NCBI GenBank assembly: GCA_008704415.1
Contig: VXIS01000068.1
Location: 104,263 to 168,262 of the forward strand
Source: Sphaerosporella brunnea
Taxonomy: Eukaryota; Ascomycota; Pezizomycetes; Pezizales; Pyronemataceae
Direction of reading: 5' to 3'
Length of the DNA stretch: 64,000 nt
Part shown: piece by piece, positions 1-64,000 of the stretch
Layout: the number at the start of each line of letters is the position of its first letter
Position numbering within the stretch: the stretch's first letter is position 1
Translations under genes and position numbers: made by a program
The notes under the pieces: model-generated
What the model was told of the DNA's origin: nothing
Database searches by the model: none
What the model saw: only the letters and a program-made list of their open reading frames with translations

Positions 1-444
1 GGTGGAGTATGGCGGATGGAGCGGTGAGATTCTTCGAGGTTGTTGCCGGGTGGGGCTATCCATGGCGGTTGATCAGTGCACACTGGTGGGAAGTTTCCCA
101 GGATGGGGGAAGGTGAGGTTTAGGTACGTTCAGTATTACAGGGATACCTCCGGAGATCAGAAAAGAGTTCCTGGTGGGTGGGGAGTGTTATAGGGGGTAT
201 GCGAGGTATTTGCTTGATGCGGCGTTGAGGGAATTGGAGGAAAGGCAAGCTGCCTCCCGTCATAATTCTTGAGATATACTGTAAATTTGATAGATGGCGC
301 GGCCATTACTAAACTCAACCCTGAACTCGAAAAAAACAAAACGCACAAACGAAATTCGCAGCAACACAAGCAGAGAATGGCAATTTCCCGATCTCAAATC
401 CAAATACGCAAGAACCTGCAATTCCATACTATTCACCAAGCACC

Positions 445-1608
445 TTACCTGCCCCAAGGAGCGGTATTCATTGCAATCGCACTCCGCCAGGCACTTTCCA
501 GCCCGCCGTAGTCGCCTGAATTGCTGCTGCTGCTAGGAGGGTACACCTCCGGACTCGGCACAACAACCGGTCTATCGCCTGGCTCAAAGTAGTAGACTTC
601 TCCGAGCGAACTGGATTGGGTGATGCGTGATCTGCTACATTCAAGGTCCTCGTCACTGCAGAACTCATCTTCGAATCCATCCTCAGAATATGTCGATGAG
701 AGCGGTGGAGAGTCATTCATCATCGTCTGCCAGTCAATACTTTCGCAACCCGGAGCTAGCATTCCAAACGCAAAGCGTTCATCTTCATGAACGACTCCAC
801 GGCGAATCCCGATCTCCTCGCAGAGCCGCTCGACAAAATCGGCATCACAGCCGCGGAAGCTAACACGCAGAATGTCACGAGCAGGGCCAACAAGGGACAC
901 TGGGAGGTCACCAAGAGTGCCGAGCTTGCGGATATCGGCGTTGACGGCAACAAAGGTGCTGATCATGGCGTCGAAGTCGGCCGAGATATTCTCCAGGAAC
1001 TCTTCGTCCTCAAGTGTGTACTTGAAACCGTTGAGCAAGGGGATGGCAGTTATAGTGGGCGATAGATCAAAGTCAATGTAAGCGCCTGGCGCATGTTCCT
1101 GCGCCAGCGACGCGGCGAGTTGGGTCCGCACTGCGACCTTGCCCCCATCGTAAGAGTGGCGGTAGGACTTCATCTGGTCTTTGCCGTTGTTCAGGAATGC
1201 CCGCATCGCGAAGGAGACTTGGTTCATGACCTGGGCCGGAGCCGCAGGGCCATGAGAGAAGAAGCGAGCTCCACCGCCAATGGAGTATCCGCCGGCTGTA
1301 CGCGGGAATGCACCACCGATGAGGGTAGGGCGAAGGGTAGACGCGAAGGGGGAGGCGGTAGTAAGCCTGCTTGCTACTGCGGTACGAACCGAGGGTCCGG
1401 TGCGAGCTGCACGCGGGGCGGTGTCCGCAGCAAAACGGAGGAGGTTCTTGACCGAGGTAGAGTACCAGCGGCCGCCGACCTTTTGGCGGAGAGCAGGATG
1501 GAGGTTGGCATTGCGGGGAAGCTTGGCGTAGACTGGTTCGAGAACTTTGGTGGTAGTGGTTTGAGCTTTGGGGATATGGGCTTTGAGCAGTGATATGCCC
1601 TTTTTCAT
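445..1608 (-). CDS. Conserved filamentous-ascomycete protein, function unknown
   Basis: Single-exon ORF of 387 codons from ATG at 1608 to a stop at 445. The first 120 residues are rich in Arg, Ser, Thr and Ala and poor in acidic residues, which resembles a mitochondrial presequence (inference). The conserved-looking core lies at about residues 170-290 and includes a segment like 'LRVSFRGCDADFVERLCEEIG' followed by 'RRGVV'. Similar proteins in Aspergillus-type genomes carry the legacy label 'casein kinase II beta 2 subunit' (from memory). I see no CK2-beta zinc-finger cysteines here, so I do not adopt that name. The last 90 residues are acidic and Ser/Pro-rich, probably disordered. The next gene-like features upstream are the snoRNA candidates. 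The reading frame is secure; the function is not. Confidence 0.7.
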   Translation of the reverse strand: MKKGISLLKAHIPKAQTTTTKVLEPVYAKLPRNANLHPALRQKVGGRWYSTSVKNLLRFAADTAPRAARTGPSVRTAVASRLTTASPFASTLRPTLIGGAFPRTAGGYSIGGGARFFSHGPAAPAQVMNQVSFAMRAFLNNGKDQMKSYRHSYDGGKVAVRTQLAASLAQEHAPGAYIDFDLSPTITAIPLLNGFKYTLEDEEFLENISADFDAMISTFVAVNADIRKLGTLGDLPVSLVGPARDILRVSFRGCDADFVERLCEEIGIRRGVVHEDERFAFGMLAPGCESIDWQTMMNDSPPLSSTYSEDGFEDEFCSDEDLECSRSRITQSSSLGEVYYFEPGDRPVVVPSPEVYPPSSSSNSGDYGGLESAWRSAIAMNTAPWGR

Positions 1609-2103
1609 GGCCGCGCTGAGACAGGTCAGCGTGAGCTCGCTCGCGGATCGGAGCTAAGCTGTTCCGTCCGGACGCCGCGAAGAAAGGAAGCCGGCTCACC
1701 GTAGGAAGCGCAACGGGATGTGCGCCCCAGCCGCCATTGTTGCTGCTTGATATGAAAAAGCGTGGGGATGCCGCGATGCTGATTGACAGGTTGGGGAGGC
1801 GGTGAGTTGAGTGAGTGGAGGTGGGGAGGCGGCAGCTTAAGAGGGGACCGTGGTGGCGAAGTCCTCGGCGCGCACAGCCACGGGTGCTCTCGCATGGAAT
1901 TTAGCCGACGCTGCCAAGCCACGCCAGGCTAGCGCACTTGAACGTGCAACTTAAAAACTTTCCCTCGTTCTCATCTTCTCTTCCGTCCCCGACTTTCATC
2001 GCCCTCTTCAACAGCGCTCAGCCATCATGCTCAATACTAACGCCTGGCCCACAGCGGTCACTTGAATGGTATGCCTTTTCCTGTCTACCCATTTCGCTAT
2101 CTG

Positions 2104-2184
2104 TCAATTGATGATACAACTCTTAACTATGAACAATCCAACTCCTACATATCGTGAGGACTTGCGAGATTCTTTCTGATACGC
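2104..2184 (+). ncRNA. Candidate C/D-box snoRNA 1
   Basis: A C box (TGATGA at 2109-2114) and a D box (CTGA at 2176-2179) lie 61 nt apart, a usual C/D spacing. A plausible 5' splice site (GTATGC, about 2070) lies upstream. A branch-like CTAAC (about 2230) and CAG (2251-2253) lie downstream, so it could be intron-encoded. I did not recognise a target for the guide upstream of the D box. Support comes mainly from the boxes and from the stronger snoRNA next to it. Confidence 0.45.
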
Positions 2185-2390
2185 AAAGTCTTGTTGACGC
2201 TCTGCCGCAATCAACTTCGGGGACGATGGCTAACCTTCGGTTCATCAAGCGCAGGTATCTTGTCCGCCCCAATTTAAGGACCTCTTTCTCCGGCACTTGC
2301 CGTGTGGATTGTCCATCAAGGCTTCCGCACGGCCAAATTTTAATAGGTTAGTTAGCACCACCTGTGTACTTCTTTTCTCCAAATGCTTCC

Positions 2391-2487
2391 TGTTGGGGTG
2401 ATGATGCTCTTGACATGCTATGCTCTTGCGGAATACATACTGTCGAACACTGTCTATTTTATAAGTTTCAGCCTTGTCTGACCAACA
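2391..2487 (+). ncRNA. C/D-box snoRNA 2, guide against 18S rRNA
   Basis: The C box is GTGATGATG at 2398-2406 and the D box is CTGA at 2478-2481. The flanks TTGG (2393-2396) and CCAA (2482-2485) form the terminal stem. The 15 nt at 2462-2476, one base before the D box, are complementary to the conserved 18S rRNA segment CAAGGCTGAAACTTA. By the D-box-plus-five rule, c2473 selects the first G of that GG for 2'-O-methylation. This appears to be the site called Gm1126 in yeast, guided there by snR41 (from memory). It lies in the same apparent non-coding transcript as its neighbours, between intron-like signals (AG|GT at 2346/2347 and TAG|GTAACT near 2556). Confidence 0.8.
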
Positions 2488-2689
2488 CTGTTGCATTGAC
2501 GCTTGACAATCTTTCAAACTGTGTTTTGAATTTCTGCTAATCACGATGCAACTAGGTAACTACATATCTGTCCTATCTTTCGCTGCGGCATCAATTCATA
2601 GGATGAATTTTGAACGAACGGGCGGACATATCGCTCTCTCTCACCGCTTGCGGTAGCTGCGCCCACCGTACAAACCGGGTTGCTGGGAG

Positions 2690-2790
2690 GGGGCTTGTTG
2701 ATGATTTCGATCGTCACCTGATTGCATTGATGCTGTGGCTTTGGTGCATGTTTTACGCACTCTCACGGGGCACAATGTACTGACCTGCGC
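2690..2790 (+). ncRNA. Candidate C/D-box snoRNA 3
   Basis: The C box is TGATGA at 2699-2704, with a likely D' box CTGA at 2718-2721, a degenerate C' box near 2728 and a D box CTGA at 2780-2783. The spacing is normal for a two-guide C/D RNA. I did not recognise targets for either guide. The 55 bp leading to the C box are nearly repeated 290 bp downstream (2934-2992), so this unit seems duplicated. Confidence 0.5.
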
Positions 2791-2933
2791 GCAGTACAAT
2801 TTCCAAAGACGGCTGGCTTGTCTTGCAAATAGATTCCAATAGGTTGGTAAACACAAACTTGCATTTCTTCCTCTTGGCTTTCTATGACGAGTTTTGTTTT
2901 TATGTATTCACACTGGCTGAAACTGCCTTCCCA

Positions 2934-3060
2934 CTGCTTGCGGTAGCCGCGGTCCATTCACACCGGATCTGCTGGGAGAGGGGCCTTGATGATACCTTTC
3001 CTTCTGATTCAAATTGTTCATATGATTTTTGTCATACATTAGCATCCTCGAAGACCCTAC
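2934..3060 (+). ncRNA. Degenerate duplicate of the snoRNA 3 unit
   Basis: The stretch 2934-2992 repeats 2642-2705 with changes: a shared 'gcttgcggtagc' core, then 'tgctgggag' and a run of G, then TTGATGAT as C box at about 2986. A CTGA that could be D' follows about 15 nt later, but I cannot find a convincing terminal D box. It could be a diverged snoRNA with an altered D box, or a relic. Confidence 0.3.
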
Positions 3061-4781
3061 TAACGAGGACTCCTTATAGAATGCGTTCGCCAACCAGAGA
3101 TTGCATACTTGGACTCACAGATTCCCAATCTCGGCCGTTCGGTGCGTCTGAGTTCGCAGGTCAGTTCCCACTTCTCTTTACCTTTACCGCCCCGCCCTCA
3201 ACTTGCGTTACCAGTCCAAAGGATGAAACCTTTGCTTTTTTGGGTGATCCTTAACCGGAGAAGAGCCTTCAAAAAATCTGATTTAATGAGCCTGACACGA
3301 CTGTTTTCCCATTCGTTTACTCACTTCCTTTCTGTCACCATGCATCGAACAATTGTGACTGACGTTTTCGAAAGTCTGAATAGGCACTGATCGATTCATT
3401 TATGGTTTCGATGACTTATCTATAGACTTCCTGAATTCCAAGATCTATCCACATTTTTATTTTGTTATCTGTGCTTGTGATCCCGATTCCTCAAAAGTTG
3501 AAATTTGCGAGTGCCACCAACAACCTTGATGCCGGCCGCCGATACACACTTGTGTACTGTAGATGTCAGCTTCGTGGCAAATGGCTTAAAGGCAAAGGCT
3601 GTGCAAACAACAGTGTAAAGCGTAGGGGAGGGGGGCTGAGAAATTTGAATTGTGAGAGATTCAGCTTTGTCTGAATTTCTACGGTGTTCGAATTCAATTA
3701 CTGTGCTCGAACGCTCCATGTGATATCGTGTTGTCGGCCCTGTAAGTAAAAAATATGTTCTATTCTCTTTCCATGGGATATCTAGACAATTGAATGGATC
3801 CACTACAATAATTGTCATTACATTCGCTATCTCTGTGATGCAACCCACTCTACGATGCGAGAAGAACAAACGTATAAATGCAATCTATTGTTCAGCAAAA
3901 AGTGCAAGCTCCGCAGTTGCATCGCCGATCAGTGAAAAGCAATGCAAACCGTCCGAGTCTGCGAACATGACGCCTCCGAAGCTTTCCTTCTTGGCCCCCT
4001 CCGGGATCTCCGGTCTGACGCCTGAGACATTTCCGCAGTTCGGAAGCCGAGGTCTTTATTGTCCAATACTATACGAGGAAGAAAGCCGGCACATCCTCCT
4101 CCTCGAAAACGTCGTGGGTGCGGCTTTCCCCCCTGGGACGCAGCTCAGCTCGGGCATACGGCTGTTAACCGCCACATCGTAGCCCGATCTGGGCCTCCTT
4201 CTTCTCAGACTGATGATCCTTTCGTTATATGTGCTCAGCCAGAGGGTGTTTTGTTGTTTCGGAATTCGAGTAGACGATCCGTTCCTCGTGCATGCTGTTG
4301 GATTACCTAGAAGGTATGTACTTATTTGTACCAAGCTCGCAAGCCGTCGCGTTTGTCTTCGGTGTCGAGATCATCGTAGCTGGTCTGTGCAGTTGCCGAT
4401 CATGATTCTCAATCGCTAACCGTTGGAGGATGTCTTAAAGTGCTCTCACATAAAGGGACGACACATTACCACAGGCAGACTCACTGCAAATCACTCGAAC
4501 ACCGGAGTGGAGTCTGATTGCTAGAAGATGTACCCAGCAGATCCTACCGATGAAAAGAGGTGGCTGTGGACTATTTGAGTGTATGGGGAGTGTGTTGACG
4601 TCGGGCGTCAACTCGATGAACAGGCTCGACACAAGCCTGGTATAGAGAAACCTTGTCAGTGCTGGCGGTGGCCAGAAGAAGTTGGTTTGGGGCCTCAGTC
4701 GTTGACATATCGCATGAGGATCCGTCTGAAAATGTTTCAGGCACCTTTAAGTTGGTCAGCGAGCAGGTGTTTCTCAATCTT
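3061..4781. other. Non-coding stretch, no gene recognised
   Basis: No ORF here shows recognisable protein features. The left part contains more AG|GT-like and CTGA motifs (for example CAG|GTCAGT near 3160 and TAG near 3383) and may be the tail of the snoRNA host transcript. I cannot support individual RNAs beyond about 3060. Confidence 0.4.
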
Positions 4782-4867
4782 GGCCGCGTGGCCCAATGGC
4801 AAGGCGCTTGACTACGATTGAAACAATTGGAATCAAGAGATTGCAGGTTCGATCCCTGCCGTGGTCA
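4782..4867 (+). tRNA. tRNA-Arg(ACG), intron-containing
   Basis: The acceptor strand GGCCGCG (4782-4788) pairs with the 3' strand CGTGGTC (4860-4866), followed by discriminator A. The anticodon stem CTTGA/TCAAG encloses anticodon ACG at 4814-4816. A 14-nt intron follows position 37. The T arm is GCAGG-TTCGATC-CCTGC. Three further copies lie at 16,027, 17,585 and 18,755. This copy and the last share the same intron, in opposite orientation. Confidence 0.93.
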
Positions 4868-5014
4868 CAAGATTTCTCTTTTTCCGCGTGGAGAAGCTTT
4901 TTTTTTCTTTTTTGCGCAGATTTTCGCCATCGTGAACAAACAGCGTCAGCATGGCCGATGGATATATAGAACACGAGCCATATTAAGCCCACAATCAAAT
5001 AAGACATTGAGGTA

Positions 5015-5809
5015 TCACAGCTTCGCCTTCACGGCCTCTTCCATCTTCCTCCTCCGATTCCACTGCCGTCTCCTCCACCAGTTCCTCACGACCACGGCAG
5101 CCCCACACAGCAGTGCAACGGGTGGGTTTCCCCAAACCCACCTCCAGAACCCCATCCTTCCCTTTCCTGCCTCTTTGATTATTGCATCTACCTCCCTCTT
5201 GAGATCCTCAAGGCTCCCAGAATTATCCACGATCCAAGCATTCTTCCCAAACACGAACCTGGCAAGCTCTGCCTTTTCCCTCCAATCCCACTGACTCTTG
5301 ATGCGTCTCCTAGCATCCTCCTCCGTCAACCCCGCGGCCGCATCTCTCGCCAACAACCGGCGCATCTGCGTCTCTTCATCCACGCCGACCAAAATAACAC
5401 CGCCACAAATCACCTCCATTCCCGCCTCGAACAGGAGGGGCACGTCCAGGACAACAGCCCAGTGCCCAGCGATCCAAGCGCGCAGGATCGCCTTGTACGT
5501 CGCCCTGCGTACCAGCGGGTGGATGATTCCATTCAGCACCTTGCGGTCCCTCACGCGTTCGGGAGAGTTCCCAAAGACGCGGCGGCCAAGGACTGCGCGG
5601 TCGAGCGTGCCGTCGGGTCGTAAAAGATCCGGCGTGGTCGGCTGGAAGTAGGAGACCATCGCGTGATACCCCGGTGTGCCCGGCTCCACCACTTTGCGCG
5701 CGAGCACGTCCGCGTCGATTATCGGCAGGTTGTAGGGTGCCGACGAGAGCAGCCGGGAGACCGTCGATTTCCCCGTCGCGATGGAGCCCGTGAGCCCGAG
5801 GAGGAGCAT
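5015..5809 (-). CDS. CAB5: Dephospho-CoA kinase (CoaE/Cab5 family)
   Basis: Single-exon ORF of 264 codons. It catalyses the last step of coenzyme A synthesis, ATP-dependent phosphorylation of the 3'-hydroxyl of the dephospho-CoA ribose. The N-terminus 'LLLGLTGSIATGKSTVSRLL' is the P-loop (GSIATGKS at residues 8-15) typical of the CoaE fold. 'DADVLARKVVEPG' follows near residue 33, then 'LDVPLLFEAGME' near 125 and 'DWREKAELARFVF' near 200, all characteristic of the family. The C-terminal 45 residues add a hydrophobic stretch (GNPPVALLCGAAVVV) and a basic tail, as in fungal Cab5, so membrane association is likely (inference). The start is chosen because the P-loop begins eight residues after it. 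ARP2 lies 470 bp upstream on the same strand. Confidence 0.93.
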   Translation of the reverse strand: MLLLGLTGSIATGKSTVSRLLSSAPYNLPIIDADVLARKVVEPGTPGYHAMVSYFQPTTPDLLRPDGTLDRAVLGRRVFGNSPERVRDRKVLNGIIHPLVRRATYKAILRAWIAGHWAVVLDVPLLFEAGMEVICGGVILVGVDEETQMRRLLARDAAAGLTEEDARRRIKSQWDWREKAELARFVFGKNAWIVDNSGSLEDLKREVDAIIKEAGKGRMGFWRWVWGNPPVALLCGAAVVVRNWWRRRQWNRRRKMEEAVKAKL

Positions 5810-6278
5810 AGTTGTAGTGAGGTGATTGTTTGTGAGAGGCGGAGGTTGTTTGTTTGGAGTGGCTATTTCGCAGGGGAAGAGATGATGTCCCCCCCCCCGC
5901 TGCGCATAGCGCAGTTGAGAACCCTAAATATAATATCTACCGCATCACGTCATTTCCACTGTTCACTATCCCTTGATGCCTCGGTCCGGATGGGAGGAGA
6001 GTGGGGATATATCGAAGTTGATAATGTGGTGGACTGCAGCAGGGAAACCGAAACCCGGTTATACACTTACAAAGCCACGTGCGGCAAGCAACTGTCAACT
6101 GTCGCATATCGCTATGGGCGTGCATACAAGCAGGTACCAATGGTACCAGAAAAGGGCAAAGTGATATCAATCAGTCTTCAACCCGCTAGTACGCAAGATA
6201 TATAAAAACGACAACAGCTCTCCCCGCTTCCCCCAACTATGATTTGATCTACAAACAATATTCCACATTACCTACCAT
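5810..6278. other. Intergenic, CAB5 promoter and ARP2 3' flank
   Basis: 470 bp between two minus-strand genes. A C run lies at about 5889-5898. No gene recognised. Confidence 0.5.
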
Positions 6279-7791
6279 CTATCGAGGGCCCAACTTGTCC
6301 AGAGCCCGCTTGCCCTCCTCTTCCCACTCCGCCTTGGTGATCCACATGTTCTCTTTGTCCGCCATGATGTTTGCAAGCACGGCACCTCCAATGAACACCA
6401 TGTGGCGTCGTCTGGGAGGATCCTCGATTCTGACTTTGAATTTCTGTTTCTTCATCAGTATAAGTTCCCCATGGCATCGCGGAAAGATATAACCCACATT
6501 CAATCGTGCAGGATCCCCTTGCAAGACACGCGTCAACCAGAGCTGCTTGAGCTCCTTCTCAAGTCTGCTGGGCAATCCGGGATACATGCTACTGCCACCC
6601 GACAACACAACAGCCTTGTAAAGACTCGATCTGATATCGACATCTGCAGACTGTATAGTCTCGAACAGCATCTCTGCCATTCCGCTCTGCTCCACATCTA
6701 CGAGGTGAGGCTGGAACAAGCACTCAGGGGCCTCGAAGCGCTCGCTTCCGACACGGATAGTGCGGCCGTCGGGAAGAGTGTAGCTCTCGACCAGCACTGT
6801 GGTCTCCTCTGAGAGCTTGTGGTCTAGCTCCAGATCATACGAGACGTAGCAGAGCTTCTCCTTGATAGCACGGGCCGTCTCAAAGTCCGCAGTTCGGTTA
6901 AGGGCGTAACCACGACGGAGCAGAAGAGCAATGAGTTGGCGGGTGACATCACGTCCCGCCACGTTCAGGCGTCGAGTGAGGTGGTTCAATACCACGCTCT
7001 CGTACACAGGGACAATATGCGTGACACCGTCACCGGAATCGACCACCACACCCGACGACAATCCCTGCGCGTACAACGCAAGCACCGCCTGGATGGCAAC
7101 ATACACACCGCCGAATTTGTAGCGCTCAAACATGACCTCACACATCTTCTCACGGTTCGAGTGCGGGTTCATGGGTGGCTCCGTGAGCAGAATCTTACGA
7201 CCCGTAGGATCGATCTGGAGCTTCTCGGAAAAGGTGTAGTCCCAGACGTGTTGCATGTCATCCCATCGCTTGATTATACCATTGTCCATCTGGAGTGAGT
7301 GGGGTCCATCAGCCGATCGTCGCTCACTCCTGGGGGGCGGAGAGACTGACGGGATAGGTGATTTGCAGCATCGAACGGAGGGCGGCCGCTTCATCTCCAA
7401 CCATGATATCCTTCACAACCTGTACGAAACAAAGCCGACTTCCGTCAGAATATTTCTCTCAGGGGAATCCGAACCCGAGCTCGAGCTCGAGTGGGGGGGG
7501 GGGCCACACACTACATCCCCCGACCTCTCCTCCGCACGCAGTATCGGACGTCCAACCATGGACGGGTATTGATGTTCGGGGAAGTTTTGACCGGCATATC
7601 CAACTTTGAGGCTAAGTAGCACAGGTTCACGATCAGTGCCAAGCTCAATTGACTGAAGCTCTGTAAGAGCTCATCAGGGCGGGGATGGGGCGCCGTACAA
7701 ACCGGTTCCACCATCGAGAACTGCAGCACGTCTGTTAGCATAAGCAAAGGTTCCGGAAAAGGATTTATTAACCTATAGGAGCTTCGGCCAT
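6279..7791 (-). CDS. ARP2: Actin-related protein 2 (Arp2/3 complex)
   Basis: Arp2 is a nucleating subunit of the Arp2/3 complex, which starts branched actin filaments at cortical patches. I read five exons on the minus strand: 7773-7791, 7699-7720, 7515-7611, 7351-7419 and 6279-7289, joining in frame to 405 residues. The first two exons are only 19 and 22 nt. The joined N-terminus reads [28 protein letters not shown], the actin-fold phosphate-1 loop with Arp2-specific sequence. Later Arp2 landmarks are '[11 protein letters not shown]', '[17 protein letters not shown]', '[16 protein letters not shown]' (phosphate-2) and '[20 protein letters not shown]'. The downstream start in the fourth intron would lose the nucleotide-binding N-terminus, so it is rejected. 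A G/C run at about 7494-7502 lies inside the third intron. Confidence 0.93.
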
Positions 7792-8056
7792 TTTGTTATA
7801 GAGTTGTACGATGCAGATATGATGAGTTCAGGGAGTTGCTAAGGTCGTGGGAGAATCGCGGGCAATTCGTGTTACCGGCTCGGCAGCTGAAACTAGGAGG
7901 CTCAACTGTGGGCTCATTTCAAAGCACGAACAAACTGTCCTAACAGGTATTCCCAACCGCAAACAAACATTCACCAGCAACAAAAACCAACCACAGACCG
8001 AATTGACTATCAGCCACGAACACTCACATCTTTCTCTAAAGCAAGGCAGCAACAAT

Positions 8057-9189
8057 ATGCATCGTCAAAACGCCTCGCCGCCAATCCACCACCCTGTCCC
8101 TCAGCGCCCCGTCCAAGTGCCAATGATGCAATCCCCACCGCCACCGCCGCAATCCTCTGATCCTTATGACAATCCCTATGGCGGACATGCGAGTGCGTAC
8201 CCGGGGCAACCAAATGCCTATGCGCAGTTTGGCAACTTTGCGCAAGGGGGAGCTGGGTTCTTTACGGATCCCATGACGGCGCAGATGGGTTTCAACGTAG
8301 CAAGAGCTGCTATGTCTGGAGGAACAGATCTTGCTGAGAAGAATGTTAGGGCTCCAACTCGATATACCGATACGCTGTGCGCTGACGCAGCGTAGATAAC
8401 TCGTTACTTCTCATCCCTCAAACCCTACTTCGCTGTCACAAACATCTACGTCGTTCGCAAGCTATCACTCCTGCTGAACCCATGGCGGCACGTCCCTTGG
8501 TCTCGCCAGATCACCGCCCGTGCATCCGCGCAACGTCCCGGCGAAGCTGAAACTATGTTCCTCCTGCCGCGGGAAGACCTCAATGCGCCCGACATGTACA
8601 TCCCACTGATGTCCTTCGTGACCTACATCCTCCTTTCAGCACTGCTGTATGGGCTTTCTGGGACCTTCCACCCGGAGCTCCTGGGGTACACAGCGTCATC
8701 TGCGCTGGGTGCAGTAGTATTTGAGCTGATTGGACTACGTCTCGGCTGCTACCTCCTCAGCATTGGAAACCCGCAGCTTCTTGACCTGGTTGCGTACAGT
8801 GGATACAAGTTTGTGGGCGTCATTGTGTCGATCTTGGCTACGGCAGTTTTGGGCCGTGGGTGGTTGAGCTGGATCGTGTTTCTGTACTGCTATGGCGCGC
8901 AGGCATTTTTCCTTGTAAGCAGAACAATTCTCGTGATCTCGTCTCCCAACAATTCCCACGATCGAGCTACCCTCGACCAGGAAGCTTTACTAACGGGAAA
9001 CAGCTTCGGAGCTTGAAATACGTGTTGCTTCCGGACTCAGATGGATCTGGAGACGCTCAGAGCGTGTACACGGCGCCTCGCACCCAGAGGAAGCGTCGCA
9101 CATGGTTTCTGTTCGGATACTCGTACTTGGTGCAGCTCCTGTTGATGCTGGTCTTGACGTCGGGAGTCGGAAAGAAAGTCAAGGTCTAA
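8057..9189 (+). CDS. YIF1: Yif1/Hrf1 family ER-Golgi transport membrane protein
   Basis: Yif1 partners with Yip1/Yos1 in COPII vesicle traffic between ER and Golgi. Three exons (8057-8344, 8396-8914, 9004-9189) with a 51-bp and an 89-bp intron join in frame to 330 residues. The N-terminal 90 residues are Pro/Gln/Gly-rich and cytosolic, as is usual in the family. Then follow 'VARAAMSGGTDLAEKN', 'LKPYFAVTNIYVVRKLSLLL' and 'PWRHVPWSR', typical of Yif1. Several hydrophobic segments come next: around 'YIPLMSFVTYILLSALLYGL', 'ALGAVVFELIGLRLGCYLL', 'FVGVIVSILATAVL' and 'WIVFLYCYGAQAFFL', plus a final one near 'LVQLLLMLVLTSGVG'. It is transcribed divergently from ARP2 across 265 bp. Confidence 0.92.
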
Positions 9190-10014
9190 TTGGTGGGTAA
9201 TTTGATGACAGTTTGCCTTTCTCGCAATTTTACGGGACTTCATAAAAGTGCTGCTCAAGAAACTCCTGTGAAGCGGAAAGCCCGCGAGTGCTAGTCTATG
9301 CAACAATTTCACCGCTGCCAAGCCGACAGGGCTGCTATAAAAACTCTGCACCTCAACTTATTTCTCCCCCTGCTTCACCTCAACATGGCTTGAACACCTG
9401 AACCCTCAGCTTCAACGCCTTGCAACCTCGACCGCCACCTCGATTTTACTGGTACGTTTATATCCGCGGCCCCGCGCACACAGATAAGCGAAGAGAAAGA
9501 GAAAGGAGATATAGACTATGCCTACCCCCCTCCCGGGCTGATAACTAGACCCGCGTCCTTCGCTCCATGGCGTGCAGTCCTTTAAGTGTCCGGAACATAA
9601 ACGGCCTGGTCTTACTTTTTCTTTCTCTTCTGCTCTCGCATGAGGGCGTTGTCCAATGGAAGTGGAGGTTGGGATTGTGCTGACATCTTTTTAGACAAGG
9701 TTGTAGGTTTTATGCCTCAATGGGCGATTGATTGGAGGCAATGGTAGATAGACAGCTTAATTGAAACGAATTTGAATCCTGGATACTGAGATTGATTGAC
9801 GTTTGGCTGTGAGCGCTGGCACCGCCGACGTGAAAGCATGGAACGAAAGATTGAAGAGAAACGCCATTATTAATATCAACCGTCGCTCATTCTCCAACCT
9901 AGAGTCTAGCTCGCATTAAGACGTATCTAAATAACCCAAACATACAACCGTAGCTAATCTATCGTCGCAACTTATTACTCCCCAGCGCCAAATCCAACGA
10001 AATCCGGATCCTTC
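9190..10014. other. Convergent intergenic region, no gene seen
   Basis: 825 bp between the 3' ends of YIF1 and ERG26. No ORF with recognisable features and no RNA gene found. Confidence 0.5.
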
Positions 10015-11100
10015 TCACTGCCCCTTCTTCTCATCTTGCTTTTGCGCCTCCTCCTCAAGCCATTGCAAGCTCCTCACCAGTCCGTCCTGCAGACTCCACA
10101 GTGGCCGATATCCCAGCAATGATTTCGCCTTGCGGATATCGAAGTACCTGTTCCAGCACGAGAACTTGACTCTGAACCTGGTCAACCCAGGCTCCTTCCC
10201 CATGAGCCAAGCGAACGTCTCCGCCGCGCCGGCAAGGATGACTCCCGTCTCCCTCGGCATCTTGATGTAGTACGACGGGTAGTGAATCCTGAGGGCCCAT
10301 ACAGCGCGGGGGAAGTCCCAGAAGTAGACCGGCTCGCCGTTGGTGATGATGAAGGTTTCACCATCGACGGTGGATTCAGACTTGGGAATTTTTGCAGCCT
10401 CGAGGGCGACGAGCTTTTCGGCAGCGAGGATGTGGGCATACGCACTGTTGCCGATGTAGGTGAAGTCGAAGAGATTCGTGTTGTCGCCTATCTGGAACTT
10501 GGTTTGGCCATTCTTTAGCACTTGTAGCATGCCTGGTAGCGTCTGTCGGTCGCCCTCACCGAAGAGCCCAGATAGTCGCAATGCGCAGGTCAACATGCCG
10601 CCTGCGCGATTGGCTTTGAGAACCATCTCCTCCCCGATTGCTTTCGTCTCCGTGTACGGATCCAGCGCCTTGGTGGGAATCGGTGCCGTCTCGTTGAGGT
10701 TTATGACATCGCTCTCACCGTCGAAGAGGACGGAGGCAGAGCTGGTCCACACGAAAGCTTTCACGCCGGCGTCCCGCGAGGCCTCGAGACAGATGCGGGT
10801 ACCCTCGACGTTGACCTTGAAGTAGACCTCCTTTCCAAGTCCGTGGACGGGGGAGACAGTATCAATGACGGTCTCGGGTTTCTCCTTCGCGAGCACAAAG
10901 TCGACCGAAGCACGCGACGTGATATCGCCATCGTAGTAGTTGATCCCTGGAAACCGGTTTACGTTCGTGCGTAGATCTAGCACCGAGATGATGGTTTCTG
11001 CGTGCTGCTCACGTAGGATCTTGACGACGTGGTGGCCCAGGAAACCGCAGCCACCGATGACGAGCACGGATTTTAGGGGAGTGGCTTTGTCGCTGGTCAT
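10015..11100 (-). CDS. ERG26: Sterol-4-alpha-carboxylate 3-dehydrogenase, decarboxylating
   Basis: Oxidises and decarboxylates C4-carboxysterols in ergosterol synthesis, acting at the ER with Erg25, Erg27 and Erg28. Single exon of 361 residues from the chosen ATG at 11,100 (MTSDKATPLKS). An in-frame ATG at 11,157 would add a poorly conserved 19-residue extension, so the shorter start, ten residues before the Rossmann fold, is preferred. The NAD-binding motif is VLVIGGCGFLGHHVV (GGxGxxG). 'VDTVSP' and 'NVEGT' landmarks follow, then 'WTSSASVLFDG' and the catalytic YTETK (YxxxK). 'LRLSGLFGEGD' and 'FDFTYIGNSAYAHILA' are typical of the 3-beta-HSD/Erg26 family. The C-terminus 'KAKSLLGYRPLWSLQDGL' matches the family end. 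It is divergent from the uL1 gene. Confidence 0.93.
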   Translation of the reverse strand: MTSDKATPLKSVLVIGGCGFLGHHVVKILREQHAETIISVLDLRTNVNRFPGINYYDGDITSRASVDFVLAKEKPETVIDTVSPVHGLGKEVYFKVNVEGTRICLEASRDAGVKAFVWTSSASVLFDGESDVINLNETAPIPTKALDPYTETKAIGEEMVLKANRAGGMLTCALRLSGLFGEGDRQTLPGMLQVLKNGQTKFQIGDNTNLFDFTYIGNSAYAHILAAEKLVALEAAKIPKSESTVDGETFIITNGEPVYFWDFPRAVWALRIHYPSYYIKMPRETGVILAGAAETFAWLMGKEPGLTRFRVKFSCWNRYFDIRKAKSLLGYRPLWSLQDGLVRSLQWLEEEAQKQDEKKGQ

Positions 11101-11538
11101 TTTGGACGGGGCCCGAAAGGTACAACTGGGTGGATGTTGTGGTGGTGTGTGGTGCACATCTTCAGGAGAACTGACATCTGTCTTGGATGGATGGGGATCG
11201 GCTGGGAGCTCAGCGCAATTAGTCGCGTTTTACGCGCTCCTACACCATCGCGGCTGGGTCGAAGCCTGGGAAAATAAAAGTCATGAATAATTGGGGCTAC
11301 CAATAATTGGAAACCTCTTGGCCTCTGTCTTTGCCATAAAGACAGCCGTTCCATGAATTTTACAAATGTCGAGTGCTCAGGGCCCAGCCGCGGCAGTCAC
11401 AGGGAGCGCCAAGACTCCACCACGGCCAGCGCACAAATCCCAGGTTTGTCAAATCCAGCTTCAGAAGTTTACCGTGACAACCAACAACCCGCACATATTC
11501 CTCACCAAACGAGATTTCGCTTGGAAGACTGATTCAAG
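11101..11538. promoter_or_regulatory. Divergent promoter region of ERG26 and the uL1 gene
   Basis: 438 bp separate the two start codons. I see no confident TATA box or conserved ribosomal-protein promoter motif. Confidence 0.4.
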
Positions 11539-12382
11539 ATGTCAAAGATCACAGTCGGTACGTTTTACACGCCGTGCGCCCGCGAATTCGACGAAAACCA
11601 CGAACTTTTCTCGCTGACGATAATGGATTGCTACAGCCGGAGTGCGTGGAAACGTCAAGGAGCTCCTCCACTACTCCCTTGAGGAGAAGAAGAGGAACTT
11701 CCTCGAGACCGTTGAGCTTCAGATTGGTCTTAAGAACTACGACCCTATGCGTGACAAGCGTTTCTCCGGAACCGTCAAGCTGCCCGTTGTTCCTCGCCCG
11801 AACATGAGCGTTTGGTAGCTACCTTCTACCACTCACATACAAATGGGCCTCGATCTGACACGTTGGCGATAGCATTCTCGGTGACCAGCACGACATCGAC
11901 CGTGCCAAGCACCACGGCTTCGAGTTCATGAGCGTCGACGACTTGAAGAAGCTCAACAAGAACAAGAAGCTGATCAAGAAGCTCGCTCGCAAGTACGATG
12001 CTTTCATTGCCTCTGAGCAGCTGATCAAGCAGATCCCCCGTCTGCTCGGTCCCGGTCTTTCCAAGGCTGGAAAGTTCCCCACCCCGGTCTCCCACGCTGA
12101 GGACCTTGCCGCCAAGGTCAACGACGTCAAGAGCACCATCAAGTTCCAGCTCAAGAAGGTCCTGTGTCTCGGTGTTGCCGTCGGAAACGTTGGCATGACT
12201 GAGGACCAGCTCATCGGAAACATCATGTTGTCCATCAACTACTTGGTGTCTCTGCTCAAGAAGGGATGGCAGAACGTTGGCTCCTTGACTATCGTACGTA
12301 TACTCGTGTGGTGAGATTGTTGTGCAGATTGCTAACCCCCGAATAGAAGGCGTCCATGTCTCCCCCCAAGCGTCTCTACTAG
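11539..12382 (+). CDS. RPL10A: 60S ribosomal protein uL1 (L10a)
   Basis: Component of the large-subunit L1 stalk near the E site. Four exons (11539-11557, 11637-11814, 11873-12293, 12347-12382) join in frame to 217 residues, the usual eukaryotic L10a length. The first exon encodes only MSKITV and a split codon. The second reads [36 protein letters not shown]... and ends VPRPNMSV. The third runs from [33 protein letters not shown] through '[15 protein letters not shown]' to '[14 protein letters not shown]'. The last supplies [12 protein letters not shown] start within exon 2 or 3 would lose conserved sequence. Codons favour C-ending forms, as expected for high expression. Confidence 0.96.
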
Positions 12383-12913
12383 ATGCGCCCAATCGCCATG
12401 ACTTGATATCTAGTCTGTGTAATAGAATCGAGTGACATAGTGTGAATGAGCGGTCAACGGTAGTCATAGAATTACTGTACTGAGCAGTGAGGTCCTTTTT
12501 GTGACACGAATAATTAACGGACCAGCGCTCTGTGACAAAAATAATGCACGGGTCCGAGACGCTGCGCCGTAAAATGTAGTTATCGCATAACCACCATTTG
12601 AAGCATTGCCGTGACGCCCGAACCTCATTGCTTGCCACAGTGTTTCAATCGATACTTATCTGATCATTTCGTGTGCAGATACACCGGAGAAACCGATGCT
12701 AATGGCAGATTATTGATCAGAGGAACGCCACCAGTAAATCGCATTTAAACAGACATCTTGCCCTGGCCTTTTTGGTGTCAACAACACATCGGGATCACAT
12801 TTTCTATCACTCATGTTCACATAGGCAGAATAACCGTTACTTTTGTTTGTCCGCAAACCCAGTTAATTTTTATTCGAAATCATGACCCATTTTCCCAAAC
12901 CGAGCTGATCCGT
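12383..12913. other. Convergent intergenic region, no gene seen
   Basis: 531 bp between the 3' ends of two ribosomal protein genes. Nothing gene-like found. Confidence 0.5.
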
Positions 12914-13649
12914 TTATTTGAGGGGAATGAAACGAGAAGAGTGGGTAGCTCCGATACCGGGACGACCGTGCTTGACCGGCTTGCTATAAAACGACCTCCG
13001 TCAGCGCTGTTACGAAGGCAGGCACAATTAGGGGCCGCTTACTAGGAGATGGAGAACTCGGCCAAGTAGTGACCAACCATCTCGGGCTTGATCTCAACCT
13101 GGTTGAACTCCTTTCCAGAGTAGATACCGATGACGGAACCGATCATCTCGGGGACGATGATCATGTCACGGAGGTGGGTCTTCACGAGGTCGGGCTTCTC
13201 GTTGGGCTTGGCCTCCTTCTTAGCCTTGCGGAGCTTCTTGATCAGGCCCATAGGCTTGCGCTTGAGACCGCGGTTGAACCTTCTGCGGGCACGAGCGTGG
13301 ACGAGGTCGCGGAGCTCCTCAGAGGAGAGGTCAAGGAGCCTGTATTTCACCGCGCGTTAGCTTCGCGCTTCGGCGAAAGAAATACACGTGACCGAAGCGG
13401 CCAATCGCGAAAAATAAAGGCGACGTACTGGTCGAGATCGACGCCACGGTAGGAGAACTTGCGGAAAGTTCTGGCCTTCTTCTTCTCTGTTCTAGTGGGT
13501 TAGGTTATCCCCATTGAAGAACGAGAGACGATTTCAGCCGGACGTACCCTCAGCAGCAACGGGGTCCTAGAGACAGCTTGTTAGCCACAAGTTCCCCGAA
13601 CTTCATATCGCATGGGAAAATTTCGACTCACGTAGTCAGCGTCAGCCAT
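12914..13649 (-). CDS. RPS15: 40S ribosomal protein uS19 (S15)
   Basis: Small-subunit head protein near the decoding centre. Five exons on the minus strand (13632-13649, 13548-13566, 13429-13486, 13043-13339, 12914-12983) join to 153 residues, the normal length. Exon 1 is MADADY and exon 2 is only 19 nt. Exons 3 and 4 read [19 protein letters not shown], then [24 protein letters not shown]... to [10 protein letters not shown]. The large exon appears to stop after EFSIS, but that TAG spans a donor (TA|GTAAGC). The spliced product continues with [23 protein letters not shown], the universally conserved uS19 tail. It is divergent from the eL30 gene. Confidence 0.95.
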
Positions 13650-13973
13650 TTTGATGGATCTGGTTTGGTGAACTGGGTCGGTGAGGTCGGGCGGCGTGTT
13701 TTATCGGTCGGCGAGGGGGTTTGTCGAGGTTCTGAATGCGGCTGTTTGGACTTTCGATATGGTGGAATTGCCTCTAGCGTGGGGTTTGTGTGTGTGGGAC
13801 TGGGGTTTTTAGGGCAAAGCAGCCGCCGCGCGAGCACAACACGCACAAACCCGAAGCGAAAAAGTAACTCACGACGCAGCGACCAACTTCAACCCTTCAA
13901 CAACCGACAATCGACGATACCGGAGTACTTCCTAAAAAAACCTCTTCAGCAAAACAACCCAGGAAGTGCAGAG
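13650..13973. promoter_or_regulatory. Shared promoter of RPS15 and RPL30
   Basis: 324 bp separate the start codons of two divergent ribosomal protein genes, so both core promoters must lie here. It contains a TTTTTAGGGC element (about 13,806). TTAGGG-type sites bound by Tbf1-like factors occur in ribosomal protein promoters of several fungi, but a single match is weak evidence. Confidence 0.45.
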
Positions 13974-14504
13974 ATGGCCCCCACCAAGAAGACCAAGAAG
14001 ACTGGTTCCGACTCCATCAACTCGCGCTTGGCGCTTGTGATGAAGTCTGGAAAGTACGTCCTCGGATACAAGTCGACGCTGAAGACCCTCCGTTCCGGCA
14101 AGGCCAAGCTTGTCATCATTGCCGGTATGTCCAATGCCGCCGGAAACCCGTTTGAAGCACGAAAATCTAACGATATATGCGCAGGCAATACTCCCCCTCT
14201 CCGGAAGTCGGAGCTCGAGTACTACTCCATGCTCGCCAAGTGCAACGTCCACCACTTCGCTGGTAACAACGTAAGAATCCCGCTGCGCCTCGACTCTGTG
14301 GAGACCTGTATATTGCGAAGAAATTCGTGAAAGGGTCTCCATCCCTGAGAAGAAGCATTTACTTGTGCTTCGGAGGGAACCGTTTTGCTGATTCGATTGG
14401 GAGGACAGATTGAGCTCGGTACCGCCTGCGGTAAGCTCTTCCGCTGCTCCACCATGGCCATTCTTGACCAGGGTGACTCCGACATCCTTTCCTCCAACGC
14501 CTAA
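13974..14504 (+). CDS. RPL30: 60S ribosomal protein eL30 (L30)
   Basis: Large-subunit protein at the subunit interface. Three exons (13974-14124, 14185-14270, 14409-14504) join in frame to 110 residues, a normal length. The sequence starts [19 protein letters not shown] and continues [31 protein letters not shown]. Exon 2 supplies [28 protein letters not shown] and exon 3 [27 protein letters not shown], all signature L30 sequence. In yeast L30 autoregulates splicing of its own pre-mRNA; I did not find that kink-turn here. Confidence 0.95.
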
Positions 14505-15387
14505 GCGTATCCGATCATGAGAAAATAATGAGATATTCTTCTTTCGATCGCCTACTTTGCAGACGCGGTGATTTCAGACTCGTAATTCCAACCGCCCCAA
14601 CTCTCAGTTTAGGAGCCAAAAGCGCCGACTTGCTAGTCTTCTGCGAGTGACATCTCATGAACAACACCACATCCTGTCCCTCGTCTCCCCATCATATTTC
14701 CTCACCATCCTCCAACAAAAGACCCAAATCCTCCATCCCCGACCAAGCCACACCTGAAAAAAAATCAACGTCACTAGCCCGCCACTATCACTCTCGTCTG
14801 CTAGGGGATCACGCCATCATGACGGCGTCACTGATAGGGTTGCGCTAGCGACAGATCATGATGACGGATAAAAAATAATTGATGACCACAACTCATAACA
14901 GAAGTTCATCCTCCAACTCTACCAATGCGTTTTCGCCGAAACAGAACCATGAGCGCGCCTCAGGCTCTCGAGTCTTGCGGTCCAGCACCCGCTATGCATG
15001 AGTTTGAGCCGGTCGACGGACGTCCAGCTAATGGCCGAATCTAGCTACAGCAGGATCCAAAGGATTGCGCTTTGCATCCTGAATAAGCTGTGCGCAGAGA
15101 AGCATTGCTGTGAAGGCACAGAATCCGCTGGGGTGTGCAACAGCCGTAAGAATTGTCCTTTCCATCCCAAACAGGTGAAGTAGAAACAAAAGAGCTCTCA
15201 TGGGCATTCTATGAACCCCTCCTTAAGTTTAGTATTCTTTGTGGGCGGCGGTAGTGGGCGAGGATGTGGGCGCCGCCATGAGGTCACAATCGTCCTTCGC
15301 CGATTTCACGGATCATCACGACCTCTCACTGACGATCTTTTACGACTGTTCAACGTTATTTATCGAGCCCTACCCGCCTTCCGGTGC

Positions 15388-15418
<31 letters not shown>

Positions 15419-15444
15419 TCTCCGCCAAACGCCAAAACGAATGA
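14505..15444. other. Gene-poor intergenic sequence
   Basis: No coding gene recognised. A homopolymer A run of about 28 nt lies at 15,391-15,418. Near 14,811-14,830 and 14,855 there are short GC-rich near-palindromes around CGCCATCATGACGGCG. Confidence 0.4.
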
Positions 15445-15548
15445 TGAAAGGAGTGGGACTTGAACCCACGCTCAGTTTCCCGAACCAGGAGATTAGACAT
15501 TAAGGTTGAACCCCAACCTGGCGCCATAGCCAACTCGGCCATTTTTGT
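15445..15548 (-). pseudogene. Type II (Leu-like) tRNA relic
   Basis: Read on the minus strand it has U8-GGCCGAG at the D arm, an anticodon stem CCAGG/CCTGG, an extra arm of class II type, and a perfect T arm GTGGG-TTCAAGT-CCCAC. The 3' acceptor strand TCCTTTC does not pair with the A-rich 5' side (about 3 of 7 pairs). The anticodon loop would present GGG before a long insertion, which no class II tRNA uses. I read it as a decayed tRNA-Leu-like gene. An intron that I folded wrongly is the main alternative. Confidence 0.5.
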
Positions 15549-15619
15549 TTTGTTTTAATCATACTGTATTCGGCCGCTTGCGGCCATGAAATACGGGCTA
15601 TATACACAAGCCTACCCTT

Positions 15620-15666
15620 GAACCTCATGTGTCCACAGACGGGCGACCAACTCGGCCATCTTGCCT
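15620..15666 (-). pseudogene. Fragment of a class II tRNA 5' half
   Basis: The minus strand reads GGCAAGATGGCCGAGTTGG, a good acceptor strand plus D arm. What follows does not fold into an anticodon arm. It lies about 100 bp from the relic at 15,445 and shares its D-arm sequence. Confidence 0.4.
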
Positions 15667-16026
15667 TGCGTGTTTGAGTGGGCTGCTTCGCATTAAATAG
15701 GGTGGAGGACTAAATGGCCAAAGGAAAGAGGTGGCGGAGGGTAGGGTTGGTGTCGGGGGGAAAAGCGGGTTTGACGATTTCCAAAATTGAGGGTTGTGGC
15801 CGGTTCCTTAAAGACGCAGCCATCTAGCGCAGTATGAGCCGTTGCTGAGATACAGAGATTTGTAACGATCAACCGACGTGAAGAGTGTCCCTAACGCTAT
15901 TTCAAGTGAGTGAAATTACATGAAAACGCCAACGTTGAAAATGAAAACCTGGAACATTGATGGAAAATCCGCGACTTCCGAGGACTCGGCGAGGAGTAAA
16001 AAAAAAATCAAAATACAACGATCGTA

Positions 16027-16106
16027 TGACCACGGCAGGGATCGAACCTGCAATCTCTTGATTACACACATCGTAGTCAAGCGCCTTGCCATTGGGCCAC
16101 GCGGCC
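16027..16106 (-). tRNA. tRNA-Arg(ACG), short intron
   Basis: Mature sequence as in the copy at 4,782: acceptor GGCCGCG/CGTGGTC, anticodon ACG, T arm GCAGG-TTCGATC-CCTGC. The intron differs in sequence and is about 8 nt (gene length 80 nt). Confidence 0.92.
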
Positions 16107-17584
16107 AGTTGATATTGAAACGGCTCGTTTTACCAATCTGAAGAATTTCTATTGTGCTCAGCCTCTCTATCCTCGGGCAACGATAACTACTGGATTCATC
16201 GAGTCTCCCGGCAGTATATCTAACTTGGTACTGTTACGGCGTAGCAAGGATACCTAGATCAGTGATCTAAATCAAAGGAACTGCATTGCTCTTTCGGCCG
16301 CCACAGCTGCCATGGAATGGAAGACCTCATAAGCAGGCTCCGCGATACCATGATCCCAATTGATTGTAGTAACTGCAATGCCGGCATCGTATGCAGACTA
16401 TCTGAATCGGTTGAGTAGCGTTGTCTTATATGTAAGATACACCGTCAAAGCAGCAGCACAATTCCAAGAAACAGCAGGGGAGAGCAATCGAGTGACAACT
16501 GAGGTGGTGGTTCCCCGACATCTCCACCAACCCCCCGCCCCCGCAACGCCTCTACCCTCGTGCCGCAGAGTCGAAGGGAGTATCTTGTCAGGGAAACAAG
16601 GCAACGGATCTTACTGGCAGTACGGACTCTGCCGCAAAATCTGGTGACTCTGAGCGTCCAAACACCGCCTTTCAAAACACCGGCATCCATTGGTGATATG
16701 TTTCCATGTAGGAGTGACGGTGACCAACAGGTTAGGTTCCTACGTACGAACATACCTAGTGGCTATGGTTCCGCCGGGGATGGATACTTGTTAGCTGCTA
16801 AAATACTGAATTATACACATTTTCCGAGCAGTCATCCGGGTAGATGTCGCTTTTAGGCTCCGAAAATTCGCCTCTAAACTTCTGCCCTCTACAACATCGA
16901 CTCCTCTAAAGTACTGACAGCTCTTCGAAGTGAACGGTACTGAACCCGTGTCTTATATCCTGAGGGTCCCGCCGTTGGTGTTCCCTCTCGTTTGGACTTG
17001 GTGCTAGGAGGGGAAACACTCTACATACTACGCAATGCGGTTGGGGCATTATGCGTCATAGAGGCAGTCCTGCCGTGGCCATCCGTTAAATAAAACGGGC
17101 CACAAGAAATAGAAAAAGATATGTATACCTGGCAGTCCAGAGCCAGCCTGCAGTGCTGTTCGCTCCGGAGCTCGCTCTCCTACAACGCTTGTACCCGGCA
17201 TCCTGAAATTGACCGGTCCTTTGCAACAGCCATGCCCCCTCAGTCCGATAATTATGCCTTGCCGCAGGTTTTTCCGTTACGATCTGCCACAATTATGAGG
17301 CTCGATGCTTGCTACAGGTAGTCAGGAGCCGCTGGTCCGGCGGTTTGTAAGGCCATCCTTGAACTTTAGCCCTACCCGCCGCTTGACATCGGCTCCACTA
17401 GAGCAACAATAAGCTCGTGATTGATGATATACGTATATCCCGCAGTTCCCTGCCGCTGCTGCTTAAACTACTCTCCGAACTTTACAAACATAAATCCACC
17501 CACTTGAGGTTTCCCATAAAGCTCTGCTCCACCTCCCTTCCAAGTGGGAACCAAGTTCGCAAACCTTCATGCTCAATTCATATT
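16107..17584. other. Intergenic, no gene recognised
   Basis: 1.5 kb between tRNA-Arg genes, with only short random ORFs. A loose similarity links about 16,860-16,915 to about 17,355-17,405 (ctaaacttctgccct versus ttgaactttagccct, then catcg(a/g)ctcc), perhaps a decayed repeat. Confidence 0.3.
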
Positions 17585-17668
17585 GGCCGCGTGGCCCAAT
17601 GGCAAGGCGCTTGACTACGACTCCTCAGTGGTATCAAGAGATTGCAGGTTCGATCCCTGCCGTGGTCA
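17585..17668 (+). tRNA. tRNA-Arg(ACG), third intron type
   Basis: Same mature tRNA as the other three copies, with a different intron of about 12 nt after the ACG anticodon. Length 84 nt. Confidence 0.92.
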
Positions 17669-18754
17669 CTCTGTGGGTGAATGCTCTTTATGAGTGTTTC
17701 TTTTTTTGTTTTGCCCCTTTGTGTGTTGGGGGGGCGTGGGGGGTTTATTAGGCATGGCCATTTGAATTTTTTTTTCTTGCCCGGCCAGTGGGGCTTGTAA
17801 ACGGTGAGCGCATGAAGTCGCGACATTGCCTTTTGCAAGCCTTTGTAAGCTGGGGGCTTGCCTTCGAAAAGGTGAAACTCGCCTGAGAAGACTCTGGGAG
17901 CTGCCATATGAAGGTTGTATCTTTTTTTTTAGTTTTTGGAACGTGAAGGGATGCTTTCTGGCCAGTTGGGCCCAGCTGGTGGCCGAGTTGATCGTGGCGT
18001 TGATCGTGGTGCTGCTGCTGCCAGTGGTTCTTCAACAAAGCGGTGATGCTCTACTCTTAAATCTATGATCTATAAGTTTCCTACGGGTTAGAGGGCCTCC
18101 CAACAACATCCAGTCGCGCTATCCCCCAACAAACGCACGATATGGGGCCCGGCCGTCCAGTTTCTGGACATACAGTCACTGGCCGCAACTGCCAAGGGGG
18201 GGCGGGCCGATCCGGGTGAATGTGGCCTGGCCAGCGTTGGCTCATCTGGCCGAGCCCGGGGTTGAAGTAAACTAGGAACCATCGAATTATAGAAGATCCA
18301 TACTTCCTACACGTCCCGATCACGCCACCGAGGCCAGCCTCCTCTTCAGCCCAACCCGGCCTACCTCCTGGCTCAGGCACAGCCCGAGCTGGCCTCCACA
18401 ACCCATGTTAGGCGTTGTGTTGTAATGCAAGCAAGGACTTGAACTATGTATAATTGATGGCGCACGAACGACGAGTGACCAACCGTGAGTCGCTCGCTTC
18501 TTTTCTTTCTGTGCCCCATGTTGAAGAAGTCAACCCAAACTGCTGTTGGTTGCCGCCCCCCCCCCACTCTAGATAATAATAACCCTGGCGATTTCATCTA
18601 GAAGCAGAAGAACAAAAAGCCACTCTAAGTGATGCCAAAACAGCTATATTCCAACCCAAACCGAGCGGGAAGTGATCATGAGTGGACTTGCCAAAAAAAA
18701 ACAAGGGCGGGACAGGGCGAAGGCACCGTGAGAACCAAAAAAAAAAAAAACTTT
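17669..18754. other. Intergenic, no gene recognised
   Basis: 1.1 kb without a supportable gene. It contains a short G run near 17,730 and T-rich stretches. Confidence 0.35.
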
Positions 18755-18840
18755 TGACCACGGCAGGGATCGAACCTGCAATCTCTTGATTCCAATTGTT
18801 TCAATCGTAGTCAAGCGCCTTGCCATTGGGCCACGCGGCC
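18755..18840 (-). tRNA. tRNA-Arg(ACG), same intron as first copy
   Basis: 86 nt, same sequence and intron as 4,782-4,867 but on the opposite strand. The identity ends at the gene borders, as far as I compared. Confidence 0.93.
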
Positions 18841-19621
18841 ATCTCCTGTTCTTGTCTTTCCCCCATTCAACTTAAGCTCCCCCTCGAAACTATGTATATA
18901 ATATTCTTCGGCCCCGGCATCAAGTACGCGGGTGAGATGACACCTTCCCCTCCAACGCCCATAAGAACCACAGTATCGCGCCGGACAGCGCAATAGATAT
19001 TTAAATTTAACTTTATTCCCTCGCCACCGCCGCAGTAGGTAGGGTAGATAGAGTATCAAGTATCAATCAAGTAAAACAAGAGAAAGGAAAAAAAAAAGCA
19101 GTAACTCCCAAAAACCCCTTCAACAGACAGACGAACAAGAAAAAAAAAGGGAAACACGTACATACAGAACCCCCTCCCCGGCAAAGCGATATCATATGGA
19201 ATACAAGAAGACGTAGTAGTAGCAATAAGGTAGTAGGTAGTAAAAAGTCAAGTAAAAGAACAAAAACACGTTATGGTAATAGTGGTAATTGATAAGTCCG
19301 TCAAGAAAAAATAAGACAAATACTATCCGAAAACCCCGAATGAAGGAAACAAAGAGAGTAGTAAGTAGTACATACCCAGCCGTCCGCAACCAAACAAAAG
19401 CAGTACATAGCAGAAAAGAAGGGGGGCATGGAAGGGGCATTATGTAAATCGTCGTGACAATTCATTACACAGATATACCGGTATAGACGTGAAGACGTGA
19501 GACTCTAGATTTTACCTTTGGGTTGGAGGTGGGCTTGAAAAATAGATGAAAACGAAAAAGGGTGCGAAAAATAAAAGCGCCTTCCATGCGGTAACCTTTA
19601 TCATGAAAATGCCGGAATGAC
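18841..19621. other. Intergenic / 3' flank of CAF40
   Basis: About 780 bp, purine-rich with many short AGTA and A-rich tracts (for example about 19,080-19,330). It probably includes the 3' UTR of the minus-strand gene that ends at 19,622. Confidence 0.35.
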
Positions 19622-20839
19622 CTATTCAGCAACGCAGTCCGATAGGTTTATCAAGAGCTGCGCAAGGCAGCGTTTCGTGGCCGCGTCGTCGCGGAGAACA
19701 GACGAGAAGGTTGCATCTCGCAGCGGTTCCGGGAGACATTGACGCAGCGCCTCCCTGGCCCGAGGATTGTCGCTCAGACTATTTCGTGGTCAGCACTTCA
19801 CACACCTCACGCAACGGTAGATGGGATGAAATCAAAGCAACATACCGAAGGAAACACCGTACGACGTGCTTGAGTAGCCGTACGGTCTGTTGCTCGACCA
19901 GCTGAGAAACCATGTTGCTCAGCACCGTGCCGACTGCATAGAACCGTTCGTACGTCTGGCAGATGTATTGCAGGCCCATGTCATCCAGCAGGATCTTCTG
20001 CACGATGAAGATCGCCACCGTCTTTGACAGCTCAGAACCCGTCTCCATGATACGCAAGCACAACGGAATTATCTCAGTCGACAACAGGAAGTTGATGACA
20101 TCAGACGAGTCATTCTTGACGAGCGCTCCAATAACACCGAGCGACGTCAGCCGCAGGTATTCGAAGGGTCTGGACTTGGAGGTCGTGTTGAGGAACGGAT
20201 ATAGAAAGAGTGGAATATGAGCTACGAGTTAAGATTAACATTCAAGCTTCTTTCCCAAGAGCTTGCGTAGCGTACCGTTTAGGAACAAGCCTCGGGTATC
20301 ATTGTGAGACGCCACACACTGTAGGAGGGCAAGAGCATTGCATACTCTGTTAGATGCGGAGGCGGTCAAGCTCGAGGGCATGAGCAGGGGGTAAACTGAG
20401 ATGATTTCTTGGAGCAGGGAGGTCATTACACCTGAGTAGAGGGTCTAAAGGTTAATATCTACCGCGTTCTTCGGAGGAGAGAAGGGCCTAAGCAGCACGC
20501 ACCAACTGAATGCCACAATATGACAGCCAGGTCTTCGACTTGTTCCCGCTTCTTGCTCAGTTCCAGCAACGCAGTCTCCCGCCTCTCACCCTGCACCAAC
20601 TCCATGATCCACGTATAGACCTTCGCGTCTTCGTCGGTGATGGTCGAGCGAGGAGCGTTCAACATGCCACCGGTAGGGGCTGGTGCGGGGGACGAGTGGG
20701 TGGGTATCGTCAGCGCCCGCGGCTGCGTCATTCCGTAGGCGTTGACATGTTGCTGGTGCTGCTGCTGTTGATTCAACCAGCCGCCGTCGGGATGTGGGAA
20801 GTGCTGGTGCTGAGGGTAGGCCTGGTGAGAGTGCAACAT
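19622..20839 (-). CDS. CAF40: CCR4-NOT subunit Caf40/Rcd1 (CNOT9)
   Basis: Armadillo-repeat subunit of the CCR4-NOT deadenylase complex. Four exons on the minus strand (20503-20839, 20276-20431, 19846-20221, 19622-19778) join in frame to 341 residues. The first 75 residues are Gln/His/Pro-rich and probably disordered. The Rcd1 fold starts at '[43 protein letters not shown]'. It continues with [27 protein letters not shown], and [35 protein letters not shown]. Then come [31 protein letters not shown] and [30 protein letters not shown]. All are near-invariant in the family. The protein ends shortly after [10 protein letters not shown]. Confidence 0.95.
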
Positions 20840-22116
20840 GGCGTAACCTTCGAGAGGCGTTTTGTACGAGGAGTGAGCGGCAGTGAGAGAGGGAGAGACG
20901 GAGCGGTTGGAGAGGGGAGAGATGTGAAGGTGGTGGGATTGGCGGGATTGGCTGCTTGGCGGATGCGGCTGATTGCAGGCTAGTGATCAAGACCGGTTAC
21001 ATAAGACGCATAAGATGGATGAGGTAGGTAGAGTAATCTTATCTGATTCTTCAGGCAAGCATTATATCGAACCGCGATGATTGTGTATCTCGAGTTTTGG
21101 ACTTCTTGAAGATGCCACCAGAAGGTCTCTGCCACTGGTTTTTTTTTTCCCCTTCCAGGGAAGCAGACCCTTGAAAAGAAGATCCAGCGCACGGGGAAGT
21201 CACCGCTGCCACATAACAGGTCTGTTGATCCCCATCCGCTCCAACCATGGCTGCCGATCAGCACAGGATGCATGGCCGAGCCCTCTATCAGGTCGGGGAT
21301 GATTGCCGCCATGTGCCCATCCTCACGCAAACAAACTCGAGCTGGAAGCTGGCACCTCATTATCACCCTCACATTAAACTATTATTTGGCTCTCCTATAC
21401 ACCGCATTCATCTGCTCCCGCCGCCATCTTATCCCCTCTCCTTTGCCCCGCACAATTTGTAAGGATAGATACAGAGAAACAAAGCCAGTGAGCAACAACC
21501 CGCCGAAAATAACACTGAAAAAGAGGCAAAAAACTCCGTGAACATTTTGAGCACATGAGTTGGCGGAGGTGGCGGCGGAACGGTTAAAAAAACACAACAC
21601 ATAAACACATAAGGAACACAACCCGAAAACCTCTGCCCATCGATGCACTGCCCTGCCACGCCTGCTAGCTAAACCGTCTACTTAACAGCCCAGCCGACGG
21701 CCATTCGTGAGATATCGTGTCCAACATTCCGCTCATGGTGTGGGGAATCAAGAGTAAGAGCGGCGGATATGCCCATAACATGTAGTTTCAAAACGGACAA
21801 CACCTGTTACACCCGCTGACACAACCAAAAAGAGAGAGAAAAAAAAAAAAAAAAAAAAAAGCAAAGTCAAAGAGCAAAAAGAGGCATCTGATTTCCTCGT
21901 GAAAAGCAAGCTAAAATCCCGTGTATAAGGATCTGAAAAAGCAAACGAGCCAAATGTTGAAAACACCGAAATGTATGCTGCATGCCAAAAGGGGTATTGA
22001 GAAAGGTTCGTGACACAAGTTCAAGTTCAGCCGTCAACACATCCGCAAACAAGTAATTAAAGGATCCGTAAAACAGAAACGAGAGGAAAAGAGAAACTCC
22101 AGACCCGAAGATCTTC
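20840..22116. other. Intergenic between CAF40 and KIN1
   Basis: 1.28 kb holding the CAF40 upstream region and the KIN1 3' flank. An A run lies at about 21,838-21,860. No gene recognised. Confidence 0.4.
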
Positions 22117-25100
22117 CTACAACCTCAACGCCGCCAAGATACGGCTCGCTAAACTCTTGTATTGCCAAGTATTGGTCTTGTTGACGCTCTTGAACTGGAC
22201 GCCATGCAGCGAAAGCAAAGGAACCTTGACGATGTACATTTCAAACTGCAGAATCAAGGAATCCGCCAAAACGCCGTCATTTACGGAGTCGTTCGACGCG
22301 TCGCTGTTCGTATAGCTGGTCTCTGCTCTTTGCCGCCGAGACTGCTTCGATGAACTTGCGGTAGCATTGATACCCGCTTGCGACATTTTTCGGCGGTGCG
22401 ATGGTGAAGTTGAAACCATGTTGGTCACTTCCGCTTCTGCGTTTCCGCCCTCCTGAACGCTCTTCAGGTCGATACTGGGCTTGTGAACACACACAAAGCC
22501 ACCCTTGATTTCTTTGTAGGAAACACCGAGCTGTTCCAATACCCTGATAATTTCTTTTCGAATCTCCATTGGAGGTTTGGTAGAAGTCGTCTGGACACTG
22601 AACAGGCCTTTCAAGTAAACGGGCTTGACATAATCCGCGGAGGGCGTAGTAGAGGCACCAGGATCCCCTCCACTGCCCGCAGATGTGGCAACATCAGCAC
22701 CGTCGTCTGCAGGTATCTCCTCAAGGTTGGCGTTGCTAGCATCCTCGTTCCTTGGCATACGACTTCGCACGCTCTCTCGCTTGCCATGACTGACAGATTT
22801 TGCCCGATGTGCGAAAGACTTATTGGCGGGAGCCACGGATCGCTCGGAACCACTAGTACCGGGAGGATCCATGGAGTTTTTGGTTGGCCTGTACTTTTTC
22901 CGCCAATCCACCTCGGATACACTGGTAGAGCGTCCCAAAGGCTGAAATTTCTTTGACGAAGACCCGCCGTCGGAGGTTGTGGGAGGAGTCAAGAGATCTG
23001 GCTGCCCTGACTGAGATGCGTTACCGTCTGCCACGGGGCGAGGAGCTTCTTTCGGCCGCCGGATAGAGAGGCTCGATCTGGGAACATTGGCTGTGGGCTG
23101 ATCCGGAGGCTGCACCGAAAGAGTCGGCATGGGTGATTTGCCATTCGCAGATTCCCCTCTTTGATGAGAGCCGTGTCGCCTGGTGCTCAAACGCCTAAAC
23201 ATGTTCCCAACTGAGAGATCCTTCCGTACCGGGGGTTGCTGTTCCACCTTTGGTTGTTGAGCAGCGGGGGCCCCCATGTTTACGTTCTTCATCGCCTCCG
23301 AAACTTCGTCGTCTCCGTGAGTCCTCGCTCTAGGTCTGGTCCTTCCGGAAGTGGGGGCTGGCTCACCCTTCAATTCGTAACTTGTCTCGCTGGTATGTGC
23401 AAGCTCCGGTTGCCTGGGGACAGACATGTTTGCGAGCTTCTCGACGTCCGGCGCCGGGAGTCCCGATTGGGATCCAGACCCCATCTTAGCCCGATCCCGT
23501 TCCAGCCTCTCCCGCACGAGATAGTACACGGATATTAGGGGGTTATAAGCGTTGATAGGGTCGGTAGAAGTATACGGTAGAACTTCAGCGCTGGGGGCCG
23601 TGAGGGTATCCTTGGAGTTGGTGGATGACCGTCTCTTATAGAAGTCGAACGCAAACGGCTTCTTTTTCTCCAGGTAAGAAGGAGAGGCCGAAGGAGTTTC
23701 GCGCTGGGCTTGCCTGACTGCCATTTGATAGTCTTCGGAGTTGATGAGTTTCGTCAACTGAGTCGTGATCACATCCGACGACCCAAACTCAAAGCCGGTC
23801 ATGCCTTGCACGACCTCCGGGTCAAGGGGCAATGTTAGTGGTTCCCGAGCAGGCAAGTGGTTTTCTGGGGGAGAGGTGTAACCCTTCATGAGCCAGGGAT
23901 GCGTCATGATTTCCTGGAGAGAGGCACGTTGCTTGGGATCCGTCACTAACATTCGCGAGAGAAGGTGACGGCACTCTGCAGTCCATAGTCAGTACCTTGC
24001 CAATCGGGCAGTGCAAGCGTCGTCGTACCATTCGAAAGCCATTGTGGATAGTCTACTGCTCCCCGCTTGATCTTTGCATGCAATGCCGGCATGTTCTGGT
24101 CATCAAAAGGCACTTTCCCGCACACCAAAACGTAGAGTACAATTCCAAAACTCCACACATCGACCTCCGGCCCGATATACTGCTTCGCTTGCAAGAGTTC
24201 CGGCGCCGCAAAGTAAAGGGACCCACAGAATGTCTTTAGGTGAGCGCGAGGAGAGAAAAGGTTGGAGAGACCAAAATCAATAATCTTGATGTCACCAGTC
24301 TTCGAGATGAGAATGTTTTCAATCTTGAGATCCCGATGTACGATTGAGTTCCTGTGGCAATAGTCCAAGGCACTTGCGATCTGCCTCCCAAATTTGCGGG
24401 CTTGTTTCTCCTTCAGTCTGCCATGCGAGATGATATAATCCAGCATCTGCCCGCCGTTGACATACTCGCACAGCATGTACCAGTGATTGTTGGTTTTAAT
24501 GACGTCCCGCATTCCACAAATGTAGGGATGGTCCAAAAGCGTGACAATAGCCGCCTCCCTCGCGGTACGAATCTCTTTGCTTTCGTCATGGCGAGGGGGA
24601 TAAGGCTGTCCTGTTGCCGGATCGTTGCCCGTCTGTATCAGTTGCCTTGGAACTATCTTGACGGCGACCTGCAGCAGCATGTACAATAAGCTTCCAAACG
24701 TGCATCAGTCAGGAGGCCAATATTACCTGCTCTCCGCTGTCAGCTTCCTTTGCCAGCTTGACCTTTCCCATGCTACCGGCTCCAATCGTCTTGCCGAGTT
24801 GCCAGGTTCCACTTGGGCCATGAATAGACGCCTTTCTAGGACGTTGCATCTGCCGAGCAGGGTCATTGTCCAAGACAACCGGTGGCTGTGCGTGGCTCGA
24901 AGGGCCAGTAGCAGCAGCAGCGGAGGCTGACATTTGCGACGGCTGTCTCGAGTGACCGGGCCTATGAGTGGGTGCGTTTGCCAAACGCGATGTTCCGGCG
25001 TCACGAGATGCTAGCTGCTCGAGACCGTGATCGCCTTCTCTCGATGGAGGGGCAGTGCTCCTGGTGGCAGACTGCTGGCGCTGGTGCTGCCGAGTGCTGT

Positions 25101-25149
25101 GCTGCCGCTGGAGTATAACAGGACTCTGATGTGATGCAGGAACTGACAT
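22117..25149 (-). CDS. KIN1: Ser/Thr protein kinase of the Kin1/MARK/PAR-1 group
   Basis: Cortical kinase acting in polarity and exocytosis. Exons on the minus strand are 24727-25149, 24029-24668 and 22117-23975, joining in frame to 973 residues. The P-loop GAGSMGKV is at residues 123-130. The catalytic Lys is in VAVK (145), [10 protein letters not shown] starts at 252, DFGLSN is at 272-277, and '[14 protein letters not shown]' is the activation segment. The kinase domain closes with '[17 protein letters not shown]'. About 500 low-complexity Ser/Pro residues follow. The C-terminus '[23 protein letters not shown]...[17 protein letters not shown]' is the KA1 domain that binds acidic phospholipids, which places it in the Kin1/MARK group and not with Snf1. 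The start opens a Gln/Ser-rich leader. An in-frame ATG near 24,686 lies in intron sequence and is rejected. Confidence 0.93.
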
Positions 25150-26714
25150 TGTGCGATGTGAGCAAGATCGTTGGTCTCAGGTTTGAAACCTGAGATATGA
25201 TAAGCAAGAGTGATCGCAGAAGCTCAAGCGGATCGGCAGGCAGACGATTCGAGTGAGAAGCGATTCGAGTGAGAAGCGATTCGAGTATGTAGTGAGCCGA
25301 GGACCAATGACAACTGGATGCGAAGCGGGAGATAGGTTGATTGCGGGATATGACGAAGGCACGGGGGGCTATCGCAGGGTTGGCTGGTTGTTAATGTTGC
25401 CGGGAGGAAATGACGACGGATCCAGAACCTCTAAAAGCTTGTAGCTACAGCGACAAGTGCAGCGAGAAACAGCAGGCGAAAGAATGGTTGTTCTGTTCGC
25501 TGTAACGCCGACCGCATCGAGTGAGTGACCACAGAAGGGAAGAGGGGTCGAGTGGGACAAGCTGATGATTGTCGCCAAGCGAGGAGGTGAGCGCGAAGAG
25601 CGGGAGATTCGCGACGACGAAGGGCGGGATATGACAGAGTAGCGGAGAAAGGGTTCAGCTCAGGAAAAGGAGAAAGAGTAATGTGGGCTCCTGTCAGAGG
25701 GTGGTGGGTAGGAGATTGTGGGGTGTAGGGTAACGGCGGGGGGGTGTGGAGCGGGGGAGGAGGAAGGGGGGGGGGCAGAAGCTTAAGGCGAAGGAGGAGG
25801 CGTGGGAAGAGGGTATGTGTGGATGGGGAGTTGTTGGTTGTGTGGTGGTGGTTGTGGGTTTGGTTTGTTTGGGGGGGGTGGTGGGCGTGATGCGTTCGGC
25901 GAGAGTGCAACAGCAGGAGCAGCAGGGGCAGGGGGGGGGGTTGGATCCAATTGATGACACCGTCAACTGGGCAGGTAAATTAGTAAAAGGCCGCCCCCCA
26001 GCCAACGAAACCTCCTGCTGGCTTTCGGATCTTGGAGGGAAAAGCAGAGCACAGCGATAGGCGGTTTTGTTTGTCACCGCTCGCTGCTCATCGCGCTCAC
26101 GGCCGGTAGAATCCCCTATGGCTGCGACTTTCCGTTGAAGCGGATTCTACTGTATTCTGCCTCCAGTTATAGCCGGAGTCTTCTCCGCCTCCCTCTTCCG
26201 TCTCCGTTAAATCTGAATCAGTCACGATATCGATCAGCAGTGACGAAAGGCGGGGGGATGCTGCATAAGCCCAACGGCTATCTAGCAACTATACGTAGTG
26301 ACTCGTATGTAGAGCAGCAACCAGGCATCTGCATATCTACTCTATCGCTCAGGTACCTGGGCCGGAGTCGATACATAAAGTGCTTGATATCGAACATGCC
26401 GCTTCTCCGCAGAGGACGGCCCCTCCAATTCTGCCATCTACTTTGCCCCCCGCCCCCCAAAACCAGCGAAACAACCCCTCCCTCCCCGCTCCCCGCCCCG
26501 TGGTAAGCCGACTGGTGGAGAGCCATCTAGCCATGGGCAGACAGCTGCCGCGCATGGTACTATCATCCCGCTCCGTGAAAAAACTCATCGACGTGCGCCC
26601 TTAGCGCTAAACCGCCCATAGACTAGTGCCCCTCTCAACTTGATAGAGCTCGTACCTGGTATGCACTGCAACCCCCCCTCGAAGATCAACAACCACTTCC
26701 CGAGGCATGACGAC
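25150..26714. promoter_or_regulatory. Divergent upstream region of KIN1 and the G-patch gene
   Basis: 1.56 kb with G-rich runs at about 25,736-25,776 and 25,931-25,940 and a short tandem repeat near 25,245. No coding gene recognised; the long leader is usual for a regulated kinase gene. Confidence 0.4.
25245..25292. repeat. Short tandem repeat, about 16 bp unit
   Basis: The unit cgattcgagtgagaag occurs almost three times in direct succession upstream of KIN1. Confidence 0.7.
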
Positions 26715-28866
26715 ATGCCGTACAAACGGAACCGCTCCGAATTCGAGCAATCGCCAAACCAGTCACCCTCCTTCGCGCTGTACGGAACAGCTCTCCCTCC
26801 GCTCGACTCTTCCACCAGAGACGACGGTTCCTACGTACCGGCATGGAAGCAAGAGGTGGTGGATGAGCGAGGCCGAAAGCGCCTTCACGGCGCCTTCACC
26901 GGTGGCTTCAGTGCTGGGTTGTATCCTCTCCGTGAGAGTGTGATTTTGCGTGACTGCTGACGCAAGGCTATGCACAGTTACTTCAATACCGTAGGATCTA
27001 AAGAAGGTCAGCACGAGATCCCCGCCACCACCACCACCCACCGTCGTCATCGCTAACTGGGACGCGTTTTTCTAGGATGGACACCTTCCGCCTTCAAATC
27101 GTCACGTGGCGCACGCGCCAAAACGGGCCTCCCGAAGCCGGAAGATTTCATGGATGAGGAAGACCTCCGAGAAGCTGAAGAAGCGCGTCAGATCGAGATG
27201 AACAGGAATTTTGTGGGGATAGGCGGACCGGAAGATGGAAGGCAGCCTCGCACGCTGATGGATCTGCTGATCCCGGCAATTGAGGATACCATGGGAACGA
27301 AGCTGCTCAAAAAGATGGGCTGGAAGGAAGGTCAGGGTATCGGGCCGAAGACGTTAAGGAAAGCTAAGGATTTCGACGGCGAAACCGAAGGTAGCAGTGG
27401 GAGTAAAGAGTTCCTCTTTGCGCCGGAGAACGCGAGGTTGGTGTCATTCAGGCGGAAGGACGACGTGCATGGTCTTGGGTACGCCGTGGAGGCTCCATTT
27501 GGAAAGTCGGGAAAGCAGGATGAGGGAAATACCGATGTCATCGGCTTTGGCACCGGCTCAAAGCCCGCCAAGTTGAAGAAGCCCACCGGGCCTGCTTTCG
27601 GCGTTGGTATACTCAATGACGATGGAGAAGATGACGAGGATCCCTATGAGATTCGACCGAAGTCCTCCTACAATAGAGTTATCGGAGGGGACAAGCCGAA
27701 GAAGAAGCCAGCAGCTCGTCCTTTAGCAGGAAAACATGTGTTTGTGCCCAAGAAAGCGGCGACCTTGAAGAGCTACGAGACTGCTCGGAAGTGTCACGAT
27801 GGCCGGTTGCCGCTGCCTGGGTTCATACTCGCGGACGTCACTGTCGAGCCCCAGAAGCCTCATTACCCACCTCCGACAGTCCCGGAAGACTGGAAAATCC
27901 CTGGGATGGCAGAAAAAACACCTGCGCCAAAGGCTGTCTCAACTGGCGATGCTTCGGTAGCAAAACTTGACCCCCGCGCCCGCGGAGCTCTGCTTGGGGA
28001 AGCGCCACTGCCAGGAAAGTCAGTCTTCGACTTTCTGACTCCTGAGGCCCGGAACCGGATAGCCAATCTGACCGGCAAGACCGATCTCCCTCAAGGATTA
28101 GGTGAAGCTCCACCTTCAACCACACGTTCCACCATTGCCGATATTGTCCCACAGCTAGATTCCAGCGTCGCACTCTCTGCCTTGAAAGGTGGATACATGC
28201 CCTATGGCGATGATCTTGAGAAGCGCGCAAGGTATCGGTCATTCCTCGAAATCAAAGCTGGGCTACGAGAAGGCCTTCCTGATAGAGTATGTACTTATGC
28301 TCTTGCCACAATCATAATACATTAGGTACTGATATGCACAGAAATACGGCATGAATACACAAGACTGGGTCAAAGAAATGACCGAATTTGTGGGAGCTGC
28401 GCGCATCTTCAAACCCCTTTCAGGCTCGATGGCAACGCGTTTCACCTCCTCAGCCTCGACGAACATCCAGGGTAACATGGATAAAAGCTTCGATTCTGAC
28501 GTCCTGATTAATCGCCCTGCTGCCAAGGAGGAGGACCCCGCAGAGGCTGCAGCGAGGATGTCGATGTATGGACCGCTCACTAGAAGTGTGATTGAGTGGA
28601 CCCCCAACCGGCTGTTGTGCAAGCGGTTCAATGTTCAGTACATGGGGCCCAATACCGCTACGGCCGAGATTAAATCGGCCGCTGCCGCGAATTTTGGAGT
28701 CCCTGACATTGGTTCTGGTGGGGTTGAGGTGCCGATTGCAGAGACATCCAAGCCAGATGTGCTGCAAATAGACGCGGAGAAGAATGAAGCATTGGAAGGG
28801 GAGAGGGCAGCTGATGAAGTATTCAAGAACATTTTCGGAGATTCGGACGATGATGAGGATGAGTAG
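26715..28866 (+). CDS. G-patch protein, GPATCH1/TOUGH family
   Basis: Nuclear RNA-processing factor that associates with spliceosomes in other eukaryotes. Exons 26715-26917, 26978-27006 (29 nt), 27076-28286 and 28342-28866 join in frame to 655 residues. The start [12 protein letters not shown] precedes '[11 protein letters not shown]', the usual family N-terminus. An in-frame ATG at about 26,660 is less likely. The family N-terminal domain follows: '[31 protein letters not shown]' is recreated only by splicing exons 1-3, and '[10 protein letters not shown]' comes after it. The G-patch lies near residues 150-170 ([19 protein letters not shown]). Later, around residues 435-500, '[17 protein letters not shown]' and '[23 protein letters not shown]' resemble the SURP-like region of GPATCH1. 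The C-terminus is acidic (GDSDDDEDE). Confidence 0.92.
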
Positions 28867-29226
28867 AGTAGATTCCTACTCTGCTGCTTGGCGGCCCCAA
28901 GCTGAAAACTTTTGTTAATACGAGTGCGGATCCATGACTTCACTGCATCTTGAGATGTTCATCGTGAACTTGCATGCTTAGCGAGCCAACTGAGTCGGCC
29001 GGCGGTAGGGCTGAACGTTTGACGCGGCAGCGAATGTCCCCGCTTGGCAGCGCGCTAGTCGCGGCTTGCTAACCGCTACGCGTGCTTTTAAGCTTCTGGA
29101 GCTTCAGGAACTAGGCATTTCTTCCGATCTAATCCTACTTCGTATGGCAACCCCCCATGCACAGAAACGCCCTAGAACTACCCCCCTTCCGCTCGTTTAC
29201 CAAACCAAGTACCACATCCACTCACA
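28867..29226. promoter_or_regulatory. Intergenic, DPM1 promoter
   Basis: 360 bp between two plus-strand genes. No strong core element recognised. Confidence 0.35.
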
Positions 29227-30088
<862 letters not shown>

Positions 30089-30587
30089 GGATATATCCGA
30101 GAGAGTTCTGTACAGTAATGGCGTCGTAATGTAATGCAAATGTTCTGCTTTCTCCTGAGCCAATGTCTTGTTACTCTGGATGTGATTACACGTCGCCATA
30201 GGATAAGGATAGACGAGGAGTTGCTCCCGTGTTCAAGCATTGAGGTCCGAGATTTATTGGCCGAAGGAGAATCTCAAGTTCCATGGGTGTGTAGACTACT
30301 GTACCTGCTTAAATACTTAGGTACCGTCCTCGACAAGTCTCAAGAGTTCCTGCATCAGCAATTGCAAGCCCGGCGGCGTTGAGTGTGCCAAGTCCTAGTT
30401 TAAGGTTTGAGGGTTTAGTCACTCACATTGTCCGACATCCCATCTCATCTTGACGACCAGGGGTGATTGACGCGCCGAACATCATTGCAGTACTTTACAC
30501 GCTCGACGCGCTCCCATCACCTACTACAACTACTACTACAACCACCACCACCACCATCACCACACCACCACGCACGACAATCCTAAA

Positions 30588-32238
30588 ATGAATGACCCAC
30601 CGCCGGTTTCCCCAGAGCTCGCTGCGCTCCGTCACCTTGAAGAGTTCGCGTCGTTCGGCCAGTTCCTCTTCAACTTCGGAACGGACATCCTTGCGCTTCC
30701 TCACGATTTCGGACGGGAGGTGCGCGACAACCTCGTCCCCTCGAGTATTTTTGTATTGACAATGGTTTAGGAGCTCGAAGCCGAAATCTTTACTCCCAAC
30801 TCAGAGATCATGCAGCGAATCTGCTTGGGTCTGCTCAAGATGGTGTCGTCGCAGCGAGGTCTGACATTTGAGAACTTCGAGGAGTATACTCGGCGGCAGT
30901 ACCGTTCGAAAAAGCCCTACGCAAACCCTTTCGGAGACGAAGCGGAACCTATCAAGTTTTGGGATCTCGATGTCCCAACTAGAGCCCGGATCCTGCATCA
31001 ACTGAGTGTGTGGGTCTTCTTACACCCCGAAAGGATCAGAGATAAGTTGAAAACTACAAGCGACAAGGAGCAACTGGAATGGGTACGCTATTCATTGCCG
31101 ATCCTGCTACGTCGCTGAGAATATGACTGACTGGCGCGACAGCGCATGGAGCCCTGTGGCTTTGACTGCCACGGAAATACTTACTACATCCTCGACGATA
31201 ACCGCTTGTACAAGCGCACGCCCTGGGTTTTCGAGTCCAAGAAAGCGAAAGCAGCTAAGCGCACTGGCAAAGCGACAAAGCGACGCCGAGTGTCGTCGGA
31301 ACCGCCCGAGGATGCCTCAGATGAGACGAAGACCCCCGGCGGAGTTTGGTCGTGTGTCTGCGCCACGCTGCATGACTGGACTATCTTTGTCAATAGCATT
31401 GAGAGCTCTAAAGACCCAGACGAGAAGGCGCTGTGCGCTTATCTGAAGCAAGACGTCATGCCCGTGCTCAATAAAGTGTGGGTTGAGATGGAAAAGCAGC
31501 GCCAGCTGCAGGCTGCCGTGGCCAACAGGAAGCGTTCCAGTCGCTTGGATGAAAAGATGGCTCGGCAGCGAGAGGATGAAGAGAGAGCTGCCGCTGAACG
31601 GCGGGAAGCTAAAGAGGTCGCCGCTTCCTTAAAGGATAAGCAGGAAAACGAGAGAAAGGATAAGGTAGCTTCCAATTGCACTCCATCAATGTATTTTTGT
31701 TCAACTAACACGCACTATAGGAGCGTGAACAGCGAATGAAGCTTCGCGAACAGCGTATGAAGGAGCGCGAGATCCAGAAGCTTCAGTCGAGCAGAGCTAC
31801 CTCCGCAACCGACGATTCATCCACTTCAGGAACCCGGCGATCTTCTAGAAGAGCGACCGTCGCAGCTGAAAAGGAGGAGTGGGCGTTTGACTGCATTTGT
31901 GGTGTACATGGAATGAATTATGTACGATTACTCACATGGTCATTCGTTTGTATGGTGCTGGTTGCTGACTTTTCGTTCTTTAGGAGGATGGTACTAACAT
32001 CATCGCGTGCGATTCATGCGATGTATGGCAGCACCTCAAATGCCAGAACCTGCCTCCGGGTGGCGAGGAGAAAGAGTTCATCTGTGATCTCTGCCGCAAG
32101 AACTCGAAACAGGCTGACGGACAGCCACCAAGCCCTTCAGTCATCAAGCTTCGTGTTGGCCCTCCTTCACCAGAGAAGACTCGAGCTTCCGCGCCATCTC
32201 TTGGTGCCTCGTCGGCCGGTATTACCCAGAGCTCTTAA
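30588..32238 (+). CDS. PHD-finger chromatin protein (left-arm copy, intact)
   Basis: Five exons (30588-30719, 30771-31082, 31143-31664, 31721-31921, 31984-32238) join in frame to 473 residues. The N-terminal 170 residues contain 'ELAALRHLEEFASFGQFLFNF' and 'ARILHQLSVWVF', resembling a DDT/WHIM-like helical region of chromatin-remodelling proteins (inference). A Lys/Glu/Arg-rich coiled-coil stretch spans about residues 250-345. The C-terminus is a canonical C4HC3 PHD finger: C380, C382, C398, C401, H406, C409, C423 and C426, split by the last intron. Such fingers commonly read histone H3 tails. I cannot name the orthologue; Ioc2-type or Rsf1-type proteins are candidates. The 5' UTR holds an ACC/ACT-rich tract (about 30,518-30,565). 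A frameshifted mirror copy is at 62,074-63,714. Confidence 0.85.
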
Positions 32239-35200
32239 TAGCTATCAGGCTACAGGCATTAACGGGCGGCCACTTCGCTGGCCCCTGGGTACAAATAAAA
32301 TAGAACAATTCCAATTGATGTACAGACTATAAATCTCTTTGCTCCGCCAATTGCAGGTGGCCCGCTATTCGCTATACCGCTACCATTCGCTTGAATTCCA
32401 CTCTAGAGGTAGATATGTGATGTGAGCGGCCTCTTTTTTGACCCCGTCCGCCAGTAGGGTCGGCAGTGACGGTTCCATCAGAAGCCTGGTCTGTCGCTGG
32501 CAGTGTTGTCAATAGCCAGCCTTAAAAGCCGCAGCCCTATCGGCTGGCTCTCTTAATCAGCCAGCCAAAGGAATGAAGCCCAGCCAGCAGCCCAGGCTGT
32601 GACAAGAGGTGTTCGATGTTCCCTGTTCTTATAAAAACATGGTTGTAGTTCCAAACTCGCGGTGTATCACTCGCAGCCCAGACAACCCACTCGTCCTCAT
32701 TTTGGACAGCCTGGCTAAACCAAACAGCCCGGCTGTTCTCTTTATGTAGCCCGCCCAGCACGCCCGGATTTTTGGGCCGGCTATGTATTAGCTACGTCGA
32801 GCGAGATCAGTCCCGTCTCCTGCTGGTGCCGTGAACAGAAACACGAGCCGAGAATATGCCCTCGCAGCAGCTCAGTGGTTCTATTTGTTATTGAAGCGGT
32901 TGTTTTCTTAGGGTTGGAGTTTGAAGAGATAAATACGATGAAACAACCGCTGATAGGCTTCTTAGAGTTCTTTTTTGTACATATCATATGACGGCTTTGA
33001 ACAAAACTGCTAGTACAGATAGATATGATGTGTGGGGGGATGGGCCGATAGAATCGCAGCTGATAGATTGGGCAGCGAACCTTCTCGTGCGCGTTGCATG
33101 CATGATATCTGATGTATGCGGTCTTGTTCCGGCCGAATTCTTGCCATATATATTTGGAAGCTCAGATTCCCATTTAATGCATTTTCTTCTGCTCGTCACT
33201 CTCTCCTTCGGTACATACCTGCATACCGTTTCGGTTTATTTTTAAGAAAAAAAAAAAACATTTCTCGGGGTGCCGTTTCGGCTTGCCTTTTACATATCAC
33301 CCACCGCCACCGCCATGCACACCACAGCTGCAGCAAAGGTGCGTTTTTACACATTCGGGGGTTTCCCCACAACCACATGGACAGGGTGGTGGTGGTGGGA
33401 TCGGTATGTTATGCATGTGCATAACCGAAAATAGCTTTTTTGGACAGCATCAGTTCGGGGAATGCTTGCTTGCGGGTTCATCAGATCTCACACTGCGTCA
33501 TGGGCAATCAATCCCGACCATCATGTGCAGGTGCCATCAATCCATCCACTTCCTCCCCATCAACATCGATCATATCAGATCAGATGCAGCTTTCCCTTTC
33601 AGGATGAGGGAGGGCCACCCGGGTACAGCAAACAGTACTCCTCCCACCCCCCCCCCCCCAGCCTACTTTGGGCAGCGCAGGGAAAGTGCAAACGGTTGAG
33701 CCACCCGGCCAGATCAGATCCACGAACCACAACTCCTCCACACCCTCCACCTGTCAACGTGACCGGCGCCCTGCGTAGGCCTTCTACCCTAGTCCACCCC
33801 CGGTCCTGGCCACAAAGGATACATCCGGGAGACTTCTCGCTGGCGGCGGTAGTGATTCCGTACGTACCTAAGTGGACACTTGGTACAAACTGGGCCGGGA
33901 AGAGAGAGTGATCTTTGTGCCACACCTCGTCAATCAGACGTGTACCCACCGTGATGCTGATGACGATGATGATGATGTGGGCCAACCACTTTCAGAATTT
34001 TTCTGGATACATTTCTGCCTGGTTCTGAGGCGCACTTTTGCACTTTCGCATCAAGCCGCTTTTTGCACTTTGGGGTGCTTTTTCCCGAGATATGGATGGA
34101 TGATGCGCTCCCCCCCCCCTTCCCCGAAGATGGAGCCCAACCAACCAATCAACTCTGGAACTGCACTTGTGAGATGGAGTATGTGATGAGGGAAGGGTCC
34201 ACCGCGTAGGTAATAGCGTTCGAATAGAATGAATACACCAGCAGCGGCAGCATCGGTATGGCGGAATTGTTTACCACCAGAATCGAGAATCAAACCCACC
34301 CACGTACGGTAACACAGCCCCAACTACTGAAAGCCGTTCCCGTTTTATTGCTATTTTTGATTTTGGTAGCTCATATTTGAGGCCGTGAACGTGCAAAGAA
34401 CTGATATTTGGTTGCGTAAGGCTTGGTGTCCGTCTCAACGGGAAAAATTGTAAACACAATGTTTGGCGTCCAACTCTGTCCGGTCCATTCTTGGACGCTG
34501 GGGCATGGACGGAGCGGCCACATTTGAGGTGGCCAAACCCAGATGCTGCTGCTGCTGCTGCTGCTGCGCGCTGCTGTTCCGCCTCATCTGTCAAGCCCCG
34601 ACTAAACAAAGACTGCGCAGGCCGCCGTTCGGATCCCGAGCGAAGGCCCAGCTCAGCTGTAGCAGTCATGTACCCTTTCCAAACCCAAACCGACGGCCAG
34701 AGACACCAGGGACAAAGAATGCGAAACGGCAGAGGGGCAGTTTAGTTGTGCAGTGTCGTTTGAGGGAAGGGAAGTGGGAAGAAGCGGAGAGCTCGGGCTG
34801 GTTTTTACCCTTGGGGGGTTTTTTTTTTGCCAATTATCAACTACGTATACTACGTCGGCGGCGGGAGCTCGAGCTGGGGGCATGTTCAGTTGTCGATTGC
34901 ATCTCTGTCTATACGTCCTCTCGCCTCTTAGATATCTCTGCTCTGCCTCTGCGACATAGCTACCCGTCCGCCAATCTCTCATTCGTCAACGGGGGTTTTG
35001 TCACAATCCTTACAGCCGCGCGGACCACCACCACCACCACCACCACCGCCACCACCACCACGGCCTGCTGTGATCAGGATATCCCGGCCAGCACCTCAGA
35101 ATAATAAGGCTTCTGGCAGGACCACCAGCACCACCGCCCTCCGGGAAATCTGCCGCACGTCTAGACCGGCACAGGAGAAAATCCGGAAGTGGCCAGCCAC

Positions 35201-36223
35201 AGAATCCGCTGCAGAAGCACTAGCTGGGCTGCTGCTGCTGTGCGTGCCAGTCCGCCCTCGCGCGGGACAGCTTGACAGGTACGGTCCGGCACGCCCGGTT
35301 CCCCAGGGAACTGGTCGGTGGGGCTGCTGTTGTCGTCTGGCAGGTGGCGCAGAAGAGGAAGCAAGCACGCACGCCAGCAAGCAACGTTCTCCGTGTTTTC
35401 GGACGAACATTGCCGTCTGTTCTGTTTTGCCGCTTGCTGTGTTTTGCTTTTTTGCTGGTCCTGTCGTTTTGGATTAATCTGTTTCCTTTTTCCTTTTTCG
35501 CTCTTCGTTTTTCATCGTTGCCGGTCAATCGTATGCACCAGCCCGCCGCTCTTGGATTGTGTTGGCAGCAATTAATTCGTCCCCAGGTAGAGGTTTGGAA
35601 AGACCACGCACGAGTCTCCCAGCTCTTCGCATTCCCTCACTCAACCACCAGAGCTGCTGTTGCAACCGTGTGGTGGCCGATCACTCGCTTCCTTTTGACA
35701 ACGACAGCAATCACAACAACGACCACTCCCATCAATCACCCCCATCGCACCCCCCCCCCCCCCCTCATCTAGTCCATTACCCACATCACCGTACCTGCGC
35801 CGTCGCCTCAGCAGCATCGGTACTGGAGTTCGGTGGCCAGGCCTGCTTCAATTGACAGACAGCCAGGCTGCAGCTTGTCGACAAAGAGGTACGTACCCCT
35901 CATCACACCCGCAGCATGCCCGAGCTCCAATTATGGGGAGAGCTGCAGCAAAGACTTTGACTTAAGAGTCGGCTGCCATTCCCTCGTTGTCTTTCAAGCT
36001 CTATTGCGTTTTCTACGTTTACACAACTGATACTCACAGTCGTCGTCGCACGACAGTTTTTCAGACCAGCTTCAAAAAAAAAAAACAAAAACAAAAAAAA
36101 AAAAAAACGGATCTCAGTTCACATCATAGTGTACTCGGTTCCAAGAGCTTTTGAAAAAGAGTGTGTAGGCTGCGATACACAACTGCGACGCCACCGTCGA
36201 GCGCCAATATATCGGTTCATCTC
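32239..36223. other. Long upstream region of the HMG-box gene
   Basis: Almost 4 kb without a supportable gene. It contains a hAT-like relic (32,501-32,793), an A run (about 33,246-33,258), C runs (about 33,647-33,659 and 35,751-35,766), a CTG tract (about 34,544-34,566), a CAC tract (about 35,027-35,060) and two A runs near 36,076-36,107. Pyrimidine-rich composition and occasional GTACGT-like donors suggest a long, perhaps spliced, leader for the downstream gene (inference). Confidence 0.4.
32501..32793 (+). mobile_element. Possible non-autonomous hAT-like relic (left-arm copy)
   Basis: Begins CAGTGTTGTCAATAGCCAGCC, which resembles hAT terminal repeats. The interior is full of AGCC/GGCTGG motifs in both orientations, like subterminal repeats. 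The right end 'ggccggctatgtatta' matches the expected inverted end only partly, and I see no clear 8-bp target duplication. Confidence 0.3.
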
Positions 36224-38281
36224 ATGTCATCAGCAGTGGAAACGACCCAGTACCAGTACCGAGCGGTAACTCCCTCGTACGGCTTTTCTTGCGCACCCCA
36301 CGGCCTGGAGTTAGAAAGACTTACTCCTCCGCGCTCCGCTTCGGATCACTCGTTTCTGCTTCCAACGCACCCGTCAACACCGCAAGAGTTCATTCCTGGC
36401 AATTCGTACTACCTCCACTCACCAGCACACACTCCGTATCTGGAAGGCTCGCCGCCCAGCGACAGACAGAACTTCGAGAGTAATGTCAGTACAGTGTTCA
36501 ACCTGGGACTGTGTTTGTTGTCTGACAGCGCATTTGCAGCACGAGTTGAGACTTCCACCTCGATCCGGCATGTTCATGAAGGAAGAGGACGAAATCTCGC
36601 TGCTGGTAGGATGCTTTGCACTCAGTAGTTGCTATCGATGATGCTGATTCTGTGACAGGGCGGGCCATACCTATCGGGCGACTACAGCATGGATGGCAGA
36701 GTGAGTAGTACTCTAAATCTGCGCGCTATAGTGGAACAAGGCTCACTGTTGTTTCTAGAGCGGTGATCGTGTTTTTGAGACATGGGATGAAACAGTAAGA
36801 CAGCCGTCCCATCTTCTACACGTGCCATCATTCGGCCCGTAAGGTCTGCGCTCACGTCTCAGCTATCACAGGTGGAACACACCCTACCTTCGCCGACACC
36901 GTCAGCTGAAGATTGTCTCCGAGGTCTTTCCGGCAGTCCAGAGTCAAAGCAAGAGGATAAACCAGCCAGCAAGTCCAAGGTCAGCCGCGCACCAAGGAAA
37001 CGCAAGACCCCTGGCGATAAACCCGACAAACCGAAGCTTCCCAAACTGATCAAACCTTTGAGCGAGTTGACCCAGGAGTACCACGACCTGCCCATCCGTA
37101 ATATGGAGAGCTGGGTCAATAGGTCTGCGGAAACACGCTGGAAGGAAGTTGAGAAGCGTGGAGGCTACGTCACTCGCCCCATGAACTCCTTCATGCTTTA
37201 TCGATCAGCCTTTGCGGAGCGCACGAAGATGTGGTGTCTTCAAAACAACCACCAGGTTGTGTCCTCTGTCAGTGGTGAGAGTTGGCCCTTGGAACCAGAG
37301 GAGATTCGCCAGAAGTATAATGAGCTTGCCCGGATCGAACGTGTGAACCACCAGGCCGCTCATCCAGGCTACAAGTTCTCGCCCAGCAAGGCACTGAACA
37401 ACCGAAAGCGCAAAGGATCCAAGCCCGACGACGATACCGCATCTGCTATCAGCGAGCTAGATGACTTCGATTCACTAGGTGGAGGGCACGTGGAGGCCGC
37501 TTCGCCGGACCCGCGTCCAGCCAAAAAGCCTCAGCGAAATAGAAGGCGGGCGCAGAAGGCCAGCGACCTCTGTGGGGGCACCACGGGGAGCTCACAGGCG
37601 TATATGGGCTTTTCTTACGAGCCCGAGAGTGGCGGTGCCATCAGATCCAGCTTCAACCATAACAACCCCGGCAGGACGCCGCCAGTGAACATGGGAACCC
37701 AGGACATGAGCGGACAGTACTACCAAACTACTGTGCGGGCCAGTCCTGTTACCCCGCTCCCAAATCCTCTGCCCACAACCGTCATCGAGGACGTCACAAT
37801 TCGCAAGACACCGGGTCCGACGGCGCTGTCACTGCAGCAACAGTTTTTGCAGGCGGGAATGCACCCCCAGATCAAAACGGAGCCAGCGACTGATAACTCC
37901 AAGGTCGATCCTTTGCTCCTTGGGTCTGGCCAGGAGGGCGGGTTCCTGACCGAGCCGTACAACCAGCCGAATATACTGCCCAGCCACTTTTTGCAGGACA
38001 CTGCAGGTGGAGACTTTGAGTTTGGAAACGAGCAGTTGTTTGCTGGAGCGGGGCCGATGATAGATACTGGCTTGGACGGGTTTAGCACGGAGGGAATGGC
38101 TTTCAGTGAACAGGCTCTGATGGACGGGAGCATCGATGTGAGCAAGCTGCCAGGGTACTGTGAGAACTTGGGGCCGTTTTTGGACAATCAGGAGCCGTGG
38201 AGCATTGAGGAGACGGCGACCATTGGTGGAGGCGAGGGGCTGGAAGGGGCGGATCTGTGCTATGATGAATGGTTGCAGTAA
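36224..38281 (+). CDS. HMG-box transcription factor (left-arm copy, intact)
   Basis: Five exons (36224-36484, 36540-36605, 36659-36700, 36759-36794, 36872-38281) all join in phase 0 to 604 residues. Three consecutive exons are only 66, 42 and 36 nt. The HMG box is at about residues 235-307, from 'GYVTRPMNSFMLYRSAFAER' through 'QKYNELARIERVNHQAAHPGYKFSPSK'. This is the sequence-specific (MATA/SOX-like) type with RPMNSFMLYR. A basic segment precedes it (about residues 170-195) and another follows (NRKRKGS). The C-terminal 250 residues are Pro/Gly/acidic, probably an activation region. I do not assign it to a named regulator; sexual-development HMG factors are the closest type (inference). The box starts too late for a MAT1-2-1 protein. 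The last exon begins with GTG in frame, so the protein does not start there. Confidence 0.85.
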
Positions 38282-39099
38282 CTAAGGGCTCGCCCTTCCC
38301 TTTTCCTTTTCACTCGGTTTCTTCCTTTTGTGGTTTGCAATTTGATTTTTCTCGACTTGAACTGTTGATGGGTAGATTTCTTTTTTTTTTTCTTTTCTTT
38401 TTTTCTGCTTCTCTGTCTTTTCCACCGGCGTAATGGAAAAAATCATGGTGTGGGGTTGCGGTGTTTTTCTTTTTCTTTTTCTCTTTTCTTTTTGAGTACC
38501 ATTTTTTATTTTGTTGGTTTGCATCTTTGTCGCGTTTTTTTCTTCTTCTTGGGTTCCTTTTCTTCAAATTTGTGCTAGCTCTTGATCATATATATCAAAT
38601 GCATGTTTTTGGCGAGAGTGGAGCTCCGGGGCCGGGGCGGGTGTTTTTTGTATTTTCACGTTTTTCTTTTGTCGATTTCTTTTGTGCTCTTGTGGGTTTT
38701 TGTGGCCGTATGTGGGTAAGTAGATTATTTGATTTGTTTGGCGAGTTTGATGTTAGGCTTTTTTTTGGGGAGGGAGGGGATGAAGGGGGGAGGATATGTG
38801 GGATGTATGCTGATCATGAGATTATACTTGATAGAGTAGATTAGATGCTAGATGCCAGCTTGATCATGGTACCTGCATAGACTACCTATGCCTGCGGCTT
38901 GGGCGGGCTCGGGTTTAATGGATTTTGATTTGATGTTGACTTGTTGACCTTGTGGTGAGTGAAGAGTGTTGATGCATTTATGGCCATGGGGTTTGTATAT
39001 ACGATTTTCTTCTCTCGCTGACAGCTGGACGTACCTGTGCTGGGCTTATCACTCGGTGTAGTGCTAAAATAACAACAACAAAGTGAAGGCAGGTAGATA

Positions 39100-39579
39100 C
39101 AGTACTAGGACAAAAAGAATGGGATAAGTCGCAGTTTTCCTAGTTTTACAGCTAAATCACTCACTTTTCACCACCTTACCAAAAATCACCATTTGGTCCA
39201 AAAAATTGACCGCTGGCCAGGAAAGTAGAAAAACACATGAAATTCAATCTCCGAAGAATCTGAAAAAAAAGAGAGCAAAATTGGAGGTGCTATGAGCTGG
39301 GAGGCGGTGTTGAGAGCTTTTCGGAAGGCGATTTTGTATGGGGCCCCATACAAAAAGTGACTTGACAACGGCCTTTGCACACTCTGCCAGCTCGTCACGC
39401 AACGCCAACACCTTTTTTTTCTTAATCTGCCACCAGAAATGAAGATTCAAGATAGTTATTTAGCGTTCTGCATGGCGGAGCAAATTTATAAATTGCGTGG
39501 TGGTGGTTAGATAGAGGTCTCAACACGAGCACTTTGGCGGTGAAAGCGCAAATATCCCATTCTTTTTGTCCTGTGACTG
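39100..39579. mobile_element. Tc1/mariner-like MITE (left-arm copy)
   Basis: A 480-bp segment starts CAGTACTAGGACAAAAAG and ends with the inverted counterpart CTTTTTGTCCTGTGACTG. The inverted ends match at about 24 of 27 positions and are flanked by TA on both sides (39,098-39,099 and 39,580-39,581), the Tc1/mariner target duplication. There is no transposase ORF. Inside lies a perfect 24-bp palindrome centred on GGGGCCCC (39,332-39,355). Confidence 0.75.
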
Positions 39580-41103
39580 TACATTAGGTATTTGGGTAAG
39601 TACTTACTTGTTCTTTGTCCTGGTGAAATTAAGAGCGCCAACTATCATGCTGAGGTATGTATCTAGGTTTTTGGGGGATATGGAGGCATCTACTCTAGCT
39701 GGCCATGGCTGGGGATGGCATCGAAAAGCACCTGTACGGCATCGGAGTCGCCATCAATCGCAAGTTCGGACTGCAGCTTTGGGTCCAGTCCGCTCAAATA
39801 GAGTATTTACTGAGGTTAGGGATGGGGGGTTAGGTTTGAGTGATACATGGTGACTTGAAGGGACGTTACCGAGAAGTATACTCGACATCTAGAACCAGGA
39901 ATAGGCTACACTACAAAGTTTCGCTTCAATGTGGATTTTACATGTGATGGTATTCTGAAGGCCACGGGCAAAGAAGACATCGATCAACGGGGAGCAGAAT
40001 TGGAACCCGAAAACCTTCATCGTGACATATGTAAATTTCCCCGTTGACTCACATCTACTAGGCCAGACACGAAGCCTAACCTTGAGGATCGAGAGACATA
40101 GAGTTGTGTTCTCTTCGAAGCTGGAGCTTCGGACTTTCAGCCGGGGGGTCGGCGTTACAGGCAGCAGCGAAGGCGGTGATGATGGTGATGGTGATGAGGA
40201 TGATGGATCCTCAACTCACGCAATTGGTTGCGCAAACCTTCCGATGCGCGCGCGCAACGTTAGTTGAAGTCTGGCTCTGCGCAACGCAACCAGCGGACGC
40301 GTGTCCGTCTCCGGTGTGTTGATTATTGATCATGAACACCGGCGCCAGCACCAACAGCGACAGTGAACACCACTGCTCAGTAGTTGCCTAGGAAACTCAC
40401 AAGGCAGGGGCCACCACGTCCCATGCAGCCAGGCCCCCCCGGGTTTTCTGCACTGGCGATGACTCACAGTCGGCCTCCGGGACAATGCATTCGGGCCCAC
40501 AGCACATCTCGGAACGCAGCCGCAGACTTCCTCTGCAGGGTGCAAGACACGCCAGGAGAAGTCCAAGGGCGCAGCACATCTCGTGTGGAAGAGCAGTGGC
40601 CACTTGTCGCGTTCGCGGTTGCCTAGAGATGGTGGATGGGTGGGCTTCAAAGCCGCAGCAGCAAGCAAGCATACATGCTGATTGAGCGAGATGCGAGACG
40701 TGAGTGCTGCGCCCCGCAATCTAATTGGAACGACCGCCCCTTCTGGCACTTGGGTCCTTATTCCTTCGGCTGTTGGCCAATCATGGCTGCGAACAAACGA
40801 CCCCACGAATACGATCGTGAATCCAGCCGCGTCTTCGTTTTTCTGCTCTGCTGGGTTTGTGCAGAGCAGCACTCACGGTACCTTGGCTGTGTGTCCATAT
40901 GTGCATGCGCCTAACTGACTTTGCCCACCCCCCACCCGCACTGAAAAAAAAACCCCTCCACCCACACACAACACCCTCCCTCGCTCCCCTGCGCTATAAG
41001 TATTAGCTCATCCCCCACCCTCTTCGCTTTTTCTTCTTGTCCTCCTTCATCCCTCAGCGAATATACCCAACCCACCCACATATTATTGCAGCCCACGCCC
41101 ATC

Positions 41104-41115
41104 ATGGACGCTTAA
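41104..41115 (+). promoter_or_regulatory. uORF1 of the cpcA-type gene (MDA-stop)
   Basis: A minimal three-codon upstream ORF, ATG GAC GCT TAA. In the GCN4/cpc-1/cpcA family a tiny first uORF allows the small subunit to keep scanning and is needed for induction under amino-acid starvation. Its size and place relative to the longer second uORF match that arrangement. Confidence 0.75.
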
Positions 41116-41290
41116 ACGGAATCCCCGTCAAAACCCTTCTCAAGTAGTTGTTTTTAAGGAAAGCCGCAACCACGCATTCCTCAGAGATCTTAGGATTTCT
41201 GTCTCCATCAACATCGCTCTGCGACAGTAACCCCCCAAGGACAGCAACCATTCTTCCTCCGGAAGTACCCACTTTTAACGACAACCAACC

Positions 41291-41476
41291 ATGGCTTTCC
41301 CCAACCCCTCACCAGAGGCATTCGCCGCACTTGAACCAACAAGCTCCAGACGCTCAGCCGCATCCCAGCAGCCCAGCTCCACCAGCTCTGCTTGCACATT
41401 TCGAGCAAACGCACATCCCGAGCACACCGAGTTTCAACGACCCTGTGCTTTTCCCAGCGCCGAGGAGTGTCCCTAA
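41291..41476 (+). promoter_or_regulatory. uORF2 of the cpcA-type gene (61 codons)
   Basis: The ORF begins MAFPNPSPEAF with a good context (accATGG) and ends 268 nt before the main ATG. In cpcA/cpc-1 genes a longer second uORF blocks translation of the main ORF when ternary complex is abundant. It is in a different frame from the bZIP ORF. Confidence 0.7.
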
Positions 41477-41744
41477 CCAATCTCAACACCGAACTTCATC
41501 TCTGCAAAATCGTAGAGTGAGCGAAATTGTTAACGGTCTCGGATACAACACATCGCCGGCCTCTTTCAGTCATCGGTCTCCCGTTTCATCCTATCCTACT
41601 ACCCAACCGCACCCCGATCTCCAATACCGACAGCCAGACGCTACCTCCTCTCATCAGTCGCAGCAGTCTCCTATTCTTGATCCCCATCTCGCTGCGAGGT
41701 ACTACAACCGGAAAGTCGCCGACTTCGCTCCGCACAGGTCCACC

Positions 41745-42488
41745 ATGACTCAAGGTAATTACCTGTTTTCTGCGGCTGCCCACGTGCACCGCTCCTCTCG
41801 CTTGTTCATGACGGTTGACGCCCGCTCCTCAGATCAAATGAAAATCGTTGATCCAGACATTTGGGGCGAGGATCTGTGGGCAACCACCCCCGAGCTTGGA
41901 CTCGGATCCGAATTTTCCCCGCTCATAGGCACGGATCTCTGCGGCACCACTGTGTCGCCTTCAGAAGTCACCATGAACCCCTCCATGCCGACGCCGACAT
42001 TCTCGTCTCCGTACCTCTTCGACTCCCCGTCGGAGGGCTACGAGACGTCGCCTCTGTTCGGTGCCGAGGATACCAACGGCGACAACTGGTACTCGCTCTT
42101 CCCGGAGGTAAACCAGGACTCGGAGGACAGCTCCGCGTCGGCTGCTCCCACTCACCAGGCGATGATCGCAGACATAATCGTCAAGAACGACTCGCGAGAG
42201 AGTACCGCCTCCCCCGAGACTTCTCCCAAGTTCTCTGACTCGACCCGAATGCAAAAGCGCTCCTCCACATCCGGTGTGAGGAAGCGTCAGCAGCCGCTCC
42301 CGCCCATCGTGGTTGAGGACCCCAGCGATATCGTCGCGCTTAAGCGTGCGAGGAACACGCTGGCGGCGAGGAAATCGCGAGCGAAGAAGGCCGAGAAGAT
42401 GGACGAGATGGAGGCGATGATTGAGGATCTCAAGGCGCAAGTGGAGCACTGGAAGAACATCGCTTTGTCCAAAGGCGCTGGCGTGTAA
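41745..42488 (+). CDS. cpcA: CpcA/Gcn4-type bZIP activator (left-arm copy)
   Basis: Activator of amino-acid biosynthesis in cross-pathway control. Two exons (41745-41754, 41833-42488) give 221 residues starting MTQDQMKIVDPDIW, with CACC before the ATG. The intron (GTAATT...TCAG, 78 nt) is a multiple of three, so the unspliced frame stays open. The frame is also open upstream to 41,148 (446 codons). I prefer the short form because that upstream stretch contains uORF2, is low in conservation signals, and the family has a uORF leader. An activation region with 'EDLWATTPELGLGSEFSPLIG' and 'NWYSLFPEV' precedes the C-terminal bZIP (about residues 170-218). The basic region is RARNTLAARKSRAKK, nearly Gcn4-like, and a short zipper with Met/Leu heptads follows. 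Confidence 0.9.
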   Translation: MTQGNYLFSAAAHVHRSSRLFMTVDARSSDQMKIVDPDIWGEDLWATTPELGLGSEFSPLIGTDLCGTTVSPSEVTMNPSMPTPTFSSPYLFDSPSEGYETSPLFGAEDTNGDNWYSLFPEVNQDSEDSSASAAPTHQAMIADIIVKNDSRESTASPETSPKFSDSTRMQKRSSTSGVRKRQQPLPPIVVEDPSDIVALKRARNTLAARKSRAKKAEKMDEMEAMIEDLKAQVEHWKNIALSKGAGV

Positions 42489-45400
42489 TTCCTGAGCGGG
42501 TATCTCCTTCGCATTCCTTGTTTATAAAAGTTTCATAGGTTATTTTGCATCTATGCATGTGGTTGGGCTTAGTTTTTTAAGTTTGCTATCTCTCCTGAGG
42601 GGAAGAGCGGGGGCGGTTCGATTTCTTGTCCTTGTAACGGCCGGGACTTTTTCACTTTTACGTTACCTTTACATACCGTTTGGGATGGGCTCTGATGGGC
42701 TTTTGATGGGCTTTTTTGATGGGCTTTTGATGCCCTTGGGAATAGTAAATTGTTTTCCAACCACTTTTGCATAATGGTGAACGTGAACTTTCCTTTGCCG
42801 GTGATATGGACTAAAATTGCGCCGGCCGATGATGAGCGGGTCGGGCAGCATGAGTTGGGGGTGGTCAGCAAGCAAAAAGGCACAAGGCAAGCCACGCGGG
42901 AATCGCGGCTACCTGCTGTGTATGCCTGCAGATGATGATTCTCGTATTTTTCGTATTTTTATTTTTTTGGTGGTGATGTCCTCCTCCTCCTCCCAGTCCC
43001 AAGCTCCGGAGAGGTAGGGTGATAGGTGGGGAAACAGGGGGGAACTGGGGGCTCGCCGGGAGGGGGCCTCGTTTGCAGAGCCACCAGCTAGCTGTTGTGG
43101 CTACTTGCCTACCTCATGTGGCTTTGTAGGATCACCACCACCCCGACAGACAGAGAAAGGACGGTGTGTGTGTGATCACGTGCAGCAGCCTAGAGTAGTA
43201 CGTACCTTTTTTATTTATTATTATTGCTGCTTATCAGATGTCACCCGGCCGGGGCAACACAGTTATCAAGGAGAAACAGAAAGGAAGTGCCGTATTATTA
43301 TTATTTTAATTTTAAATTTTATTTTTTTTCCCCGCGAGGGTTAGGGGAGGAGATGAGGTTTTTTGTATGTATGTATGAGTGACGCATGATGACTCGAAGG
43401 AAGTAAGTAGTCTTTTTCGAGGACCGGGCTGTTCTCAAGAAAGAAATTAAAAAAATTAAAAATTGAGGGAAGGTAAAAAGGACGATGGCGTTTTTTTTTA
43501 ATTATTTATTTATTCTTATGGATGGTGCGCGCCGCCGCCCTATATACCGAAAAGCCAGTCCCTTTCGCTCCAAAAAAAAATACGGCAGGCAGTGCAAAAC
43601 CCCCCAATAACCAGAGAACTTGGACTATAACTACCTAGGTAAGTACATGTATGTATGGACTCCCCCCCAACCCCGCAACTGCCTCCCCGCGGCAACAAAA
43701 GAAGAACAACCCACTGCAGGGATCGAACTGAAACAATAATCTCTTGATCAAACACACACACACACACACAGACAGACAGCATCGTAGCCAAGCGCTGTGC
43801 TGTCGGTGTCGATACCACAGCAGAGGCGGCGTGGGGATGGATGGAGTCGCTGCACCATCAGTCAAGCTAGCTAGCTAGCAAAGTAGTTGTGTCCCTGCCC
43901 CCCCCCGGGCCCCCGCCCCACCCGGGTTCCGTGAATTTTTTCTTGAAAAAGGGTTAGTTAGCTACCTACTTCAACGGGCTTGTATGTGCGTTACAGCTTT
44001 CAAGCAGGTAGGGAGGTGCCGTCGTCAGGAGCTACACACAGTACAGCTACAGGCGTATCTCGCCCATTTCGATAACCCTTCTCCGCCGCCCTGATCGGAA
44101 ATTATCAATGTGTGATGCGGCCGACGTTGCACCGAGTGATACCCAATGAAGAGTCACCGCTGCTGCAAGCACATCATCGACGCAAGGTAGGTACGATACA
44201 ATGCAATGCGTTCCACCTCCTCCTCCTCCTCCTGAAAAGTTGGTGGATCGCTAAGGTGGGTTGTCACATCCGGGGGCGGCAGCAAGCGTGCAAGCAAGCA
44301 AGAATGTCCGAAAAAAACTTAAAAACTTTTATCAACGCAGCGGTTCTAGCAGGAAAAAAAAACAGAAATGGGCCCCCTTCGAGGTCCTGGTCCTACCTAC
44401 CTAAGTAGTTGTGGAACTCATGATGGCGGCAAAACTTCTCCCAAGTGGACTACAAGAAGAAAAGAAAGCATGTCGCAAGACGACTACATACGGCCGGGCA
44501 AGGTGAGGGGTTGCAAGCAAATTTAAAAAACACTGTGATTGGTACCACTAGCACGCATGTATCTAGAATGTTGAAAAGCGGCGGAGCTATATTCTGGCTA
44601 TATGAGTGAGTTGGTGAAAGAAAGTAGAGTACCTTACCGCTGGCATGCAGGGCCCCAATCGCCGCCGTCCAAAAGGCCCAGAGTAATTTCCATTCACCCA
44701 CGATCGCGGACTTACACCACAAAATATCACCCGCCAACACGTAACATTCACATGGATCACAAAAAAAAATCAGAATCTTCAAAATTCAAACTCATCCAAC
44801 GAAAAAAAAAGTCGATAAGTCAACAAGTCAGAAATCAAGGAAGCAAAAGAAGTAAAGTACTATGTGCGTAAAAAAACCCATCCATCAAAACAAAACAAAA
44901 CCAGATAAAAAGACTTTAAAAAAGAAAGAACCCCCGTGGCCATCTCCATCAATAAAATAACGATCGATAGTCTCAAGTCTGCAACCCGCCCTACCCATCC
45001 CTAAGAAGAAAAAAACTCATGAAGAAAACCAGAGCCAGCAGTGTAAGAAAAAGATATCAAGATGAAGAAAAAGATAAAAAAACAAGAATGAAGAATATGC
45101 CCCACATAATAACGTCGATATCACAAAAAAAATAAAAAATCAAGAAATTAATAAACCCCGCAAAAAGCAAAAAACCCGAGAATCCGAATATCGTCCACGG
45201 CCTCTTCTTCCCCGTCCCAAAAGCATTACCGATCAAACAGAAGAAGCAGAAGTCACCAATAACTTAGAAAAGAACGTAAAGAACAATATGGAAATCCCAA
45301 GCAGTCAGCAATTTCGCATCCAACGATTCAGCAACAAGCAAGCAGGCACGACAAAAACGACAACAAAGCCATCGAAAAGAGATCAGCCTCCCAGGGATAC

Positions 45401-45561
45401 AAGCAAGCAAATAGAGTCAAACAACAAATGAAATAAGACCGTCAACCGTTTTCATCTCTGGCATGCCCCTGCTTCGGTCCTACCTTCTCACTCAACGCAC
45501 GATTTTGCCACACCGAAGTCGTCAATATCCACACCACGTCGCCCAATCACCATCGATGCGC
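42489..45561. other. Intergenic between cpcA and the Rsc7/Swp82 gene
   Basis: 3 kb of low-complexity sequence containing a tRNA-Arg relic (43,711-43,818), a (CA)n tract, (TCC)n near 44,218-44,233 and A-rich tracts. 'tgatgggc' repeats occur at about 42,684-42,730. ORFs here have no recognisable features. Confidence 0.4.
43711..43818 (-). pseudogene. tRNA-Arg(ACG) relic with CA repeat in the intron (left-arm copy)
   Basis: The minus strand keeps GCGCTTGGCTACG around the anticodon, ATCAAGAGATT after it, and TTCGATCCCTGCAGTGGG, aligning with the four intact tRNA-Arg(ACG) genes. The 5' acceptor and D arm are scrambled, and the T stem is broken by an insertion. The intron position carries a (TG)n tract plus TCTG repeats. 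Confidence 0.75.
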
Positions 45562-45637
45562 TTAAGCTCCGCTCCACCATTGCTGCTGCTGCGGGGGCGG
45601 CTGTGGCCGATAACCCTGCGAGTGTGGCGGATACTGT

Positions 45638-45676
<39 letters not shown>

Positions 45677-47155
45677 AGGAACTGCTGCGGTGTGGGTGGC
45701 GGGTACATCTGCGGCTGCTGGTTGGGGGTGGCCGGGGTGTTGCTGCACATGCATCGATGGCATGGATTGGGGGTGTGACTGGGGCCCCATTTGCCGTTGT
45801 TGGGGATGGTGTGGCTGTGGCTGCTGCGGGTGACCTGGCTGTGGCTGAGACTGTTGGTGGAAGTATGCCCCTTGTGACAAATAGCCACCTGCAGCGGGAT
45901 TGTGCAGCTGCTCCGGCTTGATGCCCTGAGTTGGCCTCACAGGAGATTGCTGCATCATCGAGTTCATCGGGTGCATTGGTTGGTGCTGGGATTGTTGGTG
46001 CTGCGGCTGGTGGTGGTTCAGCGAGACAGCTGCTGCGGGCTCATGATTGGTGGTGGTGGTGGGGTGCATCTGGGGGTGACCGCCATGTTGAGGCTGAGGG
46101 CCGTGCTGCTGAGGGGCATTATGGTGAGGCAATGGGGGACTAGTTAATCTGCGGCGGAGGCGATTTCTTGTAAATGTCCGTGTACATCTGCTTCCTTATG
46201 GCCCGGTCCTGGGTGAGACCCTTGTTGAACTCGGCAGTTTGGTGTGCCTGGTCCATCATCTGTGACATGGGCATGCTCGAAGATCGATCTTGATACGGTG
46301 GTCCCGAGATCTCATGCCTGGGGCGCGGTACGCTGTACAGCTGCTCCTTTGATGTCCGTTCCTCCTGCGGCATGACATGGATCATCGGCAGTGGTGTCAG
46401 ATTGACAGCAGGTGGAGGTCCGGCGAGACCTGATTGAACCATTTGCGGCTGGGGCTGCTGCTCGAGCTGCACGGAATCGTGCGAGTACATGGCAGGCTCA
46501 GGTCCCTGTTGAGTTGCTGCTGTTGGCTGGCCTGCGCTGCTGCGGCTTGTGCAGCCTGCTCGCTAGCTGCGGCAGCCCTCTGCTTTGCAGCACCGGGTCT
46601 TTTCTCTCCTGCAGGGTCGTCCTCCGTGAATCCCTGCTTCCTGGCCTTCATCTCCCAATTAGTCATCCCGCACTCGCCGCCGTTCACAATCACCCTGCTA
46701 CCAAACTGTCTAAACATGCTTCTCGCCGTGACGATTGCGATTTGACGGGAGCGATAGGAGTACGGAAGCAGTTCCTGTTGGATCAAATCATCCTTCTCCG
46801 CCTGCGTCGCAATGATCTTGTACAGGGACCTATTTTTGTTGAACAGCAAATACGAATCGCGATAACCCAAGACCCTGGCGCACTCGGTGGCCAGCATAAA
46901 AAGTTTGTCTCCCCGGTTGGGAACGTGGAATGTTCGGCATCGATATTCTCTTCCTCCCAAAAGGTGGCCTGTCGGCATCACCTTCTTGTCTCCAGAATCA
47001 TCTGATTCTCGCGGAATGTATTCATCTCCCTCAGGAGTCAGTTGGTCCGTGGTGTGGTCAGGACGGTGGGTAACGCCTTCACGGTCGGCGTCTTAGTTGG
47101 AGTGGGTTGGGAGGGGTGGGCAGAGGGGCGGGGGCGTGTTGGAGCTGTGGCGTGC
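45562..47155 (-). pseudogene. Rsc7/Swp82-family subunit, frameshifted copy (left arm)
   Basis: Mirror of the open copy at 47,157-48,751, but split across several frames by single-base indels near 47,105, 47,065, 46,670, 46,505, 46,145 and 46,030. Fragments still show the CRC-type domain (REYRCRTFHVPNRGDKLFMLATECARVLGYRDSY) and the Gln-rich tail. The indels look like consensus errors, not decay, because there are no accompanying substitutions in what I compared. The 5' end is cut by the palindrome centre. Confidence 0.75.
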
Positions 47156-47156
47156 G

Positions 47157-48636
47157 GCACGCCACAGCTCCAACACGCCCCCGCCCCTCTGCCCACCCCT
47201 CCCAAACCCACTCCAACTAAGACGCCGACCGTGAAGGCGTTACCCACCGTCCGTGACCACACCACGGACCAACTGACTCCTGAGGGAGATGAATACATTC
47301 CGCGAGAATCAGATGATTCTGGAGACAAGAAGGTGATGCCGACAGGCCACCTTTTGGGAGGAAGAGAATATCGATGCCGAACATTCCACGTTCCCAACCG
47401 GGGAGACAAACTTTTTATGCTGGCCACCGAGTGCGCCAGGGTCTTGGGTTATCGCGATTCGTATTTGCTGTTCAACAAAAATAGGTCCCTGTACAAGATC
47501 ATTGCGACGCAGGCGGAGAAGGATGATTTGATCCAACAGGAACTGCTTCCGTACTCCTATCGCTCCCGTCAAATCGCAATCGTCACGGCGAGAAGCATGT
47601 TTAGACAGTTTGGTAGCAGGGTGATTGTGAACGGGCGGCGAGTGCGGGATGACTATTGGGAGATGAAGGCCAGGAAGCAGGGATTCACGGAGGACGACCC
47701 TGCAGGAGAGAAAAGACCCGGTGCTGCAAAGCAGAGGGCTGCCGCAGCTAGCGAGCAGGCTGCACAAGCCGCAGCAGCGCAGGCCAGCCAACAGCAGCAA
47801 ACTCAACAGGGACCTGAGCCTGCCATGTACTCGCACGATTCCGTGCAGCTCGAGCAGCAGCCCCAGCCGCAAATGGTTCAATCAGGTCTCGCCGGACCTC
47901 CACCTGCTGTCAATCTGACACCACTGCCGATGATCCATGTCATGCCGCAGGAGGAACGGACATCAAAGGAGCAGCTGTACAGCGTACCGCGCCCCAGGCA
48001 TGAGATCTCGGGACCACCGTATCAAGATCGATCTTCGAGCATGCCCATGTCACAGATGATGGACCAGGCACACCAAACTGCCGAGTTCAACAAGGGTCTC
48101 ACCCAGGACCGGGCCATAAGGAAGCAGATGTACACGGACATTTACAAGAAATCGCCTCCGCCGCAGATTACTAGTCCCCCATTGCCTCACCATAATGCCC
48201 CTCAGCAGCACGGCCCTCAGCCTCAACATGGCGGTCACCCCCAGATGCACCCACCACCACCACCAATCATGAGCCCGCAGCAGCTGTCCTCGCTGAACCA
48301 CCACCAGCCGCAGCACCAACAATCCCAGCACCAACCAATGCACCCGATGAACTCGATGATGCAGCAATCTCCTGTGAGGCCAACTCAGGGCATCAAGCCG
48401 GAGCAGCTGCACAATCCCGCTGCAGGTGGCTATTTGTCACAAGGGGCATACTTCCACCAACAGTCTCAGCCACAGCCAGGTCACCCGCAGCAGCCACAGC
48501 CACACCATCCCCAACAACGGCAAATGGGGCCCCAGTCACACCCCCAATCCATGCCATCGATGCATGTGCAGCAACACCCCGGCCACCCCCAACAGCAGCC
48601 GCAGATGTACCCGCCACCCACACCGCAGCAGTTCCT

Positions 48637-48675
<39 letters not shown>

Positions 48676-48751
48676 ACAGTATCCGCCACACTCGCAGGGT
48701 TATCGGCCACAGCCGCCCCCGCAGCAGCAGCAATGGTGGAGCGGAGCTTAA
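47157..48751 (+). CDS. Rsc7/Swp82-family remodelling subunit, 5'-truncated (right arm)
   Basis: Subunit of RSC or SWI/SNF chromatin-remodelling complexes. The open frame runs to a stop at 48,749-48,751. It also runs backward through the palindrome centre to an ATG at 47,042, but that ATG is on the wrong side of the junction, so the natural N-terminus is absent. The retained part starts in a Pro/Thr-rich linker, then 'RDHTTDQLTPEGDEYIPRESDDSGDKKV'. The Rsc7/Swp82 domain follows (HLLGGREYRCRTFHVPNRGDKLFMLATECARVLGYRDSYLLFNKNRSLYKIIA to FGSRVIVNGRRVRDDYWEMKARKQGF). The second half is Ala/Gln/His/Pro-rich and ends after a run of 14 Gln encoded by CAG/CAA. The sequence is closer to the Swp82-like than the Rsc7-like paralogue of filamentous fungi (from memory). 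Confidence 0.85.
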
Positions 48752-50514
48752 GCGCATCGATGGTGATTGGGCGACGTGGTTGTGGATATTGACGACTTCG
48801 GTGTGGCAAAATCGTGCGTTGAGTGAGAAGGTAGGACCGAAGCAGGGGCATGCCAGAGATGAAACGGTTGACGGTCTTATTTCATTTGTTGTTTGACTCT
48901 ATTTGCTTGCTTGTATCCCTGGGAGGCTGATCTCTTTTCGATGCTTTGTTGTCGTTTTTGTCGTGCCTGCTTGCTTGTTGCTGAATCGTTGGATGCGAAA
49001 TTGCTGACTGCTTGGGATTTCCATATTGTTTCTTTACGTTTCTTTTCTAAGTTATTGGTGACTTCTGCTTCTTCTGTTTGATCGGTAATGCTTTTGGGAC
49101 GGGGGAAGAAGAGGCCGTGACGATATTCGGGATTCTCGGGTTTTTTGCTTTTTGCGGGGTTTATTAATTTCTTGATTTTTTATTTTTTTTTGTGATATCG
49201 ACGTTATTATGTGGGGCATATTCTTCATTCTTGTTTTTTTATCTTTTTCTTCATTCTTGATATCTTTTTCTTACACTGCTGGCTCTGGTTTTCTTCATGA
49301 GTTTTTTTCTTCTTAGGGATGGGTAGGGCGGGTTGCAGACTTGAGACTATCGATCGTTATTTTATTGATGGAGATGGCCACGGGGGTTCTTTCTTTTTTA
49401 AAGTCTTTTTATCTGGTTTTGTTTTGTTTTGATGGATGGGTTTTTTTACGCACATAGTACTTTACTTCTTTTGCTTCCTTGATTTCTGACTTGTTGACTT
49501 ATCGACTTTTTTTTTTTCGTTGGATGAGTTTGAATTTTGAAGATTCTGATTTTTTTTTTGTGATCCATGTGAATGTTACGTGTTGGCGGGTGATATTTTG
49601 TGGTGTAAGTCCGCGATCGTGGGTGAATGGAAATTACTCTGGGCCTTTTGGACGGCGGCGATTGGGGCCCTGCATGCCAGCGGTAAGGTACTCTACTTTC
49701 TTTCACCAACTCACTCATATAGCCAGAATATAGCTCCGCCGCTTTTCAACATTCTAGATACATGCGTGCTAGTGGTACCAATCACAGTGTTTTTTAAATT
49801 TGCTTGCAACCCCTCACCTTGCCCGGCCGTATGTAGTCGTCTTGCGACATGCTTTCTTTTCTTCTTGTAGTCCACTTGGGAGAAGTTTTGCCGCCATCAT
49901 GAGTTCCACAACTACTTAGGTAGGTAGGACCAGGACCTCGAAGGGGGCCCATTTCTGTTTTTTTTTCCTGCTAGAACCGCTGCGTTGATAAAAGTTTTTA
50001 AGTTTTTTTCGGACATTCTTGCTTGCTTGCACGCTTGCTGCCGCCCCCGGATGTGACAACCCACCTTAGCGATCCACCAACTTTTCAGGAGGAGGAGGAG
50101 GAGGTGGAACGCATTGCATTGTATCGTACCTACCTTGCGTCGATGATGTGCTTGCAGCAGCGGTGACTCTTCATTGGGTATCACTCGGTGCAACGTCGGC
50201 CGCATCACACATTGATAATTTCCGATCAGGGCGGCGGAGAAGGGTTATCGAAATGGGCGAGATACGCCTGTAGCTGTACTGTGTGTAGCTCCTGACGACG
50301 GCACCTCCCTACCTGCTTGAAAGCTGTAACGCACATAAAAAAAAAAAAAACAAGCCCGTTGAAGTAGGTAGCTAACTAACCCTTTTTCAAGAAAAAATTC
50401 ACGGAACCCGGGTGGGGCGGGGGCCCGGGGGGGGGCAGGGACACAACTACTTTGCTAGCTAGCTAGCTTGACTGATGGTGCAGCGACTCCATCCATCCCC
50501 ACGCCGCCTCTGCT

Positions 50515-50623
50515 GTGGTATCGACACCGACAGCACAGCGCTTGGCTACGATGCTGTCTGTCTGTGTGTGTGTGTGTGTGTTTGATCAAGAGATTATTGT
50601 TTCAGTTCGATCCCTGCAGTGGG
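50515..50623 (+). pseudogene. tRNA-Arg(ACG) relic (right-arm copy)
   Basis: Mirror of 43,711-43,818, with the TG tract at about 50,572-50,581 inside the intron position and the same broken T and acceptor arms. Confidence 0.75.
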
Positions 50624-51865
50624 TTGTTCTTCTTTTGTTGCCGCGGGGAGGCAGTTGCGGGGTTGGGGGGGAGTCCATACATACATGTACTTACCTAGGT
50701 AGTTATAGTCCAAGTTCTCTGGTTATTGGGGGGTTTTGCACTGCCTGCCGTATTTTTTTTTGGAGCGAAAGGGACTGGCTTTTCGGTATATAGGGCGGCG
50801 GCGCGCACCATCCATAAGAATAAATAAATAATTAAAAAAAAAAAACGCCATCGTCCTTTTTACCTTCCCTCAATTTTTTAATTTTTTTAATTTCTTTCTT
50901 GAGAACAGCCCGGTCCTCGAAAAAGACTACTTACTTCCTTCGAGTCATCATGCGTCACTCATACATACATACAAAAAACCTCATCTCCTCCCCTAACCCT
51001 CGCGGGGAAAAAAAATAAAATTTAAAATTAAAATAATAATAATACGGCACTTCCTTTCTGTTTCTCCTTGATAACTGTGTTGCCCCGGCCGGGTGACATC
51101 TGATAAGCAGCAATAATAATAAATAAAAAAGGTACGTACTACTCTAGGCTGCTGCACGTGATCACACACACACCGTCCTTTCTCTGTCTGTCGGGGTGGT
51201 GGTGATCCTACAAAGCCACATGAGGTAGGCAAGTAGCCACAACAGCTAGCTGGTGGCTCTGCAAACGAGGCCCCCTCCCGGCGAGCCCCCAGTTCCCCCC
51301 TGTTTCCCCACCTATCACCCTACCTCTCCGGAGCTTGGGACTGGGAGGAGGAGGAGGACATCACCACCAAAAAAATAAAAATACGAAAAATACGAGAATC
51401 ATCATCTGCAGGCATACACAGCAGGTAGCCGCGATTCCCGCGTGGCTTGCCTTGTGCCTTTTTGCTTGCTGACCACCCCCAACTCATGCTGCCCGACCCG
51501 CTCATCATCGGCCGGCGCAATTTTAGTCCATATCACCGGCAAAGGAAAGTTCACGTTCACCATTATGCAAAAGTGGTTGGAAAACAATTTACTATTCCCA
51601 AGGGCATCAAAAGCCCATCAAAAAAGCCCATCAAAAGCCCATCAGAGCCCATCCCAAACGGTATGTAAAGGTAACGTAAAAGTGAAAAAGTCCCGGCCGT
51701 TACAAGGAAAAAAAAAAAAAAAAAACAAGAAATCGAACCGCCCCCGCTCTTCCCCTCAGGAGAGATAGCAAACTTAAAAAACTAAGCCCAACCACATGCA
51801 TAGATGCAAAATAACCTATGAAACTTTTATAAACAAGGAATGCGAAGGAGATACCCGCTCAGGAA

Positions 51866-52609
51866 TTACACGCCAGCGCCTTTGGACAAAGCGATGTTCT
51901 TCCAGTGCTCCACTTGCGCCTTGAGATCCTCAATCATCGCCTCCATCTCGTCCATCTTCTCGGCCTTCTTCGCTCGCGATTTCCTCGCCGCCAGCGTGTT
52001 CCTCGCACGCTTAAGCGCGACGATATCGCTGGGGTCCTCAACCACGATGGGCGGGAGCGGCTGCTGACGCTTCCTCACACCGGATGTGGAGGAGCGCTTT
52101 TGCATTCGGGTCGAGTCAGAGAACTTGGGAGAAGTCTCGGGGGAGGCGGTACTCTCTCGCGAGTCGTTCTTGACGATTATGTCTGCGATCATCGCCTGGT
52201 GAGTGGGAGCAGCCGACGCGGAGCTGTCCTCCGAGTCCTGGTTTACCTCCGGGAAGAGCGAGTACCAGTTGTCGCCGTTGGTATCCTCGGCACCGAACAG
52301 AGGCGACGTCTCGTAGCCCTCCGACGGGGAGTCGAAGAGGTACGGAGACGAGAATGTCGGCGTCGGCATGGAGGGGTTCATGGTGACTTCTGAAGGCGAC
52401 ACAGTGGTGCCGCAGAGATCCGTGCCTATGAGCGGGGAAAATTCGGATCCGAGTCCAAGCTCGGGGGTGGTTGCCCACAGATCCTCGCCCCAAATGTCTG
52501 GATCAACGATTTTCATTTGATCTGAGGAGCGGGCGTCAACCGTCATGAACAAGCGAGAGGAGCGGTGCACGTGGGCAGCCGCAGAAAACAGGTAATTACC
52601 TTGAGTCAT
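51866..52609 (-). CDS. cpcA: CpcA/Gcn4-type bZIP activator (right-arm copy)
   Basis: Mirror copy of 41,745-42,488 with the same 221-residue product. Exons are 52600-52609 and 51866-52521, and the intron is 52522-52599. This is the one multi-domain gene that reads open in both arms. Its uORFs are also mirrored. If the palindrome is an assembly artefact, there is only one cpcA gene. Confidence 0.9.
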   Translation of the reverse strand: MTQGNYLFSAAAHVHRSSRLFMTVDARSSDQMKIVDPDIWGEDLWATTPELGLGSEFSPLIGTDLCGTTVSPSEVTMNPSMPTPTFSSPYLFDSPSEGYETSPLFGAEDTNGDNWYSLFPEVNQDSEDSSASAAPTHQAMIADIIVKNDSRESTASPETSPKFSDSTRMQKRSSTSGVRKRQQPLPPIVVEDPSDIVALKRARNTLAARKSRAKKAEKMDEMEAMIEDLKAQVEHWKNIALSKGAGV

Positions 52610-52877
52610 GGTGGACCTGTGCGGAGCGAAGTCGGCGACTTTCCGGTTGTAGTACCTCGCAGCGAGATGGGGATCAAGAATAGGAGACTGCTGCGACTGA
52701 TGAGAGGAGGTAGCGTCTGGCTGTCGGTATTGGAGATCGGGGTGCGGTTGGGTAGTAGGATAGGATGAAACGGGAGACCGATGACTGAAAGAGGCCGGCG
52801 ATGTGTTGTATCCGAGACCGTTAACAATTTCGCTCACTCTACGATTTTGCAGAGATGAAGTTCGGTGTTGAGATTGG

Positions 52878-53063
52878 TTAGGGACACTCCTCGGCGCTGG
52901 GAAAAGCACAGGGTCGTTGAAACTCGGTGTGCTCGGGATGTGCGTTTGCTCGAAATGTGCAAGCAGAGCTGGTGGAGCTGGGCTGCTGGGATGCGGCTGA
53001 GCGTCTGGAGCTTGTTGGTTCAAGTGCGGCGAATGCCTCTGGTGAGGGGTTGGGGAAAGCCAT
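52878..53063 (-). promoter_or_regulatory. uORF2 of cpcA (right-arm copy)
   Basis: Mirror of the 61-codon uORF at 41,291-41,476, same peptide. Confidence 0.7.
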
Positions 53064-53251
53064 GGTTGGTTGTCGTTAAAAGTGGGTACTTCCGGAGGAA
53101 GAATGGTTGCTGTCCTTGGGGGGTTACTGTCGCAGAGCGATGTTGATGGAGACAGAAATCCTAAGATCTCTGAGGAATGCGTGGTTGCGGCTTTCCTTAA
53201 AAACAACTACTTGAGAAGGGTTTTGGGGGGGGGGGGGGACGGGGATTCCGT

Positions 53252-53263
53252 TTAAGCGTCCAT
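53252..53263 (-). promoter_or_regulatory. uORF1 of cpcA (right-arm copy)
   Basis: Mirror of the MDA-stop uORF. Immediately downstream of it this copy has a run of 14 G on the plus strand (53,225-53,238) that the left arm lacks. Confidence 0.7.
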
Positions 53264-54785
53264 GATGGGCGTGGGCTGCAATAATATGTGGGTGGGTTGG
53301 GTATATTCGCTGAGGGATGAAGGAGGACAAGAAGAAAAAGCGAAGAGGGTGGGGATGAGCTAATACTTATAGCGCAGGGGAGCGAGGGAGGGTGTTGTGT
53401 GTGGGTGGAGGGGTTTTTTTTTTCAGTGCGGGTGGGGGGTGGGCAAAGTCAGTTAGGCGCATGCACATATGGACACACAGCCAAGGTACCGTGAGTGCTG
53501 CTCTGCACAAACCCAGCAGAGCAGAAAAACGAAGACGCGGCTGGATTCACGATCGTATTCGTGGGGTCGTTTGTTCGCAGCCATGATTGGCCAACAGCCG
53601 AAGGAATAAGGACCCAAGTGCCAGAAGGGGCGGTCGTTCCAATTAGATTGCGGGGCGCAGCACTCACGTCTCGCATCTCGCTCAATCAGCATGTATGCTT
53701 GCTTGCTGCTGCGGCTTTGAAGCCCACCCATCCACCATCTCTAGGCAACCGCGAACGCGACAAGTGGCCACTGCTCTTCCACACGAGATGTGCTGCGCCT
53801 TGGACTTCTCCTGGCGTGTCTTGCACCCTGCAGAGGAAGTCTGCGGCTGCGTTCCGAGATGTGCTGTGGGCCCGAATGCATTGTCCCGGAGGCCGACTGT
53901 GAGTCATCGCCAGTGCAGAAAACCCGGGGGGGCCTGGCTGCATGGGACGTGGTGGCCCCTGCCTTGTGAGTTTCCTAGGCAACTACTGAGCAGTGGTGTT
54001 CACTGTCGCTGTTGGTGCTGGCGCCGGTGTTCATGATCAATAATCAACACACCGGAGACGGACACGCGTCCGCTGGTTGCGTTGCGCAGAGCCAGACTTC
54101 AACTAACGTTGCGCGCGCGCATCGGAAGGTTTGCGCAACCAATTGCGTGAGTTGAGGATCCATCATCCTCATCACCATCACCATCATCACCGCTTCGCTG
54201 CTGCCTGTAACGCCGACCCCCCGGCTGAAAGTCCGAAGCTCCAGCTTCGAAGAGAACACAACTCTATGTCTCTCGATCCTCAAGGTTAGGCTTCGTGTCT
54301 GGCCTAGTAGATGTGAGTCAACGGGGAAATTTACATATGTCACGATGAAGGTTTTCGGGTTCCAATTCTGCTCCCCGTTGATCGATGTCTTCTTTGCCCG
54401 TGGCCTTCAGAATACCATCACATGTAAAATCCACATTGAAGCGAAACTTTGTAGTGTAGCCTATTCCTGGTTCTAGATGTCGAGTATACTTCTCGGTAAC
54501 GTCCCTTCAAGTCACCATGTATCACTCAAACCTAACCCCCCATCCCTAACCTCAGTAAATACTCTATTTGAGCGGACTGGACCCAAAGCTGCAGTCCGAA
54601 CTTGCGATTGATGGCGACTCCGATGCCGTACAGGTGCTTTTCGATGCCATCCCCAGCCATGGCCAGCTAGAGTAGATGCCTCCATATCCCCCAAAAACCT
54701 AGATACATACCTCAGCATGATAGTTGGCGCTCTTAATTTCACCAGGACAAAGAACAAGTAAGTACTTACCCAAATACCTAATGTA

Positions 54786-55261
54786 CAGTCACAGGACAAA
54801 AAGAATGGGATATTTGCGCTTTCACCGCCAAAGTGCTCGTGTTGAGACCTCTATCTAACCACCACCACGCAATTTATAAATTTGCTCCGCCATGCAGAAC
54901 GCTAAATAACTATCTTGAATCTTCATTTCTGGTGGCAGATTAAGAAAAAAAAGGTGTTGGCGTTGCGTGACGAGCTGGCAGAGTGTGCAAAGGCCGTTGT
55001 CAAGTCACTTTTTGTATGGGGCCCCATACAAAATCGCCTCCGAAAAGCTCTCAACACCGCCTCCCAGCTCATAGCACCTCCAATTTTGCTCTCTTTTTTT
55101 TCAGATTCTTCGGAGATTGAATTCATGTGTTTTTCTACTTTCCTGGCCAGCGGTCAATTTTTGGACCAAATGGTGATTTTTGGTAAGGTGGTGAAAAGTG
55201 AGTGATTTAGCTGTAAACTAGGAAAACTGCGACTTATCCCATTCTTTTTGTCCTAGTACTG
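54786..55261. mobile_element. Tc1/mariner-like MITE (right-arm copy)
   Basis: Mirror of 39,100-39,579, 476 bp, with TA on both sides (54,784-54,785 and 55,262-55,263). It is a few bases shorter because of indels. Confidence 0.75.
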
Positions 55262-56079
55262 TATCTACCTGCCTTCACTTGTTGTTGTTATTTTAGCACT
55301 ACACCGAGTGATAAGCCCAGCACAAGGTACGTCCAGCTGTCAGCGAGAGAAGAAAATCGTATATACAAACCCCATGGCCATAATGCATCAACACTCTTCA
55401 CTCACCACAAGGTCAACAAGTCAACATCAAATCAAAATCCATTAAACCCCGAGCCCGCCCAAGCCGCAGGCATAGGTAGTCTATGCAGGTACCATGATCA
55501 AGCTGGCATCTAGCATCTAATCTACTCTATCAAGTATAATCTCATGATCAGCATACATCCCACATATCCTCCCCCCTTCATCCCCTCCCTCCCCAAAAAA
55601 AAGCCTAACATCAAACTCGCCAAACAAATCAAATAATCTACTTACCCACATACGGCCACAAAAACCCACAAGAGCACAAAAGAAATCGACAAAAGAAAAA
55701 CGTGAAAATACAAAAAACACCCGCCCCGGCCCCGGAGCTCCACTCTCGCCAAAAACATGCATTTGATATATATGATCAAGAGCTAGCACAAATTTGAAGA
55801 AAAGGAACCCAAGAAGAAGAAAAAAACGCGACAAAGATGCAAACCAACAAAATAAAAAATGGTACTCAAAAAGAAAAGAGAAAAAGAAAAAGAAAAACAC
55901 CGCAACCCCACACCATGATTTTTTCCATTACGCCGGTGGAAAAGACAGAGAAGCAGAAAAAAAGAAAAGAAAAAAAAAAAGAAATCTACCCATCAACAGT
56001 TCAAGTCGAGAAAAATCAAATTGCAAACCACAAAAGGAAGAAACCGAGTGAAAAGGAAAAGGGAAGGGCGAGCCCTTAG

Positions 56080-58136
56080 TTACTGCAACCATTCATCATA
56101 GCACAGATCCGCCCCTTCCAGCCCCTCGCCTCCACCAATGGTCGCCGTCTCCTCAATGCTCCACGGCTCCTGATTGTCCAAAAACGGCCCCAAGTTCTCA
56201 CAGTACCCTGGCAGCTTGCTCACATCGATGCTCCCGTCCATCAGAGCCTGTTCACTGAAAGCCATTCCCTCCGTGCTAAACCCGTCCAAGCCAGTATCTA
56301 TCATCGGCCCCGCTCCAGCAAACAACTGCTCGTTTCCAAACTCAAAGTCTCCACCTGCAGTGTCCTGCAAAAAGTGGCTGGGCAGTATATTCGGCTGGTT
56401 GTACGGCTCGGTCAGGAACCCGCCCTCCTGGCCAGACCCAAGGAGCAAAGGATCGACCTTGGAGTTATCAGTCGCTGGCTCCGTTTTGATCTGGGGTGCA
56501 TTCCCGCCTGCAAAAACTGTTGCTGCAGTGACAGCGCCGTCGGACCCGGTGTCTTGCGAATTGTGACGTCCTCGATGACGGTTGTGGGCAGAGGATTTGG
56601 GAGCGGGGTAACAGGACTGGCCCGCACAGTAGTTTGGTAGTACTGTCCGCTCATGTCCTGGGTTCCCATGTTCACTGGCGGCGTCCTGCGGGGTTGTTAT
56701 GGTTGAAGCTGGATCTGATGGCACCGCCACTCTCGGGCTCGTAAGAAAAGCCCATATACGCCTGTGAGCTCCCCGTGGTGCCCCCACAGAGGTCGCTGGC
56801 CTTCTGCGCCCGCCTTCTATTTCGCTGAGGCTTTTTGGCTGGACGCGGGTCCGGCGAAGCGGCCTCCACGTGCCCTCCACCTAGTGAATCGAAGTCATCT
56901 AGCTCGCTGATAGCAGATGCGGTATCGTCGTCGGGCTTGGATCCTTTGCGCTTTCGGTTGTTCAGTGCCTTGCTGGGCGAGAACTTGTAGCCTGGATGAG
57001 CGGCCTGGTGGTTCACACGTTCGATCCGGGCAAGCTCATTATACTTCTGGCGAATCTCCTCTGGTTCCAAGGGCCAACTCTCACCACTGACAGAGGACAC
57101 AACCTGGTGGTTGTTTTGAAGACACCACATCTTCGTGCGCTCCGCAAAGGCTGATCGATAAAGCATGAAGGAGTTCATGGGGCGAGTGACGTAGCCTCCA
57201 CGCTTCTCAACTTCCTTCCAGCGTGTTTCCGCAGACCTATTGACCCAGCTCTCCATATTACGGATGGGCAGGTCGTGGTACTCCTGGGTCAACTCGCTCA
57301 AAGGTTTGATCAGTTTGGGAAGCTTCGGTTTGTCGGGTTTATCGCCAGGGGTCTTGCGTTTCCTTGGTGCGCGGCTGACCTTGGACTTGCTGGCTGGTTT
57401 ATCCTCTTGCTTTGACTCTGGACTGCCGGAAAGACCTCGGAGACAATCTTCAGCTGACGGTGTCGGCGAAGGTAGGGTGTGTTCCACCTGTGATAGCTGA
57501 GACGTGAGCGCAGACCTTACGGGCCGAATGATGGCACGTGTAGAAGATGGGACGGCTGTCTTACTGTTTCATCCCATGTCTCAAAAACACGATCACCGCT
57601 CTAGAAACAACAGTGAGCCTTGTTCCACTATAGCGCGCAGATTTAGAGTACTACTCACTCTGCCATCCATGCTGTAGTCGCCCGATAGGTATGGCCCGCC
57701 CTGTCACAGAATCAGCATCATCGATAGCAACTACTGAGTGCAAAGCATCCTACCAGCAGCGAGATTTCGTCCTCTTCCTTCATGAACATGCCGGATCGAG
57801 GTGGAAGTCTCAACTCGTGCTGCAAATGCGCTGTCAGACAACAAACACAGTCCCCAGGTTGAACACTGTACTGACATTACTCTCGAAGTTCTGTCTGTCG
57901 CTGGGCGGCGAGCCTTCCAGATACGGAGTGTGTGCTGGTGAGTGGAGGTAGTACGAATTGCCAGGAATGAACTCTTGCGGTGTTGACGGGTGCGTTGGAA
58001 GCAGAAACGAGTGATCCGAAGCGGAGCGCGGAGGAGTAAGTCTTTCTAACTCCAGGCCGTGGGGTGCGCAAGAAAAGCCGTACGAGGGAGTTCCGCTCGG
58101 TACTGTGTACTGGGTCGTTTCCACTGCTGATGACAT
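56080..58136 (-). pseudogene. HMG-box factor, frameshifted copy (right arm)
   Basis: Mirror of 36,224-38,281. The HMG box itself is open (about 56,985-57,215), but single-base losses break the frame. Examples are ccccGcagg for ccccGGcagg near 56,692 and one C missing from a run near 56,496; the first exon has further indels near 58,105-58,115. No substitutions seen. Probably consensus errors, not a real pseudogene. Confidence 0.75.
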
Positions 58137-61100
58137 GAGATGAACCGATATATTGGCGCTCGACGGTGGCGTCGCAGTTGTGTATCGCAGCCTACACACT
58201 CTTTTTCAAAAGCTCTTGGAACCGAGTACACTATGATGTGAACTGAGATCCGTGTTTTTGTTTTTTTTTGAAGCTGGTCTGAAAAACTGTCGTGCGACGA
58301 CGACTGTGAGTATCAGTTGTGTAAACGTAGAAAACGCAATAGAGCTTGAAAGACAACGAGGGAATGGCAGCCGACTCTTAAGTCAAAGTCTTTGCTGCAG
58401 CTCTCCCCATAATTGGAGCTCGGGCATGCTGCGGGTGTGATGAGGGGTACGTACCTCTTTGTCGACAAGCTGCAGCCTGGCTGTCTGTCAATTGAAGCAG
58501 GCCTGGCCACCGAACTCCAGTACCGATGCTGCTGAGGCGACGGCGCAGGTACGGTGATGTGGGTAATGGACTAGATGAGTGCGATGGGGGTGATTGATGG
58601 GAGTGGTCGTTGTTGTGATTGCTGTCGTTGTCAAAAGGAAGCGAGTGATCGGCCACCACACGGTTGCAACAGCAGCTCTGGTGGTTGAGTGAGGGAATGC
58701 GAAGAGCTGGGAGACTCGTGCGTGGTCTTTCCAAACCTCTACCTGGGGACGAATTAATTGCTGCCAACACAATCCAAGAGCGGCGGGCTGGTGCATACGA
58801 TTGACCGGCAACGATGAAAAACGAAGAGCGAAAAAGGAAAAAGGAAACAGATTAATCCAAAACGACAGGACCAGCAAAAAAGCAAAACACAGCAAGCGGC
58901 AAAACAGAACAGACGGCAATGTTCGTCCGAAAACACGGAGAACGTTGCTTGCTGGCGTGCGTGCTTGCTTCCTCTTCTGCGCCACCTGCCAGACGACAAC
59001 AGCAGCCCCACCGACCAGTTCCCTGGGGAACCGGGCGTGCCGGACCGTACCTGTCAAGCTGTCCCGCGCGAGGGCGGACTGGCACGCACAGCAGCAGCAG
59101 CCCAGCTAGTGCTTCTGCAGCGGATTCTGTGGCTGGCCACTTCCGGATTTTCTCCTGTGCCGGTCTAGACGTGCGGCAGATTCCCGGAGGGCGGTGGTGC
59201 TGGTGGTCCTGCCAGAAGCCTTATTATTCTGAGGTGCTGGCCGGGATATCCTGATCACAGCAGGCCGTGGTGGTGGTGGCGGTGGTGGTGGTGGTGGTGG
59301 TGGTCCGCGCGGCTGTAAGGATTGTGACAAAACCCCCGTTGACGAATGAGAGATTGGCGGACGGGTAGCTATGTCGCAGAGGCAGAGCAGAGATATCTAA
59401 GAGGCGAGAGGACGTATAGACAGAGATGCAATCGACAACTGAACATGCCCCCAGCTCGAGCTCCCGCCGCCGACGTAGTATACGTAGTTGATAATTGGCA
59501 AAAAAAAACCCCCCAAGGGTAAAAACCAGCCCGAGCTCTCCGCTTCTTCCCACTTCCCTTCCCTCAAACGACACTGCACAACTAAACTGCCCCTCTGCCG
59601 TTTCGCATTCTTTGTCCCTGGTGTCTCTGGCCGTCGGTTTGGGTTTGGAAAGGGTACATGACTGCTACAGCTGAGCTGGGCCTTCGCTCGGGATCCGAAC
59701 GGCGGCCTGCGCAGTCTTTGTTTAGTCGGGGCTTGACAGATGAGGCGGAACAGCAGCGCGCAGCAGCAGCAGCAGCAGCAGCATCTGGGTTTGGCCACCT
59801 CAAATGTGGCCGCTCCGTCCATGCCCCAGCGTCCAAGAATGGACCGGACAGAGTTGGACGCCAAACATTGTGTTTACAATTTTTCCCGTTGAGACGGACA
59901 CCAAGCCTTACGCAACCAAATATCAGTTCTTTGCACGTTCACGGCCTCAAATATGAGCTACCAAAATCAAAAATAGCAATAAAACGGGAACGGCTTCAGT
60001 AGTTGGGGCTGTGTTACCGTACGTGGGTGGGTTTGATTCTCGATTCTGGTGGTAAACAATTCCGCCATACCGATGCTGCCGCTGCTGGTGGTATTCATTC
60101 TATTCGAACGCTATTACCTACGCGGTGGACCCTTCCCTCATCACATACTCCATCTCACAAGTGCAGTTCCAGAGTTGATTGGTTGGTTGGGCTCCATCTT
60201 CGGGGAAGGGGGGGGGGAGCGCATCATCCATCCATATCTCGGGAAAAAGCACCCCAAAGTGCAAAAAGCGGCTTGATGCGAAAGTGCAAAAGTGCGCCTC
60301 AGAACCAGGCAGAAATGTATCCAGAAAAATTCTGAAAGTGGTTGGCCCACATCATCATCATCGTCATCAGCATCACGGTGGGTACACGTCTGATTGACGA
60401 GGTGTGGCACAAAGATCACTCTCTCTTCCCGGCCCAGTTTGTACCAAGTGTCCACTTAGGTACGTACGGAATCACTACCGCCGCCAGCGAGAAGTCTCCC
60501 GGATGTATCCTTTGTGGCCAGGACCGGGGGGTGACTAGGGTAGAAGGCCTACGCAGGGCGCCGGTCACGTTGACAGGTGGAGGGTGTGGAGGAGTTGTGG
60601 TTCGTGGATCTGATCTGGCCGGGTGGCTCAACCGTTTGCACTTTCCCTGCGCTGCCCAAAGTAGGCTGTGGGAGGAGTACTGTTTGCTGTACCCGGGTGG
60701 CCCTCCCTCATCCTGAAAGGGAAAGCTGCATCTGATCTGATATGATCGATGTTGATGGGGAGGAAGTGGATGGATTGATGGCACCTGCACATGATGGTCG
60801 GGATTGATTGCCCATGACGCAGTGTGAGATCTGATGAACCCGCAAGCAAGCATTCCCCGAACTGATGCTGTCCAAAAAAGCTATTTTCGGTTATGCACAT
60901 GCATAACATACCGATCCCACCACCACCACCCTGTCCATGTGGTTGTGGGGAAACCCCCGAATGTGTAAAAACGCACCTTTGCTGCAGCTGTGGTGTGCAT
61001 GGCGGTGGCGGTGGGTGATATGTAAAAGGCAAGCCGAAACGGCACCCCGAGAAATGTTTTTTTTTCTTAAAAATAAACCGAAACGGTATGCAGGTATGTA

Positions 61101-61519
61101 CCGAAGGAGAGAGTGACGAGCAGAAGAAAATGCATTAAATGGGAATCTGAGCTTCCAAATATATATGGCAAGAATTCGGCCGGAACAAGACCGCATACAT
61201 CAGATATCATGCATGCAACGCGCACGAGAAGGTTCGCTGCCCAATCTATCAGCTGCGATTCTATCGGCCCATCCCCCCACACATCATATCTATCTGTACT
61301 AGCAGTTTTGTTCAAAGCCGTCATATGATATGTACAAAAAAGAACTCTAAGAAGCCTATCAGCGGTTGTTTCATCGTATTTATCTCTTCAAACTCCAACC
61401 CTAAGAAAACAACCGCTTCAATAACAAATAGAACCACTGAGCTGCTGCGAGGGCATATTCTCGGCTCGTGTTTCTGTTCACGGCACCAGCAGGAGACGGG
61501 ACTGATCTCGCTCGACGTA

Positions 61520-61811
61520 GCTAATACATAGCCGGCCCAAAAATCCGGGCGTGCTGGGCGGGCTACATAAAGAGAACAGCCGGGCTGTTTGGTTTAGCCA
61601 GGCTGTCCAAAATGAGGACGAGTGGGTTGTCTGGGCTGCGAGTGATACACCGCGAGTTTGGAACTACAACCATGTTTTTATAAGAACAGGGAACATCGAA
61701 CACCTCTTGTCACAGCCTGGGCTGCTGGCTGGGCTTCATTCCTTTGGCTGGCTGATTAAGAGAGCCAGCCGATAGGGCTGCGGCTTTTAAGGCTGGCTAT
61801 TGACAACACTG
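61520..61811 (-). mobile_element. Possible hAT-like relic (right-arm copy)
   Basis: Mirror of 32,501-32,793, ending CAGTG on the minus strand at 61,811. Confidence 0.3.
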
Positions 61812-62073
61812 CCAGCGACAGACCAGGCTTCTGATGGAACCGTCACTGCCGACCCTACTGGCGGACGGGGTCAAAAAAGAGGCCGCTCACATCACATATC
61901 TACCTCTAGAGTGGAATTCAAGCGAATGGTAGCGGTATAGCGAATAGCGGGCCACCTGCAATTGGCGGAGCAAAGAGATTTATAGTCTGTACATCAATTG
62001 GAATTGTTCTATTTTATTTGTACCCAGGGGCCAGCGAAGTGGCCGCCCGTTAATGCCTGTAGCCTGATAGCTA

Positions 62074-63714
62074 TTAAGAGCTCTGGGTAATACCGGCCGA
62101 CGAGGCACCAAGAGATGGCGCGGAAGCTCGAGTCTTCTCTGGTGAAGGAGGGCCAACACGAAGCTTGATGACTGAAGGGCTTGGTGGCTGTCCGTCAGCC
62201 TGTTTCGAGTTCTTGCGGCAGAGATCACAGATGAACTCTTTCTCCTCGCCACCCGGAGGCAGGTTCTGGCATTTGAGGTGCTGCCATACATCGCATGAAT
62301 CGCACGCGATGATGTTAGTACCATCCTCCTAAAGAACGAAAAGTCAGCAACCAGCACCATACAAACGAATGACCATGTGAGTAATCGTACATAATTCATT
62401 CCATGTACACCACAAATGCAGTCAACGCCCACTCCTCCTTTTCAGCTGCGACGGTCGCTCTTCTAGAAGATCGCCGGGTTCCTGAAGTGGATGAATCGTC
62501 GGTTGCGGAGGTAGCTCTGCTCGACTGAAGCTTCTGGATCTCGCGCTCCTTCATACGCTGTTCGCGAAGCTTCATTCGCTGTTCACGCTCCTATAGTGCG
62601 TGTTAGTTGAACAAAAATACATTGATGGAGTGCAATTGGAAGCTACCTTATCCTTTCTCTCGTTTCCTGCTTATCCTTTAAGGAAGCGGCGACCTCTTTA
62701 GCTTCCGCCGTTCAGCGGCAGCTCTCTCTTCATCCTCTCGCTGCCGAGCCATCTTTCATCCAAGCGACTGAACGCTTCCTGTTGGCCACGGCAGCCTGCA
62801 GCTGGCGCTGCTTTTCCATCTCAACCCACACTTTATTGAGCACGGGCATGACGTCTTGCTTCAGATAAGCGCACAGCGCCTTCTCGTCTGGGTCTTTAGA
62901 GCTCTCAATGCTATTGACAAAGATAGTCCAGTCATGCAGCGTGGCGCAGACACACGACCAAACTCCGCCGGGGGTCTTCGTCTCATCTGAGGCATCCTCG
63001 GGCGGTTCCGACGACACTCGGCGTCGCTTTGTCGCTTTGCCAGTGCGCTTAGCTGCTTTCGCTTTCTTGGACTCGAAACCCAGGGCGTGCGCTTGTACAA
63101 GCGGTTATCGTCGAGGATGTAGTAAGTATTTCCGTGGCAGTCAAAGCCACAGGGCTCCATGCGCTGTCGCGCCAGTCAGTCATATTCTCAGCGACGTAGC
63201 AGGATCGGCAATGAATAGCGTACCCATTCCAGTTGCTCCTTGTCGCTTGTAGTTTTCAACTTATCTCTGATCCTTTCGGGGTGTAAGAAGACCCACACAC
63301 TCAGTTTGATGCAGGATCCGGGCTCTAGTTGGGACATCGAGATCCCAAAACTTGATAGGTTCCGCTTCGTCTCCGAAAGGGTTTGCGTAGGCTTTTTCGA
63401 ACGGTACTGCCGCCGAGTATACTCCTCGAAGTTCTCAATGTCAGACCTCGCTGCGACGACACCATCTTGAGCAGACCCAAGCAATTCGCTGCATGATCTC
63501 TGAGTTGGGAGTAAAGATTTCGGCTTCGAGCTCCTAAACCATTGTCAATACAAAAATACTCGAGGGGACGAGGTTGTCGCGCACCTCCCGTCCGAAATCG
63601 TGAGGAAGCGCAAGGATGTCCGTTCCGAAGTTGAAGAGGAACTGGCCGAACGACGCGAACTCTTCAAGGTGACGGAGCGCAGCGAGCTCTGGGGAAACCG
63701 CGGTGGGTCATCAT
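62074..63714 (-). pseudogene. PHD-finger protein, frameshifted copy (right arm)
   Basis: Mirror of 30,588-32,238 with many single-base losses: one A just after the start codon, one T in catttgag, one C in agccctacg, one T in ggttttcg, one C in gttccagtc and one A in gaaaagatg. One A is gained in catcaactg. The PHD exon (near 62,100-62,330) is still readable. All changes noted are indels, most in homopolymers. Confidence 0.75.
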
Positions 63715-64000
63715 TTTAGGATTGTCGTGCGTGGTGGTGTGGTGATGGTGGTGGTGGTGGTTGTAGTAGTAGTTGTAGTAGTGATGGGAGCGCGTCGAGC
63801 GTGTAAAGTACTGCAATGATGTTCGGCGCGTCATCCCCCGGTCGTCAAGATGAGATGGGATGTCGGACAATGTGAGTGACTAACCCTCAAACCTTAACTA
63901 GGACTTGGCACACTCAACGCCGCCGGGCTTGCATTGCTGATGCAGGAACTCTTGAGACTTGTCGAGGACTACCTAAGTATTTAAGCAGGTACAGTAGTCT

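Follow-up and report, generated by a model that had tools for sequence, protein, structure and literature searches.

Organization of the locus

The window, by which we mean the whole 64-kb stretch of DNA analyzed, corresponds to positions 104263-168262 of contig C606. As this contig is 168,262 bp long, position 64000 of the window is also its last base. From position 30293 onwards, the window is occupied by one long inverted repeat of 33.7 kb with its axis at position 47156. The arms of this palindrome carry a gene for an Rsc7/Swp82 subunit, an HMG-box reading frame, a bZIP-like reading frame and a dispersed repeat, each present once per arm (Table 1). Outside the palindrome, both strands of the window carry tRNA genes that closely resemble each other, four in all over 14 kb (4782-4867, 16027-16106, 17585-17668 and 18755-18840; up to 96% alike).

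In a self-BLAST of the window, 30293-64000 matched itself with 99.06% identity over 33,865 columns, with 5 mismatches and 144 gap openings, where it should be noted that each difference is counted twice. When the arms were aligned to each other, 16,760 of 16,931 columns (99.0%) were identical, with the right arm being 19 nt shorter than the left. A preliminary description had reported a near-perfect palindrome of more than 33 kb reaching the window edge, with reverse-complement arms of about 16.85 kb and a 1-nt spacer at 47,156, and both comparisons bear this out. A chance origin is out of the question. The two halves match the same place on opposite strands and next to nothing lies between them, as is expected of a fold-back, and such an event most likely produced the right arm as its return strand.

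Table 1 Features of the window (window positions) and terminal palindromes found at the ends of other contigs.
Feature	Location	Strand	Description
Left arm	30293..47155	+	16,863 nt; adjoins the contig's unique sequence (self-BLAST and arm alignment)
Left-arm counterpart of contig tip	30293..31900	.	18 indels, 17 of them bases absent from the right arm; 11.2 indels/kb
HMG-box ORF	36791..38281	+	496 aa; left arm, open
Dispersed repeat, ~490 nt	39094..39584	+	Inside left arm, mirrored in right; many genomic copies, up to 98% identical among the matches listed
bZIP-like ORF	41148..42488	+	446 aa; left arm, open
Rsc7/Swp82 gene, left-arm copy	45568..47155	-	Cut at centre; frame broken by indels, matched only in pieces with stops
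Centre	47156..47156	.	1-nt spacer; 49 nt on either side pair exactly
Rsc7/Swp82 subunit gene, right-arm copy	47156..48751	+	PF08624; frame open, cut at palindrome centre
Right arm	47157..64000	-	16,844 nt; reverse complement of left arm, reaches last base of C606
bZIP-like ORF, right-arm copy	51866..53206	-	446 aa; open as well
HMG-box ORF, right-arm copy	56080..57568	-	Split into two frames; two right-arm deletions in arm alignment
Terminal palindrome	C604, right end		27.9 kb; outer 4,941 columns 99.94%; spacer 7 nt
Terminal palindrome	C100, right end		20.9 kb; 93.2% at centre, 97.4% at tip, indel-rich; spacer 10 nt
Terminal palindrome	C625, left end		45.6 kb by its tips; 999/999 at tip; spacer 114 nt
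Terminal palindrome	C30, left end		3.5 kb, 99.8%; spacer 0 nt; within a repeat whose copies are 7.3 kb apart
Terminal palindrome	C610, left end		14.4 kb; 2,964 columns compared, with 16 gap openings and no mismatch; spacer 0 nt
Terminal palindrome	C600, left end		4.7 kb of tandem repeat, 99.7%; spacer 16 nt

Differences between the arms

The alignment of the arms contains 67 gap events. Of these, 56 involve a single base and 60 fall within homopolymer runs, some of these runs being shortened by 12-17 bases on one arm. All of the 16 mismatched columns lie beside gaps or, in ten cases, in one offset stretch at 45196-45209, and are by-products of the alignment; true substitutions between the arms are few, if any. 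As the indels are mostly homopolymeric and there are hardly any substitutions, while mutation of a real duplication would add substitutions, these differences point to read error rather than to divergence. Moreover, were the duplication real, the two arms would be expected to have been polished equally, whereas many homopolymer indels are found on each.

As for the direction of the gaps, the right arm is short in 42 and the left arm in 25. The indel density is highest at the contig tip, with 1.7-6.5 indels per kb outside the outermost 1.6 kb, as compared to 11.2 per kb at the tip. At about 40.9-45.3 kb, however, it is the left arm that is shorter in 13 of 14 indels, so that the errors are not restricted to the right arm and a simple picture of a good left and a bad right arm does not fit. 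The open frame likewise alternates between the arms by gene, being found on the right arm for Rsc7/Swp82 and on the left arm for the HMG-box protein. It may be that for each stretch just one of the arms was polished, as occurs when reads can be placed at either of two sites with equal ease.

The gene interrupted at the centre

The frame that leaves the centre rightward encodes an Rsc7/Swp82 subunit of chromatin-remodelling complexes (PF08624, E 6.9e-55), and nine indels separate its two copies in the arm alignment. The nearest named relative is a 665-residue protein of Trichophaea hybrida (82% over the query), from which the fungus probably belongs to the Pezizales. Similarity to this protein starts at residue 125/126, exactly at the centre base, and both copies accordingly are without about 125 N-terminal codons. 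In the Trichophaea protein, these 125 residues match Pyronema (E 7e-49), Terfezia (E 1e-23) and Morchella (E 5e-21). As the N-terminus is thus conserved, it should be recognizable if it were present in the assembly.

Our search of the assembly did not find it. The best matches (E 0.115 and 0.205) lie at unrelated places, and the idea that the missing 5' part is found on another contig was rejected on these grounds. Nor was a whole copy of the gene found in the assembly, where the only other hit was a 45% relative on C342. The true sequence past 47156, with the upstream part of the gene, probably lies in an assembly gap. It should be considered, however, that the presence of only headless copies and no whole gene would be explained by a real terminal deletion as well as by such a gap.

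The contig end and its surroundings

The palindrome stops exactly where the contig stops. The preliminary description had taken the right arm to run on past the window and had proposed looking beyond 64,000 for a mirror of 1-30,292; this did not hold, as the contig is over at its mirrored tip. A palindrome that continues into independent flanking sequence, as a real duplication would be expected to do, is therefore not what is seen. In a whole-contig self-comparison, the remaining 134.5 kb of C606 gave no inverted match longer than 193 bp at the threshold used. A telomere at the contig end was considered and rejected, as telomere-like repeats gave no match in the window (four short patterns) or in the whole of C606 (three to four short patterns).

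A search of the junction with nanopore and PacBio adapter sequences gave no match there and only weak scattered ones (6 edits) away from it; this result neither supports nor refutes an artefact. The possibility of a second, unduplicated copy of the arm was likewise rejected, since a 1,151-nt piece and a 300-nt piece of the tip match only the two arms, apart from one 55-nt match at 85%. For a 10-kb piece of the arm, the matches listed consist of the mirror copy, copies of dispersed repeats and one 36-nt match. Two dispersed-repeat families within the arm have many copies elsewhere, while the arm itself is found in no other place among the matches listed.

Terminal palindromes at other contig ends

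To survey other contigs, we used probes of 90 or 80 nt from 53 ends of 39 contigs and looked for a mirror match of each on its own contig. Sixty ends had been fetched, of which seven were dropped beforehand as repetitive or to keep the query short (the left ends of C100, C200, C350 and C450 and the right ends of C450, C590 and C625). At least six of the 53 ends, about one in nine, carry terminal palindromes, ranging from 3.5 to 45.6 kb (Table 1). This number should be considered a lower bound, as in one probe batch the matches listed were mostly those of an rDNA-like probe, and neither the control from C606 nor four of the 16 self-matches were among them; in the other three batches, the self-matches were complete (17/17, 10/10 and 10/10).

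All six palindromes were confirmed by reading the tip and the centre, and for C604, C100, C625 and C610 the identities refer to those parts. The arms of C100 show 73 mismatches and 89 gap openings at the centre. In C625, the axis given by the tip and that given by the centre are 741 positions apart (halves of the sums 45590 and 44849), so its arms differ by a change in length in their middle part; we counted this end because both its tip and its centre mirror. The spacer of C610 was read by eye from the centre sequence, as the automatic count chose a longer run further out. The repeat in which the C30 palindrome lies is likely rDNA.

Two further ends were not counted, namely the right end of C640 (93.9%, with 63 mismatches, 10 gap openings and tandem copies) and the left end of C607 (46 nt, 89%). 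The former, an inverted repeat about 3 kb long and rich in substitutions, may be old and of natural origin. The right end of C590 is nothing but T for 90 bases or more, which is probably a further artefact of assembly ends. Tandem repeats at spacings of about 7.3 kb, likely the rDNA, and of about 6.8 kb were seen on several contigs.

When the seven centres, including that of C606, were compared, no shared sequence beyond chance was found, the best cross-match being 14 nt with an E value of 0.017. Neither a recurring terminal sequence nor a resolvase-like motif, one of which would be expected at hairpin ends, was thus seen at these turns. What does recur, in unrelated parts of one data set, is the palindrome itself, as is expected of fold-backs.

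Origin of the palindrome

The preliminary description had left open three explanations, namely a long-read fold-back artefact, a recent inverted duplication at a chromosome end or break, and a breakage-fusion product. Of these, the first is favored over the other two, because the palindrome is over exactly at the contig end, a conserved gene is cut in both copies and at least six of 53 other ends are palindromic. From the sequence, we estimate the probability that the 33.7-kb palindrome is a sequencing or assembly artefact, arising from the fold-back of a DNA molecule or read, at roughly 0.95. A DNA molecule or read would have run through the left arm up to 47156 and there reversed, returning along its own complement, and the assembler would then have used it to extend C606 past the edge of real coverage and into the gap. 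The source would be one or a few chimeric molecules, the turn would have arisen during DNA handling, amplification or library preparation rather than in the cell, and the right arm would be absent from the real genome. Palindromes at about one in nine ends, in unrelated sequences and each over with its contig, point to the data rather than to an accident of one chromosome. Against an artefact count the rarity of fold-back reads in ordinary nanopore genomic DNA and the left-arm errors at 40.9-45.3 kb. Since fold-back reads are rare (about 0.6%) and usually outvoted, at least six palindromic ends among 53 would imply an unusually chimeric library or amplified DNA.

Should the turns instead be real, the cell would contain hairpin-closed or mirror-duplicated DNA ends at numerous sites of chromosome breakage, where long reads would turn and contigs would end as palindromes. 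We consider this very improbable as a whole, and its specific forms are more doubtful still. Had a broken chromosome end undergone a true inverted duplication, by a breakage-fusion-bridge cycle or by the fold-back of a small hairpin followed by synthesis, the break would have occurred in the Rsc7/Swp82 gene, with loss of the distal part and fusion of the sisters. The near lack of a spacer at the centre is consistent with this, as is the absence of the Rsc7/Swp82 N-terminus from the assembly, which a terminal deletion with fold-back would leave. Such an event would, however, deprive the genome of any complete copy of a conserved gene that is at most single-copy here (the other genomic hit being the 45% relative), would need to have recurred independently at several unrelated places and does not account for a contig that is over exactly at the mirrored tip, so that we regard it as extremely unlikely.

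We give just as little credence to a covalently closed hairpin end, belonging to a hairpin-capped chromosome or to extrachromosomal linear DNA, in which case the genome would hold one arm and reading round the end would yield the palindrome. The short spacers at several contig ends (0, 0, 1, 7, 10 and 16 nt, with one of 114) do fit hairpin loops, and hairpin-capped DNA has been proposed in the formation of copy-number variants in yeast (PMC10766183). Yet some of the turns would lie within genes and others within rDNA-like or tandem-repeat sequence, no motif is common to them, a conserved gene would be interrupted, and no telomere-like or terminal repeat feature recurs. Lastly, in a pure assembler error, the path through the graph would have passed from the contig end to the reverse complement of the contig with no chimeric read involved. 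Such an error would likewise sit at a contig end and recur within one assembly, but it requires that the end already overlapped with itself in a self-complementary way. At the centre, few bases pair with each other, and these could belong to the true gene, as similarity to relatives reaches the centre base. The probability of a pure assembler error is accordingly close to nil.

The palindrome is most likely without importance as biology, and its value is that of a warning. About 16.8 kb of C606, with the Rsc7/Swp82, HMG-box and bZIP-like genes, are likely counted twice and, judging from the ends sampled, it may be common for the assembly's 1,280 contig ends to carry terminal palindromes. Gene counts, apparent recent duplications and inverted repeats derived from this assembly should thus be filtered for palindromes at contig ends. 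Were the turns real, on the other hand, hairpin ends would have to pervade a fungal genome, a startling prospect.

Comparison with known systems

Our literature queries on palindromic or missed-adapter assemblies, in which all terms were required, returned nothing. Among related systems, the case resembles the hairpin-capped intermediates and inverted copy-number variants of yeast in its large inverted repeats and short spacers, but the yeast cases (PMC10766183) are tied to pre-existing short inverted repeats and were verified in cells, and in this they differ from the present one. For nanopore reads across inverted-duplicate junctions, PMC7229812 describes the second half of a self-complementary read as being of lower quality and slightly shorter. 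The present case is similar in that the tip of the right arm has the most missing bases and the right arm is the shorter by 19 nt; it differs in that the inverted duplications described there are real copy-number variants, and in that the quality near the centre of our palindrome is poorer on the left arm.

Other parallels are found among artefacts. Palindromic chimeras are described in PMC6218980 as being common after whole-genome amplification and as damaging de novo assemblies. The likeness lies in the artificial palindromes, which in long reads impair de novo assembly, with the difference that the DNA studied here need not have been amplified. For long-read data, PMC12870357 describes fold-back reads whose halves are joined without an adapter. 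There, those with no sequence between the halves make up about 0.55-0.6% of genomic reads in the nanopore libraries studied, and proportions of up to 20-30% are cited for some tumour samples. The palindromes seen here share with these reads the near-perfect concatenation of forward and reverse strands, often with no sequence in between, and the occurrence at unrelated places. They differ in that the artefact described there is seen in single reads compared to a reference, whereas here the fold-backs would be built into the contig ends of a finished assembly.
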